Below, in pieces: positions 1 through 64,000 of a stretch of 64,000 bases of DNA. The notes beneath the pieces are model-generated. The model was not told the DNA's origin, ran no database searches, and saw nothing but the letters and a program-made list of their open reading frames with translations. Each line of letters starts with the position of its first letter. Position 1 is the first letter of the stretch. The position numbers were made by a program, and so were the translations under genes. Where the stretch lies: positions 434,001-498,000 of the forward strand of contig NZ_PGFV01000004.1 in NCBI RefSeq assembly GCF_021023135.1. The letters are read 5' to 3'. This DNA is from Brevibacterium sp. CCUG 69071 (lineage in GTDB: Bacteria; Actinomycetota; Actinomycetes; Actinomycetales; Brevibacteriaceae).

Positions 1-32
1 CTCGGCGGATTCCGCACCGCAGTGCGACTGTC

Positions 33-44
33 TAAGCTGGGAGG
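33..44 (+). promoter_or_regulatory. Putative leaderless promoter of the first histidine kinase
   Basis: A -10-like TAAGCT (33-38) lies six bases before the ATG at 45, so transcription would begin at or next to the start codon. The intervening GGGAGG touches the ATG directly, too close to act as a normal ribosome binding site. The same -10/N6/ATG geometry recurs at other genes in this window. Confidence 0.45.
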
Positions 45-1532
45 ATGGCAGACAATGAGACATCGCTGAGCCCGACCAAGGGAGATGTGTATCTGACCAT
101 CGTCTTGGCCGTGGCTTCGATGGTCTTCTCAGTGCTCTACACGGCGACTGGCAATTGGCCTTTCGAAGCACCACTGTGGGTGCTGTGGCTGAGCTCGGCG
201 TCCGTCTCCCTGCCGCTGATCTGGCGCCGACGCTATCCGAGTCAGGTTGCCTGGACCCAAGCGGTTGTCTTTGTCACGGCACAGGTCTTCAGCGCGATCG
301 AGCCCGGGGTCACCCAGATCATCCTGTTCATGGGTCTCTATTCGGTGGGAGCCTGGCAGAGCAACCGCCGGGCCGCTTTCATCTCCCGGACCCTCTACTG
401 CCTCGGCATCTTCCTCTACCTCAACCTGGCCCTCTCTTTCCAAATCAACGATCTCTCGGGGATGACGGCCCTGCAGATCGCCGCAGGTTTCGGCATCAAT
501 GTGCTCGTCAACGTCGCGTACTTCGGCGGGGCCTGGCTGTTCGGCAATCGTGCCTGGAACCAAAGACTGCTGCTGGCCGAACTCCGGGCCGCCAATGAGG
601 AGGTCCGGCGGCAGGGAGAACGCCTGGCCGATCAGGCCCTCGATCTCGAGCGGGTGCGCATCGCCCGCGAACTCCATGACGGGGTCGCCCACCATATCGC
701 CGGGGTGGGGATCCACGCCGCGGCCGCGCGCCGCAGCCTGACGAAGAACCCTGACAGAGCAGCCGAGTCACTGAAGACCATCGAAACCTCGACCAGAGAG
801 ACCGTCGAGGAACTCCGCGCCCTCGTCTACACCCTGCGCGACACCGGAGAGGCCCGGACCGAACCGACGACGAAGGGCAACCCCAGCCTCGGCGATCTGC
901 CCGAACTCATCGAATCGGCCCGCGGCAACGGCCAGAGAATCGAATTCAGAACGATCGGCGAAGCCCGTCCGCTCACACCGATCACGGAGCTGTCGATCTA
1001 CCGCGTGATCCAGGAATCCCTGACCAACTGCAGCCGCTACGCCGGTTCCGGCGCCGAGGTGGAGGTGCGACTGCGCTACGGCGGTGCCGATCTCGAGGTC
1101 GAAGTCAGCGACTCGCGTTCAGCCGGCTCCGAGCTCGCAGCCGAACGTCCCGACGCTTCGGTGCGCCCCGAGGACTCAGTGCACTCCGAGGACCCAGCAG
1201 GGCCCGAACCGCAGCAGGCCGGCCTCGGCCTGGGCATCGTCGGCATGCGGGAGCGGATGAACGCCCTCGGCGGCAGCCTCGAAGCGGGGCCGAAGTCCCG
1301 CGGTGGTTGGCTTGTCCGCGCCCGAATTCCCTATCCGCACACGAACGAAGACGTGGCTGTTTCGGCGTCGCCCGCTGCCGCCTCGGCGTCCCCGGATGCT
1401 TCCCCGAACGCAGTTGCGACCAACGACGCCGCAACCGTCGACGTCGAGGACACGAACCCGGCCACCGAGGACGCGGACCCCACATCCGAACCATCCGCCG
1501 CCCAGGCCACCGACACCCGAGCAAAGGCCTGA
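45..1532 (+). CDS. Sensor histidine kinase, NarL/HisKA_3 type
   Basis: Membrane sensor kinase that would autophosphorylate and pass phosphate to the regulator encoded 4 bp downstream. The N-terminal ~175 residues hold several hydrophobic segments, followed by a short coiled stretch and a HisKA_3 dimerisation/phosphoacceptor helix with the H-box ELHDGVAHH. A HATPase_c domain follows with the N-box-like VIQESLTNCSRYAG and a GLGLGIVGMRERM box. The last ~60 residues are a low-complexity Ala/Asp/Thr/Pro tail absent from typical relatives, probably disordered. 495 residues. The signal sensed cannot be read from sequence, and no obvious target operon adjoins except the LuxR-type gene downstream. Confidence 0.9.
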   Translation: MADNETSLSPTKGDVYLTIVLAVASMVFSVLYTATGNWPFEAPLWVLWLSSASVSLPLIWRRRYPSQVAWTQAVVFVTAQVFSAIEPGVTQIILFMGLYSVGAWQSNRRAAFISRTLYCLGIFLYLNLALSFQINDLSGMTALQIAAGFGINVLVNVAYFGGAWLFGNRAWNQRLLLAELRAANEEVRRQGERLADQALDLERVRIARELHDGVAHHIAGVGIHAAAARRSLTKNPDRAAESLKTIETSTRETVEELRALVYTLRDTGEARTEPTTKGNPSLGDLPELIESARGNGQRIEFRTIGEARPLTPITELSIYRVIQESLTNCSRYAGSGAEVEVRLRYGGADLEVEVSDSRSAGSELAAERPDASVRPEDSVHSEDPAGPEPQQAGLGLGIVGMRERMNALGGSLEAGPKSRGGWLVRARIPYPHTNEDVAVSASPAAASASPDASPNAVATNDAATVDVEDTNPATEDADPTSEPSAAQATDTRAKA

Positions 1533-1536
1533 ACCC

Positions 1537-2226
1537 GTGATCCGAGTCCTCCTCGTCGACGATCAATCGATGATCCGCACCGGCTTCCGCACCATCCTCG
1601 AATCCGAGCACGGCATCACCGTCGTCGGCGAAGCGGAGAACGGGCAGATCGCCATCGACCGCGCTTTGAAGCTGTCGCCGGACGTCATCTGCATGGATGT
1701 TCAGATGCCCGTCATGGACGGCCTCGAATCCACCGCGGAGATCGTCCGCAGAAACGCGGCCGGCGCGGTGCTCATGCTCACCACCTTCGACCGTGACGAC
1801 TTCCTGTTCCAGGCCTTGGCGGCCGGTGCCAGCGGGTTCTTGCTCAAGACCGCCGAGGCGGAGCAGCTCATCGATGCCATCAACGCCCTGGCGAACGGGG
1901 ACGGGCTCCTCTCCCCCGAGGTGACCCGACGTGTCATCGAGCGCTCGGTGAACAGCCCCGAGCCGACGACTCCCGCTCCGCCCGTGCTCGATCAGCTCAC
2001 CGAACGCGAGCTCGAGGTCCTCCATCTGGTTGCGTCAGGACTGAGCAACTCCGAGATCGCGGCAAAGCTGTTCGTCGGCGAGGCCACGGTGAAGACTCAT
2101 GTGTCGAACCTGCTGACGAAGCTCGATATCCGCGACCGCATCCATGCCGTGATCTGGGCATATGAGAACGGGATCGTCGGCGCCGGAGCGCGGAGCGGCG
2201 ACTCGGGGTCGACAGACCGAACCTGA
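1537..2226 (+). CDS. Response regulator, NarL/LuxR family
   Basis: DNA-binding partner of the preceding kinase. I chose the GTG at 1537, 4 bp after the kinase stop, because translation then begins directly with the receiver domain (VIRVLLVDDQSMIR). A longer upstream ORF in this frame only runs through the kinase tail and is low-complexity. The 229-residue product has a receiver with acidic pair D8/D9 and phosphoacceptor D54, a linker, and a C-terminal LuxR-type helix-turn-helix (LTERELEVLHLVASGLSN...ATVKTHVSNLL). Very tight spacing implies co-translation with the kinase. Confidence 0.92.
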   Translation: MIRVLLVDDQSMIRTGFRTILESEHGITVVGEAENGQIAIDRALKLSPDVICMDVQMPVMDGLESTAEIVRRNAAGAVLMLTTFDRDDFLFQALAAGASGFLLKTAEAEQLIDAINALANGDGLLSPEVTRRVIERSVNSPEPTTPAPPVLDQLTERELEVLHLVASGLSNSEIAAKLFVGEATVKTHVSNLLTKLDIRDRIHAVIWAYENGIVGAGARSGDSGSTDRT

Positions 2227-2237
2227 CAGTTCGGACC

Positions 2238-2263
2238 GAGTTCCGGGACGTTCTGGCGAACTC
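2238..2263. promoter_or_regulatory. Inverted repeat GAGTTC-N14-GAACTC upstream of the LuxR-type regulator
   Basis: GAGTTC (2238-2243) and GAACTC (2258-2263) form a perfect 6-bp inverted repeat in the 190-bp gap between the response regulator and the next gene. It could be an operator for the neighbouring regulators or part of a weak terminator; no T-tract follows, so I favour a protein-binding site with low confidence. Confidence 0.25.
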
Positions 2264-2418
2264 GATGACGCCGAGTGTAGTCTGTCTTACGGCCGAATGA
2301 CTCGATCGTGACCGGCCCATTCCCCGCCCCACAGCCCCACCACCTGCACTCAAGGTCCACCCCAACGATCCCCGAAACAGTCTTGACGGTTTCGAACTTC
2401 GGCGACCGGAAAGGCACC

Positions 2419-5103
2419 ATGCGCATGCGCAGCACGGACACCGCTGCTCCATTCGACCCCACCTACGACCGCCTTGTTCACCAGGCACCGACGCGCAGCC
2501 GAGAGTCGACGCAGATCCTCGACTATCTCCGCGCCGACCGCTCGGTCGTGGTGGTCTGCCTCACCGGCGACGGAGCACTTGACTTCGCCCGGTCCTTGGC
2601 CGCCACGCTCGGTCAGCCCGAAGCTTCCCTCCTGCGAGTGACCACGCACACGAGCGCCGAGGAGGTCGAGGAGTTCACCGATCCCGCACGCCTCAACGGT
2701 GGCCCCCGAATCATCTGCGGCGCCCACCTGCTCACTGCCGAGGCAGAATCGGTCATCGACCGCGCACTCCATCAGTCGAAAGTACCCATCGCCTACCTTG
2801 TCGACGGCGACCGTCTGCGCGCCGTGCATCGGGACAGCAATGGGCCTCTCTCCCAGATCGCAGCCGGGTGGAGTTCCGGGCAGCTCGAGCGGATCGACCT
2901 GGCCCGACTGACCAGCAGCGAGTCTCTCGCACTCGTCACCGGACTCTCCGCAACCGCGCCGCTCGATGACCTTCAGCTTCGCACCCTCGCGGCGCTGTCC
3001 GCCGGCAGGCCGCTGGTCGCCGCCGATCTTGTCGCATGGGCCGAGGAGGATCCGCACAGAGTTCCGCAGCGCTACCCCCATGCCAGCGTCGATACCCCAC
3101 CTTTCGGCAACCGCTCACTGCTGCGGCTGTCAGCACAGTATCCGCTCCTGCGCAGAGACACGCTGGTCACCGCCCGTCGCCTCGGCGACATCGGACCCAT
3201 GCCGATCAGCACGGCCAAGCAGCTCTTCGGCAATACGACCATCGCTCGCCTGATCGACCTGCGATTGGCCCGCGAACTCGAGGTCACCGGCCAACCCTCC
3301 GTTGCGGTCTCGCCACTCCACGTCTCGGCCATGGACAGCGCACACGTCGGTGAGACCAGCGCCGAGGAGGACGAGGGATTCCGCCGCCGACTCGAGACGA
3401 TGTGGCGGGCGGGCTATCCCGTCGGCGAGGTGGCCGAGATCAGCTTGGCACGTGACCTCGTCAACGACGCAGCCGAACTCGACCGTTCCCGGGCTCGGCT
3501 GATGCTCAGAGCGGCGCGTTCCCTCAACCGCCTCGGCGATCCGATGGAAGCCACGGTCATGCTTCTGACGGTCGAAGACACGGTCCGGGACGACCCGCCT
3601 CTGCTGCTCGAATGGGAGCTGCAGTCGATCATGGCACGGCTGACCAAAGGCGATCGCGCAGGTGCCGTCGATCTGATCCGGTCTGCTGTCGAGCGCGGTG
3701 CCATGGGGCACGAACACGAACCGGTGTGCCTCGAACTTCTCTTCGTGGCGGGTGCGGCTCTCGCCTGCGAAGCCGAACTCCCCGAGTGGTGGACGGAGTT
3801 CCTCACGGACACGGTCGATGTCCTGATTCCTGGGACGGCGAACCTCGTCTCCTCATTCACCGGCAGCGTGATGACTCGAATCGAGGACATCCGATCGGTC
3901 CTCGACTCCCCACGCACGCCGCCGGGTCTGCGTCTGGCCGCTCTCGCTACCCTGTGCCAGTACAGCCTCAAGGTCGACGACGCCGAGGGTCTGATCGCTG
4001 CGGCAGAGACGGGTCTCGACCTCATCGCCGACCTCACTACGGTCCAATCACGGACGCTCGATGATTTCACCTTCACCATGCTCTGGTACTTCTCCGCCGG
4101 AGCCACCGTCAACTGTCTCCTCGCCGGCATCGAACATGAACGCTCCGAACTCACCGCACGCACGCTGCTGGCAACCGCGTGCGGTGCGTCGGCCCACAGC
4201 GGATGGCAGCTGACGGCCACCGCGGCGTGGTCCACCGGAATTCTGCGCCTGCTCGAGGGGGAGGTCGACAGCGCGGCGCGCGACTTCGAGGCCTTTGCGG
4301 CATCGGTCAACCCGGCGCTGCTCGCCGTCGGCTGGGGATTGCGGGACACCATCGGTCGCTGGCAGCGCAGTCGCGCCCCCTACTATCGGCCGACCGCCGA
4401 CGCCGAGGCGGGTTCGACGCAGGGGTACCGACTCCACGATGGTTTGGCCGCATTTCTCCTCGGCCCGGGATCGCCGAATGCCGAAGAGCTGCCGCCCTGG
4501 CTGCGCACTGTCTTCGTCCATGCCCGCCTCCTCGACGGCACGGTCACTGCGGCCGAAGCCGATGCATCCCTGGCGGGAGACCCGGATCTCGATCTGCCCG
4601 GCCCGCGCACTGCGCGCAGGCATATCGCGGCGGCAGCCGCCGAGGATGCCGAGGCCCTCATGGTCGTCGGGCGCGAACTGCAGCAGGTCGGCTACCGCGG
4701 TGCCGCCCGACTTGCCTTCACCCAGGCGCGCGCACTGTTCCTCGGCCAACGCATGAGTGCCCGTGCACGGTCGGCCGGGGACGCCCTCGATGCGCTGCAC
4801 CTGCGAGCTTCGACAGCACCCGAGGACCCATCGCCCACGGCTGAGTCGCCGAGGCCGTCGACCGATGCCTCGCCCGCCGTGACTCTGACCGACCGCGAGC
4901 TCGAGATCTGCCGCCTGATCGCCGAGGGGCTGACGAATGTGCAGATCAGTCAGCGTCTCGTGCTGTCGGTGCGCACGGTCGAATCGCATGTGCTCCAGGC
5001 TCGGGCCAAGCTCGGAGCCAGCCGGCGTCGAGACATCCCGATGATCATGCTCAAGCTCCGCGATGCCGGTCGGCTCAATGCCGCGCAGCGCGGGCGGGCT
5101 TGA
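2419..5103 (+). CDS. Large LuxR-family (LAL-like) transcriptional regulator
   Basis: 894-residue regulator: a long N-terminal ATPase-like/helical-repeat portion and a C-terminal LuxR helix-turn-helix (LTDRELEICRLIAEGLTNVQ...SVRTVESHVLQARAKL). I start it at ATG 2419 because GGAAAGG (2408-2414) sits just upstream; an ATG at 2308 would add 37 low-complexity residues. The nucleotide-binding region is degenerate: the strand expected to lead into the P-loop reads VVVVCLTGDGALDFARS, without GxxxxGK[ST], so ATP control may be lost or altered. The middle is alpha-helical and TPR-like. Its 3' end overlaps the convergent sortase gene by 29 bp. Target genes are unknown; the pilus operon next door is a candidate by position only. 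Confidence 0.75.
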   Translation: MRMRSTDTAAPFDPTYDRLVHQAPTRSRESTQILDYLRADRSVVVVCLTGDGALDFARSLAATLGQPEASLLRVTTHTSAEEVEEFTDPARLNGGPRIICGAHLLTAEAESVIDRALHQSKVPIAYLVDGDRLRAVHRDSNGPLSQIAAGWSSGQLERIDLARLTSSESLALVTGLSATAPLDDLQLRTLAALSAGRPLVAADLVAWAEEDPHRVPQRYPHASVDTPPFGNRSLLRLSAQYPLLRRDTLVTARRLGDIGPMPISTAKQLFGNTTIARLIDLRLARELEVTGQPSVAVSPLHVSAMDSAHVGETSAEEDEGFRRRLETMWRAGYPVGEVAEISLARDLVNDAAELDRSRARLMLRAARSLNRLGDPMEATVMLLTVEDTVRDDPPLLLEWELQSIMARLTKGDRAGAVDLIRSAVERGAMGHEHEPVCLELLFVAGAALACEAELPEWWTEFLTDTVDVLIPGTANLVSSFTGSVMTRIEDIRSVLDSPRTPPGLRLAALATLCQYSLKVDDAEGLIAAAETGLDLIADLTTVQSRTLDDFTFTMLWYFSAGATVNCLLAGIEHERSELTARTLLATACGASAHSGWQLTATAAWSTGILRLLEGEVDSAARDFEAFAASVNPALLAVGWGLRDTIGRWQRSRAPYYRPTADAEAGSTQGYRLHDGLAAFLLGPGSPNAEELPPWLRTVFVHARLLDGTVTAAEADASLAGDPDLDLPGPRTARRHIAAAAAEDAEALMVVGRELQQVGYRGAARLAFTQARALFLGQRMSARARSAGDALDALHLRASTAPEDPSPTAESPRPSTDASPAVTLTDRELEICRLIAEGLTNVQISQRLVLSVRTVESHVLQARAKLGASRRRDIPMIMLKLRDAGRLNAAQRGRA

Positions 5104-6046
5104 CTCGAACCGGTCGTCCCGACCACCACACATAGATTCCGGCCGCCACGATGCCCGCGCCCATGATGACGATCCACCAGGGGAAACCGGGAATGTCCGG
5201 AGGCGCGGTTCCGGCCTCGAGGTCTGCTGCCGGAGTCGGGTAGACGCGTTCGGCGGTGACGAGGATCCGTTGGGAATTGATGCCCAGCGGCGTGCAGGTG
5301 ACCAGGGTGACGAGGTCGCGGTCGGAGGCCGTCTGCAGTGATTCGGTCTCATCGGGTTCGACGACCTGTGTGCGCACGACCTGGTAGCTGAGCACCTCGC
5401 CGAAGGTCGTCAGGGTGAACCTGTCGCCTTTGCCGACCTTGTCGAGGTTCGTGAACATCGTCGCCTCGGCGAGACCACGATGGCCGGTGATGACCGAATG
5501 GGTGTTCCGGCCTCCGACGGGCAGACTGGTGCCTTCGAGGTGTCCGAGCCCTTTGAGAAGGGTGGCATCGCTGGTGCCGTGGTAGACCGGCAGGTCGAGA
5601 TCGATCGAGGGGATGCGCAGTCGGGTCATCACGCCCGGCGCACCATCGTCGAGCACGTCCTCGTAGGCCGGGGCCCCATTGCTCGAGGTGCCGCTGCCCG
5701 AGGGCAGTCGGTGATTCGACTCGAGTTGCGCGCCCGATTGCAGGGCGGCGTTGTACTCGTGGGCGAGCTTGAGCTGGCGGGAGTTCTCCGACCGGTCGCC
5801 CTCAGAGGTCGTTGCCGAGTCTCCGATGATCTTCGACTGATCGAGCTGGGAGAACCAGGCCGCGGCACTCGGGTAGGTCCAGATCCCCAGGCCGCTCAGC
5901 GCGATCAGGGCGATGACCAGGGCGAACACGGGCACGCGCCACCGGCGCCCGTCCGATGACGGGCGCCGAGTGGACTTGCGCGGCCGCCGAGTCCGGTTCG
6001 GTACGGGCACCGAACCGGACTCCTGGGCCTCAGGTGAGTGGGTCAC
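5075..6046 (-). CDS. srtC: Class C sortase (pilus polymerase)
   Basis: Membrane transpeptidase that joins pilin subunits through isopeptide bonds. The 323-residue protein has a short basic N-terminus, one transmembrane segment near residues 35-55, a sortase core with catalytic His in HSVITGHRGL, catalytic Cys251 in TLVTCTPLGINSQRI, the downstream Arg, and a C-terminal second membrane segment followed by basic residues, as is usual for class C. Its ATG overlaps the pilin stop by 4 bp (ATGA), so the two are translationally coupled. Last gene of the tip-shaft-sortase operon. The 3' end overlaps the convergent LuxR-type gene by 29 bp, leaving no room for a separate terminator. Confidence 0.93.
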   Translation of the reverse strand: MTHSPEAQESGSVPVPNRTRRPRKSTRRPSSDGRRWRVPVFALVIALIALSGLGIWTYPSAAAWFSQLDQSKIIGDSATTSEGDRSENSRQLKLAHEYNAALQSGAQLESNHRLPSGSGTSSNGAPAYEDVLDDGAPGVMTRLRIPSIDLDLPVYHGTSDATLLKGLGHLEGTSLPVGGRNTHSVITGHRGLAEATMFTNLDKVGKGDRFTLTTFGEVLSYQVVRTQVVEPDETESLQTASDRDLVTLVTCTPLGINSQRILVTAERVYPTPAADLEAGTAPPDIPGFPWWIVIMGAGIVAAGIYVWWSGRPVRVKPARAARH

Positions 6047-7425
6047 ACCTGGTTCTTGCGGCGGTTGGCCACGACGATGCCTGCACCACCGGCGATGAGC
6101 ATGAGGCCGATGCCGGCGATCATCGCGAGCATCTTTCCGTCAGCACCGGTCAGCGGCAGGTTCGGGTGACCCTGCTGGGTGTTGGGGAACTCGTACCTGA
6201 GTGGTGCCGAGGTCTCGCCGGCCGTGACGGTGACCTCTTTGACGGTTCCGTCGAGGACGTAGCCGGCAGGTGCCTTGGTCTCCTTGATCCAGTACTGCTT
6301 CGAGGTTGCGTCGTTGTTGCCGACCCACAGGGTGATCGAGACAGTGCCATCGGCCGTGGTCTTCACCGACGCCACGCGGTTCTTTGCTGCGGCATCGGAG
6401 AAGATGTCGAACTCGGCTCCGGCGAGGGTGTGGGACTTGTCGCCCGCGACGTGCTTGATGACCTTCAGGGAACCCCAGTTGGTGCTCACCTGGTTGGTCT
6501 TCTTCTCGGTGCCGTTGGTGTTGACCAGCGCCGAGTTCTCGATGGTGCCGTCGCCCTGCTCGATCACCTTCGTCGTGATCGTGGCGACGACCGAGTTGCC
6601 GGTCTTGAGCTTCTTCAGCCCCGCATCGGTGAAGGTGATCGTCACGGTGCCGCCGTTGACGGTGAGAGCGTAATCGGTGCCCTCGGTGTATCCGGCGACC
6701 TTGGTCGCGACATGCTCAAGGCGGGAGTCGAGCTTGTCGGTGATGACGAACTTCTTGTACCCGTTGTTCGCGGCCGGAACCGGAGCGGTGATCGTCCAGT
6801 CGACGTTCGAGCCGAGCACGGGAGCGGTCGGGTTCGAGACTTCCTTGGTCGGCTGGGTCTTGTTGATCGAGTTCTTCGGGTAGACGTTGACGTCGTAGAG
6901 CCACTTGCCGCCCGACTGGGAGAGAGGCAGGGTGACGAGGAACGGATCCGTCGTCGAGGTGGCGTCGGCCGGGGTCCCGGTCTCGGTGACGAGGTAGAGG
7001 CCCAGAGGCAGTCCGCTGAAGGTGGCGAGTCCGTCACCGGTGGTGGTCTTCTCGCCCTTCTTCTCCTTGGTGAAGCCGCCGGCTGCGACCTCGGAGGCCT
7101 GTAGACCGCTGATCGCATCCCATCCTTCGGGAGTGGTGAGATCGATGGTCTGACCGCCCTTGGACGTCACCTTCTCAACCGTGAAGGTGGCACCTGCGAG
7201 AGGGTTGCCGAGCTTCGAGGTGTCAGAGAGGGCGGAGCCGTTGCCGCCGTCGCTGCCGTAGCTGCCGTCGTACTTGTGGACGATAATCGACCCGGTCTTG
7301 CTCGTGTCGATGTTGCCCACATTGTCGGTCGCCTGCGCCGTACCGGCCATGCCGAGCACGCTCAGCGCCGCTGCTGCGGTGATCGCGGTCAGACGCCGCC
7401 ACAGACCCAGTTTCCTGTTTTTCAT
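6043..7425 (-). CDS. Major pilin (SpaA-like shaft subunit), LPXTG-anchored
   Basis: Backbone subunit of a sortase-assembled pilus. ATG 7425 is preceded by GAAAGGGA; a farther upstream start would add 20 residues that do not look like a signal peptide. The 460-residue product has a Sec signal peptide (ends near AQA), the pilin motif VYPKN at residues 181-185 (Lys184 is the expected cross-linking residue), an E-box WIKETKAPAGY in the C-terminal Cna-B-like domain, the sorting signal LPLTG at residue 423, a hydrophobic segment and a basic tail NRRKNQV. All hallmark elements of a SpaA-type shaft pilin are present. Sits 10 bp after the tip gene and overlaps the sortase gene. Confidence 0.95.
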   Translation of the reverse strand: MKNRKLGLWRRLTAITAAAALSVLGMAGTAQATDNVGNIDTSKTGSIIVHKYDGSYGSDGGNGSALSDTSKLGNPLAGATFTVEKVTSKGGQTIDLTTPEGWDAISGLQASEVAAGGFTKEKKGEKTTTGDGLATFSGLPLGLYLVTETGTPADATSTTDPFLVTLPLSQSGGKWLYDVNVYPKNSINKTQPTKEVSNPTAPVLGSNVDWTITAPVPAANNGYKKFVITDKLDSRLEHVATKVAGYTEGTDYALTVNGGTVTITFTDAGLKKLKTGNSVVATITTKVIEQGDGTIENSALVNTNGTEKKTNQVSTNWGSLKVIKHVAGDKSHTLAGAEFDIFSDAAAKNRVASVKTTADGTVSITLWVGNNDATSKQYWIKETKAPAGYVLDGTVKEVTVTAGETSAPLRYEFPNTQQGHPNLPLTGADGKMLAMIAGIGLMLIAGGAGIVVANRRKNQV

Positions 7426-7435
7426 TGTTTCCCTT

Positions 7436-9811
7436 TCAGTGCTTCCGGTTCCTGCGGCGCAGGCCCTTGAGAAGTGCGATGGCACCGGCGGCGGCGAGCA
7501 GTGCTGCTCCGCCTATGAGGTAGATCTGGCTTCCAGTTCCGCCGGTCAGCGGCAAAGCCACCGGTGGTTTCTGGACGTTTTCGAACGTTCCGAGTGACTG
7601 TTTGAGTCCCTTGTCGGATCCGTTCACGGTGAACGTGTGTGGGGTCTGGTCGAGGACGAATCCGGACGGTGCCGATTTCTCGATGAGTGTGTAACCGCCC
7701 CATTTGAGACCGTCGACTGAGAACTTGCCTGCAGCCGGGTCTTTGTCCTGGCCGGTGCATCTGTCCGCCGAGGCGGCCGTGCAGTCCTCGATAATGGCCT
7801 CGGACCCGTTGGGCCCCCGCAGAGTCCAGACCGAGCCCTTGAGCGCGGTCCCGGACTCGTCAGTCTTGCCCCAAGTCACGACACCGGTCTTCGCGGTGTT
7901 CGTGATCGTGCAGGTGACCGCGTCGCCGGCCTTCAGAGTGACCGAGCTCTTGTCGGAGGTGACAGTGCCAGATCCGGAAGTCGGCTTGCACACCCAGTCC
8001 GAGGCTTCGTAGCCCTTCGGGTCACCGGCCTCTGATAAGGCGTACTTGCCCGCTTTGACCTTGGCCTTGGTGACATCCTTCGAACCGGTCTTGCCCTCGA
8101 TCGTCTTGTTTGCCGAAGCCGCGTCACCGACAGCCTTGAGCGTCCAGTCGGTGTCTTTGGCCGTGCCGGCAGCAGCCTTGTTGTCGACCTCCTTCACCAG
8201 GGTCAGCGCAGTGTCCTTGACCTTGTTGAGGTAGGAGCACTTGACGTCGTCGCCGGGCTTGATCCCGGTGAGGTTGGTGGCGGATTCGCTCGTCAGCTTC
8301 TTCTCGACCTTCGTACCGTCGAGACCGGTGATCGTGCAGCGCGCGCTCTTGAACTCGAAGCCTTCCTGCTGGGTCTCCGAGACAGCGATGGTGGCGCGGC
8401 CGGTGGGCTGGGTGAACTTCAAAGCCCACTTGGCGTCGCCGTCGCTGTTGGTCTTCTGCGTGGCGGCCGTCGGCGTCGCGGTGACTCCGTCGGTCGTTGC
8501 ATTGGCTTTAGCGTCGAGCGTCCAGTCCTTGCCGGGTTTGACGTTCTCACCGTTCTCGTCGGCAACGTCCTTGTGGATCGAGACATTCGCCGTCAGCGGA
8601 GAGTTCGTGATCGTGCAGACTACGGCGTCGCCGGACTCGGGGATGGTCACGGAACCGGACGATCCGGCGCCGGAGGCTCCGCTGATCGGCTTGTCGTCGA
8701 TCGTGCAGGCGTAAGTGCTGGCGTAATCGCCGAGGTCGGCCCCGGAGGCCGCGGACTCGGAAAAGTCGATCTTTGCTCCGCGTTTGGCCGGGATCGGCCC
8801 GACGATGTCTTCCTGAACTCCGAGAGCGCTACCGGTGGTCGAAGCCGAACCGAGTACGGTGCTGCTCTGCTTGAGAGACAGACCGAACTGATCACCGGAC
8901 TTCGCCCTTCCTCCCTGCACTTCTTTCTGCAGAGTGATGGTGGCAGGCGACGAACATGAGGCGAGGTCAGTGCTCCCCCAATTGGAGCCGTTGGCAAAGG
9001 TCTGCTTGTTCGCCCAGTTCGGCATGTCGTAACTGGTGATCGTCGTTCCCGTGCCGAGATAAGCCTTGCCGCTGGCATCGAATGCCACGCCGTTGACATT
9101 CTCGTTCGTCGTGAACCCGGCCGACTTCGCGGCGGCGATCTGCCCACCGACGGCGCTCGAGAGGTTGGTCGACGTCACTGAAAAGATCGTGGTTGTCGAG
9201 CCGGAACCACGGACAATGAAGAGATTGCCGTTCGAATCGAAGGCAATATCGCCGTTGGCGGCACCGCCGGAGTCGGCACTCGTGTTGATCGTCCCTTTGA
9301 GGGAGATGCTGTTGTTAGACACATTGAACACATAGAGCCTGAACAAGGTTCCCGTGCTGTTGTAGCCACCGAAATAGTAGTGACCGGTGGAGAGGTCGAC
9401 GGCTCCACCGATGAATCCGATTCCGCTGACAGAGACTGATTTGCCGGTGGACGCCCATTTGCCAGTATCCGTATTGAGCTTGAACACGGTGATTCCGGTC
9501 TCGGAGCCCGAGGAGCTGAAGGCACGTTCGTAGGCATAGGCCGACGATCCGTTCGCCCCGATTCCGACGCCATTGAAGTTGCTGACGCCGCTCGCCTGAT
9601 CCCCGACATTCGTCGACGTCCCATTCGCGATCTTTCGCAGCTGACCGGCCTGTGATACCGAATAGACGGTGCCCGGGGTGCAGCTGATCGAGACTGCGGC
9701 CGCGGCCGCAGGCGCTGGCGAAAGCAGGACGATGCCGGCCCCGGCGAAGACCATCACCAGCGTGGTCAGTGCGGCCCACACGGTGCGCATACGCAATCCG
9801 AGCAGCGTCAT
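7436..9811 (-). CDS. LPXTG-anchored pilus adhesin / tip-like surface protein
   Basis: 791-residue secreted surface protein, first gene of the pilus operon and so the probable tip or accessory adhesin. After a signal peptide (to about AAAAA at residue 39) residues ~45-300 form a Ser/Gly/Asn/Thr-rich region with repeated strand-like segments reminiscent of a beta-propeller (recurring FDSNGNLF-, FDASGKAY-type units). Then come three or four transthyretin/Cna-B-like domains, each ending near CTITN or CSYLN, a last domain with an E-box-like LIEKSAPSGF, LPLTG at residue 753, a hydrophobic helix and the basic tail RRRNRKH. ATG 9811 has GAGGAT upstream. The ligand is unknown. Confidence 0.87.
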   Translation of the reverse strand: MTLLGLRMRTVWAALTTLVMVFAGAGIVLLSPAPAAAAAVSISCTPGTVYSVSQAGQLRKIANGTSTNVGDQASGVSNFNGVGIGANGSSAYAYERAFSSSGSETGITVFKLNTDTGKWASTGKSVSVSGIGFIGGAVDLSTGHYYFGGYNSTGTLFRLYVFNVSNNSISLKGTINTSADSGGAANGDIAFDSNGNLFIVRGSGSTTTIFSVTSTNLSSAVGGQIAAAKSAGFTTNENVNGVAFDASGKAYLGTGTTITSYDMPNWANKQTFANGSNWGSTDLASCSSPATITLQKEVQGGRAKSGDQFGLSLKQSSTVLGSASTTGSALGVQEDIVGPIPAKRGAKIDFSESAASGADLGDYASTYACTIDDKPISGASGAGSSGSVTIPESGDAVVCTITNSPLTANVSIHKDVADENGENVKPGKDWTLDAKANATTDGVTATPTAATQKTNSDGDAKWALKFTQPTGRATIAVSETQQEGFEFKSARCTITGLDGTKVEKKLTSESATNLTGIKPGDDVKCSYLNKVKDTALTLVKEVDNKAAAGTAKDTDWTLKAVGDAASANKTIEGKTGSKDVTKAKVKAGKYALSEAGDPKGYEASDWVCKPTSGSGTVTSDKSSVTLKAGDAVTCTITNTAKTGVVTWGKTDESGTALKGSVWTLRGPNGSEAIIEDCTAASADRCTGQDKDPAAGKFSVDGLKWGGYTLIEKSAPSGFVLDQTPHTFTVNGSDKGLKQSLGTFENVQKPPVALPLTGGTGSQIYLIGGAALLAAAGAIALLKGLRRRNRKH

Positions 9812-10028
9812 AGAATCCTCATTCCGATTACAAACGATCTCGCCCGAACCGGACTCATACTCCGTCTGCGCACACGTCTAGGTGGACTGATCAGACAGCG
9901 GGAATATGAGGGGTGGGGCTTGGCGAACATCTTCAGCGTAGAAACCGGATCACCCGAATGCGTTGCTCGGAGCGGGTACTTCAGCAATAGATGCGTAGTC
10001 CGCAGTCGCCTCCCACCGAACCTCCCGA

Positions 10029-10043
10029 AACTACTTAGTAGTT
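10029..10043. promoter_or_regulatory. 15-bp palindrome AACTACT-T-AGTAGTT
   Basis: Two perfect 7-bp arms around one central T, in the pilus/ABC divergent region, about 220 bp upstream of the adhesin start and 125 bp upstream of the ABC ATPase. The form is that of a dimeric repressor operator; which side it controls is unknown. Confidence 0.4.
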
Positions 10044-10155
10044 CGACATTCAACTATCCATCCGGCCCGTTGAAACGCCCCGCTGGGGGCCTCTCCCCCT
10101 TCCGTCGGAGCCGCAAATAGCCCTCGAGGCTGAGCCGGATCGCGCCCCGGCCACA

Positions 10156-10167
10156 TACGGTTGAGAC
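10156..10167 (+). promoter_or_regulatory. Putative leaderless promoter of the ABC exporter operon
   Basis: TACGGT (10156-10161) lies exactly six bases before ATG 10168. No Shine-Dalgarno is visible at the usual distance, which supports a leaderless transcript. Confidence 0.4.
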
Positions 10168-11055
10168 ATGATCACCCTGGAGAACATCAACCGCAGCTTC
10201 GGCAGCAAACAGGTCCTGCACGACCTGAGCTTCAGCATCGGCGACGGCCGGATGACCGGCTTCGTCGGATCGAACGGCTCGGGGAAGACGACGACCATGC
10301 GCATCCTGCTCGGTGTCCTCGCCGCCGATTCCGGCCACATCACCGTCGACGGCTCCCCGATCACACCGACCCATCGCAGCGCGATCGGCTACATGCCCGA
10401 AGAACGCGGCCTCTACCCGAAGATGCCGATCATCGATCAGCTCATCTACCTCGCACGCTTCCACGGTCTGAGCAGGCAGGCGGCCAAACGCCGGGGCCTC
10501 GAACTCCTCGAGGAACTCGACCTGAACGGCGAACCCACCGACACCCTCGAATCGGTCAGCCTCGGCAATCAGCAGAAGGTGCAGATCGCCGCCGCCCTCA
10601 TCCACGAACCTCAGGCGCTCGTCCTCGACGAGCCCTTCTCCGGCCTCGATCCGGTCGCCGTCGAACGCACCCTGAACGTGCTCAAGTCCTTCGCCGACAC
10701 GGGCGCTCCCGTGCTCTTCTCCAGTCACCAGCTCGACCTGGTCGAGCGCCTCGTCGACGATCTCGTCATCATCAATCAGGGACGTCTGGTGGCCAACGGC
10801 ACCGCCGAACAGCTCCGTCGCCAGCGCAGCCGCCCCGAATGGACCCTGCAGACCGAGACCGACATGGGCTGGGTCCGCGAACTCCCCGACATCACGGTCG
10901 TCGAGCTCGACGGGACCTGGGTCCGCTTCTCCGCCGACAACGCGAACGCCGCCGAGGCGGTCATGCGCCGGGCGCTGTCCGCCGGCTCCGTGAGATCCTT
11001 CGCCCCGCACACCGTCGCCCTCAACCGTCTCTTCCAGGAGGTCACACAGCCATGA
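10168..11055 (+). CDS. ABC transporter ATP-binding protein, NatA-like
   Basis: 295-residue ATPase subunit of a two-gene exporter. Walker A is GSNGSGKTT (near residue 35), the signature region is the variant VSLGNQQKVQIAAAL (usual LSGGQ replaced by LGNQQ, as in Na+-exporter NatA and related families), Walker B is ALVLDEPFSGLDP, and the switch His is in SSHQLDLVE. A ~75-residue C-terminal extension of the NatA/DUF4162 type follows. Stop overlaps the permease start (ATGA), so both are made together. The substrate could be Na+, a peptide or a drug; sequence does not decide. Confidence 0.92.
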   Translation: MITLENINRSFGSKQVLHDLSFSIGDGRMTGFVGSNGSGKTTTMRILLGVLAADSGHITVDGSPITPTHRSAIGYMPEERGLYPKMPIIDQLIYLARFHGLSRQAAKRRGLELLEELDLNGEPTDTLESVSLGNQQKVQIAAALIHEPQALVLDEPFSGLDPVAVERTLNVLKSFADTGAPVLFSSHQLDLVERLVDDLVIINQGRLVANGTAEQLRRQRSRPEWTLQTETDMGWVRELPDITVVELDGTWVRFSADNANAAEAVMRRALSAGSVRSFAPHTVALNRLFQEVTQP

Positions 11056-12140
11056 GCCGCGCCAGCTTCACTTCCGCCATCGGACTGGTCATCGAACGCG
11101 AGATCATGGTTCGTGTGAGGTCCAAGGCCTTCATGACCTCGACGATCGTCTCCATCGTCCTCTTCGGCGCCCTCGTCGCAGTCTCGGGAGCGCTTCCCAC
11201 GCTGTTCTCCTCCACCGACAAGGTGGCGGTCACCTCGGCGGGAGCCGAAGCGATGGAGGGATCGGACGACATCGACCTCGTCACTGTCGAAAGCGCCGAC
11301 GAGGCGAAAGACCTCATCCGATCGGGCGAGGTCGCGGCGGCCGTCGTCGAATCCGATGACTCCCCCGTCGGCTACTCCGTCATCGCCGAACGCTCGGCAC
11401 CGGAATCGCTGACCGGGGCCCTCAGCGAAGTTCCGACCGTCCAACTCCTCGACCCCGACGCCCCCGATCCGGTGCTGACGAACTTCATCGGCCTCGGCCT
11501 CGGGATCGTCTTCTTCATGGCCGCGATGACGTTCGGCAACACCATCGCCTCGTCTGTGGTCGAGGAGAAGCAGTCACGGATCGTCGAGATCCTGCTCGCC
11601 TCCACCTCGGCGCGGGTGCTCATGTTCGGCAAGATCATCGCGTGCACGATCCTCGCCTTCGCCCAGATCGGGCTGACCGCACTGTCGGTGCTCATCGGGG
11701 CCGCCATCAGCGGAAACGACCTGGTCCTCGGCAAGGTCGCGGAGCCGATCGCCTGGTTCATCCCGCTCTTCATCGTCGGCTTCGTCATGGTCGCCGCCCT
11801 CTACGCGGCCGCGGCCTCGATGGTCTCACGCACCGAGGACCTGGCCTCGACGAGCTCGCCGATCATGATGCTCATCTTCCTGCCCTACATGGCCGTGATC
11901 GTCTTCTCGTCCAACGAATCGGTCATGGCGGTCCTCTCCTACATCCCGTTCTCGGCCGCGGTGGCGGTGCCCATGCGGGTCTTCCTCGGCACGATCGAAT
12001 GGTGGGAACCGCTGATCTCGCTGGTCATCCTCGCGGGCACGACCCTGCTGGCGCTGCTGCTGGCGACCCGGATCTTCGAACGCTCGATACTGCGCTCGGG
12101 CCCGAAGCTGTCGTGGAAGCAGGCGCTGACCCGGTCGTGA
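11052..12140 (+). CDS. ABC-2 type permease, NatB-like
   Basis: 362-residue membrane partner of the preceding ATPase, starting at ATG 11052 in a 4-bp overlap. One N-terminal transmembrane helix is followed by a ~130-residue extracytoplasmic domain and then five more hydrophobic helices, the layout of NatB/ABC-2 permeases with CcmB-like folds. The motif ASSVVEEKQSRIVEILLAS is characteristic of this family. Convergent with the DesR-like gene 35 bp downstream. Extruded substrate not predictable. Confidence 0.9.
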   Translation: MSRASFTSAIGLVIEREIMVRVRSKAFMTSTIVSIVLFGALVAVSGALPTLFSSTDKVAVTSAGAEAMEGSDDIDLVTVESADEAKDLIRSGEVAAAVVESDDSPVGYSVIAERSAPESLTGALSEVPTVQLLDPDAPDPVLTNFIGLGLGIVFFMAAMTFGNTIASSVVEEKQSRIVEILLASTSARVLMFGKIIACTILAFAQIGLTALSVLIGAAISGNDLVLGKVAEPIAWFIPLFIVGFVMVAALYAAAASMVSRTEDLASTSSPIMMLIFLPYMAVIVFSSNESVMAVLSYIPFSAAVAVPMRVFLGTIEWWEPLISLVILAGTTLLALLLATRIFERSILRSGPKLSWKQALTRS

Positions 12141-12175
12141 AGGCTGGGCTTCTCCACCGCAGGCACCGAGGCGGC

Positions 12176-12781
12176 TCACAGCCAGCCGTTGTCACGGGCG
12201 ATCCGCACCGCGTCGGCGCGATTGCGGGCCGCGGTCTTCCCGATCGCCGATGACAGGCGGTTGCGCACGGTGCCGGCCGAAATGAACAGCGCCGAGGCGA
12301 GCTCATCGACGCTGCCTCCGTCGGCGGCCGCACGGAGGACGTCCGTCTCACGCTCGGTCAGCGGCGAGTCGCCGTACATCGAGGACTCGACGACGAGTTC
12401 GGGGTCGATGACCCGCAGACCCGACATCACCCGGCGGATTCCCTCGGCGAGACGCTCGACCGGGGCGTCCTTGACCATGAACCCGCCGACTCCGGCATCG
12501 AGGGCACGCTTGACCCAGCCGGGGCGTCCATACGTCGTGACGATGATCGTCTTCACCTCGGGAAATTCCTCCCGCAGCGAGGCGGCCACCGTGAGACCGT
12601 CCGGTCCGGGCATGTCGACGTCGAGCAGCGCGACATCGGGGCGAGCCCGTCGCACGGCCGGCAGAACCTCGTCCCCGTTGGCGCACTGGGCGATGACCTC
12701 GAAGTCGGATTCCATGCCCAGCAGGGCCGCGAGCGCCTCGCGGACCATGGTCTGATCGTCGGCGATGAGCAGCGTCGTCAT
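12176..12781 (-). CDS. Response regulator, DesR-like
   Basis: 201-residue NarL-type regulator. Receiver domain has D8/D9 and phosphoacceptor D54 (ALLDVDMPGPDG), then a C-terminal LuxR-type helix-turn-helix (LTERETDVLRAAADGGSVDELASAL). It overlaps the histidine kinase gene by 4 bp (ATGA) and follows it. Together with the ABC genes just upstream it makes a kinase-regulator-exporter module of the kind that often autoregulates. Two direct repeats in front of the ABC ATPase gene (15991-16027) are good candidate binding sites. Confidence 0.93.
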   Translation of the reverse strand: MTTLLIADDQTMVREALAALLGMESDFEVIAQCANGDEVLPAVRRARPDVALLDVDMPGPDGLTVAASLREEFPEVKTIIVTTYGRPGWVKRALDAGVGGFMVKDAPVERLAEGIRRVMSGLRVIDPELVVESSMYGDSPLTERETDVLRAAADGGSVDELASALFISAGTVRNRLSSAIGKTAARNRADAVRIARDNGWL

Positions 12782-13947
12782 GATTCGGTTCGCTCTCCGC
12801 GTGCGACGACGAGGACGAAACCGTCGTCGGTCTTCCGGGTCCGCACCGAGGCGCCCACCGACCGAGCCCGCTCGCTCAAGCCACGCAGACCGCTGCCTGC
12901 TCCCACCTCGGCGAGGTCGGATCTGCGCCCCGAGCTGTCATTGCGCATCTCGAGACGCTCCGTGGACACGGTGATCGAGCAGTGCCGGGCGCGAGCATGG
13001 CGCAGGATGTTCGTGCTGCCTTCCCGCACACTCCAGGCGAAGAGTTCACGCAGCTCTGGATCCACGGCATCGACAGAAGAGGGCGCCTCGACCTCGATGT
13101 CCGCGGCACGCAGGGCACGGGTCGCGGCGACGAGCTCTTGTGCCAGTGAGATCGTCCGTGTGCCCTGGACGGTGGTGCGGACGTCGGCGAGCGCGCTGCG
13201 GGCGAGGCTCTCGATCTCACCGATGTGCTTCGCCGTCTCGGGAGCACCGGCGGCCTGCAGCTTCGCTGCCAACTGGGCCTTGAGAGCGATCACGGTCAGC
13301 GAATGGCCGAGCACATCGTGGACGTCCTGGGACAGGCGGAGGCGCTCGGCCTCCTGTTCGAGGCGACGGTTCTCCTCCTCGGCGGCCCGCGCCGCCCGGG
13401 CCCGGTCACCGGCGACGAGAGCCATGACCATGGCGAACCCGGAGATCGAGATCCCGAAGGTGGTGGCCCAGTCGTGTGTCCACCCGGGTACGGAACGTTG
13501 CGCCACCTCGGCGACGATCATCGTCGAGGCCGCGGCGATGACTCCGGGGATCACGCGGCGAACGGAGATGACGATGAGGACGGAGATATAGGCGAGGAAG
13601 GCCAGGCCCTCCTCCCCGACGACGGGCACGGCGGTGAGGGTGATCGCCACCATAATCACGATCGCAAGATTGACGACGATCTTCGCCCTGCGGGTCGGCT
13701 TCGAACGTGCATCACGGACGGAGCGGGAGAACGCGTCGAGGCCGACCCCGCCGACGACCATCGCCGCGTAGAACACGGCGGCGAAGACGATGGTCAGCGT
13801 CAGCCCCCAGACGCGTCCTGCCCCCTCGAGGCGCCAGGCGGCGGCGAGGGGATAGAAAAGGAAGACGAGCCAGAAGAAGGGGAAGAACCAGCTCAGGAAG
13901 TTCACCGGTCGCGATCCTTCGGCCTCCAGCTTGCGCGTTCTGTCCAT
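12778..13947 (-). CDS. Sensor histidine kinase, DesK-like
   Basis: 389-residue membrane kinase. I prefer ATG 13947 over GTG 13953 because GGGAGG then lies five bases upstream of the start. Five or six hydrophobic helices fill the first ~170 residues, as in DesK/LiaS-like sensors with no large extracellular domain. An HisKA_3 H-box (QDVHDVLGHSLTVIALK) and a HATPase_c domain with REGSTNILRHARARH and GSGLRGLSERARSVGA follow. Partner of the DesR-like regulator. A membrane or cell-envelope signal is plausible for this architecture. Confidence 0.92.
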   Translation of the reverse strand: MDRTRKLEAEGSRPVNFLSWFFPFFWLVFLFYPLAAAWRLEGAGRVWGLTLTIVFAAVFYAAMVVGGVGLDAFSRSVRDARSKPTRRAKIVVNLAIVIMVAITLTAVPVVGEEGLAFLAYISVLIVISVRRVIPGVIAAASTMIVAEVAQRSVPGWTHDWATTFGISISGFAMVMALVAGDRARAARAAEEENRRLEQEAERLRLSQDVHDVLGHSLTVIALKAQLAAKLQAAGAPETAKHIGEIESLARSALADVRTTVQGTRTISLAQELVAATRALRAADIEVEAPSSVDAVDPELRELFAWSVREGSTNILRHARARHCSITVSTERLEMRNDSSGRRSDLAEVGAGSGLRGLSERARSVGASVRTRKTDDGFVLVVARGERTES

Positions 13948-13989
13948 CCTCACCTCCCTCGATTCCTTCGGCTCACGTCACCTGCATGC

Positions 13990-14024
13990 GGTGATCGCGG
14001 ACGAGGAAATCGTCCGCGATCACC
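13990..14024 (-). terminator. Perfect 15-bp stem-loop after the ABC permease gene
   Basis: Arms 13990-14004 and 14010-14024 are perfect reverse complements (GGTGATCGCGGACGA and its partner) with a 5-base GGAAA loop. It lies about 50 bp past the ABC permease stop and just before the kinase gene, so it probably ends or attenuates the ABC transcript before the two-component genes. No strong T-run follows. Confidence 0.65.
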
Positions 14025-14049
14025 GGGCTGCGAAGCAGCCGCTCACGCT

Positions 14050-14092
14050 CACACCCGAGCGGTGTCCCTGTCTCACACCCGTGCGGTGTCCC
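14050..14092. repeat. 24-bp tandem duplication across the ABC permease stop codon
   Basis: CACACCCGAGCGGTGTCCC at 14050-14068 recurs at 14074-14092 with one mismatch, period 24 bp. On the minus strand the repeat encodes RDTARV and a stop, and then RDTARV and a stop again in the same frame, so loss of the first stop would extend the protein by only eight residues. Confidence 0.8.
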
Positions 14093-14933
14093 GGCGCAGC
14101 GCCCATGCCGACCCCGCGACGAAGATCGCGAGCCAGACGATGATGTTGACCACTGCCCATTGATCGTATCCCCCGCCCAGCGGTGCGCGGGCGATTTCCC
14201 CGGCCCCGTAGGCGGGAGTGAAGTGGGCGATCGTCTGCAGGGTCTTCGGCCAGATCTCGAGGGGGACGAAGAGGCCGCCGATGAGGGAGAGGATGCCGAG
14301 GACCATGCTCGAGACCTGGATGGCGTTCTCGGCGGGAAGCAGGTAGCCGAGCATCACACCGAAGGCCGCGAAGACCGAGGAGGTGAGGACGACGAGGGCA
14401 CCGGCGGCCAGCAGGGTGCCCAGTGGGGCATGGACTCCGGTGAAGGCGGCGAGGACGAAGACGACGATGACCGAGACCGCTCCGAGGACCATCGACACGA
14501 GGACCTTGGTGAGGATGTAGGCCGCCGGGTGCAAGGGGGTCAGGGCCAGCTGTCGGCTCCAGCCCAGTGCCCGTTCGACCGCGACCTGGGCGCCGCCGGT
14601 GGTTGTGGCCACCATCGCCCCGTACGTCGCCAGGGACACGGAGATGTAGAGGGCGGCGTCGGTGTCGCCGAGCGTCTGGCCCTTGTTCGTCACCCCGAAG
14701 ATGAGGTAGAAGACCGCGGGCATGATCATCGTGAAGATGAGGGTTCGTCGGTTGCGCAGCTTGCGCATGAGTTCGAGCCGCAGCAGGGTCATCGAGAATC
14801 CGCCCAGCTTCGGTGGTCGGCGCTGGTCCAGGGTGTCGAGGAAGCGAGTCGAACTCGCCGAGGTGGTGCCCGGGTTCTCTGCCGGTGCTGCTGTGGGTGA
14901 TGCCGTTGGGTTCGCGGTCGGGTGAGTGCTCAT
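14073..14933 (-). CDS. ABC-2 type permease, DrrB-like
   Basis: 286-residue integral membrane subunit with about six hydrophobic helices starting near residue 60, after a Pro/Ala/Thr-rich cytoplasmic N-terminus. The central VERALGWSRQLALTPLHPAAYILTK stretch matches the ABC-2 family (long N-terminal regions with RQLALTPL are common in DrrB/NodJ-like permeases). It begins one base after the ATPase stop. With that ATPase it forms an exporter placed beside a kinase/regulator pair, so it is the likely regulated output of that system. Substrate unknown; lipid, antibiotic or peptide export are typical. Confidence 0.9.
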   Translation of the reverse strand: MSTHPTANPTASPTAAPAENPGTTSASSTRFLDTLDQRRPPKLGGFSMTLLRLELMRKLRNRRTLIFTMIMPAVFYLIFGVTNKGQTLGDTDAALYISVSLATYGAMVATTTGGAQVAVERALGWSRQLALTPLHPAAYILTKVLVSMVLGAVSVIVVFVLAAFTGVHAPLGTLLAAGALVVLTSSVFAAFGVMLGYLLPAENAIQVSSMVLGILSLIGGLFVPLEIWPKTLQTIAHFTPAYGAGEIARAPLGGGYDQWAVVNIIVWLAIFVAGSAWALRRDTARV

Positions 14934-14934
14934 G

Positions 14935-15954
14935 TCATGCCCCTTTCGAGGTCAGTTGGTCTGAGGGCGAATTGTTCGAGGTCAGGCTGATGAAGGCGTC
15001 TTCGAGTGAGTGGGAGGTGATCTCAAGATCGGTGCAGGCGCTGTCGAACAGGGTCTTCGCGGCCGTATCCGAGTCCGTGGTCCGCATCTTCAGGCGTCTG
15101 CCCTGGACGTCCACGGATTCGACTCCGGCCAGTCCGCCGAGGTGGTCGAGCAGGCGGTTCTCAGCGTCCGCCTCGGTGGGCGAAGCCGCGTCGATGCGCG
15201 GCAGCGTGGCACTGACGGTCTTCGCTGCGGCCATCGCGCGGATCTCATGCGAGGGTCCATCGGCGACGATCTGTCCGTTCGCAACGAGGACGACGCGGTC
15301 GGCGAATTCGTCGGCCTCCTCGAGGTAGTGGGTGGCGAAGAGGATCGTCTTGCCGTGCAGGGCGTCGGCGCGCATCTCGTGCCAGAAGTCGCGCCGCCCG
15401 GTGACGTCCATGCCGGTGGTCGGTTCGTCGAGGACGATGAGTGCCGGATCAGGCAGCAGCGCCATCGCGAAGCGCAGCCGCTGCTTCTGCCCGCCCGAAC
15501 ATTTCTTGACCATGGAGTCTGCGATGCCGGAGATGCCGGCGCGCTCGAGGACGAGGTCGACGTCGAGGCTCGAGGCGAAGACCGCCGAGGTGTATTCGAC
15601 GGTTTCGCGGACGGTGAGGTCATCGAGGAGACCCCCGGTCTGCATCACGGAGCTGACGAGTCCGCGGGAGACCGCCCGCCGAGGCGGCTGTCCGAAGATC
15701 TCGACCGTGCCCTCGTCGGGTCGGCTGAGTCCGAGCAGCATGTCGATCGTCGTGGTCTTGCCGGCACCGTTGGGGCCGAGGAAGGCGACGACCTCGCCGG
15801 GTCGGATGCTCAGGTCGAGGTCGTCGACGGCTTTGAGGCTGCCGAAGGACTTCGAGAGGTGGTGGAGGTGGACCGCGGGCGGAATCGAAGTCCCGGTCGA
15901 GGCTGATGTCTGGATCGATGCTGTCTGCGCTGATCGCGTTGTGTCTGTGCTCAT
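14935..15954 (-). CDS. ABC transporter ATP-binding protein, DrrA-like
   Basis: 339-residue ATPase. Ser/Thr-rich N-terminus of ~30 residues, then Walker A GPNGAGKTTT, signature CSGGQKQRLRFAMAL (a Cys replaces the usual Leu/Ser), Walker B ALIVLDEPTTGMD and the switch His in FATHYLEEADE. C-terminal DUF4162-like extension. First gene of the ABC pair; a -10-like TAGTCT (15966-15961) lies six bases before the ATG, with no good -35, which suits an activator-dependent leaderless promoter. Confidence 0.92.
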   Translation of the reverse strand: MSTDTTRSAQTASIQTSASTGTSIPPAVHLHHLSKSFGSLKAVDDLDLSIRPGEVVAFLGPNGAGKTTTIDMLLGLSRPDEGTVEIFGQPPRRAVSRGLVSSVMQTGGLLDDLTVRETVEYTSAVFASSLDVDLVLERAGISGIADSMVKKCSGGQKQRLRFAMALLPDPALIVLDEPTTGMDVTGRRDFWHEMRADALHGKTILFATHYLEEADEFADRVVLVANGQIVADGPSHEIRAMAAAKTVSATLPRIDAASPTEADAENRLLDHLGGLAGVESVDVQGRRLKMRTTDSDTAAKTLFDSACTDLEITSHSLEDAFISLTSNNSPSDQLTSKGA

Positions 15955-15960
15955 GTCCTC

Positions 15961-16027
15961 AGACTAGGAATGCGGAGGTCTGGCCGGTGATGCCATTTGT
16001 CACGACTCTCGGGGTGCCATATGTCAC
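15961..16027 (-). promoter_or_regulatory. Activator-type promoter with direct repeats before the DrrA-like gene
   Basis: Two 13-mers, TGCCATTTGTCAC (15991-16003) and TGCCATATGTCAC (16015-16027), differ at one base and are offset by 24 bp. With a start site near 15954 (leaderless, -10 TAGTCT at 15966-15961) their centres fall near -43 and -67, where NarL-family activators bind. The nearby DesR-like regulator is the obvious candidate. The -35 hexamer is weak. Confidence 0.6.
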
Positions 16028-16080
16028 CGGGACACTGCCACCTCTCTCCGCTGCACCGAACCGTCGCGGCCCGGCCTCGT

Positions 16081-16109
16081 GTTCACTTTCCCTTCACGTT
16101 TGCTCAACC
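16081..16109 (+). promoter_or_regulatory. PHO-box-like element of three 11-bp-spaced repeats
   Basis: GTTCACT (16081-16087), CTTCACG (16092-16098) and CTCAACC (16103-16109) are 7-base units separated by 4 bases. That is the 11-bp period and GTTCACC-like sequence of actinobacterial PhoP boxes. It lies 87-115 bp upstream of an alkaline phosphatase, exactly the expected target. Confidence 0.7.
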
Positions 16110-16195
16110 TGCGTTGCGAGTTTCCTGAGTACGTTGAGATGGTCTGCCCGCGCGCAGCCGCCGGGTTCATGAATCTCAACGGAAGAAGGACAGCA

Positions 16196-17998
16196 ATGGC
16201 CACGAGAACGATGCGACTCGCTGCGGCGACCGGGGCTCTGGGCCTCGCTCTCTTCGGCTTCGCCGCCCCCGCACAGGCGGCAGGAGTCGACGAACCGGGC
16301 GGCGCCCGCCGGCTCGACGGCGACAACACCGACGCCATCCGCGATGCGGTCGAGGATGCGGGAGCGAAGAACGTCATCCTCCTCATCGGCGACGGCATGG
16401 GCGATTCGGAGATCACCATCGCCCGCAACTACGCCAAGGGCGCCCACGGTCGCTTCGACGGCCTCGACGAACTGCCGATGACCGGCCAGTACACGACCTA
16501 CGCGGTCAACAAGGACACCGGCAAGCCGGACTACGTCACCGACTCGGCAGCCAGCGCCACCGGCTGGTCCTCGGGCACGAAGACCTACAACGGCGCACTC
16601 GGCGTCGACCGCAAGGGCAACCCGCACAAGACCCTGCTGGAGATGGCTCGCGCCAAGGGCCTGAAGACCGGCAACGTCTCCACCGCAGAGATCCAGGATG
16701 CCACCCCGGCCGCCCAGGCCGCGCACATCAGCCTCCGCGGCTGCTACGGCCCCGAAGAGACGAGCAAGGACTGCTCCGACGAGGCGCTGGAGAACGGCGG
16801 ACTCGGATCGATCAGCGAACAGATACTGAACACCCGCGCCGATGTCACCCTCGGCGGCGGTTCGGCTTCCTTCGACCAGAAGGCCGTGGCCGGTGATTGG
16901 AAGGACAAGACCCTGCGGGAGCAGGCCGAGGAGCGCGGCTACCAGCTGGCCAGCGACGCCGATTCTCTCGACTCCATCACCGAAGCCGATCAGAACAAGC
17001 CCGTGCTCGGACTCTTCCACGAGGGCAACTTCCCGGTCCGCTGGCAGGGCCCGAAGGCCACCCACAACGGTGCCAGCGAACCGGCCGTGAAGTGCGAGAA
17101 CAACCCCGAACGCACCTCCTCGGTGCCCAAGCTCGACGACCTGACGAGCAAGGCCGTGGATCTGCTCGACAACGACAAGGGCTTCTTACTCCAGGTCGAA
17201 GGCGCGAGCATCGACAAGCAGGACCACGAAGCCAACCCGTGCGGTCAGATCGGTGAGACCGTCGACCTCGACGAGGCGGTCAAGTCCGCCCTCGACTTCG
17301 CGAAGAAGGACGGCGAGACCCTCGTCATCACCACCGCCGATCACGCTCACACGAGCCAGATCACCACGGCCGGCACCACCACGCCGGGTCTGACCCGGAC
17401 GCTGACCACCGCTGACGGCGCCGACATGACCGTCAACTACGCGACCGCAGACGAAGGTGCATCGCAGGGCCACACCGGCACGCAGATCCGCATCGCCGCC
17501 TACGGTCCGGGTGCTGCCAATGTCGTGGGACTGACCGACCAGACCGATATGCACTACACGATCGCCGACGGGCTCGGACTCGACCGTGACGCCGAGATCC
17601 CCGGCGACCCGGGCGATGATGCGAACGGCAACGACGATTCCAACGGTTCGGATGACGCCAACGGCTCCGATGACTCGAACGGCGGCGCCAACGCCGGCGG
17701 TTCAGACGACTCGACCGGCGGCGACGATGCGAACGGCAACGATGACTCCGGTTCCTCGAGCGACGCCGATGCCTCGGCAGGTGCCGGCTCGAACGGCTCC
17801 GGCGGGAATGCCGATGGCGGAGAGGGCAATGCCTCCGGCGGCGGGAACGAAGGACCCGGGCTGGCCGGCGGCGGTGGCGGGATGCTCCCGCGCACCGGCG
17901 TCGAGATCGGTGCCGCGATCTTCTTCGGTGTCGCCGCGATCATCGGCGGCTCCGCCCTGGCCCGGATGGCCCAGCGCCGCAAGCTCATCAACATCTGA
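16196..17998 (+). CDS. Cell-wall-anchored alkaline phosphatase
   Basis: 600-residue secreted phosphomonoesterase of the PhoA superfamily. ATG 16196 follows GGAAGAAGGA. Signal peptide ends near AQAAG. The metal site begins with [11 protein letters not shown]; the nucleophile Ser is in [17 protein letters not shown]; later metal ligands include [16 protein letters not shown] and [12 protein letters not shown] Asp/Asn/Gly/Ser low-complexity spacer (residues ~473-562) then leads to a sorting signal LPRTG at residue 564, a hydrophobic helix and a basic tail. The spacer would hold the enzyme clear of the wall. Its function is phosphate scavenging under Pi limitation, consistent with the PHO-box-like element upstream. 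Wall anchoring is unusual for this family; most PhoA-type enzymes are soluble or lipid-linked. Confidence 0.93.
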
Positions 17999-18061
17999 GG
18001 AACTGAATAGTCGGGTTCGGGCGGGCATTTTCCGTCGACCCGATCCCGACGACCACAGCCC

Positions 18062-18102
18062 AGCCGATGCCGGACGCTCCCAGCGAGCGTTCGGCATCGG
18101 CT
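18062..18102 (+). terminator. 18-bp stem-loop after alkaline phosphatase
   Basis: Arms 18062-18079 and 18085-18102 pair over 18 bp with one G-T wobble and a 5-base loop. It lies 64 bp past the phosphatase stop and before the acetyltransferase. Strong hairpin, poor T-tract. Confidence 0.7.
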
Positions 18103-18138
18103 GTTCTCATCCCCAACTCCACGTGATTGAGTAGTCCC

Positions 18139-18714
18139 ATGGAACCCCTCACCCTGCCGCTGAGAACCGACCGTCTCGTGCTCCGTCCCTACCGGGAGGA
18201 CGACGCCGAGGCGCACCTGCTCATCTACTCGCGCGAGGACGTCTCCCGGTTCCTCCTCCAGGACCCCTGGACCGCCGAGGAGGCCAAGACCGAGATCGCC
18301 AAAAGGATCACTCGCACCGGGCTGGAGACCGAATCCCGTGCCCTGGCGCTCGTCATCGAGACCGCCGACGGACTCGATTCCCTCGAGGGCTCACGGGTGA
18401 TCGGGGATATTGCGATCTGGCTCGAGGACGGCAGCGAGTCGAAGGCCGAGATCGGGTGGATCCTCGATCCGGCGGCAAGCGGCCACGGCTTCGCCACCGA
18501 GGCGGCCATCGCCATGCTGAGCGTCGCCTTTGAGCATTACGGCCTCCATCGGGTCTTCGCGCAGATGGATTCCCGCAACACCGCCTCGGCGAACTTGGCC
18601 CAGCGCATCGGGATGCGTCAGGAGGCTCACCTGCGCCAGGACTGGTGGTCGAAGGGCGAATGGACCGACACTCTCATCTTCGGCATGCTCAAGTCCGACC
18701 GACAGCAGGCCTGA
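18139..18714 (+). CDS. GNAT-family N-acetyltransferase (RimJ/RimL-like)
   Basis: 191-residue acetyltransferase. The start TDRLVLRPYREDDAEAHL and the acetyl-CoA site GHGFATEAAIAMLSVAFEHYGLHRVFAQMDSRNTASANLAQRIGM are typical of the RimJ/L-like Acetyltransf_3 branch that modifies protein N-termini or small amines. I start at ATG 18139; a TTG at 18127 would add four residues. Stands alone between a terminator and the broken permease. The acceptor is unknown. Confidence 0.87.
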   Translation: MEPLTLPLRTDRLVLRPYREDDAEAHLLIYSREDVSRFLLQDPWTAEEAKTEIAKRITRTGLETESRALALVIETADGLDSLEGSRVIGDIAIWLEDGSESKAEIGWILDPAASGHGFATEAAIAMLSVAFEHYGLHRVFAQMDSRNTASANLAQRIGMRQEAHLRQDWWSKGEWTDTLIFGMLKSDRQQA

Positions 18715-18874
18715 GCGCTCCGACTCAGATTTCTGAGACCTCGGACTCTTTCTACCGGCATCCGCACTCTGCCGCCCCAACGGTGTGAGAATCTGATGTG
18801 GCCCTGGGGCCGGTCAGACGATCACGTCGGCACGGTGGCCCCGGGCAGTCGAGAGAAGAGGACAGAGAACACCG

Positions 18875-20374
18875 ATGGTTCCAGCCGACAAGGACCGCAA
18901 TGACGCGCTCCTCCGCGACGACAGCGCTGCCGGACACGAGCAGAACGCAGGCCTGAAGAGAGGCCTGAGCGCCCGCCATATCCGATTCATGGCTCTCGGC
19001 TCGGCCATCGGCACCGGTCTCTTCATGGGCTCCTCCGAGTCGATCCAGGCCGCCGGTCCTGCGGTGCTGCTTGCCTACATCATCGGCGGCGCCGCCGTCT
19101 TCATGGTGATGCGCGCGCTCGGCGAGCTGGTCGTCCGCCACCCGGTCTCGGGCTCCTTCGGCCAGTACGCCTCCCGCTACATCCACCCCTTCGCCGGTTT
19201 CCTCGTCGGCTGGACCTTCGCCTTCGAGATGGTCCTCGTCGCCGTCTTCGACGCCACCGCGATCGGCGTGTACATGGGGTTCTGGTAGCCGGGCGTTCCC
19301 CGTTGGATCTGGGTGCTCGCGGTCGTCTTCCTCATCGCCGCCATCAACATGATCGGCGTCAAGGTCTTCGGTGAGCTGGAGTTCTGGTTCGCGCTGATCA
19401 AGATCGTCGCGATCATCGCCCTCATCGCGGCCGGAGTGGCCATCATCATCTTCGGGTTCGGCATCGCCGACCACGATCAGATGGGTCCGCAGGCGCTGGT
19501 CGACAACGGCGGCTTCCTCCCCAACGGGTTCTGGGGTCTGCTCTCATCGTTCACCATCGTGATGTTCGCCTTCGGCGGCATTGAGATCATCGGAGTCACC
19601 GCCGGAGAGGCCCAGAACCCGAAGCAGGTGCTGCCGAAGGCCATCAACTCGGTGCCGGTGCGCATCCTCCTCTTCTACGTCCTCACCCTCGGCGTGATCA
19701 TGTGCATTCTGCCGTGGAACCGGATCACCTCCGAGGTCAGTCCTTTCGTCGCGATCTTCGACTCCATCGGATTCTCCGCGGCAGCTGCCATCCTCCAGGT
19801 CGTCCTCATCACGGCGGCGCTCTCGGCCATCAACGCCGACATCTTCGGTGCGGGTCGCATGCTCCACGGTCTGGCGGAACAGGGTCAGGCCCCACGCTCC
19901 TTCGCCCACACCTCCCGCAGCGGCGTGCCCGTGATGACCGTGTTCACGATGATCGTCGCGCTGCTGGCAGGAGTGGTCCTCAACTACCTCTACCCAGACC
20001 AGGCCCTGTTCCTGCTCGGAGCTTTGGCGACCTTCGCCACGGTGCTGGTGTGGCTGATCATCCTCGCGTCACATATCCGGATGAAACGCGTGATCGCCGA
20101 GGAGGCTCGTCTTCCCAGCGAATTCCCCATGCCGCTGTGGCCGGTGGGTTCGTGGATCACCGTGGCGTTCATTGTTTTCGTGGTCGTCATGGTCGGCATC
20201 GTCCCCGACTCACGACCGGCGCTGTGGGTCGGTCTGCTGTGGGTGGTCGCGCTGTGGCTGTGCTACCTCGCCTTCGTCCGCGGTCGGGGCCGCAGACCCT
20301 ACAATCTCACCGATCGCACCGAGCCCAAGCCCACGCACGGGCACACGACCAGGCACAAGCAGCAAACCCGCTGA
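18875..20374 (+). pseudogene. Amino-acid permease (APC/AAT family) split by an in-frame TAG
   Basis: One 500-codon frame that matches an AAT-family amino-acid:H+ symporter (AnsP/ProY/CycA-like) along its length: [28 protein letters not shown] at the start, twelve hydrophobic helices, and GGIEIIGVTAGEAQNP in the middle. The frame is interrupted once, at codon 138 (TAG, 19286-19288), between GVYMGFW and PGVPRWIWVL, after helix three to four. Relatives have an aromatic residue here (W-F/Y-P), so a single-base change from TAC/TAT would explain it. Both halves keep normal codon use, so the lesion is recent, a sequence error, or subject to suppression. A GTG at 19313 could restart the second part but would lack the first helices. 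RBS GAAGAGGA precedes the ATG. Confidence 0.88.
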
Positions 20375-20407
20375 CGACGGCTCCAGATCGTTCGGTGCGG
20401 CACCGAC

Positions 20408-20590
20408 TCACGGCGTCCGACGCCGCAGGGTGAGTGATCCGACGATGACGGCGCCGACGATCCAGCAGCCGATGAAGAGGATGCGCAGCCAGATGTAGGC
20501 CGCGTCCTCCGCACCCGTGGACACGGCGTTCAATGCGTCGATCGCATGCGACAGCGGCAGCCAGTCGCCGATGGTGTCGAGCACGTCGGT
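20408..20590 (-). pseudogene. 3'-end fragment of an ABC-2 permease gene (duplicate of 46053-46235)
   Basis: 183 bp encoding the last ~60 residues (GDWLPLSHAIDALNAVSTGAE...LRILFIGCWIVGAVIVGSLTLRRRTP) and stop of the permease found intact at 46053-46787. I count about 11 mismatches over 183 bp and no gaps. Homology begins exactly at the stop codon and ends within a few bases of the MFS stop codon. No start or N-terminus is present. It lies 33 bp beyond, and convergent with, the amino-acid permease. It marks the left edge of the catabolic island. Confidence 0.9.
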
Positions 20591-20595
20591 AAGTT

Positions 20596-21825
20596 TCAGC
20601 CGTCGGCGCCGCGACGCTCGGTGCTCCATCTGCCGAGCCTGAGAAGACAGAGACCGGCGACCAGGACCGTCCCCACCGCAAAAGCGATCGTCGAAGCAAC
20701 GAGACCTATCAAGAGCGCGAGTACGCCGACACCGATGATCGGCACCGACATTGCCAGATAAGCGAGGACGAAGTACGAGGTCGTCGCCGCCGTCCTATTC
20801 CGCACCTCGGTGACGGCGGTGATGGCACGCATGCCCGTGGTGAAGAGGAAGCCCTGTCCCGCCCCACCGAGGATCGCCGAGGCGATGAGCAGCGGCGTCG
20901 ACCCCGTCAGCAAAGCGACCGACAGGAACGCCATGCAGGCGATCTGGACGATGCCTCCGCACAGGACAAGGGTCCGATCGGCCAGCCGTTGGAACAGCAG
21001 CTGACACGCGGCCGAGGCTCCGAACATAGTGAAGACGACGGCACCGATGATGGCCGAGGAATCGATGCCAAGACTCTGCTGCATGAAGCTCGGTGCGACG
21101 GCTGAATACAGCCCGGCGATGGCAAAGCTTGCCACTGCCCCGGGCACGGCCCGGACGAAGACGGCACGGGACTCGGGCGGAACGGCCGGCAGCTGCAGAC
21201 GCAGGGAATGTGAACGCGACAGCGCGCTCTCCCTCACGCCCAGCAGCGCGGCCCCACCGATGAGGAGGAGTAGCGCATGGATGAGAAACGGAGTGAACAG
21301 CGGCCGAGGAAAAGCCTCGGCGATTGTTCCCGACAGGAGGTTACCCAATCCCAGCCCACCGATGTTCGCCGCGGTGGCTAGTGAGGTCGCGAGCCGACGC
21401 CTACCGGGAGGAGAATTTTCAAGGACGGCGACCGTGCCGGTGGCGGTGAAGATTCCTGCTGCGATTCCCGACATCACCCGCCCCACGTACAGGAGACCGA
21501 GGTGGTCGCCGATCATGAACAGCGCGGCGGAACCGAGCGAGAGGATGATGCCAGCGGCCAGCAACGGCTTCCTGCCCCAGGCCTCTGAGAGCCTGCCGAA
21601 GAAGACGAGCGCAGCGATGACGGCACCGGCATAGATCGAGAAGAGCAGGGTCGTCTGCGTACTGCTGAAGTCGAACTCGACCTGATACCGCGGGTAGAGC
21701 GGCGTCGGCAGAGTGGTGCCGATCATCACGACGGCGAATACATAGGTCGCCGCGGCCAGCGTCGACCCAGTGCCCGGCCGATCGTTTGCGGGTTCGGGTT
21801 TCGCGGTGGCACCGCGCCTCATCAT
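20596..21825 (-). CDS. MFS transporter, DHA1-like
   Basis: 409-residue, twelve-helix major facilitator. The helix 2-3 loop carries GRLSEAWGRKPLL (MFS motif A) and helix 4 VGRVMSGIAAGIF. Could export a drug or metabolite, or import an aromatic or heterocyclic substrate. It is the leftmost island gene, transcribed in the same direction as the amidase/hydroxylase operon but 51 bp beyond it. GGAGAG lies before ATG 21825. Its stop lies 5 bp from the duplicated ABC permease fragment, so the gene sits directly at the junction. Export of a toxic intermediate is one possibility in context. Confidence 0.88.
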   Translation of the reverse strand: MMRRGATAKPEPANDRPGTGSTLAAATYVFAVVMIGTTLPTPLYPRYQVEFDFSSTQTTLLFSIYAGAVIAALVFFGRLSEAWGRKPLLAAGIILSLGSAALFMIGDHLGLLYVGRVMSGIAAGIFTATGTVAVLENSPPGRRRLATSLATAANIGGLGLGNLLSGTIAEAFPRPLFTPFLIHALLLLIGGAALLGVRESALSRSHSLRLQLPAVPPESRAVFVRAVPGAVASFAIAGLYSAVAPSFMQQSLGIDSSAIIGAVVFTMFGASAACQLLFQRLADRTLVLCGGIVQIACMAFLSVALLTGSTPLLIASAILGGAGQGFLFTTGMRAITAVTEVRNRTAATTSYFVLAYLAMSVPIIGVGVLALLIGLVASTIAFAVGTVLVAGLCLLRLGRWSTERRGADG

Positions 21826-21876
21826 CGTCTCTCCACCACAGTTCGTTCACTCACGTATCAACCGTATGCGCTTCAC

Positions 21877-23280
21877 TCATAGCGCAGGTCTGCGCAACGC
21901 ATGTCCGGTAGCGGCTTCGAAATAGCGCGCGACGCGTAATACCTTTGCATCGCCGCCGACCGGTCCGATGATCTGCAGACCGATCGGCAGTCCGGTGGAG
22001 CTGAATCCGGAGGGAACACTCGCAGCAGGACACCCAGTGGCGGAGATGAGCGTCGTCGAGTCGACCCAGGCCAGATAGTCATCGATCGGCGAAGAGTTGA
22101 TCATCGTCGGATACTCCTCCTCCGCGGAGAAGGGGAGCACTTGAGAGGTCACCGTGACGAGCACATCGTGGGCTGAAAAGTAGTCATCCATCTCTGCCTG
22201 GAGCTGGCCACGTGCCTGGTCGAAGTCGAAGAAGTCCCTAGCTGTGAGGGCGAGACCGGCATTGACATCGGCCTGGAGCGAGGGCTTGAGACTCCCAGGA
22301 TGCGTCGCGTCGATGTCCCGTAGGTTCGCCGCGAACTCATAGGCCCTGGCCGTGCGAAATACGCCTCGGGCCGCGCTCAGATCAGGAACGGACTCACTGA
22401 GCCGAGCACCGAGGCCCGCGAAGACGGTCTCCGCTCCAGCAACCACGTCCCTCACCTCCGCCTCGAGCTCAAGCAGGCCTGCAAGATCTGGGGAGAATCC
22501 GATGACGGTCCGACTCAGATCGTCACCGTCATCGAGCCGAGGGCGGAAATTCGCCGAGGCGGGTGCGGGCTTCCGACTGCACACCTCCATCAGCCAGGCG
22601 ACGTCATCGACGGTGCGCGCCATGAAACCAGGCTGGCTCAGCCATTGCCACGGGCTCTCCGACAGCGTCCGAGGAATCCATCCGGGCGAGGGACGGAGAC
22701 CGACGATGTTGGCGAACGAAGCGGGCAGCCGTAGCGAACCGCCGGTGTCGGATCCGTCTCCGGCGGCTTGGACCCCGGAGGCGATGGCCGCAGCAGCACC
22801 GCCGGAGGAACCGGCGGCCGAACGAGTGGGGTCGTAGGGATTTTTCGTGGTCCCGAAGACGCGGTTTGCTGTGTGCGCACCTGCCGCAAATTCGGGCACG
22901 TTCGACTTGCCGGTCGAAATCACTCCGGCCGCCTGCAGACGAGCCACGATGGTGCTGGTCCGCTGCGGAACATGGTCGGCGTAGAGCTCACTGCCGTAGG
23001 TCGTGCGCATGCCCGCGGTATCGTGCGTGTCCTTATGAGTCATCGGTACGCCGAGGAGAACCGGCAGATCCCCTTCGCCCGCCGCACGCCGCCGGTCGGC
23101 CGCCGCGGCGGCTGCGAGCGCGCGCTCGGTTTGACGTGTGACGACCGCGTTGGTGGCCGGGTTGATCTCGTCGATGCGCTCAAAGTGTGCGTTCACCAGC
23201 TCAACGCTGCTCAGCTCACGACGGTTGAGTGCCTCGGCCTGTTCGGACAGCGAAAGCCAGGTCGGCGACTCGGCCGTCAC
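21877..23280 (-). CDS. Amidase, amidase-signature family
   Basis: 467-residue amidohydrolase. The GTG start at 23280 overlaps the CoxG-like stop as GTGA, which I prefer to an upstream ATG at 23307. The Ser-cisSer-Lys triad is visible: Lys in GVPMTHKDTHDTAG, the Gly/Ser-rich stretch SAAGSSGGAAAAIASG, and the nucleophile Ser in GSDTGGSLRLPAS. It hydrolyses an amide to acid plus ammonia. As last gene coupled to the molybdenum hydroxylase operon it probably acts on a late, ring-opened amide or ureide of the pathway. Substrate cannot be named from sequence; amidase-family members range from Glu-tRNA amidotransferase A to hydantoin and nicotinamide pathways. Confidence 0.9.
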   Translation of the reverse strand: MTAESPTWLSLSEQAEALNRRELSSVELVNAHFERIDEINPATNAVVTRQTERALAAAAAADRRRAAGEGDLPVLLGVPMTHKDTHDTAGMRTTYGSELYADHVPQRTSTIVARLQAAGVISTGKSNVPEFAAGAHTANRVFGTTKNPYDPTRSAAGSSGGAAAAIASGVQAAGDGSDTGGSLRLPASFANIVGLRPSPGWIPRTLSESPWQWLSQPGFMARTVDDVAWLMEVCSRKPAPASANFRPRLDDGDDLSRTVIGFSPDLAGLLELEAEVRDVVAGAETVFAGLGARLSESVPDLSAARGVFRTARAYEFAANLRDIDATHPGSLKPSLQADVNAGLALTARDFFDFDQARGQLQAEMDDYFSAHDVLVTVTSQVLPFSAEEEYPTMINSSPIDDYLAWVDSTTLISATGCPAASVPSGFSSTGLPIGLQIIGPVGGDAKVLRVARYFEAATGHALRRPAL

Positions 23281-23987
23281 CGACGACCGGCCAGGATTCC
23301 GACACACACACCGAGCAAGGCGGCACCCGCACCGATGGCCGCACCGGCGATGAAGCCGTCACCGCAGAGCCGGGACCCCGACGTGACAAAACCGGCAGGA
23401 GCTGCGGCATTCGCGGTGACCGCGGCATTCGATGGTGCTGTCGCACCCACAGGGCTACTTGTTCCCACTGATTCGCCGGTGCCCGCTGGGGCAGCTGCTC
23501 CGGCACCTGGTCTGCTGCCCGCACCGGTTTCGGTCTTCTCCGGCACACCGTCACGGATGGCTGCATCGATGTCGGCGAAGAACTTCTTCGCGATGCGCTT
23601 GGCGACTCCGCCGAGCATCCTCTGGCCTACGCCGCCGATGGGACCTCCGAGCACCGCATCGGCTTCCCACTCGATGGCGCTGCCGTTATCGGCTCCAGGT
23701 GACAGGGCCACGGAGATGTCTGCACCGATCGTCCCCGGTCCTCCCGCTCCCTTGGCGCTGAGGACGAACGAGGTGCCCTCGACTTCCTGGGAGAACGCGA
23801 CTGTGCCTTTGTATGTGCCCTTGATAGCCGCGACTCCCATTGTGAGAACGACGTCGAAGGAGCCGTCAGCGGTGCGGGTGAAGCTCTCAACTCCTGGGAT
23901 CGTCGCCGCAAGGATCTTCTCATCGTGGAAGGCAGCATAGGCCGTCGCCGGATCGGCTGTCATCGTGGCCGTGGAGGAAATGAGCAT
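23277..23987 (-). CDS. CoxG-like SRPBCC protein
   Basis: 236-residue protein: a CoxG/START-like domain in the first ~150 residues (SSTATMTADPATAYAAFHDEKILAATIPG), then a Pro/Ala/Gly/Thr-rich linker and a C-terminal hydrophobic helix that would tether it to the membrane. CoxG homologues accompany molybdenum hydroxylases of the CO-dehydrogenase/xanthine-dehydrogenase superfamily and can recruit or anchor the enzyme at the membrane. SD AAGGACG precedes the start. Located between the large subunit (12 bp upstream) and the amidase (GTGA overlap). Confidence 0.87.
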   Translation of the reverse strand: MLISSTATMTADPATAYAAFHDEKILAATIPGVESFTRTADGSFDVVLTMGVAAIKGTYKGTVAFSQEVEGTSFVLSAKGAGGPGTIGADISVALSPGADNGSAIEWEADAVLGGPIGGVGQRMLGGVAKRIAKKFFADIDAAIRDGVPEKTETGAGSRPGAGAAAPAGTGESVGTSSPVGATAPSNAAVTANAAAPAGFVTSGSRLCGDGFIAGAAIGAGAALLGVCVGILAGRR

Positions 23988-23999
23988 GACGTATCGTCC

Positions 24000-26408
24000 T
24001 TAATGATTCGGTGAGGTTACGCGGGAGAGGGAATTGTCGCCTTCGCGATGACTCGTTCGCATATGCCACAGGGTCGAGGGATCCAGCGGCATCGACCGGA
24101 TGGGGATTCTCTCGGCGTCTTCGATTGCCGAAGCGATCGCAGTTGCCGCGGGAATCGTCCCGGCCTCACCCGCTCCTTTGATGCCGAGCGGATTGAGCGG
24201 ACTCGGCGTCTCAAGGTGGTCGGTCTCGACGTGAGGGACTTCGGAGGCGAAGGGCATGAGGAAGTCCATGAATGAGGCATTGAGCAGCTGACCATCGGTG
24301 TCGTAGGCCATCTTCTCGTAGAGTGCCCCGCCGACTCCCTGCGCCACACCTCCGTGCACCTGCCCTTCGACGACAAGCGGGTTGACCATCGGCCCACAAT
24401 CATGGATGACGCAGTAGCGCAGAATCTTGATGTCTGCGGTCTCCGGATCGGTCTCGACGATGGCTGCGTGCATGCCGTTGGCAACGGTCGAACGCACCGG
24501 AGAGAAGAACTCCTGCTCTTCGAGCCCTGGCTGTTCACCGCCCTTGATCGAGGGTTCATCGGCGGCCGATTCTTTGGCGAACTGTGTCGCCGCGCGTGCA
24601 CTCTCATCGAAGGCGTACCGCAGCGGGTTCGACAGCACTGACACTGCGGCCAGGGGCATCGAGGAACTCGGATCACCCTGGACCTGAATCATTCCGTCGA
24701 CGATTTCGAGGTCCTGCGGATCAGCTTCGAGTGACTCCCCTGCGATCTTCAGCGCCTTCTCTTTGACCTTCTTCGCGGTGAGGTGGAGTGCGTTGCCAGC
24801 CATCACAGCACCGCGTGAACCCCACGTTCCCACTGAATAGGAAAGTTTGCGTGTGTCCCCGGTGCTGACGTGGACGTTGTCGAGTGGGACTCCCAGCTCA
24901 TCGGCGACGATCTGTGCGAACACTGTCGCATGAGCCTGCCCGTGAGTGGTCAGTCCCGTCCAGACGTTGACCCGACCGGATGTCTCGACCTCGATGTGTC
25001 CGCCCTCGTAGGGTCCGGCTCCGGTGCTCTCGATATAACAGGCGATGCCCAGGCCGACCCGGCGACCCTCACTGCGGGCCTGCTCACGATAGGATTCGAA
25101 ATCGTCCCAGCCGACGAGTTCCTTGAGCCTGGCCATCGAAGCGACGAAATCTCCGGAGTCGATATAGCCCTCGGCACCGTCCTGCATTCGCAGTCCCATC
25201 GGATGAGGGAAGTCGCGGACGAAGTTGCGCAGACGCACCTCGGTGCGGTCGAGCCCGAGTTCTGCGGCAATCGCGTCCATCGTCCTCTCCATCATGAAGA
25301 CTGCATGAGCGCGGCCGGCGCCTCGGTATGGGGTGACGATGACGGTGTTCGTGTACAGCGACCAGTACTCGACCCGAAATGACGGGATCACGTACGGGCC
25401 CATGATGTGGGTGGAGGTGTTGAGCGGAACGATCACGCCGTAGGGCAGGTAGGCGCCGTTGTCGTGCCAGAATTTCACGTCGAGGCCGAGAATGCGGCCC
25501 TCATCGTCGAAGCCGACCTTGACCCACTGGGTCTGCGCACGTTCATGTGCCGAGGAGATGAAGTGTTCGCGGCGATCTTCGGTCCACTTCACCGTCGTTT
25601 CAAGCGCACGCGCGGCACAGGCCACGGCAAGCTCTTCCGGCCAAGGGTGGTTGATCTTCACTCCGAAGGCGCCACCGACATCGGGAGTGATTACCTCGAC
25701 CTTGGTCAAGGGGAGTTCGAGCTTGGCTGCGAGCACGGCCCGCAGACCGGTGCTCGTCTGAGTCGAAGAGTGGACCTCGAGGCTGCCTTCTCCCGGATCC
25801 CAGCTCGCCACAACACCTTTGCCTTCCATTGGCATGCACGCGCTACGCTCGAATTCGAGGTCGAGTTCGAGGACGTAGGGAGCGGAATCCAAACCGGAGT
25901 CGACATCGCCGACCTTCTGCACGATGTGTGCGGCAACATTGTCGTCCATGCCTTCATGGACGATCCTGGTCCCTTCGCGAGATTGCTCGACACCGACGAC
26001 TGCCTCTTTGAAGCTGTAGTCGACATCGATGCGGTTCGCGGCATCCTCGGCGATGTAGCGATCCTTTGCGATGACCATGACGATGGGTTCGCCGACGAAG
26101 TTGACGTGATCTTTCGCGAGGGCATATCCCGTGTGTGGGGCGACGATCGACGGGTGCGGAATGAGCATTGGCAGTCGTTCGGCCGCCTGCCCGGGGAGGT
26201 CCTCATAGGTCCAGACCGCGATGACACCGTCGATGTCGAGAGCACCGGTGACGTCAATGTCGAGAATGTCCGCGTGAGCATGCGGGCTGCGTACGAATGC
26301 CGCGGCGATCGCGGTGCCGGAGACATCGTCGACATACCGGCCGTGGCCGGTGAGCAGGCGCGGGTCCTCGCGCCTGGTGATCTTCTGACCGAATAGACGA
26401 GTCGTCAT
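24000..26408 (-). CDS. Molybdenum hydroxylase large (Mo-pterin) subunit, xanthine dehydrogenase family
   Basis: 802-residue catalytic subunit that binds molybdenum cofactor and hydroxylates a substrate with water as oxygen source. N-terminus LFGQKITRREDPRLLTGHGRYVDD is typical of CoxL-like subunits; Mo-site segments include PDVGGAFGVK, TPYRGAGRAHAVF and the catalytic-Glu motif GAGEAGTIPAATAIASA near the C-terminus. The active-site loop is PYRGAGR, the form II type, not the AYxCSFR loop of true CO dehydrogenase, so CO is not the likely substrate; an N-heterocycle is. ATGA overlap with the 2Fe-2S subunit. Full length for the family. Confidence 0.93.
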   Translation of the reverse strand: MTTRLFGQKITRREDPRLLTGHGRYVDDVSGTAIAAAFVRSPHAHADILDIDVTGALDIDGVIAVWTYEDLPGQAAERLPMLIPHPSIVAPHTGYALAKDHVNFVGEPIVMVIAKDRYIAEDAANRIDVDYSFKEAVVGVEQSREGTRIVHEGMDDNVAAHIVQKVGDVDSGLDSAPYVLELDLEFERSACMPMEGKGVVASWDPGEGSLEVHSSTQTSTGLRAVLAAKLELPLTKVEVITPDVGGAFGVKINHPWPEELAVACAARALETTVKWTEDRREHFISSAHERAQTQWVKVGFDDEGRILGLDVKFWHDNGAYLPYGVIVPLNTSTHIMGPYVIPSFRVEYWSLYTNTVIVTPYRGAGRAHAVFMMERTMDAIAAELGLDRTEVRLRNFVRDFPHPMGLRMQDGAEGYIDSGDFVASMARLKELVGWDDFESYREQARSEGRRVGLGIACYIESTGAGPYEGGHIEVETSGRVNVWTGLTTHGQAHATVFAQIVADELGVPLDNVHVSTGDTRKLSYSVGTWGSRGAVMAGNALHLTAKKVKEKALKIAGESLEADPQDLEIVDGMIQVQGDPSSSMPLAAVSVLSNPLRYAFDESARAATQFAKESAADEPSIKGGEQPGLEEQEFFSPVRSTVANGMHAAIVETDPETADIKILRYCVIHDCGPMVNPLVVEGQVHGGVAQGVGGALYEKMAYDTDGQLLNASFMDFLMPFASEVPHVETDHLETPSPLNPLGIKGAGEAGTIPAATAIASAIEDAERIPIRSMPLDPSTLWHMRTSHREGDNSLSRVTSPNH

Positions 26409-26914
26409 AACCGGGCCCCCTCGGCACGCAGCTGGGCGGCTCTCTGGACCGCTGAGACGATGTTCTGGTAGCCAGTGCAGCGACAGAGGTTACCCGAAAC
26501 GGCTTCCCGTGCCTCTTCCTCGGTGGGGTTCGGGTTCTCGTCGATATAGGCGTCGATGGTCGTCACGAATCCGGGTGTGCAGAATCCGCACTGCAGTCCG
26601 TGGCAGTCGATGAATGCCTGCTGCACATCGGCAGGATTCTCGGGATCATCACCGACGCCTTCGACAGTCTTGATCTCGTGTCCTTGAGCGGTGACGGCGA
26701 ACATGAGGCAGGAGCGCACCGGGTCTCCGTCAAGCTGAACAGTGCATGCGCCGCACACTCCGTGCTCACAGCCCACGTGGGTGCCGGTCAGTTCGAGGTC
26801 CTGCCGCAGCACATCGGAGAGCAGCTTCCGATCGGGAACATCGAGAACGTGCGGAACGCCGTTGACGGAGAGTCGGATTGTCGATGTCGGTTCGGTGCCT
26901 ATGTCAGCGGTCAT
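26405..26914 (-). CDS. Molybdenum hydroxylase small (2Fe-2S) subunit
   Basis: 169-residue iron-sulfur subunit. ATG 26914 overlaps the FAD-subunit stop (ATGA); an in-frame extension upstream is a basic low-complexity stretch and is not used. The plant-type cluster Cys are in CEHGVCGACTVQLDGDPVRSC, and the second cluster Cys are in LQCGFCTPGF and NLCRCTGYQNI. It moves electrons from the Mo site to FAD. Second gene of the FAD/FeS/Mo operon. Confidence 0.95.
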   Translation of the reverse strand: MTADIGTEPTSTIRLSVNGVPHVLDVPDRKLLSDVLRQDLELTGTHVGCEHGVCGACTVQLDGDPVRSCLMFAVTAQGHEIKTVEGVGDDPENPADVQQAFIDCHGLQCGFCTPGFVTTIDAYIDENPNPTEEEAREAVSGNLCRCTGYQNIVSAVQRAAQLRAEGARL

Positions 26915-27915
26915 GCTCGTCTTCTCCCCGTGTCGTTTTCGATACCCTTGCCAGTTCCAGATCCAGCGTCGGCGCCGGTGTCGGTTCCGTTGCCGGCGTC
27001 GTTTCCTGCTGTGTGGACCTGCGCGCCCTGTATGCGTGCATTGTCGGTTCGGCACAGTCGTCGGAAGAGTCGCGAGGCGATCACTCCGGCCAGATGTCTG
27101 CGATAGTCGGCCGTTGCGTGGATGTCTCCGCCGGGGTCGATGAAGTCCCGCACCGCGTCGACGACTCTCGATACGACGCCTGCAACCTCGTCGATCTGAG
27201 TTCCTGAGACCACCTCTCCGAGATCGAGAACCTCGGGAATGTCCGTGACAGAGATGAATCCGCAGCGCAGTCCGGTCACCGTCTCGTCTTCGACGTCGAC
27301 GATCATCCCCACGCCCGCGAGACCGTAGTCTCCGCTGCGTCGAGCGAGTTCGTCGAATCCTGCACGCGATCCTGCGGGCAACGCCGGGAAGATCGCGCGG
27401 GTGATGAGCTCATCGGATTCCAGACAGGTTTCCAAGGGCCCGACGTTGAGTTCCTCGGCGCTCAGGGTCCTGATGCCGCGCCTGCTGCGCACATCGACGC
27501 TACCGCCGGTGAGCGCGAGGATCATCGGCATTTCACCGTTCGGGTCCGCGTGCGCCAGGGAACCGACGGTCGTACCCCGGTTGCGCACCGCTGGGTGGGC
27601 AACGAAACGAAGAGCCTCAGCGAGGAGAGGGTTGGCTCGCGCGATATCGACGGAGCGTTCGACCTGCCGATGGGTCACGGTGGCACCGACCGCGATCTCC
27701 TGCTGTCCTTCGGGACCGGAAACAGTCAGCTCGTCGAGTCCCGATACTCCGGTGATATCGATGAGGTCACTGGGAGCGGCCAGCCGCATATTGAGCACCG
27801 GCACGAGGCTCTGCCCTCCCGCGAGTACCTTTCCTGACACGCTGTGCTCACTGAGCAGGTCCAGAGTCTGATCGATCGATGTCGGTCGGTGGATCCGCAA
27901 TGGGGGTGGCTTCAT
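26911..27915 (-). CDS. Molybdenum hydroxylase medium (FAD-binding) subunit
   Basis: 334-residue FAD subunit. FAD contacts are expected at VLAGGQSLVPVLNMRLA and TTVGSLAHADPNGEMP; the C-terminal CO_deh_flav_C domain is present. Its last ~35 residues are unusual (a Gly/Asn/Asp/Thr-rich tail, NDAGNGTDTGADAGSGTGKG), perhaps a flexible linker. First of the three subunits, only 4 bp after the nucleobase permease stop, suggesting one transcript from 29.4 kb leftward. The final electron acceptor is not evident. Confidence 0.93.
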   Translation of the reverse strand: MKPPPLRIHRPTSIDQTLDLLSEHSVSGKVLAGGQSLVPVLNMRLAAPSDLIDITGVSGLDELTVSGPEGQQEIAVGATVTHRQVERSVDIARANPLLAEALRFVAHPAVRNRGTTVGSLAHADPNGEMPMILALTGGSVDVRSRRGIRTLSAEELNVGPLETCLESDELITRAIFPALPAGSRAGFDELARRSGDYGLAGVGMIVDVEDETVTGLRCGFISVTDIPEVLDLGEVVSGTQIDEVAGVVSRVVDAVRDFIDPGGDIHATADYRRHLAGVIASRLFRRLCRTDNARIQGAQVHTAGNDAGNGTDTGADAGSGTGKGIENDTGRRRA

Positions 27916-27919
27916 CGTC

Positions 27920-29395
27920 TCACTCGCTAGAATTCGGAGCGCGACGTCCGCGGTCGCGTTCCACGCTGTCGGCCACCCTTCTCTGGTGCCCTTCTTGACC
28001 GACTGACAGAACCGCTCCGTCAGCTTCTTCGCCGGAGTCGTCTCTCATGTCAGCAGGTGCCAACCATCGAGCAACATGGTACATGACCAGCATCGATATC
28101 GTCCCTAAAGCAATTCCAGAGAGCACGAAGTCTTCGCTGAAGACGAGGCTGACGTCACCGATGGCGATGATGAGTCCGGCGGAGACCGGCACGATGTTGA
28201 GCGGGTTAGCGAAGTTCACACGATTCTCGATCCAGATCTTCGCACCCAACATTCCGATCATGCCGTAGAGGACAACGGTGATGCCGCCGAGGACGCCGCC
28301 GGGCACCGCGGAGATGAGAGCGCCGAACTTCGGGGAGAGCCCGAAAATGATCGCCACGAGCGCTGCGACCCAGTAGGCGGCCGTCGAATACACCCTCGTC
28401 GCTGCCATCACGCCGATGTTCTCTGCGTATGTTGTGGTCGGCGATCCACCCACCGAGGTCGCCACAACAGTGGCGACACCGTCGCCGATGACGGCCCGCC
28501 CCATGTACTTGTCGAGTCGCGCGCCGGTCATCTCTTCCACTGCCTTGACGTGACCGACGTTCTCCGCGACGAGCGCAATGATGCCCGGGAGCATGACAAT
28601 GATGGCTGCAGCATTGAATACAGGAAGGTGAACGCCGACGACGCCTGCAGCGGTGTCGGTCAAAGGCGGGAATCCGATCCACGAGGCAGCTTCGACTCCG
28701 GAGAAGTCGACCCGGAAGTGCGTCGTCACTTCACCGACGGTTGCACTGTAGGAAGTGATCTGTCCAAAGACGCGATCGAAGATCCAGGACAGCACGTAAC
28801 CGAGAACTAGACCGAGAAACACGGCGATTCGCCCGAGAAAACCGCGCACCCACACGGATATGAAGACGATGAAGACCATAACGATCACGGCGATCCACTG
28901 GTCCTGCGGCCAATAGGTGCTTGCCACGACCGGGGCGAGGTTGAAGCCGATGAGCATGACGACACCGCCAGTCACAACTGGCGGAAGCACCTTCGTCAGT
29001 GCCGAGGAGCCGATGAAATGGATGAATGTGCCCACAAGGGCGAGGATCACACCGGAGACCATGATCGCTCCGGTCACCTCGGCGGGGGTACCACCCTGGG
29101 CAGTGACGGCAGTGACGCCGCCAACGAAGGCGGCGGAGGTGCCGACGTAGCTGGGTACTTTGCCCTTGACGATGAGCAGAAAGATGATCGTGCCTACACC
29201 AGACATCATCACCGCCAGCTGCGGATTCAGGCCCATGATGATCGGGAAGACGAAAGTCGCGCCGAACATAGCGACGACGTGCTGGACTCCGAGACCGACT
29301 GTTCTGCCCCAGGTGAGGCGCTCGTCAGGGGCGACTGCGCCTCCGGGTTCTATGGTCTTGCCGTCCCCATGGAGTTTCCACGAAAACATCGACAT
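27920..29395 (-). CDS. NCS2-family nucleobase (xanthine/uracil-type) permease
   Basis: 491-residue, 12-14-helix H+ symporter. ATG 29395 follows GAGGAGAG, so I use it over an ATG 93 bp farther out. Family signatures: FGATFVFPIIMGLNPQLAVMMSG, GGVVMLIGFNLAP, and the substrate loop around VALVAENVGHVKAVEEMTG (conserved E-N-x-G). It takes up purines or pyrimidines, or a close analogue, and so gives the best clue that the island degrades a nucleobase-like ring. The C-terminal ~45 residues are hydrophilic. Confidence 0.9.
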   Translation of the reverse strand: MSMFSWKLHGDGKTIEPGGAVAPDERLTWGRTVGLGVQHVVAMFGATFVFPIIMGLNPQLAVMMSGVGTIIFLLIVKGKVPSYVGTSAAFVGGVTAVTAQGGTPAEVTGAIMVSGVILALVGTFIHFIGSSALTKVLPPVVTGGVVMLIGFNLAPVVASTYWPQDQWIAVIVMVFIVFISVWVRGFLGRIAVFLGLVLGYVLSWIFDRVFGQITSYSATVGEVTTHFRVDFSGVEAASWIGFPPLTDTAAGVVGVHLPVFNAAAIIVMLPGIIALVAENVGHVKAVEEMTGARLDKYMGRAVIGDGVATVVATSVGGSPTTTYAENIGVMAATRVYSTAAYWVAALVAIIFGLSPKFGALISAVPGGVLGGITVVLYGMIGMLGAKIWIENRVNFANPLNIVPVSAGLIIAIGDVSLVFSEDFVLSGIALGTISMLVMYHVARWLAPADMRDDSGEEADGAVLSVGQEGHQRRVADSVERDRGRRAPNSSE

Positions 29396-29550
29396 GTGTC
29401 TCTCCTCGCCGTTGAGAATGGCCGGTTCCGATCCAACGTCCGAGGTGGCCGGGCCACCCGAATTGATGTCGGCACGCTCGCGGATCACTCCGACTCAGGA
29501 ACTGACTCTATTGCGCCGGTGCGGCCTGCATCACGTCATTAACTGCCAAA

Positions 29551-29589
29551 GAAACACCGTAGCCTTCGGCAGTGTTCGCCAAGTGTTTC
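29551..29589. promoter_or_regulatory. GAAACAC/GTGTTTC inverted repeat upstream of the NCS2 permease
   Basis: GAAACAC (29551-29557) and GTGTTTC (29583-29589) are perfect inverted arms; a third half site, AGTGTTC, lies between (29571-29577). In the 218-bp gap between the PucR regulator and permease genes. It may be the PucR target or part of a read-through terminator. Confidence 0.4.
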
Positions 29590-29613
29590 TCCGAGGCATC
29601 CGGACTCGCGCGC

Positions 29614-31431
29614 TCAGGGCAGTTTGACGATCTGGAGGGCGAGCGCAAGTGAGAGCCGCAGATCCGGATCTTCGGTGAATGGGCCGACCATCTGCTCGAG
29701 CTTGCCGATCCGATAACGCAAGGTGTTGTAGTGAAAGAACAGGGCGCGGGCGGTCTCGGCGACATTGAGATTATGGTCGAGCAGCTCCTGAAGGGTCTCG
29801 CGCAGTCCCGCGTACTCCGCTTTGGCGTCACTGGCGAGCGGACCGAGAACCTCCTCGGCGAAACTGCGCAGCTCGGCTTGCTCCCCGACCTGAAGCAGTA
29901 GTCGATAGACGCCCAATGAGTCGTAGTGTCTCAAGCCCTGTCCACTGGCGAGCTGGCGCCCGACTTCGAGGGCTCTCATCGCTTCCTGGTAGGCCGACGC
30001 CAGGCGCGAAACACCTTCGGCAGGACGGGAGATTCCGACCGAAAACTGACGCCTGCCGCCTCCCCCGAAGCCGCGCACGGCGGAGACGAACTCCTCCATT
30101 CGACCAGTGATCTTCTCCCGAGATTCCGCCTCCAGCAGAACGATCACCTGATCGCCCGAGCCGACGACGGCGGCCCGGGGGTCGAACTGGGTGATGACCT
30201 TCGTCCAAGCATCGGCAAACAGTGCCTGCATCGTCCGCTTGTTTCGCGCATCGGTGGAATCGGCATCGGAGTCCACCTCGGCGACGGCTATGCTGATCGG
30301 CCGGTCGAGGTCCCACCCCAGCGAATGCGCGTGGGACAGCACGCGGTCTGTTGAAGCGATGTGGCCACGCAGCACCTCGAGGACGAAGTCTGTACGGTAT
30401 TTGCTCTCGACCGCGGTGATTGCCTGTTCGCGCGTGATGACCAACGCGGCCGCGGCGGCAGCCTGTTCAAGCAGGCGAAAATCGTCCGCACGCAAAGTCT
30501 GGTTTCCGAACGCCACGATCCGACCGAGATTCTTAGCAGCAGGAAGATCATCATCCGTGGGCTTCCTGCCACTTTCGATGACGACGTTTCCCCAGTTCAT
30601 TCCCTCGGCAATGGCGCTTTCATCTGTGGCAGACGCAGGAGCATGCCGGATGAGTTCGTCGGTGGGCACACTTCGGCCGAGCCCACCGGCCTGAGAACCT
30701 TGGCCAGTTACACCAGCGGGCTCGTCCTCAACGAGAAAGCGCCCTGAGCGGTCGAAGCACATGAGGCCGTAGACATCCGCGGAGGAGCGTCCTTCGTCGG
30801 CGGTGCGAAGACATCTCACCCGCCCATCGAGCGTCGTCACCGCCGCCGCCACCCCTGTCCACTGCGCGAGCATGCGGCATACATCCGCCAGATCGCCTCC
30901 GCCGACCACTACATCGACGAGCTCGCGCATCGAGGCCTCCGTCCGCGCGATCACCTGTGCTCGCCTGTCGAGATTTCCGGTGAGCACATCCTGCATGATC
31001 TCGTCGAAACCCACGTTCTCGCCGAGGTGGATGAGCGGAAGTCCCAGGGCATCCGCAGCCGACACAGCTGCCTCAGGAATGTGTTCGAGATAGCGGCCGG
31101 ACTTGAGACCGATCGCCGCCATTCCGTGTTGATCGAAGGTCTCGAGCAGCCCCGCGAGGTCTTCGGGACGGTCGCGGATCGGATATGCGGTAGTAAGCAG
31201 GAGTTCTCCCGGTTTCACCCACGGCAGGATGTCCGGGACCTCCATGACGTTCGACAGCTCGACGACTTTGTCGAGACCAGCGGAACCGGCGATGAGTTTC
31301 GCTTCGCGCATGCTCGGCAGTTCGAGGACATCCGCGACGGTGAGGAACTCGGAAGAGAAGATGTTCGATTCTCGACCATTGAATGTCAATTCCTGCTGAC
31401 CACGGCCGGAATCCTTGGCATCATTTGACAT
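29614..31431 (-). CDS. PucR-family transcriptional regulator
   Basis: 605-residue regulator. N-terminal PucR sensory domain begins at VADVLELPSMREAKLIAGSAGLDKVVELSNVMEVPDILPWVKPGELLLTT (residues ~33-150), a GGDEF-like CdaR domain is in the middle, and a C-terminal helix-turn-helix (HTH_30) is at NLNVAETARALFFHYNTLRYRIGKLEQM. PucR proteins control purine and related nitrogen catabolism in response to a pathway intermediate. Divergent from the DUF2877/FdrA operon and upstream of the permease/hydroxylase operon, so it is positioned to control both. Probable leaderless start. Confidence 0.93.
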   Translation of the reverse strand: MSNDAKDSGRGQQELTFNGRESNIFSSEFLTVADVLELPSMREAKLIAGSAGLDKVVELSNVMEVPDILPWVKPGELLLTTAYPIRDRPEDLAGLLETFDQHGMAAIGLKSGRYLEHIPEAAVSAADALGLPLIHLGENVGFDEIMQDVLTGNLDRRAQVIARTEASMRELVDVVVGGGDLADVCRMLAQWTGVAAAVTTLDGRVRCLRTADEGRSSADVYGLMCFDRSGRFLVEDEPAGVTGQGSQAGGLGRSVPTDELIRHAPASATDESAIAEGMNWGNVVIESGRKPTDDDLPAAKNLGRIVAFGNQTLRADDFRLLEQAAAAAALVITREQAITAVESKYRTDFVLEVLRGHIASTDRVLSHAHSLGWDLDRPISIAVAEVDSDADSTDARNKRTMQALFADAWTKVITQFDPRAAVVGSGDQVIVLLEAESREKITGRMEEFVSAVRGFGGGGRRQFSVGISRPAEGVSRLASAYQEAMRALEVGRQLASGQGLRHYDSLGVYRLLLQVGEQAELRSFAEEVLGPLASDAKAEYAGLRETLQELLDHNLNVAETARALFFHYNTLRYRIGKLEQMVGPFTEDPDLRLSLALALQIVKLP

Positions 31432-31466
31432 GCATTGACGATAACAGGGCGGGATAGCCTGTCGAA
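31432..31466. promoter_or_regulatory. Overlapping divergent leaderless promoters, pucR / DUF2877-fdrA
   Basis: Only 35 bp separate the two start codons. Rightward: TAGCCT (31455-31460) lies six bases before ATG 31467. Leftward: TATCGT (31443-31438) lies six bases before ATG 31431, with TCGACA (31465-31460) 16 bases upstream as -35. The two promoters overlap, so polymerase binding should be mutually exclusive and one bound regulator could switch both. Confidence 0.55.
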
Positions 31467-32588
31467 ATGAGGTCTAGGTCCGTGGTTCTGCCCGCCACCG
31501 CCTCCGTCCTGCCCACACCACGGATCGACATGACCCCTGTCGACGTAGCGCCCGTCGAGTCGGGTGAGTGTTCTCCAGATCGCCAGAGCGAGGGCGAATC
31601 CTCCGGCAAGGTCCTCCATGTCTTCTCGGCAGGCTTCTATCTGGCAATCGACGACTCCATTTGCTCCCTACGGGCCGGGCACCATGCCTCTCTGACGCCT
31701 CATCACCATGACTCCCTACGCCCCGGGCAGAGACTGCTTCCTGTCATGGGCCCTGAAGCTGTGCAGTTGCCCTTTGGGATCACCGTTCCGCACCTTAAAC
31801 CCGAGCACCTCACGAGACTGCGGCCCGGAGTCCGGGCGACCCTCATCAAGACGTCCTCTGCTTACCGGATCGAACTTCCCGACGTCGACATCAACATCGT
31901 TCGCGAACATCAACCGCTGCGACTTCGGCCGACATCGTGGCTGGCCCCGGACTCTGCACGAGTCACGGCCATCGCAGAGAGTCTGCGGCCCGGTCTACAC
32001 AATCTCGCTGACCTCGCTCGAACGCTTGCCTCCGCCCTGCACGACGAGGACGAACTCGGCATCGACGCAGGTGTGCGAGCGCTCCTCGGCCGCGGGCCCG
32101 GCAGCACTCCCAGCGGCGATGATGCGCTGTGCGGGATCGCACTCGCGTTCCGATCCCTCGGTCGCACGCGATCACTCGAGCTGCTGATCCGCGCACTCGG
32201 GGCCATCGGCCTGAGCCAGGCCACAACGGCACTCTCGGCGGTGCTCATCGAGGCTGCCGTCGCCGGTCATTGCGTGCCCGAGGCTGCCTCGGCGATCCGT
32301 TCCACCCGTGTTCTGCTCGCGGCGGGCTCCGAAGACAGGAAGTTGCTCAGTTCTGCTCTGTCGGCGCTTGACCATATCGGACACAGTTCCGGACACGACC
32401 TGTTCACAGGTTTCCTCGCCGTTCTCGGCCTCGACGGCCAACCACGCAACTCACCCCGTTCCGGCTCGACATCCGCACTCTGCCTCAGCACACCCGCTCG
32501 AAGTCTCAGTACACCCACCCGCACACAGCATCCACTCTCTGACACAGGACACCCATCGAAAGGGACTCTCCCATGCCTCACTCACTGA
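31467..32588 (+). CDS. DUF2877 protein (AllH/YlbF-like)
   Basis: 373-residue protein of the DUF2877 family, with the hallmark GRGPGSTPSGDDALCGIAL (around residue 215). In E. coli the homologue YlbF (AllH) is encoded with FdrA (AllF) and YlbE (AllG) and is reported to be needed with them for oxamate carbamoyltransferase activity. Here it directly precedes the gene that carries both other parts and overlaps it by 16 bp. N-terminal ~45 and C-terminal ~40 residues are low complexity (Ser/Thr/Pro/His). Chemistry of the DUF2877 part itself is not known to me. Confidence 0.83.
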   Translation: MRSRSVVLPATASVLPTPRIDMTPVDVAPVESGECSPDRQSEGESSGKVLHVFSAGFYLAIDDSICSLRAGHHASLTPHHHDSLRPGQRLLPVMGPEAVQLPFGITVPHLKPEHLTRLRPGVRATLIKTSSAYRIELPDVDINIVREHQPLRLRPTSWLAPDSARVTAIAESLRPGLHNLADLARTLASALHDEDELGIDAGVRALLGRGPGSTPSGDDALCGIALAFRSLGRTRSLELLIRALGAIGLSQATTALSAVLIEAAVAGHCVPEAASAIRSTRVLLAAGSEDRKLLSSALSALDHIGHSSGHDLFTGFLAVLGLDGQPRNSPRSGSTSALCLSTPARSLSTPTRTQHPLSDTGHPSKGTLPCLTH

Positions 32589-35500
32589 CCGTCCGACATG
32601 GTGTCTACGTCGACTCCGTCGCGCTCATGCAAGTCTCGACCGAGGTCAAGACCACTCCAGGTGTCGATGACGCACTCATCGGAATGGGTTCGGCACTCAA
32701 CCTCGACCTCATCCTTGCTGCCGGGTTCGACATCGCCGAGGAGGTCACTGCCAACGACCTCCTCATCGCCTTGCGCGCGCATTCGGAGGAGGACCTGGCA
32801 GCGGGACTCGCGGCTGTCGATGTGGCGTTCGACAAACTTGCCTCTGCCGCTCATGAGTCAACGGGTCCGGGCGGTTCCGTCCAGCCCGCGCTCACCGTCG
32901 AATCGGCCCTGGACCGGTCCGGTTCCGGACTCACCCTCGTGTCCGTGCCGGGCGAGAACGCAGGCATCGAAACGCTCGCAGCCCTGGACTCCGGTTCCTC
33001 GGTGCTCCTGTTCAGCGACAATGTGGAGCTCTCCACCGAGATCGAACTCAAGACCCGCGCCGCCGAGCACGATCTCATCGTCATGGGTCCCGACTGCGGC
33101 ACCGCGATCATCTCCGGGGTCGGGCTGGGCTTCGCCAATGATGTTCGCCGCGGAAGCTTCGGCATCATCGCGGCCTCGGGCACGGGCGCCCAGCAGGTCT
33201 CGGTCCTCCTCGATGCCGCCGGTGTCGGCGTCAGCCACCTCATCGGCACGGGCGGGCGTGATCTCTCCTCCGAGGTCGGCGGCATCAGCGCCCGCCAGGC
33301 GCTGCGGGCACTGGCCGCCGATCCGGAGACCGAACAGATCCTCGTGGTCTCGAAGCCTGCCGATGCCACGGTGGTCGCCGAGATAGAAACACTTGCCAAG
33401 CAGCTCGGAGTCTCGGTGACATGGGCGGTCCTCGGGCCCGAATCCCCCAGCCTGACGGTCGGGGTCGAGTCCGTCCTCGGGGCCGCCGGAGTCACTGTGC
33501 CTCAGTGGCCGTCGTGGGGAGTCTCCGATTCGACGACGACGCGCTCCGGCTCGCTCATCGGCCTGTTCTGCGGGGGGACCATGGCCGACGAGGCGATGCT
33601 CATCTCCCGCTCCGCACTCGGTCCGATCTCGTCGAACATTCCGCTTCCCGGCGCCCCGCGGGTCAGCGGCACGTCGACGAGTGTAGCGACCCATACCGTG
33701 CTCGACTTCGGCGACGATGAGATGACCCGCGGCCGTGCGCACCCGATGATCGACCCGTCGATTCGACTGCAGGCCATTCGCGATCTCGGCCCCAGTGCCG
33801 GCGTCCTGCTGCTCGACCTTGTGCTCGGTCACGGTGCCCACAAAGATCCTGCCGATGACCTTGCCACGGCGATCACCGAAGCCAAGTCCGCCGCTGCTGC
33901 TCAGGGCGAGTCGCTTCCCGTCGTCGTCAGCCTCATCGGCACGAACTCCGATCCACAGGACTTCTCCGGTGCCCTCGAGGCACTCGTCACGGCCGGCGCC
34001 GAGGTGTTCCTCTCGAATGCCGAAGCCAGCCTGCGAGCATTGGCCCACCTCGGCCACCAGGCCACCACCGATCCAGCCCAGGTGGGCACAAGCGATTCGC
34101 CCGTCACGTTGACAGGCGTCGCCAGTTCCACAGCGCCCGCGGCCAGCGCACCAACCAGCGCAGCGTCTGCAGCGCCCGCCTCTTCTTCCGCAACGACTGG
34201 CGAAGCTACGCTGTCGGGTCTTCTCGAGTCCGCACCTTCTGTCGTCTCCGTGGGTCTCGGTCTCTTCGCCGAAGAGCTGCGCGCTCAGGCAGTCACGGTC
34301 GCAGAAGTGCCTTGGAAACCTGCCTTCGGTGATCCCGCGCCGCTCTATGCGGCAATGGCGGACCCCCGCCGTCAGACGGCGAACGCCGAGGCGCTCGAAC
34401 GCATGCTCGCAGCCGGAGCCGAGGTCGTCGGCCTGCGTCCGGCCCGCGAATGTCTTGGTCTCGGCAACGACGAGTTCCTCCACGCCGGTCCCCCGCTCGA
34501 TTGGGACCGGGCGTCAGGACCGATGCGCGGAGCCCTGGCTGGGGCCGTCGTCTTCGAAGGTCTGACCGAGACGCTTGAAGAGGCCGAAGCTGGACTCGCT
34601 TCGGGTCGTTTCTCCTTCTCGCCCTGCCACTCACGCGATACTGTCGGGCCGATGGCCGGAGTCGTCAGCGCCTCGATGTGGATGTTCGAACTCGTCGACC
34701 CGATCCACGGCAATCGCGCCTACTGCACACTCAACGAGGGCCTCGGCAAGGTGCTGCGCTACGGGGCGAACAATGAGGAAGTGCTCACCCGCCTGCGGTG
34801 GATGCGCGATGTGCTCGGCCCCGTTCTCGGCGCCGCCGTTGCCGCCACAGGGCCGTTGGACACGAAGAACTACGTCACACAGATGCTCCAGTCTGGAGAC
34901 GAGGGGCACAACCGCAACCGGACGGCGACCCTGCTCTTCCTCCGCGACATCATGCCCAAGCTGTTCACCCTCGACTTCCCCACCAGGGACCTCGCCGAGG
35001 TAGCCCGTTTCCTCGGGGAGAACGACTACTTCGCGCTCAACCTCGTCATGCCCACGTGCAAGCTCGCGATGGCTGCCGCGAAGGGTGTACCCGGTTCCAC
35101 GCTTGTGGTGACCATGGCTCGCAACGGCACGGACTTCGGCATTCAGCTCTCCGGCACCGATGATCAGTGGTACACGGGACCGGCACAGATCGCCGAGGGA
35201 CTCTACCTCGGCTCCTACGGCATCGAGGACGCCAATCCCGATATCGGCGACTCCGCCATCACGGAGACCGCAGGCATCGGCGGCCTCGCAATGGCCGCGG
35301 CTCCTGCAGTTGTGCGACTCGTCGGCGGGGACGTCGCCTTCGCTGTGGACACGAGCCGACGGATGTATGAGATCACTCTCGGCGAACATCCGCAGCACCA
35401 GATCCCGGTCCTCGAGTTCCGCGGAGTCCCCAGCGGAATCGACCTCGTCAAGGTGCTGCGCACGCAGGTGCTTCCCCAGATCAACACCGGCATGGCAGGC

Positions 35501-35599
35501 AAGGTTGCGGGTGTCGGTCAGGTGGGAGCGGGACTCGTCACACCCCCGGCCGAATGCTTCACCTCGGCGATCGAGGGTCTGAGCGCAGCACGCAGCTGA
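32573..35599 (+). CDS. fdrA: FdrA-DUF1116 fusion protein (AllF-AllG-like)
   Basis: 1008 residues carrying two normally separate proteins. Residues ~1-510 match FdrA, a succinyl-CoA-synthetase-alpha-like family (IAASGTGAQQVSVLLDAAGVG, LIGTGGRDLSSEVGG, VSKPADATVV). Residues ~515-541 are an Ala/Ser/Pro/Thr linker. Residues ~545-1005 are DUF1116 (YlbE/AllG), recognisable from FSPCHSRDTVGPMAGVVSAS, GNRAYCTLNEGLGKVLRYGA and GDEGHNRNRTATLL. With DUF2877 and a carbamate kinase nearby, the set matches the E. coli allantoin-branch enzymes that convert oxalurate plus phosphate to oxamate plus carbamoyl phosphate. The in-frame join with a flexible linker argues for a true fusion. Activity here is inferred. 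Confidence 0.87.
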   Translation: MPHSLTVRHGVYVDSVALMQVSTEVKTTPGVDDALIGMGSALNLDLILAAGFDIAEEVTANDLLIALRAHSEEDLAAGLAAVDVAFDKLASAAHESTGPGGSVQPALTVESALDRSGSGLTLVSVPGENAGIETLAALDSGSSVLLFSDNVELSTEIELKTRAAEHDLIVMGPDCGTAIISGVGLGFANDVRRGSFGIIAASGTGAQQVSVLLDAAGVGVSHLIGTGGRDLSSEVGGISARQALRALAADPETEQILVVSKPADATVVAEIETLAKQLGVSVTWAVLGPESPSLTVGVESVLGAAGVTVPQWPSWGVSDSTTTRSGSLIGLFCGGTMADEAMLISRSALGPISSNIPLPGAPRVSGTSTSVATHTVLDFGDDEMTRGRAHPMIDPSIRLQAIRDLGPSAGVLLLDLVLGHGAHKDPADDLATAITEAKSAAAAQGESLPVVVSLIGTNSDPQDFSGALEALVTAGAEVFLSNAEASLRALAHLGHQATTDPAQVGTSDSPVTLTGVASSTAPAASAPTSAASAAPASSSATTGEATLSGLLESAPSVVSVGLGLFAEELRAQAVTVAEVPWKPAFGDPAPLYAAMADPRRQTANAEALERMLAAGAEVVGLRPARECLGLGNDEFLHAGPPLDWDRASGPMRGALAGAVVFEGLTETLEEAEAGLASGRFSFSPCHSRDTVGPMAGVVSASMWMFELVDPIHGNRAYCTLNEGLGKVLRYGANNEEVLTRLRWMRDVLGPVLGAAVAATGPLDTKNYVTQMLQSGDEGHNRNRTATLLFLRDIMPKLFTLDFPTRDLAEVARFLGENDYFALNLVMPTCKLAMAAAKGVPGSTLVVTMARNGTDFGIQLSGTDDQWYTGPAQIAEGLYLGSYGIEDANPDIGDSAITETAGIGGLAMAAAPAVVRLVGGDVAFAVDTSRRMYEITLGEHPQHQIPVLEFRGVPSGIDLVKVLRTQVLPQINTGMAGKVAGVGQVGAGLVTPPAECFTSAIEGLSAARS

Positions 35600-35690
35600 G
35601 GTCAGCGCTGAGTCTGCTGCGGTGTGCTCTCAAATGCACGCCGAAGCAGGCTCGACGGTGTGCGGAGAACGCAGACCGAAATGAACTCGA

Positions 35691-36824
35691 TCAGCGGTGG
35701 ATGGCACCGGTGATGGCGCTCAGGGAGCTTCCGGTGCCCTGCGATCTCTCGAGAAGCACCTCGGCGAGAATCGACACTGCGGTCGCTTCGGGGGATCTGG
35801 CCCCGAGATCGAGCCCGATCGGCCCGTGGATCCGGGCGATCTCCTCCTCACTCGCTCCGGCCTCGCGCAGCGCATCGGCGCGCTGGTCGTGTGTGCGCCT
35901 GCTTCCCAGAGCACCGACGTAACCGGCTGGAGAACGGAGGACCTCCAGGAGGACGGGGACGTCGAATTTGAGGTCGTGAGTGAGCACGGCAACCACGGTC
36001 GAGGAGTCGATCCTCCCTGCCTCGACCTCGGCGGCGAAGTAGCGGTGGGGCCAGGCGACGACAACCTCGTGGGCGGCGGGGAATCGCGCGGCGGTGGCGA
36101 AGACTCCCCGCGCATCGCAGACACTCACCCGGTAGCCGAGGAACCGGCCCAGCTCCGCCAGGGCAGCAGCATAGTCGATCGCACCGAAGATGAGCAGTCG
36201 CGGCGGTGGCGTTGAGGTCGTGACGAAGACACGGGTGCCCGCGCCGAGGCGGCGCCCGGTCGCGTCGAATTCGAGGATTCCAACGGCACCGCGGCCAATC
36301 ATCGCCCGAGCATCGGTGGCGATGTGCTCCGTGAGACGAGCATGCCCGAAGTCCCCCTGCATGGTCTCATCGGCTGTGATCGCGAGGATGTGGGTGAGCC
36401 TGTCCAGTCTGGCGGACTCATCGTCCGTGACTCCGGGGAGTTCCAGGGCGAGCGCTGCCGGCGCTGAGTCAGCCATCGCGCGAAGGTAGACCTGCAGTTG
36501 GGAAGAACTGGCATCATCGAGGATAGGGGTGACGAGGACGTCGATCTGACCTCCGCAGGCCAGACCGACAGCGTAGGCCTCGGCATCGCTCGTTCCATAG
36601 TGGGCGGAGGCTGCTCGACCGGTGGCAATAACCTCGAGAGCGAGTTCGTGCACGGCGGATTCCACGCATCCGCCCGAGAGGCTGCCGATGACCTCTCCGT
36701 CGGCGGCGACTGCCATCATCGCGCCCGCTGGTCGCGGGGCCGACGACCAGGTCTTTGTGACCACGGCAAGCGCGAAGTCGCGATCAGCCTGGAGCCAGCC
36801 GAGGATTGATTCGGTCTCGTTCAT
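35691..36824 (-). CDS. XdhC-like molybdenum cofactor insertion/sulfuration protein
   Basis: 377-residue XdhC/CoxI-family protein. Start ATG 36824 overlaps the VWA gene stop (ATGA). N-terminal XdhC domain has SAPRPAGAMMAVAADGEVIGSLSGGCVESAV and a Rossmann-like C-terminal domain starts at PRLLIFGAIDYAAALAELGRFLGYRVSVCDARG and ends with GYVGALGSRRTHDQRADALREAG. XdhC proteins bind Mo cofactor, assist its sulfuration and deliver it to the hydroxylase. Convergent with fdrA (92 bp gap). Last gene of the leftward hydantoinase-to-XdhC operon. Confidence 0.92.
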   Translation of the reverse strand: MNETESILGWLQADRDFALAVVTKTWSSAPRPAGAMMAVAADGEVIGSLSGGCVESAVHELALEVIATGRAASAHYGTSDAEAYAVGLACGGQIDVLVTPILDDASSSQLQVYLRAMADSAPAALALELPGVTDDESARLDRLTHILAITADETMQGDFGHARLTEHIATDARAMIGRGAVGILEFDATGRRLGAGTRVFVTTSTPPPRLLIFGAIDYAAALAELGRFLGYRVSVCDARGVFATAARFPAAHEVVVAWPHRYFAAEVEAGRIDSSTVVAVLTHDLKFDVPVLLEVLRSPAGYVGALGSRRTHDQRADALREAGASEEEIARIHGPIGLDLGARSPEATAVSILAEVLLERSQGTGSSLSAITGAIHR

Positions 36825-38038
36825 GCCGTGGCTTCCTGCCGAGCTGCAACCGACTGCCAGCTCCTGAGGACCCTGCCGGCACCGGAGATCGTGGTCCGGG
36901 TGCCGATCGCCTCGGCCACCACCTGCCACTGGGCGACGCTGGTCGCCGGCAGCACGAGATCAGCATATTCGTCGGCGACCGACAGCCCTCGCGTGCGTGC
37001 TTCGAACCCCGGGCGTCCAGCTCGCGGATTCACCCACAGAAAGGTGTGGCTGAGCCTGGCAAGACGCGCACACGCGGCCTCGAGTTCCGCGCAGTCGCCG
37101 TGCTCCCAGCCGTCGCTGATCACGACGAGGACGCTCCCGCGGACCAAGTCTTTTGTGCGTTCGTCCAGCAGCCCTGTCAGCGAGACGCCGAGGCGGGTTC
37201 CGCCTCCCGCATCAAGGACCGTGCCCAGCGCAGCGGCCAGCCCCTTCCTGCTTGGCCTCGCTCCGACGTCAGCACCGCTTCTGGCCGCCACCTTGGCACC
37301 CGAGGCAATTGAACTGCCAGTGATGGCACTGGCACCCGAGACGGCCGGATTGCCGTCGATTCTGGTCAGTCGGGTGCCGGCGGTGAAGCAGCGAGCACCC
37401 ACCGCTTCGGCTCCCCGGGTGAGAAAGCGCAGCACAGGCTCTCGCCATGGTGTCATCGAGGCGGAGACATCGGCCACGAGAGTCACGGGACGCCGGCGGT
37501 GGAGATGCCGTCGCCGGGGAATGGAAGCGATCTCTTCGGAGCGAATGAGTTGGCGCAGAATTCGGCGGGTGTCGATGATCCCGAAATGTCCTGGACGAGA
37601 CCGATGTGCAACACCTCGAGGGGAGGAGAAGAGGAGTCCATCGATGAGAGCGGCGGCGGCGGACCCGTCCTCGGCCCCCAGGTCGACATGACGGAGTTGT
37701 TCGGAGCGGCTGGCCGCGGTGATCTCGGAAGCCTCGGCCCCGCCGGTGGCCTCCGCACTGATCTCGGGGCGGGGAACGGTGACCTCGATGCCCGGGTCTT
37801 TCGTGACCTGTCCTTTGGTCAGGCCGAAGGTCGAATCGAAGACCGCGTCGTGGATGCTCAGTTGTTCATGCCGAGTGCAGGTCAGCGCCCGAGACGCGGC
37901 TCGAATCTGCTGCGGGTCAAGCGGGTCGAGCAGTGCAGCAGCCGAGATGAGTGAGCGCACCGACTCCGGGTCCGCCGGCAGACCGGCTGCCCGCAACCGG
38001 GTGCCGAGACGCAGAAGAGTGTCCACGAGGCTCGTCAT
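36821..38038 (-). CDS. VWA-domain protein, CoxE-like
   Basis: 405-residue protein with a von Willebrand A domain whose metal site is visible as VADVSASMTPWREPVL (DxSxS). CoxE partners a MoxR-type ATPase (here the next gene upstream) in maturing the active site of CO-dehydrogenase-like enzymes. The N-terminal ~200 residues are acidic/helical. ATGA overlaps on both sides tie it to the ATPase and XdhC genes. The hydroxylase it would serve is encoded across the pucR region, on the same strand. Confidence 0.88.
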   Translation of the reverse strand: MTSLVDTLLRLGTRLRAAGLPADPESVRSLISAAALLDPLDPQQIRAASRALTCTRHEQLSIHDAVFDSTFGLTKGQVTKDPGIEVTVPRPEISAEATGGAEASEITAASRSEQLRHVDLGAEDGSAAAALIDGLLFSSPRGVAHRSRPGHFGIIDTRRILRQLIRSEEIASIPRRRHLHRRRPVTLVADVSASMTPWREPVLRFLTRGAEAVGARCFTAGTRLTRIDGNPAVSGASAITGSSIASGAKVAARSGADVGARPSRKGLAAALGTVLDAGGGTRLGVSLTGLLDERTKDLVRGSVLVVISDGWEHGDCAELEAACARLARLSHTFLWVNPRAGRPGFEARTRGLSVADEYADLVLPATSVAQWQVVAEAIGTRTTISGAGRVLRSWQSVAARQEATA

Positions 38039-38949
38039 CGCCTTGCCTCGGTCACGGAGAGGACAGCGTTGGCGGGCGCCAGATCATCGGCATCTTTGAG
38101 CACGGCGGACAGGGTGGCAGCAATCGACGGCTCGTCGAGCTCGTCGAGGTCGAGGGCGCGCAGGGCACGGAGCCAGTCGATGGCCTCGGCCGTGCCCGGC
38201 GGTTTGAGCAACCCTGCTGTGCGGAGGCGATTCGCGGCGTCCACGACGGCCAGGCGCAGGGACTGGCTGGCATCGGGAACATGCAGAGACAGGATCGTCG
38301 ATTCCACCTCGGCGTCGGGCTGATCGAACCATTGGTAAAGGCAGCGGCGACGCAGCGCATCATGGAGATCGCGCGTGCGATTCGAGGTGAGAATGACCAA
38401 GGGCGGCGTTTCGGTCGAAATCGTGCCGAGTTCGGGGACGGTGACCGACCAGTCGGCGAGCGCCTCGAGCAGGAGTGCGTCGAATTCGTCACCGGCCCGG
38501 TCGATCTCGTCGATGAGCAGCACCGGACGCGGACCATCGGCGCCGACCTGCGATGATCCTTCGATGGCCTGCAGAATGGGACGAGCGAGGAGGAATTCCC
38601 GTTGGTGGAGTTCATCGTCAAGATGTGGAGCATTGATGCGCTCCCCCGCCGAGGAGGACGCCGCTTCGATCGTTCGCACGTGGAGGATCTGCTTCGCGAA
38701 GTCCCAATCGTAGAGTGCTTGGCTGGCATCAAGACCGTCGTGGCACTGTAGGCGGATGAGCGGGCCTCCCGAGGCCCGAGCGAGAGCCCTGGCCAGACTC
38801 GTCTTCCCGACACCCGGTGCCCCTTCACAGAGAAGCGGTTTGCCGAGGCGCTGAGCGAGTACGCAGGTGGTCGCCAGTTCGGGCGCGACGATGTGTCCCA
38901 CACGCTCCAGCGCCTGCGCCAGTGAACGGGGATCATCGAATATGGTCAT
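38035..38949 (-). CDS. MoxR-type AAA+ ATPase, CoxD-like
   Basis: 304-residue AAA+ ATPase. Walker A CEGAPGVGKTSLARAL (around residue 40), Walker B VLLIDEIDRAGDEFDALLLEAL, sensor 1 TSNRTRD and an Arg-rich C-terminal lid. Works with the VWA protein, as CoxD/CoxE do, to remodel a molybdenum enzyme. Coupled by 4 bp to the VWA gene and 28 bp from the carbamate kinase stop. Confidence 0.92.
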   Translation of the reverse strand: MTIFDDPRSLAQALERVGHIVAPELATTCVLAQRLGKPLLCEGAPGVGKTSLARALARASGGPLIRLQCHDGLDASQALYDWDFAKQILHVRTIEAASSSAGERINAPHLDDELHQREFLLARPILQAIEGSSQVGADGPRPVLLIDEIDRAGDEFDALLLEALADWSVTVPELGTISTETPPLVILTSNRTRDLHDALRRRCLYQWFDQPDAEVESTILSLHVPDASQSLRLAVVDAANRLRTAGLLKPPGTAEAIDWLRALRALDLDELDEPSIAATLSAVLKDADDLAPANAVLSVTEARR

Positions 38950-38977
38950 GGCGTACTCGTCTCCTCCCGACCCGAGT

Positions 38978-39916
38978 CTACTGATCGTCAGCGGTCACCA
39001 CGGTGCCCACCGTCCCAGCAGCTGCGGCCGAAAGCTGCGAGAGCTCGGCGATGACGGCACGAGTGCCGCCGTTGTCGACGAAATCGATGATGGCGTCGAC
39101 CTTCGGCCCCATCGACCCCGAGGCGAACGTGCCCGTATCGCGCAGCCCCTTGAGTTCCGCCGTAGTCACGGCACCGACGTCTTCGGCCTCGGGCGTGCCA
39201 TAGCCTGCGACCGCACAGGGCACATCGGTGGCGATGATGAGGAGATCGGCGCCCACCGATGCGGCAAGTCTGGCCGCACTGAGGTCCTTGTCGATGACTG
39301 CTGAGATCCCGGTGCATCCGCCGTCGGCGGCAACGACTGGGATGCCGCCTCCGCCTGCGGCGACGACAACCCATCCGGAGTCCGCGAGGAAGGAGACCAT
39401 CGGTGTCTCGAGGATCGTCACCGGTGCCGGGGAGGCCACCACCCGGCGCCACCCCTTTTCTCCGAAGTCTTTCCACGTCTGGCCATGTGCAGTCATCTCA
39501 GCCGCGAAGTCCGCATCCTGGTAGCTGCCGATCGGTTTGACGGGATCGGCGAACGCGGGATCATCGGAGTCGACAACGGTGCGCGTCACCACGGCGGCGA
39601 CCTTGTTCTCAAGCCCCTGGGCGGCGAACTCCCGTTCGAGCTCATTGACGATCGTGAAACCGATTGTCCCCTGGGTCTGCGCCCCGCACCAGTCAAGGCT
39701 CACCGGAGGCAGCTCATGCGCGGAGAGTTCGTTCTTGCGCAGGATATTGCCCACCTGGGGGCCGTTGCCGTGGGTGATGACGAGTTCGTGTCCCGCGGCA
39801 GTGAGTTCGGCCAGGTGGACTGCTGCGGCGGCGATCGCGTGCTGCTGGGCGGATGGAGACGCATCTCCATCCAGCCCAGTCATCGCGTTGCCCCCGAGGG
39901 CGACGAGAACTCTCAC
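38978..39916 (-). CDS. arcC: Catabolic carbamate kinase
   Basis: 312-residue amino-acid-kinase-fold enzyme that makes ATP from carbamoyl phosphate and ADP, giving carbamate (then NH3 and CO2). Signatures: ALGGNAM, GHELVITHGNGPQVGNIL, FLADSGWVVVAAGGGGIPVV and GSMGPKVDAIIDFVDNGG. GTG start overlaps the HyuB stop (GTGA). There is no arginine deiminase or ornithine carbamoyltransferase nearby, so the carbamoyl phosphate probably comes from the FdrA-DUF1116/DUF2877 system, as with the E. coli AllK kinase. Confidence 0.94.
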   Translation of the reverse strand: MRVLVALGGNAMTGLDGDASPSAQQHAIAAAAVHLAELTAAGHELVITHGNGPQVGNILRKNELSAHELPPVSLDWCGAQTQGTIGFTIVNELEREFAAQGLENKVAAVVTRTVVDSDDPAFADPVKPIGSYQDADFAAEMTAHGQTWKDFGEKGWRRVVASPAPVTILETPMVSFLADSGWVVVAAGGGGIPVVAADGGCTGISAVIDKDLSAARLAASVGADLLIIATDVPCAVAGYGTPEAEDVGAVTTAELKGLRDTGTFASGSMGPKVDAIIDFVDNGGTRAVIAELSQLSAAAAGTVGTVVTADDQ

Positions 39917-41982
39917 AGCCAGTCGACCGCCGCAGCCGAAGCGCCGTCGACGGACAGCTCGGCGTAGCCGGGTCCACGGTCGAAGAAAGGTTCGTTCGTC
40001 TCGCGTTCGGCTCGCATTCTCTCCCGCAGCGTCGCAGTTGCAGCCTCGTCGACCTCGGCGCCGTCGACACCGGCTGAGTCGGCCCCGACCGAGACACTAG
40101 GGTCGGCGGTGACAACGACACCATAGGAATCGCGGGCACCATCGATGCTCACCTTGCCCCAACTGACATCGCGGAGCACCTCATCGACAGGGCGGTCAAG
40201 CGGATCGCCCCAGCCGCCACCGCCGGTCGTGCGGATGCGCACAACCTCTCCCGCTCGGATCACCTCGGCATCGGCAAGTGCGTCGATCTCACGCTCGTTG
40301 GCCCCTCCTGGCTCGATTGTCACCTGGAAAGGCTTACCGGCCTTCCCGCCCTTGACTCCCCAGCAGGCGAGGATGGAGCGGTCGGCGATCGACATGAAGT
40401 GACCGTCCTTGAGCATCCGGATGTGCTTCTCGTAGCCGAGGCCGCCACGGAATCGACCCGCACCTCCGGAGTCCACGGCCAGGCCGAGACGTTCGACGCG
40501 GAACGGGAACCTAGATTCGGTGAACTCGGTCGGCAGGTTGCGTGAGTCCGGTACCACGTGGATCGTGTCCTCACCGTCGGAATAGTAGCGTCCTCCGGAA
40601 CCGCCGCCGAGGACCTCACGCATAAGGTAGTCCTTACCGTCTCGGTCCTTGCCGTAGACGCCGGTGTAGCGGATGGTCTCCTGGTCGGCGGGCATCCGTC
40701 CGTCCACGGCCTTCGCGACCACTCCGGCGAGGACACCGAGAAGGCGGAGGATGACGAATGTGCGCGCGTTCGTAGGACCGGGGAATTCGGGAGTGAGCAG
40801 CGTGCCCTTCTCCGGGAAACGCATCTCGATGAGCGGCACGATCCCTTCGTTGACATCGAGCTCAGCCATCCGCTCAGGGGTGTCTGCAAGGTTACGCAGG
40901 ATCGGGGCAAGCCACTTCTTGAGGAAGTTGCCACCAACATAGTCACCACAGTGGTTGATCGGTCCGGCGGCCTGTGCTGCGGTGCCGGTGAAGTCGACGA
41001 TCAGCCGCGGCCCGTCGTCGGGCCCACCTGTCGGCGTCTTCGTCAGTGTGATGCGCTGGGTGTGGAGCGTGGGGTCGGAGACACCATCGTGCTCCGCGTA
41101 GTCCTCCCAAACGTACTGACCGTCGGGTATCTTAGATAGGATCTCCCGGCGATAGGTCTCCGTGGAGTTCTGCAGGATCGTATCGAAGGCGGCCTCAACG
41201 GTCTCCACGCCGTAGCGGGTGAAGAGCTCAGTCAGTCGACGCGCACCCATGAGGCAAGCCGAGCATTCGGCATCGAGGTCGGCCGAGAGCGAATCCGGCA
41301 TCCGCGAGTTGCGGGCCATGATGCGTAGGGCAGATTTGTTCGGCTTGCCTTCGGACCAGAGCTTGATCGGAGGGATCATCAGTCCCTCTTCGAAGACGCT
41401 TGTCGCACCTGAAGGCATCGAACCCGGGCAGGCGCCGCCGATGTCGTCGTGGTGGCCGAACGCTTGGACGAAGCATACGACTCGGCCGTCAGCGAAGACA
41501 GGTACGGTCACGCACATGTCCGGAAGATGGCCGATGCCGCCCTCGGATTCGTAGACGTCATTGTGAAAAAAGACGTCGCCCTCGCACATCTCCTCAATGG
41601 GGAAGTCGCGGACGACAGGGTGGACGAGCGCGGAGTATGAACGGCCGGTGAGCTTGCGCAGCTGACGGTCATGAATGCCGGCGCGGAAATCGTGGGCGTC
41701 GCGGATCATAGGCGATCGGGAGGTCCGCGAGATCGAGGTCTCAACCTCCATCTCCACGCTGGCCAAGGTGCCTTCGACGATCTCCACGATGATCGGGTCG
41801 ACGCTCGAACCCGATGACGTGAGACGGTTGCCGTGCTCATAGGCCGTGGGTAGACCTGCAGAGTTGATCGGCGAGGCAGCGATGTAGTCCGCGAGCTCCT
41901 GACCAACCAGGGGCTCGGTGCGCAACATCGAGCCCGAATCGACGATCGATGCCCCTGCGCCTGTTTCAGCTGTCGCGGTCAT
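39913..41982 (-). CDS. hyuB: Hydantoinase/oxoprolinase B subunit
   Basis: 689-residue HyuB-family subunit of an ATP-dependent ring-opening enzyme. Recognisable segments: SPMIRDAHDFRAGIHDRQLRKLTGRSYSALVHP near residue 90, MCEGDVFFHNDVYESEGGIGHLPDMCV, and PFRVERLGLAVDSGGAGRFRGGLG. Family members open 5-oxoproline, hydantoin or N-methylhydantoin, or (as acetone carboxylase) carboxylate ketones. ATGA overlap with hyuA and GTGA overlap with carbamate kinase. The usual length is 520-700; the tail after residue ~600 is family-typical. The exact ring substrate is not given by sequence. Confidence 0.92.
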   Translation of the reverse strand: MTATAETGAGASIVDSGSMLRTEPLVGQELADYIAASPINSAGLPTAYEHGNRLTSSGSSVDPIIVEIVEGTLASVEMEVETSISRTSRSPMIRDAHDFRAGIHDRQLRKLTGRSYSALVHPVVRDFPIEEMCEGDVFFHNDVYESEGGIGHLPDMCVTVPVFADGRVVCFVQAFGHHDDIGGACPGSMPSGATSVFEEGLMIPPIKLWSEGKPNKSALRIMARNSRMPDSLSADLDAECSACLMGARRLTELFTRYGVETVEAAFDTILQNSTETYRREILSKIPDGQYVWEDYAEHDGVSDPTLHTQRITLTKTPTGGPDDGPRLIVDFTGTAAQAAGPINHCGDYVGGNFLKKWLAPILRNLADTPERMAELDVNEGIVPLIEMRFPEKGTLLTPEFPGPTNARTFVILRLLGVLAGVVAKAVDGRMPADQETIRYTGVYGKDRDGKDYLMREVLGGGSGGRYYSDGEDTIHVVPDSRNLPTEFTESRFPFRVERLGLAVDSGGAGRFRGGLGYEKHIRMLKDGHFMSIADRSILACWGVKGGKAGKPFQVTIEPGGANEREIDALADAEVIRAGEVVRIRTTGGGGWGDPLDRPVDEVLRDVSWGKVSIDGARDSYGVVVTADPSVSVGADSAGVDGAEVDEAATATLRERMRAERETNEPFFDRGPGYAELSVDGASAAAVDWL

Positions 41983-44108
41983 TTGCTGTCCTCCTGACCA
42001 GTGGTGCGAGTGATGATGATATTGGCGGCACTGTCGATGCGCGCTGTGAACTCCGGGTGGAGCGGTACGGTGGAGCCGAACTCTTCGATGATCGCCGGGC
42101 CGGAGATCTCGTCCCCTGCCAGCAGTTCTTCTCGCCAGTAGACCGGGGTATCGACGAAGCCGTGGGACGCGTCGAAGCAGACGGGTCGATTGCCCGTCTT
42201 ACCTCTCTCGTCGAGGGGGGCAGCACCATCGGCGGAGGCGATATGGCGGGTCTCGGGACGAGTGATCGGGCCGATGCCGGAGACTCTGAGGTTGACCCAT
42301 TCGACGAACTGGTCCGCGGTGTCGGCGAAGTCATAGCCGTAGAGCTTCTTGTGCTCGGCGTGGAAGGCCCGTGTCACCTCGTCGGCCCATTCTCTTGTGA
42401 CCGGACCCGACGGTGCGGAGACACGAACCTCGAAGGCCTGACCGAAGTAGCGCAGATCGACCGAACGGTCGAACTGGTGGTTCGAGGCAGGGAAGCCTTC
42501 ACCATTGAGCGCTTTGGTGGCGCGATCTGTCAGTCCGGCGAGGAGATCGGCCACCTCGGCGATGTCGAGGCGATCGTCGCGACTGACGTGCGTTTGGACG
42601 TAGTCGTTCTTCACGTCGACCGTGAGCAGGCCGAACGCGGAGACGTTGCCCGGGTTGAGCGGGACGACGACACCTGCGAGGTCGAGAACGTCGACGAGGG
42701 TGCAGGCCAGCAGCGAACCCGAGCCGCCGAAGGTCGTGAGCATGAAGTCACGCACGTCGAGCCCGCGCTGCACGGAGACCTGGCGCAGAGCGTTAGCCTG
42801 ATTCCAAGCAGAGATCTCGAGGATGCCCGTCGCAGCCTTCTCTTCGCTCAGGCCCAGGCGCGTTGCGATGTCGGCGATGCCGGACTTCGCGGCATCGATA
42901 TTGAGTGGAATCTCCCCGCCGAGGAGGTGGGGCGGGATTCGTCCGAGGAAGACGTGGGCATCGGTGATCGTAGGTTCGGCTCCGCCGTTGCCGTAGCAGA
43001 TGGGGCCCGGGTCAGCGCCCGCCGACTGCGGGCCGACTTTGAGTTGTCCTTCGGGGGTGGTCCACGCGATCGAACCTCCTCCGGCACCGACGGTGACGAC
43101 ATCGATCATCGGAATCTTCGAGGGGTACACACCGACGGATCCTTCAGTCGTCAGTGCTGGTTCACCGTCGATGACAACTGTGACGTCGGTCGACGTTCCA
43201 CCGCCATCGCAGGTGAGCACCTTGTCGAATCCGGCTTCCCGGGCAATGAGTCCCGCGCCCAGGGCACCCGCTGCGGGGCCAGAGAGCACGGTCGTGATCG
43301 GCTGGTGGACGACCTCTTCGGCAGAGAGAACGCCGCCGTTGGACTTCATAATGTAGAAGGGCAGCGTCGAATCTTCTTCGACGCCGGTGTAGGCGTCGAG
43401 GCGGTCGTGGATATTACGCACGTACATCGAAACCTTGGGCTTGACGGCCGCGTCGACGAGGGTGGTCATTGATCGCTCGTATTCGCGGTATTCGCGCAGC
43501 ACCTCGGAGCTCAGAGACACAGTGGCGTCGGGGTGGACCTCGGTGAGGATTTCACGCATTCTCTGCTCGTGGACAGGATTCGCATAGGCATGGAGGAAGT
43601 TCACGCCCAGGGTCATGATGCCCTGGTCCTTGAACCACTGCGCGACCTCGCGGGCCTGGGAATCGTCGAAGGGACGTACCTCTTTACCTTCGAAGTCGAA
43701 TCGTCCGGAGACGGTTTTGACGAGGTCGGCGGGGACGATCCGGTCAGGCTTCACCCAGAAATAGGAGTTTCCGTAGCCATCAGGGACGGCCTGACGAGCG
43801 ATCTCGAGGATGAATTCGTAGCCTTCGGTCGTAATGAAGCCGAGACGGTCGAGTTTTCCTTCGAGCAGTTGGTTCGTGGCGACGGTTGTACCGTGGCTGA
43901 CTGCGCTGATGTGCTCAGCAGACACCGTGTCTCCGAGCAGCGCGAGGACCTTGTCGATGCCGTTGATGAAGCCATCGGCAGGATTAGACGGAGTAGAAGG
44001 TGTCTTCGTCGTCGTCAGTGTGCCAGTGGTTTCGTCGAATGCGACGATGTCAGTGAATGTTCCGCCGGTGTCTATGCCGATGCGGATCCGTGGTGCTTGG
44101 GGCGACAT
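41979..44108 (-). CDS. hyuA: Hydantoinase/oxoprolinase A subunit
   Basis: 709-residue ATP-binding subunit of the HyuA/HyuB pair. ATG 44108 has GGAAGGA five bases upstream; an ATG 12 codons earlier lacks one. Actin-like nucleotide motifs: RIGIDTGGTFTDIVAFD at the start, VSHGTTVATNQLLEGK, and VLTCDGGGTSTDVTVV and GAGGGSIAWTTPEGQLKVGPQSAGADPGP in the middle. It would phosphorylate the ring carbonyl so that the amide can be hydrolysed. First gene of the six-gene leftward operon hyuA-hyuB-arcC-moxR-VWA-xdhC. Confidence 0.94.
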   Translation of the reverse strand: MSPQAPRIRIGIDTGGTFTDIVAFDETTGTLTTTKTPSTPSNPADGFINGIDKVLALLGDTVSAEHISAVSHGTTVATNQLLEGKLDRLGFITTEGYEFILEIARQAVPDGYGNSYFWVKPDRIVPADLVKTVSGRFDFEGKEVRPFDDSQAREVAQWFKDQGIMTLGVNFLHAYANPVHEQRMREILTEVHPDATVSLSSEVLREYREYERSMTTLVDAAVKPKVSMYVRNIHDRLDAYTGVEEDSTLPFYIMKSNGGVLSAEEVVHQPITTVLSGPAAGALGAGLIAREAGFDKVLTCDGGGTSTDVTVVIDGEPALTTEGSVGVYPSKIPMIDVVTVGAGGGSIAWTTPEGQLKVGPQSAGADPGPICYGNGGAEPTITDAHVFLGRIPPHLLGGEIPLNIDAAKSGIADIATRLGLSEEKAATGILEISAWNQANALRQVSVQRGLDVRDFMLTTFGGSGSLLACTLVDVLDLAGVVVPLNPGNVSAFGLLTVDVKNDYVQTHVSRDDRLDIAEVADLLAGLTDRATKALNGEGFPASNHQFDRSVDLRYFGQAFEVRVSAPSGPVTREWADEVTRAFHAEHKKLYGYDFADTADQFVEWVNLRVSGIGPITRPETRHIASADGAAPLDERGKTGNRPVCFDASHGFVDTPVYWREELLAGDEISGPAIIEEFGSTVPLHPEFTARIDSAANIIITRTTGQEDSK

Positions 44109-44183
44109 CTTCGTCCTTCCAGGTCGCGTGGGATTTGTCACCATCTTTCCCGGTGCCCACGCTCACTGAACCGGCAAGTGATG

Positions 44184-44203
44184 ACAAACGCACTGGAGTT
44201 TGT
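44184..44203. promoter_or_regulatory. Inverted repeat ACAAAC-N8-GTTTGT upstream of hyuA
   Basis: Perfect 6-bp arms (44184-44189 and 44198-44203), 76-95 bp upstream of the hyuA start and inside the 143-bp gap to the NmrA-like gene. Suitable as an operator for a dimeric regulator such as PucR; no matching copy was seen upstream of the permease. Confidence 0.35.
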
Positions 44204-44251
44204 TGGCGAGAGTTCACAACTGACCGATTCGCCCAAGGAATCACTGGAGAA

Positions 44252-45139
44252 TCACTCGTCGAGGTTGCCGAAGAGTTCCCCGATGATCACTTCGTCGACG
44301 GCCCTGGCCTCACGACCGAGAATCGCCGGGATCCCCGAGGACCCACATGGCAGCCCGTAGTAGTCGTAGTAGTCGAACATCGCAGTCAGCCATTCGCGTT
44401 CACGGGCGTCGAGGCCCGATTCAGCGCCGCGTGCTTCTTGCTCGCGCGCCCAGTCCGCGGGGGTGATGACGTTCAGCGCCACCGCGGTGCCGAGGACCCG
44501 GCTGGCCACCTGTACGACCTCCCGGATGCTCACAAGCCGCGGCCCTCCGAGTTCGAGGGTTGCCCCGAGGTGGTCGTTGCTCGTCAGCAGGCGGGCGGCC
44601 GCTTCGCCGACATCGCGCAGGCCGATGAGACCGAAGGGCGTGTCCGGGTTATAGGCCACACTAATCCCGGGGCTGGCGCTGCGCAGCCCCGGAAGAACAT
44701 TGTCGACATAGGCGCAGGGTTGGACGATGGTGAAGGGTAGAGAACTTCTGCGCACCCGGTCCTCAGACTCGGCCTTCGCCAGATGGTGCGGCATCGAAGG
44801 CGCATAGGCAGCGGCGACCGAGTGATAGACGATCCGCTCGATCCCGGCCAAGTGGCAGGCGTTGAGGAGCTTCTCCGTCAGCTCGAGCTCGTCGCCGTGC
44901 AGGTTCGGCGCCATAAGGTAGGCAGCTTGGCAGCCCCGCAGCGCAGCGACAGGATCGGTCAGTTCCTTGCGCCCCAAAGGGACCGGTAAAGCGCCTAAGG
45001 CACGGACCGCCTCGGCGATGGCACGCCCGGTTTTGCCCGTACCTGAGACGATGGCGATCCTGCGCGCCGGTGCGCCATCGCCCGTTGCCGATGTGGCATT
45101 ACCTGTGATCGGCGACGTCGTGGAGAAAGCTGAGCTCAT
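44252..45139 (-). CDS. NmrA-like NAD(P)-binding protein
   Basis: 295-residue atypical short-chain dehydrogenase/NmrA-family protein. After a ~25-residue Ser/Thr/Gly-rich N-terminus, IAIVSGTGKTGRAIAEAVRALGALPVPLGR is a nucleotide-binding Rossmann start; VYHSVAAAYAPSMPHHLAKAESEDRVRRSSLPFTIVQPCAY covers the region equivalent to the SDR active site, but the Tyr-x-x-x-Lys pair is not evident. Likely a redox sensor or an NADPH-dependent reductase. Coupled by 4 bp to the MocA-like gene. Confidence 0.82.
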   Translation of the reverse strand: MSSAFSTTSPITGNATSATGDGAPARRIAIVSGTGKTGRAIAEAVRALGALPVPLGRKELTDPVAALRGCQAAYLMAPNLHGDELELTEKLLNACHLAGIERIVYHSVAAAYAPSMPHHLAKAESEDRVRRSSLPFTIVQPCAYVDNVLPGLRSASPGISVAYNPDTPFGLIGLRDVGEAAARLLTSNDHLGATLELGGPRLVSIREVVQVASRVLGTAVALNVITPADWAREQEARGAESGLDAREREWLTAMFDYYDYYGLPCGSSGIPAILGREARAVDEVIIGELFGNLDE

Positions 45140-45774
45140 GTGTCATGTCCTTTCAGGTGCAGCCCCCTGCGGGCCGCCGATTCGGGAGTGTCGAGATCGA
45201 TGATTCCACTGCGCTCTGGCGGCAGAAGGTCGGCGCATTCGATGCCGCTGACCTCGTGGAGAGCCAGCATGGTGCGTAAGCCTTTGTCTCCGTGAGCGGA
45301 GTCGATCGCTTCGGCAAAGTGGTCTCGGCCAATCGCGACGGGGTGTCCGGGAACCGAGTTCCAATGGGCACGCGCCAGGGCGCCGAGGGTCAGCGCATCG
45401 AGCATACGACCATAAGCCTCGGCAGGGACATCAGGGAGATCGACGAGGGAGATGACTGCACCGGAAGCACCGTGTGGAACTGCCTGCAGGCCCGCCCGCA
45501 GAGACGTGCTCAACCCTTCGCCGAAACATGGGTTCTCAACCACCCGCGCCCGAGATGTGACGAGCCGGGAGGCTTCCGCAATGCAGGGGCCGAGCACGAC
45601 GAGTACGTCCGCGTCGAAACCACGTGAGGCGGCAGCTTCAGACATCCGCTCGACCTGTCTGGCCACAAGTGACGTGCCATCCTCGTAGTGCAAGAGAGCC
45701 TTCGGTCCTCCCATGCGCGTGCCGCTTCCGGCCGCGAGGAGAACCAGACTCGGCACCTCAGTCGGCTGATCCAC
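45136..45774 (-). CDS. MobA/MocA-like nucleotidyltransferase (Mo cofactor maturation)
   Basis: 212-residue nucleotidyltransferase. LLAAGSGTRMGGPKALLHYEDG is the nucleotide-binding motif and ISLVDLPDVPAEAYGRM the metal/pterin region. It most likely makes the cytidine dinucleotide form (MCD) of Mo cofactor used by CO-dehydrogenase-like hydroxylases, as E. coli MocA does. GTG start at 45774; the upstream TCTAAT (near 45793) may be the -10. Its presence with XdhC, CoxD and CoxE completes a dedicated maturation set for the island hydroxylase. Confidence 0.88.
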   Translation of the reverse strand: MDQPTEVPSLVLLAAGSGTRMGGPKALLHYEDGTSLVARQVERMSEAAASRGFDADVLVVLGPCIAEASRLVTSRARVVENPCFGEGLSTSLRAGLQAVPHGASGAVISLVDLPDVPAEAYGRMLDALTLGALARAHWNSVPGHPVAIGRDHFAEAIDSAHGDKGLRTMLALHEVSGIECADLLPPERSGIIDLDTPESAARRGLHLKGHDT

Positions 45775-46052
45775 GTGACCAGGCTCTCACATTAGACGCG
45801 ACGTTCCACTTGCTCAGCGGCCGTGAGCTTCGGCGCTAAGGCGGTATGGCGGCCTTCCAGCGGCCCGAAGTTGCAGCCGTGAGCTTGCTTCCAGAACATG
45901 TTCGGCCCTGTCTTGGCTTACTGTCTACTGGGCAAGCGGCCTAATCTGCAGATACATTCTGGCCATTGACCCTTTGATTTCGAGAACAGAAGCAATTTTG
46001 CCCAGCTTCAACACCTCCGCGCTCAGTACTGTAAGGAAACGGCGAGCAAACA
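45775..46052. other. Right junction region of the island (278 bp)
   Basis: Between mocA and the ABC permease stop. Less GC-rich than either flank. No recognised gene; one 42-codon minus-strand frame (45925-46053) is listed separately. Homology to the left-junction copy stops exactly at 46053. Confidence 0.5.
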
Positions 46053-46053
46053 T
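45925..46053 (-). CDS. Possible 42-residue ORF coupled to the ABC permease
   Basis: The permease stop overlaps an ATG as TGATG (46055-46051), opening a frame for MFARRFLTVLSAEVLKLGK... to a TAG at 45925. No family recognised, and it could be the remnant of a larger element gene. The region is absent from the left-junction copy, so the ORF belongs to the island edge. No Shine-Dalgarno beyond coupling. Coding status unproven. Confidence 0.3.
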   Translation of the reverse strand: MFARRFLTVLSAEVLKLGKIASVLEIKGSMARMYLQIRPLAQ

Positions 46054-46787
46054 CACGGCGTCCGACGCCGCAGGGTCAGTGATCCGACGATGACGGCGCC
46101 GACGATCCAGCAGCCGATGAAGAGGATCCGCAGCCAGATATAGGACACAGCCTCCGCACCCGTGGACACGGCGTTCAATGCGTCGATCGCATGCGACAGC
46201 GGCAGCCAGTCGCCGATGACCTCGAGCACCTCGGGCAGCTGATCTCGAGGCAGGAAGATCCCGCCGAGGAGGATCTGCGGGAAGATGAGAACCGGCATGA
46301 ACTGGACGACCTGGAACTCCGTGCGGGCGAAGGCACTGGCGAGCAGGCCCAGGGCCGTGCCGAGCAGCGCGTCGGCGATCGCGACCGCGAAGAGCAGCCA
46401 CAGGGACTCCTCGATCTCGAGCCCGCACACCCAGGTCGCGAAGCCGACGGCGATCGCCGTCTGCACGATGGCGAGCAGTCCGAAGGCGAGCGCATAGCCG
46501 AGGATGAAGTCCCCACGTCCCAGCGGCATCGAGAGCAGACGCTCCAGCGTGCCGCTGCGGCGTTCGCGCAGGGTGGAGATGCTTGTGACGAGGAACATGA
46601 CGATGAAGGGGAAGAGCGCGAGGATAGCCGGGCCGATCGTGGCGAAGACGTTCGTCTCATCGAAGATCCAGGCAACGAGTCCGATGAGGAGGCTCGGCAC
46701 CACGAGCAGCAGAGCGATGGTGCGGGGGTCATTGCGGATCTGCAGCAGGACGCGGCCTGCGGTGGCGAAGGTACGAGTCGGAGTCAT
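46053..46787 (-). CDS. ABC-2 type permease
   Basis: 244-residue membrane subunit with six hydrophobic helices, including FIVMFLVTSISTLRERRSGTLERLLSMPLGRGDFILGYALAFGLLAIVQ, a family hallmark, and PQILLGGIFLPRDQLPEVLEVIGDWLPLSHAIDAL near the end. It overlaps the ATPase gene (ATGA), forming a TetR-ATPase-permease exporter, commonly for drugs. The last 183 bp are duplicated at 20408-20590. The 3' portion may be a replaced copy delivered by the island. Confidence 0.92.
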   Translation of the reverse strand: MTPTRTFATAGRVLLQIRNDPRTIALLLVVPSLLIGLVAWIFDETNVFATIGPAILALFPFIVMFLVTSISTLRERRSGTLERLLSMPLGRGDFILGYALAFGLLAIVQTAIAVGFATWVCGLEIEESLWLLFAVAIADALLGTALGLLASAFARTEFQVVQFMPVLIFPQILLGGIFLPRDQLPEVLEVIGDWLPLSHAIDALNAVSTGAEAVSYIWLRILFIGCWIVGAVIVGSLTLRRRTP

Positions 46788-47596
46788 CGGGCACCCGACT
46801 TCCGCGTCCGCTCGGCTCGGCCGCCTCGGCGGGTCTGTCGACTTCCGCCTGCGAGAAGATGCGTTCGCGAGTGCGCGGGACGGGATTCCTCGGACTCGAT
46901 GATGGCGAGGAAGGCGTCCTCGGCGGTGTCTGCCCCAGTGGTCTCGAGCAGCGCATGCGGGCTGGTGTCTGCGATAAGCTCGCCCTCGCGCATGAGCAGC
47001 AGCCGGTCGCAGCGAGTGGCCTCGTCCATCACGTGGCTCGAGACGAGCAGGGTAGTGCCGTCGTCGGCGAGTCCGCGGAAGATGTCCCAGAGGTCGGCGC
47101 GCAGCACCGGATCGAGGCCGACGGTCGGTTCGTCGAGGACGAGCAGCTCCGGGGATCCGAGCATCGCCGCGGCCAGGGAGACTCGGTTGGCCTGACCGCC
47201 GGAGAGCGTCCTGGCGAGTCGGTCGGCCTGCCCGGTGAGATCCGTACGTTCGATGACTCGATCGACATCGGCAAGCGGTGCTCCCTGGATCCGCGCGAAG
47301 TAGCGGAGGTTCTGGCGCACGGAGAGATCGTCGTAGATGCTCGCCTGCTGGGTCATGTAGCCCACCCGGTGGCGCAGAGAAGCACTCCCCGCCGTCTGGC
47401 CGAAGACCGTGAGCGATCCGCCGGCGATGATCTGGACGCCGACGACGGCCCGCATCAGCGTCGTCTTGCCGCTGCCGCTGGGGCCGAGCAGCCCGACGAT
47501 CGCACCCTTGGGCACAGTGAGGTCGAGGCCGTCGATGACCATCGACTTCCCACGCCGGATGCGCAGTCCGCGAGCCTCGATCGAATTATTCATCAT
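46784..47596 (-). CDS. ABC transporter ATP-binding protein (drug-type)
   Basis: 270-residue ATPase (start at the first of two adjacent ATGs, 47596; the second, 47593, is equally possible). Walker A GPSGSGKTT, Q-loop YMTQQASIYDDLSVRQN, signature LSGGQANRVSLAAAM, Walker B LLVLDEPTVGLDP, and switch His in SSHVMDEATR. Followed by a basic C-terminal tail. Expression appears to start from a strong leaderless promoter whose start codon lies inside an 18-bp palindrome. Confidence 0.92.
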   Translation of the reverse strand: MMNNSIEARGLRIRRGKSMVIDGLDLTVPKGAIVGLLGPSGSGKTTLMRAVVGVQIIAGGSLTVFGQTAGSASLRHRVGYMTQQASIYDDLSVRQNLRYFARIQGAPLADVDRVIERTDLTGQADRLARTLSGGQANRVSLAAAMLGSPELLVLDEPTVGLDPVLRADLWDIFRGLADDGTTLLVSSHVMDEATRCDRLLLMREGELIADTSPHALLETTGADTAEDAFLAIIESEESRPAHSRTHLLAGGSRQTRRGGRAERTRKSGAR

Positions 47597-47632
47597 ATGA
47601 TGAATTAGACGCTTCGATCGCTTTCTCGTCAA
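47588..47632 (-). promoter_or_regulatory. Strong promoter with operator palindrome at the ABC ATPase start
   Basis: On the minus strand TTGACG (47632-47627), a 17-bp spacer, then TCTAAT (47609-47604) give a near-consensus sigma-70-like promoter. ATG 47596 is seven bases further, so the mRNA is probably leaderless. An 18-bp perfect palindrome ATTCATCATATGATGAAT (47588-47605) overlaps both the -10 end and the start codon, which is where a TetR-family repressor would block initiation. Confidence 0.75.
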
Positions 47633-47674
47633 GACCTGCGCAGCGATCAGCCGCCTCGATGGACCCGCCGCCGA

Positions 47675-48310
47675 TCAATCCTCCACCCGCACTCCCTCGA
47701 TATGGCCCTGCACCGCAGGGACGGTCGCCGCGATGACACCTTCGATGGGCTGGAAGACGAGCGGCTCGACCTCGACGACGTGCCTGAGCATGAGCACTCC
47801 GGCGATCTGGGAGATCACCATCGATGCCCGGCCTCGCGCCTCCTCGGCGTCGACACCGCTGCCCTCGATCCGTTCGGCCACCGCTGACATGAGTTCGCGC
47901 AGGAGGAACTGGCGGAGGAGCCGACCTGCGGCCGAACCGGTGACGACCGAACGCAGCACGGTCACTCCCACGTGTTTGAGCTTCGGATCCTCCCACGCCA
48001 GCAGCACCGTGCGCACGATCGAGCCCCCGAGCTCGGGAAACGGCGCGTCGAGGGCAGCGGCGATGATCCGGTCGGGACGGACGGGAAGCTTGACCACCTC
48101 GGCGAACAGGCCGGCCTTCGTCTCGAAGTAGTGGTGGACGAGCGCCGCGTCGACCTCTGCCCGACGGGCGATGCCGCGCATGCTCGTGCCGTCGTAGCCT
48201 TTGTCCGAGAATTCGGCGGCGGCCGCCTCAGCGATCCGGGTTCGCGTGTCCCCGCTCTGCCCCTTGCGCGGACGCCCGCGACGACGGGGCGCGGATCCTG
48301 ACTCGACCAT
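47675..48310 (-). CDS. TetR-family transcriptional regulator
   Basis: 211 residues: N-terminal helix-turn-helix (TRTRIAEAAAAEFSDKGYDGTSMRGIARRAEVDAALVHHYFETKAGLFAEVV) and a C-terminal ligand domain with PELGGSIVRTVLLAWEDP, of the TetR_C_17-like group. I start at ATG 48310; a longer frame upstream is not protein-like. TATGCT (48323-48318) seven bases upstream suggests a leaderless start. Probable repressor of the ABC genes 79 bp downstream through the palindrome. Confidence 0.88.
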   Translation of the reverse strand: MVESGSAPRRRGRPRKGQSGDTRTRIAEAAAAEFSDKGYDGTSMRGIARRAEVDAALVHHYFETKAGLFAEVVKLPVRPDRIIAAALDAPFPELGGSIVRTVLLAWEDPKLKHVGVTVLRSVVTGSAAGRLLRQFLLRELMSAVAERIEGSGVDAEEARGRASMVISQIAGVLMLRHVVEVEPLVFQPIEGVIAATVPAVQGHIEGVRVED

Positions 48311-48557
48311 GCCACTCAGCATAGACAATGTCGGACACTGCCGTCGGAGATCGATGATCTGTCCAGCCGACCTGGCCATCCGGCCCAGCCGCCCGGCCCA
48401 TCCGACTCGAGTGCGCGAACCGCGAAAGGTCTGCACATCGATCCGAAATTCTGGGCAAAGGTTTCCGAAACGGGCCTCTGGATGGTCGGAACCACCTCGG
48501 CGGGGGTCATACGGTGGATGGAGACCATCCCCACAGCGAAAGGATCCTCGATTCCCC

Positions 48558-49874
48558 ATGTACCGGCAGTCATCGAAATTGGCCAATGTCCTCTACGACA
48601 TTCGGGGACCCGTTCTCGAAGAGGCCGAGGCGATGGAAGCCAAAGGCCACACCATCCTCAAACTCAACATCGGCAATCCCGCACCCTTCGGCTTCGAAGC
48701 CCCCGAGGCGATCGTCCACGACATGGTCAACCACCTTCCCGTGGCGCAGGGGTATTCGGACTCCCGCGGGATCCTCTCCGGCCGTCGTGCCGTCGTCCAG
48801 TATTACGAGACGCGCGGGATCCACAATCTCGACACCCCCGAGGTGTTCCTCGGCAACGGTGTCAGTGAGCTCATCACCCTGTCGCTGCAGGCTCTGTGCA
48901 ACCCTGGCGACGAGATCCTCGTTCCCAGCCCGGACTACCCGCTGTGGACCGCATCGGTGGCGCTGTCCGGAGGAACGCCGAAGCACTACCTGTGCGACGA
49001 ATCCACGGCTTGGCAGCCCGATCTCGACGACCTCGAATCGAAGATCACCGAGAACACCCGCGGCATCGTCGTCATCAACCCGAACAACCCCACCGGCGCC
49101 GTCTACTCACGCGAGACGCTGAAGAAGATCGTCGACATCGCCCGCCGCCACGATCTCATCATCTTCGCTGACGAGATCTACGAGAAGATCACCTATGACG
49201 GTGTCGAACTCGTCAACATGGCCACCATCACCGGCGACGATGTGCTGTGCCTGACCTACTCGGGGCTGTCGAAGGCCTACCGGATCGCCGGATACCGTGC
49301 CGGCTGGCTGGCCATCACGGGCCCTCTGAGCGAGGCGAAGAGCTACCTCGAAGGCATCAAACTGCTGGCGAACATGCGCATGTGCGCGAACGTCCCGGCC
49401 CAGCACGCGATTCAGGCGGCACTGGGAGGAAAGCAGTCGATCGACGACCTCGTCCTGCCGCAGGGACGCCTCGGCGCGCAGATGGATCTCGCGCACAAGG
49501 GGCTGAACTCCATCGACGGCGTCTCCGCACACCGGGCCAGCGGAGCCCTGTACATGTTCGCGAAGCTCGACGTGGAGAAGTTCAACATCACCGACGACGA
49601 GCAGTTCGCCCTCGACCTGCTCCGCGAGCAGAAGATCCTCGTCTCCCACGGCACCGCCTTCAACTGGTCGCGGCCGGACCACTTCCGACTCGTCACCCTG
49701 CCCTCGGTCGAGGTGCTCGACGAATCGATCAACCGCCTCGGCGAATTCCTCTCCGGGTATCAGCAGGTCGCGAGCACCACCTGCGAGCTGCCGATCGTGC
49801 GGGAGAATGCCGCCGCTGCTGGCGCCGCCGCTACCGCCTCGGAGGTCAACACCGGTTCCGCCGCCGCGGGGTGA
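48558..49874 (+). CDS. Class I/II aminotransferase, AlaT-like
   Basis: 438-residue PLP enzyme, probably alanine/glutamate-pyruvate aminotransferase. Start YRQSSKLANVLYDIRGPVLEEAEAME is characteristic of AlaT. PLP contacts: NNPTGAVY, DEIYEKITYDG and the Schiff-base Lys in TYSGLSKAYRIAGYRAGW. C-terminal ~35 residues are an Ala/Thr-rich tail not seen in the core family. ATG 48558 has AAAGGA upstream. A longer upstream frame is rejected. Confidence 0.9.
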   Translation: MYRQSSKLANVLYDIRGPVLEEAEAMEAKGHTILKLNIGNPAPFGFEAPEAIVHDMVNHLPVAQGYSDSRGILSGRRAVVQYYETRGIHNLDTPEVFLGNGVSELITLSLQALCNPGDEILVPSPDYPLWTASVALSGGTPKHYLCDESTAWQPDLDDLESKITENTRGIVVINPNNPTGAVYSRETLKKIVDIARRHDLIIFADEIYEKITYDGVELVNMATITGDDVLCLTYSGLSKAYRIAGYRAGWLAITGPLSEAKSYLEGIKLLANMRMCANVPAQHAIQAALGGKQSIDDLVLPQGRLGAQMDLAHKGLNSIDGVSAHRASGALYMFAKLDVEKFNITDDEQFALDLLREQKILVSHGTAFNWSRPDHFRLVTLPSVEVLDESINRLGEFLSGYQQVASTTCELPIVRENAAAAGAAATASEVNTGSAAAG

Positions 49875-49885
49875 TTCGCCACTGC

Positions 49886-49897
49886 GACAATGGGAGC
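49886..49897 (+). promoter_or_regulatory. Putative leaderless -10 before the muramidase gene
   Basis: GACAAT (49886-49891) lies six bases before ATG 49898, matching the pattern at 45, 10168, 31467, 50752, 58301 and 61024. Confidence 0.35.
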
Positions 49898-50629
49898 ATG
49901 GCAGATGTCGGAGGAGGTCAGGCGAAGGATCGTCCGCGGTCGCGTCTGCGCATAAGTCTTTCGGTCATCGCCATCGTGCTCGCCGCGGCTCTGTTCCTCG
50001 GCTGCGTGTGGTGGTTCGCCATCGTGCCCGTCCATCGTCCGACTCTGGACCGGGGCGCGGGTGAGGTTCATGCGATCGATGTGTCGAACCATCAGGGGGT
50101 CATCGACTGGAACTCCGTGGCAGACGATGGAATCGGCGCCGCGATGATCAAAGCCACCGAAGGCGACGACTACGTCGATCCTCGATTCGGTGAGAACTGG
50201 AAGCAGGTCTCAGCCACCTCCATCCGCCGAGGCGCCTACCATTTCTTCACCCTGTGCTCGTCGGGAGCCGACCAGGCCGCGAACTTTCTGCGCGAAGCAC
50301 CTCCCGACCAGCGAGCATTGGCACCGGTCGTCGACCTCGAACTCATCGGTGCCTGCACTCGTCGTCCCCCGCAGTCCGAGGTCGATGAAGAGCTCGGCGA
50401 CTTCCGGCGCATCGTCGAGGCCGCCTGGGATCGGCCGCTGCTCGTCTACGCACGCGGCTCATTCACCACGAAGTATTCGATCGGTTCCCTGGCCGACCGT
50501 CCGCAGTGGGTCACACATTTCTTCCTCAGACCGCCCACTGACGAATGGACGATGTGGCAGATCCACTATTTCGCCAGGGTCGACGGCATCGACGGAAAGG
50601 TCGACCTCGACGTGCTCAGGCTCGGCTGA
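49898..50629 (+). CDS. GH25 lysozyme-like muramidase, membrane-anchored
   Basis: 243 residues. Cytoplasmic basic N-terminus, one membrane helix (SLSVIAIVLAAALFLGCVWWFAIV), then a glycosyl-hydrolase-25 domain: AIDVSNHQGVIDWNSV with the first acidic residue, MIKATEGDDYVDPRF, RRGAYHFFTLCSSGADQAANFL and VVDLELIG with the DxE pair. Cleaves the glycan of peptidoglycan; with a single N-terminal anchor it probably acts in wall remodelling. Starts 23 bp after the aminotransferase stop. Confidence 0.88.
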   Translation: MADVGGGQAKDRPRSRLRISLSVIAIVLAAALFLGCVWWFAIVPVHRPTLDRGAGEVHAIDVSNHQGVIDWNSVADDGIGAAMIKATEGDDYVDPRFGENWKQVSATSIRRGAYHFFTLCSSGADQAANFLREAPPDQRALAPVVDLELIGACTRRPPQSEVDEELGDFRRIVEAAWDRPLLVYARGSFTTKYSIGSLADRPQWVTHFFLRPPTDEWTMWQIHYFARVDGIDGKVDLDVLRLG

Positions 50630-50751
50630 GGGAACGAGCGTCGCCGCCGAGCGCGGCCGGCTGAGCTCTCAACCGGGCAAGGCGGCCGAACCCAGGCGCG
50701 GCCGTACGGCCGCATGAGTTCTGACCCGCCCCGTCCTGAGACAATGAGCCC

Positions 50752-52641
50752 ATGGACGAGGTCGACAACGACGAGGCTACGGTGCCGGCGGATACGATAA
50801 CCGCAGCCATCAGAGGGCTGGCCCAGGGGAATCCGCTGGACCGCAGGAGTCTCGAAACCGCGCTGGGCAGCCACCCGACGCTCATCGACTCCCTCGTCGA
50901 CCTGTCGGGGACCATGACACGGTGGAAGCAGAAAGATCTGGAACGCTCCGCACTGCTCGAAAGCGCCTCCGAACTCATCCGGGTCAGAGACACCGACCGC
51001 CTCCTGCAGAAGCTCGTCGACCGGGCGCGCTCCCTCATCGGCTGCGACATCGCCTACCTCTCCCAGTACTATCCCGAGACCGACGAACTGCGCGTCCAAG
51101 CCAGCCGCGGAGCGATCTCCGTCCAACTCAAGGAACTCCGCGTCCCGCCGGGGATCGGGCTGGCCGGCCGCGTCGTCCGCGACCGCACCGCCCACTGGAC
51201 CTCCGACTACGACCTCACCCAGCTGCCCCACGAACGGCAGGTCGACTCCGCCGTCCGGGCCGAACGCATGGAATCGCTCCTCGGCGTGCCGATGGTCGTC
51301 GACGGCGAGGTCCTCGGCGCCCTCTTCGCCGCCGACCGCTACTCCCACGAATTCACCTCGGAGGAGATCGCCCTGCTCTCGGCCCTGGCCGATCACGCCT
51401 CCGTCGTGCTCAAGACCGCCCGACTCATGGGAGAGCTCGCCGAGGCGGCCCGGACCTCGGCCGCGTCCGAGGAGTTGGCGGCGGCCAAGGCCGACACCCT
51501 GCAGCGCCTCGTCGAGGTCGAGGAACAGCTGACCCGAGTGGTGCTGCGCGGCGGAGGAAGCACCGACGTCGGGGACCTCATCGCGGCCACCCTCGACGCC
51601 GAGGTGCGCATCGTCGACCATGACCGTCTCGAATCCCCCGACGACGACTTCCTCACCGACACCGAGGCTGCCCGCACCGATATCCTCTCCGCGCTCGAGA
51701 CCAGCCGGGAGACCGGTCGCTGCGCCCCGATTCCGCACGCACAGAACCTGTTCGCCGCCTCGGTGGCCTCCCAGAGACGAAGGCACAGCGGGCTGTTCGT
51801 GAAGTTCCGTACGGAACCGGCCGACGGCGACCTCAGCATCGTCGCCCAGGCCGCCCAATCGCTCGCCCTCATCCGCATGAACGAACAGGCCAGAGCCGAT
51901 GCCGAGAACCGCGTGCGCGGCGAACTCGCCGTCGACCTCATTGCTGGGACCCGCCCCCTCGACGAACTCAAGGCCCGGGCCCGCACCAGCGAATTCAGCC
52001 TCGACGGCCCCTGGCGGATCATCGCCGTGGAGACCGGACCCGACGACTACGACCGCATCGGCGCCCTGCTGACGAGGATCGAACCCCGCATGCTCCTGAC
52101 CCAGCGCTCCCCCGGACTCACCGTCCTCATCCCGAGCTCCGTGCACCGGTCGAGACCCTCCCTGGTCGACGCTCTCACCCGTTCCGAGAGCCTCGCCGAC
52201 CACCTCATCCTCGTCTCCGAGACCGACCACGACCGCGCCCAGCTGCGCACGGCGGAGGACGAGCTGTGGGCCTGCGTCCGCATCTTAGGCGCCCTCGGAA
52301 TCGAGCACGGCGTCCACCCGGCCGAGGACTTCGCCCCCTACACCGCGATGTTCGGCACCGCACCCGAGCAGGTGGGCAGATTCCTCGACCGCATGCTCGG
52401 CCGACTGCGCGACTGGGACCGCTCGCACTCGAGCGATCTGACGGGCACCGTGCGCGCCTACTTCGACAACGGCGGCAGTCTCACTCGGACCGCGACGGCT
52501 CTCTCCGTCCACCTCAACACCGTCAAACAGCGGTTGGAGCGGGTCGACCGCGTCCTCGGCACCGGATGGCGGGAACCCGAGCAGTCGTTCCGCCTGCAGG
52601 TCGCGCTCCGACTGGCCGGGCTGGCGACGCTGCGCGACTGA
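50752..52641 (+). CDS. GAF-domain/PucR-type transcriptional regulator
   Basis: 629-residue regulator. A GAF domain lies at about residues 75-225 (LLQKLVDRARSLIGCDIAYLSQYYPETDELRVQASRG...LLGVPMVVDGEVLGALFAADRYSHEFTSEEIALLSALADHASVVL), a coiled segment follows, and a PucR-type helix-turn-helix is at the C-terminus (GSLTRTATALSVHLNTVKQRLERVDRVLG). Directly upstream of the HMG-CoA reductase/lyase operon and the probable activator of it, responding to a small ligand. GACAAT six bases before the ATG suggests a leaderless start. Confidence 0.88.
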   Translation: MDEVDNDEATVPADTITAAIRGLAQGNPLDRRSLETALGSHPTLIDSLVDLSGTMTRWKQKDLERSALLESASELIRVRDTDRLLQKLVDRARSLIGCDIAYLSQYYPETDELRVQASRGAISVQLKELRVPPGIGLAGRVVRDRTAHWTSDYDLTQLPHERQVDSAVRAERMESLLGVPMVVDGEVLGALFAADRYSHEFTSEEIALLSALADHASVVLKTARLMGELAEAARTSAASEELAAAKADTLQRLVEVEEQLTRVVLRGGGSTDVGDLIAATLDAEVRIVDHDRLESPDDDFLTDTEAARTDILSALETSRETGRCAPIPHAQNLFAASVASQRRRHSGLFVKFRTEPADGDLSIVAQAAQSLALIRMNEQARADAENRVRGELAVDLIAGTRPLDELKARARTSEFSLDGPWRIIAVETGPDDYDRIGALLTRIEPRMLLTQRSPGLTVLIPSSVHRSRPSLVDALTRSESLADHLILVSETDHDRAQLRTAEDELWACVRILGALGIEHGVHPAEDFAPYTAMFGTAPEQVGRFLDRMLGRLRDWDRSHSSDLTGTVRAYFDNGGSLTRTATALSVHLNTVKQRLERVDRVLGTGWREPEQSFRLQVALRLAGLATLRD

Positions 52642-52916
52642 CCTCGCCGAGGTTGTCCCACCGGAGGCGCCTCACCGTGGCGGTCGGGCCATCTGGTCAG
52701 ACGATTCAGCTGTCCCAGCGGGCCACCCCACCGCGGCAGTCTTCCGCACGGTTACACCCCGACGCCTCACTATGTCCGAATCGGCCATGGTCACGCCCGA
52801 ATCCGGTCCGGATCGGCCATTTCCGCCTCGTCGTTCCGGTGATTGGCTGGATCTCGCACAGCATTCCAGACCGTCACCCACGGTCGGTCGATGAAGACTC
52901 ACCAGGAGAGACACAG
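52642..52916. other. 275-bp regulatory gap before the mevalonate-catabolism genes
   Basis: Contains two near-identical 15-mers, GTCCGAATCGGCCAT (52774-52788) and GTCCGGATCGGCCAT (52806-52820), in direct orientation with a 32-bp (about three-turn) offset. They are candidate binding sites for the GAF/PucR-type regulator encoded immediately upstream. AGGAG (52904-52908) is the ribosome binding site of the reductase gene. Confidence 0.5.
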
Positions 52917-54188
52917 ATGGCCCAGACCAGTCGCATCGCAGGTTTCCGCAGCATGTCGGTGGCCGAACGCCGCCACGCCGTCGCGAACCAGACCGCACTC
53001 GAGGACGAAGTCTTCGACCAGGTCGATGCGGACGCCTTCGGTCCCGAGCAGGCCGCGAATCTCAGCGAGAACGTCTTCGGCGTCTTCTCCCTGCCTTTGG
53101 GCACGGCCACGAACTTCACCATCAACGGCACCGACGTGCTCGTGCCCATGGCCACCGAGGAAGCCTCGGTCATCGCCGCGGCGAGCAATGCCGCCCGCAT
53201 CGCCCGCCCCGCAGGCGGCTTCCACACGAGCTCGACCACGCCGATCATGCAGGCCCAGATCCAACTCCTCGGCGTCGCCGATCCGCATGCCGCGCGCTCT
53301 CGCATCTTCGAACGCCAGGACGAGATCATCGACCTGGCCAATGCGCAGGATCCCAAGCTCGTCGAGGTCGGCGGCGGAGTCAAGGGACTGCAGGTCCGCC
53401 TCGTCGAGGCGAAGTCCGAGACCTACGTGCTCGTCCACCTCCTCGTCGATGTCCGCGACGCGATGGGTGCCAACGCCGTAAACACCATGGCCGAAGCCGC
53501 CTCCGACACGATCGCGGCCATCGCCGAAGGCCGCGCCCTGCTGCGCATCCTCACGAACAAAGCCGATCTGCGACTCTCCCGGGCCCGTGCGATCTTCGAC
53601 AAGGAGCTGCTCGGCGGCGAAGAGGTCATCGACAACATCCTCCACGCCTACGAGCTCGCGGCCGCGGATCCCTACCGGGCCGCCACCCACAACAAAGGCA
53701 TCATGAACGGGATCTCCGCAGTCGTGCTCGCCACCGGCAACGACACCCGCGCCGTCGAGGCCGGAGCCCACTCCCACGCGGTGGTCGACGGCCGCTACAC
53801 CTCGCTGTCGGCCTTCGAGAAGAATGCCGCCGGCGACCTCGTCGGCACCCTCGAGATGCCCATGCCGGTCGGCCTCGTCGGCGGTGCCACCAAGGTGCAC
53901 CCTGCCGCCCGAGCGGCACTGCAGATCGCCGAGGTGAAGAGTGCTGCGGACCTGGCCGAACTCATCGTCGCCGCCGGTCTGGCGCAGAATCTCGCGGCCC
54001 TGCGCGTCCTCGCCACCGAAGGTGTGCAGCGCGGCCACATGTCCCTGCATGCGAAGAACCTCGCTGTCTCCGCCGGAGCCACGGACGAGGAGGCAGCCGT
54101 CATCGTCGACCGGCTCATTGCGGAGAAGGCCTTCCGTTTCGACCGAGTCCAGGCGATCCTGACCGAACTGCGCACTGGAGTCCGCTGA
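52917..54188 (+). CDS. mvaA: Hydroxymethylglutaryl-CoA reductase, class II (degradative)
   Basis: 423-residue enzyme interconverting mevalonate and HMG-CoA. Length and motifs fit class II: catalytic Glu in LSENVFGVFSLPLG, the Lys in HNKGIMNGIS, Asp in ATGNDTRAVEAGAHSHA, and His in QRGHMSLHAKNLA. No mevalonate-pathway biosynthetic gene is nearby, whereas HMG-CoA lyase overlaps it by one base, so it most likely runs in the catabolic direction, mevalonate to HMG-CoA. AGGAG precedes ATG 52917. Confidence 0.95.
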   Translation: MAQTSRIAGFRSMSVAERRHAVANQTALEDEVFDQVDADAFGPEQAANLSENVFGVFSLPLGTATNFTINGTDVLVPMATEEASVIAAASNAARIARPAGGFHTSSTTPIMQAQIQLLGVADPHAARSRIFERQDEIIDLANAQDPKLVEVGGGVKGLQVRLVEAKSETYVLVHLLVDVRDAMGANAVNTMAEAASDTIAAIAEGRALLRILTNKADLRLSRARAIFDKELLGGEEVIDNILHAYELAAADPYRAATHNKGIMNGISAVVLATGNDTRAVEAGAHSHAVVDGRYTSLSAFEKNAAGDLVGTLEMPMPVGLVGGATKVHPAARAALQIAEVKSAADLAELIVAAGLAQNLAALRVLATEGVQRGHMSLHAKNLAVSAGATDEEAAVIVDRLIAEKAFRFDRVQAILTELRTGVR

Positions 54189-55123
54189 TGGCAACCCTCC
54201 TGCCGCAGAGATTCGGGATGGACTCCCTTCCCGACACCGTCCGCATCTGTGAGGTCAGCCCACGGGACGGCCTGCAGGCCGAGACCCTCACTCTCTCCCC
54301 TGAGCTGCGCGCGCAGCTGATCACGCGACTCGCCGCGACCGGACTCACCCAGATCGAGGCGGGCAGCTTCGTCTCTCCGAAGGCCGTGCCGCAGATGTCG
54401 GGCACCGCGGAGGTCCTCGCCGCCCTCGATCTCGATGCGCACGTGTCCTATCCGGTCCTCGTGCCCAACCACCGCGGACTCGAGGACGCACGGGCCGCCG
54501 GCGCCCAAGACGTGGCCGTCTTCATCAGTGTCACGGACGCGTTCTCCCGGGCCAACCTCGGCGACTGTCTCGAGGTGACGACGGAGCGTGCACACGAGGT
54601 CGCACGCTCCGCGGTCGCCTCGGGGATGCGGGTCCGAGGCTACCTGTCGATGGTCTTCGGCGATCCCTGGGAGGGGTCGGTGGATCCGCAGCGGGTCGTC
54701 ACCGCGGCCCTCGGACTCCTCGAGGCCGGATGTGGGAGCCTATCGCTGGGCGACACGATCGGCACGGCCACTCCCGGGCACGTCAGCGCCGTGATCGAGG
54801 CCCTCCTCGCGGCCGGAGTGCCGGTCGAGGCCATCGCCCTGCACACCCACAACACCTACGGGCAGGCCCTGGCGAATGTCTACGCGGCCCTGCAGCTCGG
54901 GGTCAGCGAGTTCGATTCCGCGGCCGGCGGACTCGGCGGCTGCCCCTTCGCCGGGAGCGCCACCGGCAACCTCGCCACCGAAGATCTGCTGTGGATGCTT
55001 CAGGGTCTCGGCATCGACACCGGAATCGACATGCGCGCCCTCGCCGAGACCAGTCATTGGCTGGCCGCACAGCTGGACAGGCGACTGCCCTCGGCGACGT
55101 CATCGGCTATCGTCCACCAGTAG
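54188..55123 (+). CDS. Hydroxymethylglutaryl-CoA lyase
   Basis: 311-residue TIM-barrel lyase that splits HMG-CoA into acetyl-CoA and acetoacetate. CEVSPRDGLQAE and VSPKAVPQM carry metal and substrate residues; GDTIGTATPGH and LHTHNTYGQALANVYAALQLG the metal site; GGLGGCPFAGSATGNLATED the catalytic Cys loop. TGATG overlap with the reductase shows coupling. Same family as leucine-degradation lyase, but here no leucine-pathway genes are present. Confidence 0.94.
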   Translation: MATLLPQRFGMDSLPDTVRICEVSPRDGLQAETLTLSPELRAQLITRLAATGLTQIEAGSFVSPKAVPQMSGTAEVLAALDLDAHVSYPVLVPNHRGLEDARAAGAQDVAVFISVTDAFSRANLGDCLEVTTERAHEVARSAVASGMRVRGYLSMVFGDPWEGSVDPQRVVTAALGLLEAGCGSLSLGDTIGTATPGHVSAVIEALLAAGVPVEAIALHTHNTYGQALANVYAALQLGVSEFDSAAGGLGGCPFAGSATGNLATEDLLWMLQGLGIDTGIDMRALAETSHWLAAQLDRRLPSATSSAIVHQ

Positions 55124-55215
55124 AGTCCACCGTCCATCGGCCCGCCCTCTCCCGAGGGACCGCGGTCCGGCGACTTCCTCGGTGAAGTCGACCATCAGTT
55201 CTGTAAAGGGAGGCA

Positions 55216-55719
55216 ATGATGCCCCACATGCTCGAAGTGTGGAACGACACCGTCGATGGCAAGCACCTCATCGGCTCGATCGCCATCGGCGTCGGAATCG
55301 CCGTTCCGGCCTATCTCATCGCCGATCGCATCTTCGCCGATGCCGGAGACGATGGGTCGCTGGGCCATTCCTATGCGCTGCTCGTCGGGATTCTCGGCTG
55401 CATCGTCGGTGCCGTCATCTCAGGCCTCCTGTTCAAACCCAAACGGGTGATCACCGAATCGGCGACCGACACCCGCAACCGGCAGGAAGTCATCGACGAG
55501 GTCGTCGAGGAGTACGGCGAGCTCGGCGATCCCCGCGAGCTCGGGTCCGCCGCACAGGCGGAGATCCGCGCCCTCGGGCTCTTCGATGCCCTCCTGGAGA
55601 ACCATGAGAAGCGTGCCCGAGATGCCGAAGCCGCTGGGCAGAGCCACGGAGGCTCTGCCCATGGTGGTGGGGACTCCGTGCAGGGCCACAGCGACCGAGC
55701 GAAGGGCACCGAGCTGTGA
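55216..55719 (+). CDS. Small membrane protein associated with TctA-like transporter
   Basis: 167 residues with two hydrophobic helices (about residues 20-36 and 53-71) followed by a charged ~95-residue tail (VIDEVVEEYGELGDP, then Gly/His/Ser-rich). GGGAGG lies upstream of ATG 55216. The TctA-like gene overlaps its stop as GTGA. It takes the place of the small TctB-like subunit of tripartite tricarboxylate transporters but has only two helices rather than four, so I do not assign it to TctB. Confidence 0.7.
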   Translation: MMPHMLEVWNDTVDGKHLIGSIAIGVGIAVPAYLIADRIFADAGDDGSLGHSYALLVGILGCIVGAVISGLLFKPKRVITESATDTRNRQEVIDEVVEEYGELGDPRELGSAAQAEIRALGLFDALLENHEKRARDAEAAGQSHGGSAHGGGDSVQGHSDRAKGTEL

Positions 55720-57101
55720 GCGCCGAACTCATCGAGCCCATCCTGTGGGCGATCGGCATGGCCCTGCTGGCCGCGGTGGTCTTCACCGGAATCGGCCTGA
55801 TCTCCGGCACCGACGAGACCGCGATCGTCGCGCCCTTGGCTCTGCTCGTCATCCTCATCGGGGTGCCGCCGGCCGGAGTCATCGCCTTCTTCCTCTCGGC
55901 CATCATCGCCAAGCACATCTCCCATGCCGTGCCGACGACTCTGCTCGGCATACCCGGTGACACCACGGCGGTGCCGATGCTGCGCGAGGCGCAGCTGCTG
56001 CGCTCCCTCGGCGTTCCGCACCTCGCCCTGCAGAAGGCGATCTCCGGTGGCGTCGTCTCGGTGATCATCGCGATTCCCCTGTCGATCCTCTTCGCGTTGA
56101 TCCTCACTCCCTTCGCCGAGGCGATCGGCGCTGCCGCTCCCTGGATCTTCATCGCCGCGGCCGTCCTCGTCGCCTACACCTCGAAGGGCAAGCTGGCCGC
56201 GGTGGTCGGGCTGATCCCATTCGTCCTCGTCATCGTCGGACTCCAGGCCTTCATCCTCGAGCAGAAGGAGGCGACGTTCACGACCTCGTTCTTCCTCGGC
56301 ATCGCCACGGGCCCGCTCATCTTCGATCTCTTCTCCGCGCTCTCGCCAGTCGGGCGGCGGTCGATGCGGCAGTCGGGCAAGCGCGAGTTCAACCTCGCCC
56401 CCGATGTGCGACCGGCCGGCGGGGCGAAGCTGCCGAATCCGTTCCGGGTCCTCGATCGCTCGCAGCTGGCCTATACGAGCGGTTCCGCGGCGATTACGAG
56501 TGCGACCTTCGTCTTCTCGCCGGTGGCGATGGCCGTGCTCATGGGTGAGATCGCGGGCAGCCGGATCAAGAACGGCTATCACCGCCTGACCACTGTCATC
56601 ACCGTGCGCAACGGCACCACCGAGTCGACCTATCTGGCCGAGACGCTCATTCCGCTCATCGCAATCGGCCTGCCGCTCTCGCCGATGGCCGCCGGCCCGG
56701 CCGCTCCGCTGTTCAACGCACCCCCGGTCTACACCCTCGACGCCGAGGCGGGGACGACGAACAACCTCCACGATCTGCTCTCGACCGGGGAGTTCGCCCT
56801 CTTCGCGGTCATCGCCGCGGTCATCGCCATCGCCGTCGCCTACCCCTTCGTCATGCGCAACGCCCACCGGGCGGCGTCCTGGGTGATGCGATCGGTCTCC
56901 CATGAGGCGATCATCGCCGGCTTCGCGGCACTCATCTGCGTCATCTGCCTCTACGAAGGCGGCCTGCTGGCTCTCGGGGTGACGCTCACCGTCGGCCTCG
57001 TCGGAGGACTGTTCAACCGCATGATCGGCATGCACGCGGGAGTCCAGTTCATGGGCTACTACGTCGCAGTCCTCACGGTGCCCGCGCTGCTGGCTCTGTA
57101 A
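55716..57101 (+). CDS. TctA-family (tripartite tricarboxylate-type) permease
   Basis: 461-residue membrane protein with about twelve hydrophobic segments. IGLISGTDETAIVAPLALLVILIGVPPAG near the N-terminus and GIPGDTTAVPMLREAQLLRSLG correspond to the conserved TctA segments. GTG start overlaps the small membrane protein gene. No periplasmic TctC-type binding protein is encoded here. Position after HMG-CoA reductase and lyase suggests uptake of mevalonate or a related hydroxy acid; that substrate is inferred. Confidence 0.85.
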   Translation: MSAELIEPILWAIGMALLAAVVFTGIGLISGTDETAIVAPLALLVILIGVPPAGVIAFFLSAIIAKHISHAVPTTLLGIPGDTTAVPMLREAQLLRSLGVPHLALQKAISGGVVSVIIAIPLSILFALILTPFAEAIGAAAPWIFIAAAVLVAYTSKGKLAAVVGLIPFVLVIVGLQAFILEQKEATFTTSFFLGIATGPLIFDLFSALSPVGRRSMRQSGKREFNLAPDVRPAGGAKLPNPFRVLDRSQLAYTSGSAAITSATFVFSPVAMAVLMGEIAGSRIKNGYHRLTTVITVRNGTTESTYLAETLIPLIAIGLPLSPMAAGPAAPLFNAPPVYTLDAEAGTTNNLHDLLSTGEFALFAVIAAVIAIAVAYPFVMRNAHRAASWVMRSVSHEAIIAGFAALICVICLYEGGLLALGVTLTVGLVGGLFNRMIGMHAGVQFMGYYVAVLTVPALLAL

Positions 57102-57235
57102 CCTGGGCCGTCGCCACCCTGGCCGGGCCTTTCACCAGCTCCGCCACCGGCGCTTCCGCTCACGCATCGAAGACTTCCCGCCGCTGCAGATGTCACAGAG
57201 AGTCATAGTGTAGTTTTCGACTCGACTTAGTAGGT

Positions 57236-57267
57236 ATTGTTGGCCGCGAAGGAATTGCTCAACAATT
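57236..57267. promoter_or_regulatory. Inverted repeats before the TauE/SafE gene
   Basis: ATTGTTG (57236-57242) and CAACAAT (57260-57266) are perfect arms; a smaller AATTG-N5-CAATT (57253-57267) is nested on the right. The stretch 57190-57275 is AT-rich for this genome and probably contains the promoter; a candidate operator for the downstream Rrf2 regulator. Confidence 0.4.
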
Positions 57268-57292
57268 TTCGGCATGCGGAAAGGCAACCACC

Positions 57293-58195
57293 ATGCGGCA
57301 GCTCATCGTCCTCGGCTTCGTCGGACTCATCGCCCAACTCATCGACGGATCCCTCGGAATGGCCTACGGGGTGACCTCGACGACGCTGCTGCTCGCGGCC
57401 GGAGTCGCCCCGGCAGCAGCCTCGGCGGCGGTGCACTTCTCCGAGATCGGCACCTCCCTGGTCTCCGGGATCTCGCACCACAAGTTCGGCAATGTCGACT
57501 GGAAGACTGTGTCGATCCTCGCCGTCCCCGGCTTCATCGGCGCCTTCGTCGGCGCCACCTTCCTCTCCGGGCTCAACGGCGACTCGGCCACCCCGTGGAT
57601 CTCGGGCATCCTGCTCGCCCTCGGCGTCTACGTGATCTGGCGCTTCCTCGCCCTCGGCGGCCGTCGCCCCGAGTTCAAGGGCCGCCCGGGGGTCAAGCTG
57701 CTGCTCCCGGTCGGACTCCTCGGCGGTGCGCTCGACTCCATCGGCGGCGGCGGTTGGGGTCCGGTCGGAACCACGACGCTGCTCTCATCCGGGCGGCTCG
57801 AACCGCGCAAGGTGGTCGGTTCGATCGACACCAGCGAATTCGTCGTCGCCGTCGGCGGCTCGCTCGGCTTCCTCTTCGCCCTCGGGCACTCCGGCATCGA
57901 CTGGAAGATCGTCGCGGCCCTGCTGGTGGGCGGGGTCATCGCCGCCCCGTTCGCGGCCTGGCTGGTCAGGGTGCTCCCGGCCCGCATCCTCGCGGTCGCC
58001 GCCGGCGGGATCATCATCCTCACCAACGTCCGCACCATCACCCTCGCACTCGGCGCCTCCACCGCGCTGCTGACGACCGTCCTCATCGCCCTTGCCGTGG
58101 TCTGGGTCGGCCTGATCGTGCATATGGTCCGGGTCGAACGCAAGGTGAGGAAGACCGAAGCCGCCGAGGCGGCCGTGGCCGAGCCCGTCGCCTGA
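57293..58195 (+). CDS. TauE/SafE-family anion exporter
   Basis: 300-residue membrane protein with eight or so hydrophobic helices. GLIAQLIDGSLGMAYGVTSTTLLLAAGVAPAAASAAVHFSEIGTSLVSGISH at the N-terminus and LLGGALDSIGGGGWGPVGTTTLLSSG are the two family repeats. Members move sulfite, sulfoacetate or similar anions. Followed after 105 bp by an Rrf2 regulator, a common pairing in sulfur metabolism. ATG 57293 has GGAAAGG 10-11 bases upstream. Confidence 0.9.
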   Translation: MRQLIVLGFVGLIAQLIDGSLGMAYGVTSTTLLLAAGVAPAAASAAVHFSEIGTSLVSGISHHKFGNVDWKTVSILAVPGFIGAFVGATFLSGLNGDSATPWISGILLALGVYVIWRFLALGGRRPEFKGRPGVKLLLPVGLLGGALDSIGGGGWGPVGTTTLLSSGRLEPRKVVGSIDTSEFVVAVGGSLGFLFALGHSGIDWKIVAALLVGGVIAAPFAAWLVRVLPARILAVAAGGIIILTNVRTITLALGASTALLTTVLIALAVVWVGLIVHMVRVERKVRKTEAAEAAVAEPVA

Positions 58196-58263
58196 GCCTG
58201 AGCGCGAGGTCGGGCACCTCCCCGTGCCCGGCTCGGGCGCGGCCGCGGATCAGCGCTGGTCAG

Positions 58264-58300
58264 CCACCTGTGACGGTGGGTCCACTGCTACGATGACGGC
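58264..58300 (+). promoter_or_regulatory. Rrf2-gene promoter with CCACC/GGTGG repeat
   Basis: TACGAT (58289-58294) lies six bases before ATG 58301 (leaderless type). CCACC (58264-58268) and GGTGG (58275-58279) form an inverted repeat upstream, in the position of a possible autoregulatory operator. Confidence 0.4.
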
Positions 58301-58759
58301 ATGCGGGTCACCACCAAGTCCGACTATGCGCTGCGCGCTCTCATCGAGATCGCCTGCGTCGACGACGGTGAACCCATCAGCGCCGATGAGCTCGGCAGGC
58401 GGCAGGACATCCCCAAGGGCTTCCTCCAGGCGATCCTCGCCGATCTGCGTCGCGTCGGGTTACTCACCTCCATCCGCGGCAAATCCGGAGGCTGGAAGCT
58501 GACGAAGCCGGCGGAGGAGATCTCGGTCGCCGATGTCATCCGCGCCGTCGACGGACCACTCGTCTCGATCTACGGCCAGCGCCCCGAGGCGGTCAGCTAT
58601 GACTCGACCGCGGAGTCCCTGCAGCAGGTGTGGATCGCCGCGAGGTATTCGCTGCGTGACGTCCTCGAACATGTGAGCATCGCACAGCTGGCAGCGAAAA
58701 CTCTGCCGGAGGCGGTTACCGACAAGGTCGCCGTCGAGGACGCCTGGAACCCCCACTGA
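58301..58759 (+). CDS. Rrf2-family transcriptional regulator
   Basis: 152-residue winged-helix regulator (MRVTTKSDYALRALIEIA ... IPKGFLQAILADLRRVGLLTSIRGKSGGWKL). The three Cys that bind an Fe-S cluster in IscR/NsrR are missing (one Cys only, near residue 20), so it is more like CymR-type members that answer to cysteine metabolism. Likely controls the TauE/SafE exporter. Convergent with the siderophore-binding gene 90 bp on. Confidence 0.9.
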   Translation: MRVTTKSDYALRALIEIACVDDGEPISADELGRRQDIPKGFLQAILADLRRVGLLTSIRGKSGGWKLTKPAEEISVADVIRAVDGPLVSIYGQRPEAVSYDSTAESLQQVWIAARYSLRDVLEHVSIAQLAAKTLPEAVTDKVAVEDAWNPH

Positions 58760-58849
58760 ACCAGGCCTGCGGGGTTTCCCGGTGCGGGTCTCTGGCCGCA
58801 GGTATTCCCGTTACGAGCCTCCGACCGCAGGCGATCCCGGCCCACGGTT

Positions 58850-59794
58850 TCAGCTCATGAATTTCTGCAGGTCGTCGAGGACTCGATTCGCCGCCACCAC
58901 CGAGGCGTTGAGGAACCACGGATCGACATCGACGGGCAGCGCCCGATCCGTCCTGACTACCGACAGCTTCTTCCACACTTCGGATTCGGTCGGGCTGGCC
59001 TTGCCGTCGGGGAAGGCGTGGAAGAGCCAGTCCGCGTCGAGCTCCTCGGCTTCTTCCAGCGAGAGTTCGTGGCTGGCCTTGTCATCGAACTGCTGAGACT
59101 TCGGCCTGGTCAGCCCGGCGTCCTCGGCGACGATGCTCGCGAGTGCGAGACGCCCGAAGTAGAGGTATTGGTCGCCCTTGGAGCGCACCAGTGAGATGCT
59201 GTCGGAATTGCCTCGGGACTCGCCCCATTCCTTCGCCCGCTTCTCGTAGTCGGCAAGCAGCTCATCGGCCTTGTCCCGCTGATCGAGGGCATCGGCCACA
59301 ATGCCGAGGTCGGCCTTGAAGTTCTCGGATCCGCCGTTCGTCTTGACCACCTCGGCGATCCCGGTCAGCTCCGCCTCGAGCTTCGTCTCGCCGCGCTTGT
59401 TCGAGAGGATGAGGTCGGGTTCGAGGGAGGCGATCTTCTCGAGGTCGGGACTCATCCGCTCCCCCACGATCTCGATCTTGTCGAGATCGAAGTCGGCGCC
59501 GAAGGCATCGGCGATGTAGTCGGGGATGCCGCTGCTGTCGGTGGCCTCGGAGACGGCGACGGCCAGACCGACGGGCATGGTCCCCAGTGCCAGGCAGTGG
59601 TCGAGGTGTCCGGTGGACAGGGCCACGATGCGCTCGGGCCGAGCACTCGAGGTCGATTCGGAGGAGGGCTTGGATCCGCTGCAGGCGGCCAAAAAGAGGC
59701 TCGCTCCCAGTCCGGTGACACCTCCGAGGACGGATCGTCGGCTGGGCAGGGAGAGCTTGGTGGGCCGGGCGACGGCCGGAGAAGTGTCTTTCAC
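58850..59794 (-). CDS. Iron-siderophore ABC transporter substrate-binding lipoprotein
   Basis: 314-residue FepB/FecB-type binding protein. I choose GTG 59794 because the longer GTG at 59815 would place the IdeR-like box inside the coding region. Twin-arginine motif (SRRSVLGG) and lipobox LAAC appear in the first ~40 residues, so it is a Tat-exported lipoprotein candidate. Peripla_BP_2 domain: PERIVALSTGHLDHCLALGTMPVGLAV and SLEPDLILSNKRGE. No permease or ATPase genes adjoin, so it must use a system encoded elsewhere. Iron-repressed by the box upstream. Confidence 0.9.
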   Translation of the reverse strand: MKDTSPAVARPTKLSLPSRRSVLGGVTGLGASLFLAACSGSKPSSESTSSARPERIVALSTGHLDHCLALGTMPVGLAVAVSEATDSSGIPDYIADAFGADFDLDKIEIVGERMSPDLEKIASLEPDLILSNKRGETKLEAELTGIAEVVKTNGGSENFKADLGIVADALDQRDKADELLADYEKRAKEWGESRGNSDSISLVRSKGDQYLYFGRLALASIVAEDAGLTRPKSQQFDDKASHELSLEEAEELDADWLFHAFPDGKASPTESEVWKKLSVVRTDRALPVDVDPWFLNASVVAANRVLDDLQKFMS

Positions 59795-59795
59795 A

Positions 59796-59814
59796 TTTGG
59801 ATAGCCTACCCTCA
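59796..59814 (-). promoter_or_regulatory. IdeR/DtxR-like iron box
   Basis: On the minus strand TGAGGGTAGGCTATCCAAA agrees with the DtxR/IdeR consensus TTAGGTTAGGCTAACCTAA at 15 of 19 positions, including the core TAGGCTA. It overlaps the -10-like TAGGCT (59808-59803) and ends one base before the GTG start. A bound repressor would block initiation in iron-replete cells. Confidence 0.75.
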
Positions 59815-59874
59815 CTTCATGTGGAGGGCGGCGGCCCCGGGTTCAGCACCGCCTCTGCCAGTCCGATCTCGGCG

Positions 59875-60933
59875 TCAGCGCCACTGCGCGGTGACCGTGC
59901 GGACGTCGGCGACCACCTCGGCGATGGCGGCGGAGTGGGCCGCGGCGATCGCGTCGTGCCGCCCGGTGCGGGCATTCGTCGCCACGGAACGTGCACGCGA
60001 AACGAGGAGGACGTCGCGGCGGCAGGCGCTCAGCGGCATCGGAATCACCTCGATGTGAGGGTCGCTCGGCAGCGAGGACTCGGGGATCATCGCGACCGCG
60101 AGGTCGGCGGCGATCATGCGGATGATCGCCGCGTAGTCGTCCATGCGCATCCCCACCCGGGGCTCGAACCCGGCGGCGACGCAGAAGGAGCGGACCACCT
60201 CGTCGATCGCATCGCCGGGGTCGATGCTGAAGGCCCAGGTCTGCGAGACCAGAGCGGTGAGGTCGGGAAGCCCCTGAGCGTCGAGCGCGATCGGCCCGAC
60301 CGACTTGGGCACGCACAGATAGAGCTGCTCCGAGTACAGCGGCTCCGCGTTCAGCGTCACCGGGATCCAGGTCTTGTCGATGTCGGTCGAGACCAGCAGT
60401 GCGAGGTCGAGGTCACCGGCCTCGAGCCTGGCCACGAGCTTCGCATGCTCGTCCATCGTCACATCGAGCGCCGCGGCGGGACCTTCCCCACTTCGCGCTG
60501 TCGCCTCTTTGCCGCCGCGGTCCGCGGCCGCGTCACTATCCCGCGCCGCGGGGGCCTCGCCGGTCCGCCACCGCGGGCGCTCCTGCAGCTGCCGGTGCAG
60601 TCGCGGGATCACGCGCGCTCCCACGGTAGGCACGGCGCCGATCCTCACCGGCACCGCCTGGGTCTCGCGCCACATCGCGACCTCCTCGCCGAGGCGCTCG
60701 CACAGTCCCAGGATCTCGATCGCCCGCGAGACCACGAGTCCGCCGACGACCGTCGGCTGCGAACCGCGCGGGCCGCGGGCGATGAGACTCGCGCCGAGGG
60801 CCCGTTCGAGGTTGCCCAGATGGTGATTGACTGTCGGCTGGCTCCAGCCCAGGGATGCCGCGGCAGCGGCGACCGACCCGGCCTCAGCGACCGCACGCAG
60901 GGCCGTCAGCCCCCGAGTATCAAGAGTCTCCAT
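59875..60933 (-). CDS. LysR-family transcriptional regulator
   Basis: 352 residues: N-terminal winged helix (DTRGLTALRAVAEAGSVAAAAASLGWSQPTVNHHLGNLERALGASLIARGPRG) and an effector domain. An Arg/Ala-rich insert near residues 125-150 (GEAPAARDSDAAADRGG) lengthens the normal ~300-residue form. Divergent from the Orn/Lys/Arg decarboxylase gene; 90 bp with inverted repeats separates them. GGAGA precedes the ATG. The inducer is unknown. Confidence 0.88.
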   Translation of the reverse strand: METLDTRGLTALRAVAEAGSVAAAAASLGWSQPTVNHHLGNLERALGASLIARGPRGSQPTVVGGLVVSRAIEILGLCERLGEEVAMWRETQAVPVRIGAVPTVGARVIPRLHRQLQERPRWRTGEAPAARDSDAAADRGGKEATARSGEGPAAALDVTMDEHAKLVARLEAGDLDLALLVSTDIDKTWIPVTLNAEPLYSEQLYLCVPKSVGPIALDAQGLPDLTALVSQTWAFSIDPGDAIDEVVRSFCVAAGFEPRVGMRMDDYAAIIRMIAADLAVAMIPESSLPSDPHIEVIPMPLSACRRDVLLVSRARSVATNARTGRHDAIAAAHSAAIAEVVADVRTVTAQWR

Positions 60934-60935
60934 AG

Positions 60936-60979
60936 TTCTCCAGTCTCCGGTTCAATACTGTCTATAGAGTACTGGAGAA
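60936..60979. promoter_or_regulatory. Inverted repeat in the LysR/decarboxylase divergent region
   Basis: TTCTCCAGT (60936-60944) and ACTGGAGAA (60971-60979) are perfect 9-bp arms around 26 bp. The inner stretch contains TACTGTCTATAGAGTA (60956-60971), itself near-symmetrical. This is the form and location expected for a LysR-type recognition and activation site controlling both genes. Confidence 0.5.
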
Positions 60980-61011
60980 AAGTTGATATTCCGCGGCAAG
61001 GACGCATTGCC

Positions 61012-61023
61012 TAATCTGAGTAC
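61012..61023 (+). promoter_or_regulatory. Putative leaderless -10 before the decarboxylase gene
   Basis: TAATCT (61012-61017) lies six bases before ATG 61024, and no Shine-Dalgarno is visible; the -35 region is poor, as expected for a LysR-activated promoter. Confidence 0.45.
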
Positions 61024-62619
61024 ATGACCGTGCACCAGGATTCCCACATGCCCTCGACCCCGGACTCATTCGCCTCCCCGGGCGGATCGCAGAGCCCGAG
61101 CGAGGCGCAGTCCCGCGCACCCTACGCCGAGGCGCTGGCCCGTTCCGCGAACCGCGATTCGCTGTTCCTCTCCACTCCGGGCCACGGCGGCACCGGGCAG
61201 GGCATCTCCGCAGGTCAGGCCGAGTACTTCGGCGAGCATATCCTCTCCCTGGACATCCCCCCACTCTTCGACGGCATCGACCTCGGCGTCGACACCCCGA
61301 AGGACGAAGCGCTGGATCTGGCCGCGGCGGCCTGGGGCGCTCGACGCACCTGGTTTCTCACCAACGGATCCTCGCAGGGCAACCGCATGGCCGCCCTGGC
61401 CATCGGCACCCTCGGCCGCAACGTCGTCGTGCAGCGCAGCGCGCATTCGAGCTTCATCGACGGCATCGTGCTGGCCGGCCTCAACCCGAACTTCGTCTAC
61501 CCCAGCGTCGATGACGTCAACGGCATCGCCCACGGCGTCACCCCCGATTCACTGCGCGCCGCGATCGCCGCCCACCCGGAGCCCGTCACCGCCGTCTATC
61601 TCGTCACTCCCAGCTACTTCGGTGCCGTGGCCGATGTCAGGGCGCTGGCCGAGGTGGCCCACGAGGCGGGTGCCTTCCTCATCGTCGATGCCGCCTGGGG
61701 CGCCCATTTCGGGTTCCACCCGGATCTCCCTGCCTCCCCGGTCACCCTCGGTGCCGACATCGTCATCATGAGCACCCACAAGCTCGCCGGTTCGTTCACA
61801 CAGTCGGCGCTGCTCCACCTCGGCGACACCGAATTCGCCGAGGTGCTCGAGCCGGCCCTCGCCCGTGCCTTCATGATGACGGCCTCGACCAGCGAGAACG
61901 CCCACCTGATGGCCTCGATCGACATCGCCAGGCGGGAGCTGATGAGTTCCCGGGAGGCGATCACCGACTCGCTGTCGAACATCCGGCACGTGCGCGCGCA
62001 GATCGAAGGCTCCGGTCACTACCGCCTGCTCTCGGCCGACTTCCTGGGTCATTCCGATGTCGTCGACATCGATCCCTTCCGCCTTCCCATCGATATCACC
62101 GCGACCGGGCTGACCGGGCACACCGTGCGCAAGCGCCTGACCGAGGAGTTCGGGATCTTCGTCGAGATGGCCACGGCCACGACGATCGTCGCCCTCATCG
62201 GCCTCGGCAAGTCCCCCGACATCGCCCGTCTGCTCGAGGCGCTGGAGACCATGCGCCGCGAGACCGCAGAGAATCTCGTCTCGGACGGGCAGGATGCGGC
62301 CTCGAGCGCGCAGGCTCCAGCCTCCGACCACGAGCCCGAGATCCCACCTCTGCCGACGGCAGGCGCACTGGCGATGCTGCCCCGGGAGGCATTCTTCGCC
62401 GACTCCGAGGTCGTTCCCGCCGCCGAGGCGGTAGGTCGGATCAGCGTGAGCTCGCTGGCCGCCTACCCGCCCGGAATCCCCAATGTCCTTCCCGGTGAGG
62501 AGATCACCGCGGAGACCGTCGATTTCCTCCAAGCCGTCGCCGCGAGCCCCTCGGGTCACGTCCGCGGCAGCGTCGATCCCGAATTGGGTCATTTCCGTGT
62601 GACCAAAAAAGTGAGATAG
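61024..62619 (+). CDS. Orn/Lys/Arg decarboxylase family, PLP-dependent
   Basis: 531-residue group III-like decarboxylase. STPGHGGTGQG, the N-terminal substrate segment, then FLTNGSSQGNRMAALA, VDAAWGAHFGFHPDLP with the PLP Asp/His, and the Schiff-base Lys in IMSTHKLAGSFTQSALLHL. C-terminal domain ends VRGSVDPELGHFRVTKKVR. Shorter than the ~715-residue inducible acid-stress decarboxylases because the N-terminal wing domain is missing; similar to Gram-positive SpeA-type. Makes a polyamine or diamine from a basic amino acid. Regulated with the divergent LysR gene. Confidence 0.9.
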   Translation: MTVHQDSHMPSTPDSFASPGGSQSPSEAQSRAPYAEALARSANRDSLFLSTPGHGGTGQGISAGQAEYFGEHILSLDIPPLFDGIDLGVDTPKDEALDLAAAAWGARRTWFLTNGSSQGNRMAALAIGTLGRNVVVQRSAHSSFIDGIVLAGLNPNFVYPSVDDVNGIAHGVTPDSLRAAIAAHPEPVTAVYLVTPSYFGAVADVRALAEVAHEAGAFLIVDAAWGAHFGFHPDLPASPVTLGADIVIMSTHKLAGSFTQSALLHLGDTEFAEVLEPALARAFMMTASTSENAHLMASIDIARRELMSSREAITDSLSNIRHVRAQIEGSGHYRLLSADFLGHSDVVDIDPFRLPIDITATGLTGHTVRKRLTEEFGIFVEMATATTIVALIGLGKSPDIARLLEALETMRRETAENLVSDGQDAASSAQAPASDHEPEIPPLPTAGALAMLPREAFFADSEVVPAAEAVGRISVSSLAAYPPGIPNVLPGEEITAETVDFLQAVAASPSGHVRGSVDPELGHFRVTKKVR

Positions 62620-62687
62620 CCGACGTGGGGCGGTGTCCGATTTATCCGGATACGGCACTCAGATTCCACACAGGCACCGATCGTCGG

Positions 62688-62721
62688 GGGCCGTTGTCTT
62701 CACTGGGGACAACGGCCCTTT
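62688..62721 (+). terminator. Intrinsic terminator of the decarboxylase gene
   Basis: Arms 62688-62698 (GGGCCGTTGTC) and 62708-62718 (GACAACGGCCC) are perfect reverse complements with a 9-base loop, followed by a short T-run (62719-62721). Confidence 0.75.
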
Positions 62722-62782
62722 CCGTGCCCGAAAATTCGGCATTCTTCCCGCCACTGAGCCGAAGTTCTGTCATAATCGAGTC

Positions 62783-62798
62783 TGTGATCCAGCTCACG
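62783..62798. promoter_or_regulatory. CRP/GlxR-like binding site
   Basis: TGTGATCCAGCTCACG fits the CRP-family consensus TGTGA-N6-TCACA at all but the last base. It lies eight bases upstream of a perfect TTGACA (62806-62811), suggesting cAMP/GlxR-type control of the following transporter gene. Confidence 0.6.
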
Positions 62799-62805
62799 AA
62801 ATTTG

Positions 62806-62858
62806 TTGACATGCCCTGCGAATCGCGTAAGGATGATTCGCGTTGTTCGAAAACGAAC
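62806..62858 (+). promoter_or_regulatory. Promoter and GTTCG/CGAAC repeat before the MHS transporter
   Basis: TTGACA (62806-62811) and TAAGGA (62828-62833) with a 16-bp spacer form a probable promoter. GTTCG-AAAA-CGAAC (62845-62858) sits near the expected start of transcription and may be an operator. Confidence 0.5.
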
Positions 62859-62915
62859 GCTTAGTCGCCGGGCTCGTCTCGGCGGCCACGACTCTGTCGA
62901 AATGAGGAACCACTC

Positions 62916-64000
62916 ATGACAACTGAACATGCTGAGTCCGCCGCGGGGGGCCGAAAACCCTCCCGCAAAGAGCGGAAGGCGATGAGGAAGCGGCTGGAAG
63001 CCGAGCACTGCATCGTCGTCGAGACCAAGTCGATCCGGACCGCCATCGGCGGCACCACCGTCGGCAACTTCATGGAATGGTTCGATTTCGGCGTCTACGG
63101 CTATCTCGCCGTGACCATGACGGCCGTGTTCACCGAAGGCATGGACAAGCAGATGGGTCTACTGGTCACCCTGCTCGGATTCGCGGTCTCCTTCCTCGTC
63201 CGCCCTCTCGGCGGAATGGTCCTCGGCCCGCTCGGTGACAAGATCGGTCGCCAGAAGGTCCTCTTCTTCACGATGGCCACAATGGCCACCGCCACCGCCC
63301 TCATCGGCGTGCTCCCGACCGCGGCGCAGGTCGGACTGTGGGTCATCATCCCGCTCTACCTGCTCAAGATGATCCAGGGCTTCTCCACCGGTGGCGAGTA
63401 CGCCGGCGCGACCACCTACGTCTCGGAGTTCGCTCCCGACAAGTCCCGCGGCTTCTGGGCCTCCTGGCTCGACGTCGGCTCCTACCTCGGCTTCGCCGCC
63501 GGTGCCGGCACGGTCGCCATCACCAGCGTGATCAGCATCAGCATCGCGGGCGAGAACGCCATGGTCGACGGCGGCTGGAGGATTCCATTCCTCATCGCCA
63601 TCCCCCTGGGCGCGGTCGCCATCTGGTTCCGCCTGAAGATCCCCGAGACTCCGAGCTTCGAAGCGAACGAGGATGCGGGCCTCATCGTCAAGGACAAGGA
63701 CGATCAGTACGCCCGCCACGGTCTCATCGGCGTGGTCCGCCACTTCTGGAAGGAGATCCTCCTCGGGATCGCCATCGTCGCCGGTTCGCAGACGGTGGGC
63801 TATGCGCTCACGAGCTTCATGCCCACCTATCTCGAGGAGACGGTCAAGGTCTCGAACATCCAGGCCGCCGTCGTCACCATCCCGGTCCTCGTCATCATGT
63901 CCGTCTGTCTGCCGCTGATCGGACGGCTCTCGGACAAGTTGGGCCGGAAGTTCGTCTTCATGGTCGCTGCGGGCGCCACGATCGTCCTCATCGTCCCCGC
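62916..64000 (+). CDS. MHS-family MFS transporter (ProP-like), truncated by the window edge
   Basis: At least 361 residues, continuing beyond 64000. After a 40-residue basic N-terminus, GNFMEWFDFGVYGYLAVTMTAVF is the MHS-family signature of helix 1; GPLGDKIGRQKVLF is MFS motif A; GFSTGGEYAGATTYVSEFAP is characteristic of helix 4. Helices 1-9 can be followed. Such proteins take up proline, betaine, alpha-ketoglutarate, shikimate or similar solutes by H+ symport. GAGGA lies upstream of ATG 62916. Confidence 0.88.
   Translation, partial: MTTEHAESAAGGRKPSRKERKAMRKRLEAEHCIVVETKSIRTAIGGTTVGNFMEWFDFGVYGYLAVTMTAVFTEGMDKQMGLLVTLLGFAVSFLVRPLGGMVLGPLGDKIGRQKVLFFTMATMATATALIGVLPTAAQVGLWVIIPLYLLKMIQGFSTGGEYAGATTYVSEFAPDKSRGFWASWLDVGSYLGFAAGAGTVAITSVISISIAGENAMVDGGWRIPFLIAIPLGAVAIWFRLKIPETPSFEANEDAGLIVKDKDDQYARHGLIGVVRHFWKEILLGIAIVAGSQTVGYALTSFMPTYLEETVKVSNIQAAVVTIPVLVIMSVCLPLIGRLSDKLGRKFVFMVAAGATIVLIVP

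Follow-up and report, generated by a model that had tools for sequence, protein, structure and literature searches.

Two described pathways provide the closest points of comparison for the genes reported here. In the oxidative route of pyrimidine degradation, pyrimidines are converted by way of barbiturate to malonate and urea (PMC3758960). In E. coli, the transcarbamylase AllFGH of the anaerobic allantoin pathway (oxamate branch, allFGHK) has been established experimentally to convert oxalurate to oxamate and carbamoyl phosphate (PMC11326118), and AllFGHK has also been described outside enterobacteria, in nitrifiers (PMC12625717).

We have analyzed a stretch of 64,000 nucleotides of DNA from Brevibacterium sp. 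CCUG 69071 (hereafter the window), in which an island at positions 20596-45774 joins AllFGH and carbamate kinase homologues to a Mo hydroxylase and to the ATP-dependent ring opener HyuAB. It seems probable that this island serves oxidative pyrimidine catabolism via barbiturate with an energy-recovering end. To our knowledge, the dehydrogenase and the ureidomalonate-consuming step of the oxidative uracil/thymine route are orphans to which no genes have been assigned, and we found no paper in the open-licence literature in which barbiturase is linked to a gene cluster for a Mo hydroxylase, HyuAB or AllFGH. A first-pass annotation of this DNA had proposed an ‘undescribed’ pathway. This is correct only in part, since an oxidative pyrimidine route through barbiturate is already in print (PMC3758960).

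Gene content and organization of the island

Strong profile matches were obtained at 20596-45774 for every gene family listed by the first-pass annotation, namely NCS2, CoxM/CoxS/CoxL, HyuA, HyuB, FdrA/AllF-AllG, DUF2877, carbamate kinase, amidase and PucR, and the same region also carries CoxG, XdhC, CoxE, a CoxD-type AAA protein, MocA, an MFS transporter and an NmrA-like protein. All of these genes lie on the minus strand except the two transcarbamylase genes, which are on the plus strand. Stops and starts overlap at 45136/45139, 41979/41982, 39913/39916, 38035/38038 and 26405/26408, which indicates the presence of operons. The order AllFG-PucR-NCS2-CoxM-CoxS-CoxL is kept in Brevibacterium, Actinomadura, Thermomonospora, Nocardioides and Aeromicrobium. 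Genes in the loci fetched for further comparison were called by a simple codon-position script; their starts or strands may be wrong, and the script missed several genes found by tblastn, including all of those in L127. Because this block order recurs across Actinomycetes, and because AllG, HyuA and CoxL mostly co-occur, the island is genuine and beyond chance. Synteny and co-occurrence likewise bear out the earlier view that nucleobase-type uptake, Mo hydroxylase, ATP-dependent opening, AllFGH, carbamate kinase and amidase form one co-inherited set.

The Mo hydroxylase is composed of the large subunit CoxL (24000..26408; NF040766, 1393 bits), the [2Fe-2S] subunit CoxS (26405..26914; PF01799, PF00111) and the FAD subunit CoxM (26911..27915; PF00941, 131 bits). 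The CoxS open reading frame as listed extends to 27055; homology begins near an inner ATG, and restarting there yields a protein of 169 aa. Maturation functions are represented by an XdhC/CoxI-type factor (35691..36824; PF13478, PF02625; listed as extending to 36929, 377 aa after restart), the VWA protein CoxE (36821..38038; PF05762, 79 bits), a CoxD-like AAA ATPase (38035..38949; AAA models, with NF047784 at 241 bits, under cut-off) and a MocA-like molybdenum cofactor cytidylyltransferase (45136..45774; PF12804, 101 bits; TIGR03310, 82 bits, under cut-off). A CoxG-like protein is encoded at 23277..23987 (PF06240, 72 bits). In its subunits, its maturation set and its passing of NF040766, which labels the large subunit a CO dehydrogenase, the enzyme resembles the aerobic CO dehydrogenase-like Mo hydroxylases (‘group 5’, form II). 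However, it departs from this family label by its genomic partners, which are pyrimidine/ureide genes, and by the CoxL loop PYRGAGR, which is present in the window and in all 30 of the fetched loci that cover the loop (two of these loci represent one genome). The loop of form I CO dehydrogenase, AYxCSFR, is absent from the window CoxL and from the same 30 loci. We take PYRGAGR to fit ‘form II’ Mo hydroxylases, in agreement with the term used in the first-pass annotation.

HyuA (41979..44144; PF01968, PF05378, PF19278) and HyuB (39913..41982; PF02538, 456 bits) are subunits of an ATP-dependent lactam/imide hydrolase, and both carry the full Pfam domains of N-methylhydantoinase, caprolactamase and 5-oxoprolinase. 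The closest kin of HyuA are caprolactamase (alpha model, 511 bits, under cut-off) and N-methylhydantoinase (nearest solved structure in the PDB comparison, 463 bits), with no known barbiturate-acting enzyme among them. Unlike these enzymes, the island HyuA belongs to a separate orthologue group that is found with the island Mo hydroxylase in 64 of 67 genomes. Members of this group are 58-91% identical to the window protein, whereas no other HyuA copy in the 20 genomes compared exceeds 42%.

Uptake is represented by an NCS2 nucleobase permease (27920..29488; PF00860, 241 bits; TIGR00801, 294 bits, cut-off 292), whose nearest NCBIfam model is that of RutG (pyrimidine; TIGR03616, 364 bits, under the cut-off of 759), and regulation by a PucR-family protein (29614..31431; PF07905, PF17853, PF13556). 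An amidase-signature hydrolase (21877..23307; PF01425, 293 bits; GSSGG and GSDTGGS motifs) is a candidate malonamate amidohydrolase or, alternatively, a ureidomalonase. It has AtzE- and allophanate-hydrolase-like relatives, and its match to malonamidase E2 is weak (76 bits) and ranks behind many stronger family members. In several relatives, a CN-hydrolase sits between CoxG and HyuA, and 4 of 19 compared genomes have neither amidase nor CN-hydrolase within the fetched stretches.

AllF, AllG and AllH are all represented (PF00549, PF06545 and PF11392, respectively). An AllH-like (DUF2877) putative transcarbamylase subunit is encoded at 31467..32588 on the plus strand (PF11392, 72 bits), followed by a single 1008-aa open reading frame in which AllF (FdrA) is fused to AllG (DUF1116) (32573..35599, plus strand; PF06545, 297 bits, and PF00549), whereas AllF and AllG are separate genes in E. 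coli K-12. The carbamate kinase (38978..39916) passes NF009007 (281 bits, cut-off 266) and falls under the cut-off of TIGR00746 (331 bits, cut-off 358). The likeness to the oxamate branch of E. coli is carried by AllG (45% identity), AllF (36%), carbamate kinase (41% to AllK) and AllH (29% over 130 aa). The setting differs from that of the E. coli allantoin genes, as had been claimed, since the island combines its AllFGH genes with a Mo hydroxylase and HyuAB. Moreover, no allantoinase, allantoate amidohydrolase or ureidoglycolate dehydrogenase was found among the window proteins scanned.

In an AllG tree built from the window and 83 of 87 loci (L148-L150 had no AllG match, and L038 was dropped with a match of at most 330 aligned letters), the Actinobacterial rows form a clade apart from E. 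coli AllG. Four columns separate these rows from the others (703 W/P, 730 Y/F, 879 L/F and 976 G/H), each at least 95% conserved within both groups, and 88 columns are conserved alike in both. The ‘island’ label in this tree denotes all Actinomycetota rows minus Leucobacter, and some rows so labeled (e.g. L017, L034, L057 and L068) come from stretches too short for the whole island. Given this composition of the clade, its split from E. coli AllG and the four group-specific columns may reflect mere kinship.

Barbiturase in relatives and across the class

Comparison with solved structures indicates that a true barbiturase belongs to the island in relatives. The ring opener of locus L126 scores 715 bits to PDB Barbiturase versus 339 for the highest-scoring cyanuric acid hydrolase, and that of L145 scores 654 versus 316. 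A cyanuric acid hydrolase of the AtzD type was considered for this opener and rejected, since Barbiturase scores about twice the bits. The enzyme also passes NF052395 (cyanuric acid amidohydrolase; 484 bits, cut-off 360), and the name of a cyanuric acid pathway was set aside because the structure comparison groups it with Barbiturase. The barbiturase family (PF09663) was found in 18 of 20 genomes that we selected from 80 loci. One of the 18, G011 (L066), has barbiturase fragments only and no HyuA at 60% identity or more, and G004 (Leucobacter) has neither HyuA at that level nor barbiturase. Of the 17 genomes with a fetched barbiturase stretch, 13 have carbamate kinase immediately next to barbiturase.

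Across 345 genomes of the class, the barbiturase family occurs in 72, AllG in 79, the HyuA orthologue in 67 and the CoxL orthologue in 69, where at most the best 3 candidates per genome were scored for HyuA and at most the best 2 for CoxL, such that misses are possible. G261 was scored HyuA-negative, yet it shares its barbiturase coordinates with T. echinospora (G013), whose HyuA is in two pieces, and G220 and G110 were scored positive on partial matches. AllG, HyuA and CoxL are found jointly in 62 genomes, of which 60, spread over 11 families (read from tables), also carry barbiturase. Pairwise Fisher p values among the four markers range from 4e-50 to 1e-59, with kinship ignored. Barbiturase and AllG each occur in 66 of the 69 genomes with an island-type CoxL, and 64 genomes share HyuA and CoxL. 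The 63 genomes with both barbiturase and HyuA have them on the same contig in 46 cases, at a distance of 36 kb or less in 45 of these (median 9.4 kb). Urease, used as a control, shows no association (23 of 60 four-marker genomes versus 125 of 285 others; p 0.47). Since the other 37 four-marker genomes yield no urease match, urea need not be a product of the pathway.

A PF09663 profile search of the window's own genome, which does carry a urease alpha match, returned no barbiturase. Within the genus, 17 genomes carry HyuA, and 12 of these, the window's among them, are without barbiturase. Brevibacterium aurantiacum ATCC 9175 (L004) also has the island, and no barbiturase is seen in its fetched stretch of 23 kb. 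HyuA still accompanies CoxL where barbiturase is missing (G000, G043 and G286). The best clue to the pathway is one that the window organism itself does not carry.

A proposed route from pyrimidines to malonate

The presence of a true barbiturase in relatives' islands, close to HyuA, suggests that the compounds involved are uracil or thymine, barbiturate, ureidomalonate and malonate. By the same evidence (as in L126), the hydantoin, parabanate, oxalurate and oxalate suggested earlier are not supported as intermediates; the substrate of the first-pass annotation was probably wrong, and its logic close. The gene identities, operons, synteny and barbiturase co-occurrence described above frame a route for which we infer every substrate and the order of the steps. 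The NCS2 permease would take up uracil or thymine, and CoxMSL, which we propose as a candidate uracil/thymine hydroxylase through its linkage to barbiturase, would oxygenate C6, yielding barbiturate or 5-methylbarbiturate. Ring opening to (methyl)ureidomalonate would be carried out by barbiturase and/or HyuAB in relatives. In the window organism, ATP-dependent HyuAB is the likely opener because the genome has no barbiturase, which implies either that HyuAB acts alone there or that the substrate differs. Both openers occur in most relatives, and thus the pyrimidine reading requires a division of labor between them; barbiturase may be unable to open 5-methylbarbiturate.

Ureidomalonate is oxalurate plus one CH2. 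By analogy with the splitting of oxalurate by E. coli AllFGH, the AllF-AllG fusion and AllH might convert ureidomalonate and phosphate to malonamate and carbamoyl phosphate. Carbamate kinase would then yield ATP, NH3 and CO2 from carbamoyl phosphate, and this ATP would repay that used by HyuAB. The amidase, or the CN-hydrolase in some relatives, would release malonate and NH3 from malonamate. Some relatives' islands carry acyl-CoA ligases, a class III CoA-transferase or an AccA/AccD-like carboxyltransferase, which fits what malonate use would need. The ligases of L125 and L135 match the generic model NF005858 best, with malonyl-CoA synthase second and under cut-off, and that of L145 matches a fatty acyl-CoA synthetase model best. 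No malonate-use genes were found among the 28 window flank open reading frames scanned.

Like oxidative pyrimidine degradation by Bar and ureidomalonase, most examined relatives' islands combine a Bar-type barbiturase with a nucleobase permease and an oxidizing enzyme. However, they carry AllFGH and carbamate kinase in the place expected for ureidomalonase and have HyuAB in addition, and the window organism is without barbiturase. A uracil/thymine hydroxylase activity was reportedly described in 1952. We tentatively extend the proposal, at somewhat less than even chances, to an Actinomycetes-wide energy-conserving branch in which the ‘group 5 CO dehydrogenase’ would be that 1952 enzyme, HyuAB an ATP-dependent (5-methyl)barbiturase able to replace barbiturase, and AllFGH a ureidomalonate (malonamate) transcarbamylase repaying ATP via carbamate kinase. 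If true, the island would supply candidate genes for the orphan steps of the uracil/thymine route, correct the label of the NCBIfam aerobic CO dehydrogenase family, give the AllFGH family a second substrate and represent a direct source of ATP from nucleobase breakdown. Any genome can be searched for the four-protein signature, and cultured Brevibacterium strains make the pathway testable.

Competing readings and peripheral genes

The island might instead hold two pathways, with barbiturase, Mo hydroxylase, AllFGH and kinase serving pyrimidines, and HyuAB, the only one complete here, serving an unrelated lactam or hydantoin. Barbiturase and HyuA occurring together in 63 of 345 genomes would be odd if both opened the same ring, and the window's genome does without barbiturase; yet HyuA tracks CoxL even in genomes that have no barbiturase, and in the window the genes for HyuA, HyuB and carbamate kinase overlap one another, such that we consider this arrangement unlikely. 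Rather improbable is the conversion of a hydantoin-like ring through parabanate to oxalurate, which AllFGH would split to oxamate and carbamoyl phosphate on the way to oxalate. The experimentally demonstrated action of E. coli AllFGH on oxalurate/oxamate (PMC11326118) speaks for it, as do the closest relatives of HyuAB and the class III CoA-transferases near some islands, for which CoA:oxalate CoA-transferase is the second-best model and formyl-CoA transferase ranks lower, all under cut-off. This scheme, however, has no place for a barbiturase found in 66 of 69 CoxL genomes and near HyuA, and the AccA/AccD-like neighbors suit malonate better than oxalate. The protein encoded next to the class III CoA-transferase of L129 and L130 was considered as an oxalyl-CoA decarboxylase but is an AccD-AccA-like carboxyltransferase, and that support for an oxalate end product is lost. 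Malonate decarboxylase models are not among its matches.

Were the amidase a ureidomalonase, releasing malonate and urea for urease, AllFGH and the kinase would serve another ureide. The published route does end in ureidomalonase (PMC3758960), the relatives of the amidase and the urease match in the window's genome are compatible with this, and G286 keeps CoxL, HyuAB and an amidase (33% identity) in the absence of AllG. Even so, AllG accompanies CoxL almost throughout, and urea nitrogen would be lost to the 37 four-marker genomes that yield no urease match, making this quite improbable. Finally, a true CO dehydrogenase cluster beside unrelated ureide genes would agree with the NF040766 name at 1393 bits and with the CoxG, CoxD, CoxE and CoxI partners, but the loop is PYRGAGR rather than the form I AYxCSFR, CoxL tracks AllG, HyuA and barbiturase, and a nucleobase permease adjoins; it is very improbable.

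Beyond the genes placed in the proposed pyrimidine route, the window encodes an MFS transporter of uncertain role as the final gene past the amidase (20596..21825; PF07690, 115 bits) and an NmrA-like NAD(P)-binding protein (44252..45139; PF05368, 50 bits). The NmrA-like gene adjoins HyuB in Nocardioides and Aeromicrobium.

Gene content and conservation of the island

Profile matches located all gene families named in the first-pass annotation within positions 20596-45774 of the window, which spans 434001-498000 of contig C15 in a genome of 4.13 Mb. The left part of this island carries, on the minus strand and read from right to left, genes for PucR, an NCS2 permease, CoxM, CoxS, CoxL, CoxG, an amidase and an MFS transporter. 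The center of the island encodes AllH and a fused AllF-AllG protein on the plus strand, and the right part, again on the minus strand and from right to left, encodes MocA-like and NmrA-like proteins, HyuA, HyuB, carbamate kinase, a CoxD-type AAA protein, CoxE and XdhC. Better start positions are 26914 for CoxS and 36824 for XdhC. The 28 flanking ORFs scanned are of other kinds than those of the island.

With the 1008-aa AllFG protein as the query, the best 80 of 262 related stretches from named genomes were fetched. By AllFG protein, the nearest named relatives of the window's genome are Brevibacterium (83% for B. renqingii). The same block recurs in Brevibacterium, Actinomadura, Thermomonospora, Nocardioides, Aeromicrobium and uncultured relatives, with AllF/AllG on one strand and, running divergently, PucR, NCS2, CoxM, CoxS, CoxL and often CoxG and amidase. 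Maturation genes lie near the block in many of the fetched loci. In the Proteobacteria and Bacillota loci fetched, AllFG mostly has either the kinase or no gene of the window's types beside it. An orthologous HyuA (58-91% identity) is present in 18 of 20 genomes picked from behind AllFG loci, whereas other HyuA copies in the same 20 genomes reach at most 42%. Gene identity, synteny and co-occurrence are solid.

Barbiturase as a partner of the block

A match to PF09663, the ring-opening amidohydrolase family, was found in 18 of the 20 chosen genomes, one of which (G011) yields only fragments. Stretches of 18 genomes were fetched, and in 17 of them a PF09663 protein is present; it directly adjoins carbamate kinase in all of these except G013, G226 and the two Brevibacterium genomes G002 and G241 (13 of 17). 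Comparison with solved structures identifies the protein as a barbiturase and not a cyanuric acid hydrolase (715 versus 339 bits, and 654 versus 316 bits in a second case). In genome G222 a single stretch (L144/L145) holds, in order, AllFG, PucR, NCS2, CoxM, CoxL, CoxG, amidase, HyuA, HyuB, kinase, barbiturase, an AccA/AccD-like carboxyltransferase and an acyl-CoA ligase; the gene-calling script missed CoxS there. In B. gallinarum (L134) and another Brevibacterium (L148), the barbiturase has another NCS2 permease as its neighbor, only distantly related to that of the island (28-29%), and the 20 kb fetched contain no carbamate kinase. Between its NmrA and carbamate kinase genes, the Aeromicrobium island (L126) has genes for ACR3 arsenite efflux and an arsenite methyltransferase (7728-9889).

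In an even sample of 345 genomes from the class Actinomycetes, PF09663 occurs in 72, AllG in 79, and the HyuA and CoxL orthologues in 67 and 69, respectively. All four markers coincide in 60 genomes, the exceptions being AllG alone (10), PF09663 alone (4) and other partial sets (12). Pairwise Fisher p values, without correction for kinship, lie between 4e-50 and 1e-59. A urease alpha control gave no association (23 of 60 full-set genomes, 125 of 285 others; p 0.47). Of the 66 genomes with both AllG and PF09663, 42 have them on one contig, 34 of these within 48 kb; the corresponding count for HyuA and PF09663 is 46 of 63, all except one within 36 kb (median 9.4 kb). In G079, AllG lies 1.7 Mb away, and HyuA, CoxL and barbiturase fall within ~22 kb.

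A proposed pyrimidine route ending in malonate

It seems likely that the module in these relatives serves oxidative pyrimidine catabolism. For the window's own organism we favor the same assignment somewhat less firmly, with AllFGH acting on ureidomalonate. The first-pass annotation, which had offered as one scheme the passage of a hydantoin-like ring through parabanate, oxalurate and oxamate to oxalate, holds up in the type of pathway and in the novelty, a Mo hydroxylase and HyuAB linked with a transcarbamylase and kinase; its choice of ring is probably wrong.

Ureidomalonate, the product of barbiturase, is an N-carbamoyl amide of malonate, and oxalurate is that of oxalate. In E. coli, AllFGH catalyzes the reversible conversion of oxalurate to oxamate plus carbamoyl phosphate (PMC11326118). 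By analogy, the island AllFGH would work one carbon up from oxalurate, converting ureidomalonate and phosphate to malonamate and carbamoyl phosphate; the kinase would then make ATP from carbamoyl phosphate, and an amidase would form malonate from malonamate. In the AllG tree, 38 of the 84 rows, namely all actinobacterial ones except Leucobacter, are separated by a fully supported branch (100/100) from the side that holds E. coli AllG. Four alignment columns are conserved within each side but differ between them. This split permits a different substrate, but kinship alone may account for it. An end of the route other than urea is attractive because 37 of the 60 full-set genomes lack a urease match; urease is present in the window's own genome.

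The profile search gave no PF09663 match in the window's own genome. Within Brevibacterium, 17 of 57 genomes carry HyuA, and PF09663 is confined to five of these 17, leaving 12 genomes, including the window's own, with HyuA and no barbiturase. Genome G286 keeps PucR, NCS2, CoxM, CoxL, HyuA and HyuB and lacks AllG and barbiturase; G226 keeps NCS2, CoxM, CoxL and barbiturase and lacks HyuA and AllG. This Mo hydroxylase can thus be accompanied by either opener without the other, which suggests that its products are substrates of both. We prefer a scheme in which HyuAB would open barbiturate or 5-methylbarbiturate at the expense of ATP, which the kinase would repay. Where both openers are kept, as in most genomes, one may serve uracil and the other thymine.

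In the fetched stretches of 19 genomes compared, amidase is found in eight (one at only 33% identity) and a CN-hydrolase in seven (one at only 34%), never together, and four have neither. In several islands the CN-hydrolase sits between CoxG and HyuA, the place of the amidase in others. This distribution is consistent with either family supplying an amide-cleaving step. Some islands also encode an acyl-CoA ligase, a class III CoA-transferase or an AccA/AccD-like protein, such as malonate use could need. The ligases of L125 and L135 match NF005858, with malonyl-CoA synthase as the next model, below cut-off, and that of L145 matches a fatty acyl-CoA synthetase model.

CoxL (24000-26408) is labeled aerobic CO dehydrogenase by NCBIfam NF040766 (1393 bits). 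If the pyrimidine reading is right, this family is misnamed at least in part.

Other loci in the window

At 50752-57101, a GAF-PucR regulator, HMG-CoA reductase (PF00368), an HMGL-like lyase (PF00682), a 167-aa ORF with no Pfam match and a TctA-type transporter stand in a row, in what looks like an operon for uptake and degradation of mevalonate or 3-hydroxy-3-methylglutarate. The match of an amino acid permease (19313-20374) begins at profile position 119 of 470; its N-terminal part seems to be missing, possibly because the gene is broken or the frame is wrong. An ABC-2 exporter pair (46053-47632) adjoins MocA, and a similar pair (50% and 57%) adjoins XdhC in the Aeromicrobium island, either by chance or as a conserved neighbor. 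A sortase and two SpaA-type pilin-like proteins form a pilus locus at 5075-9811.
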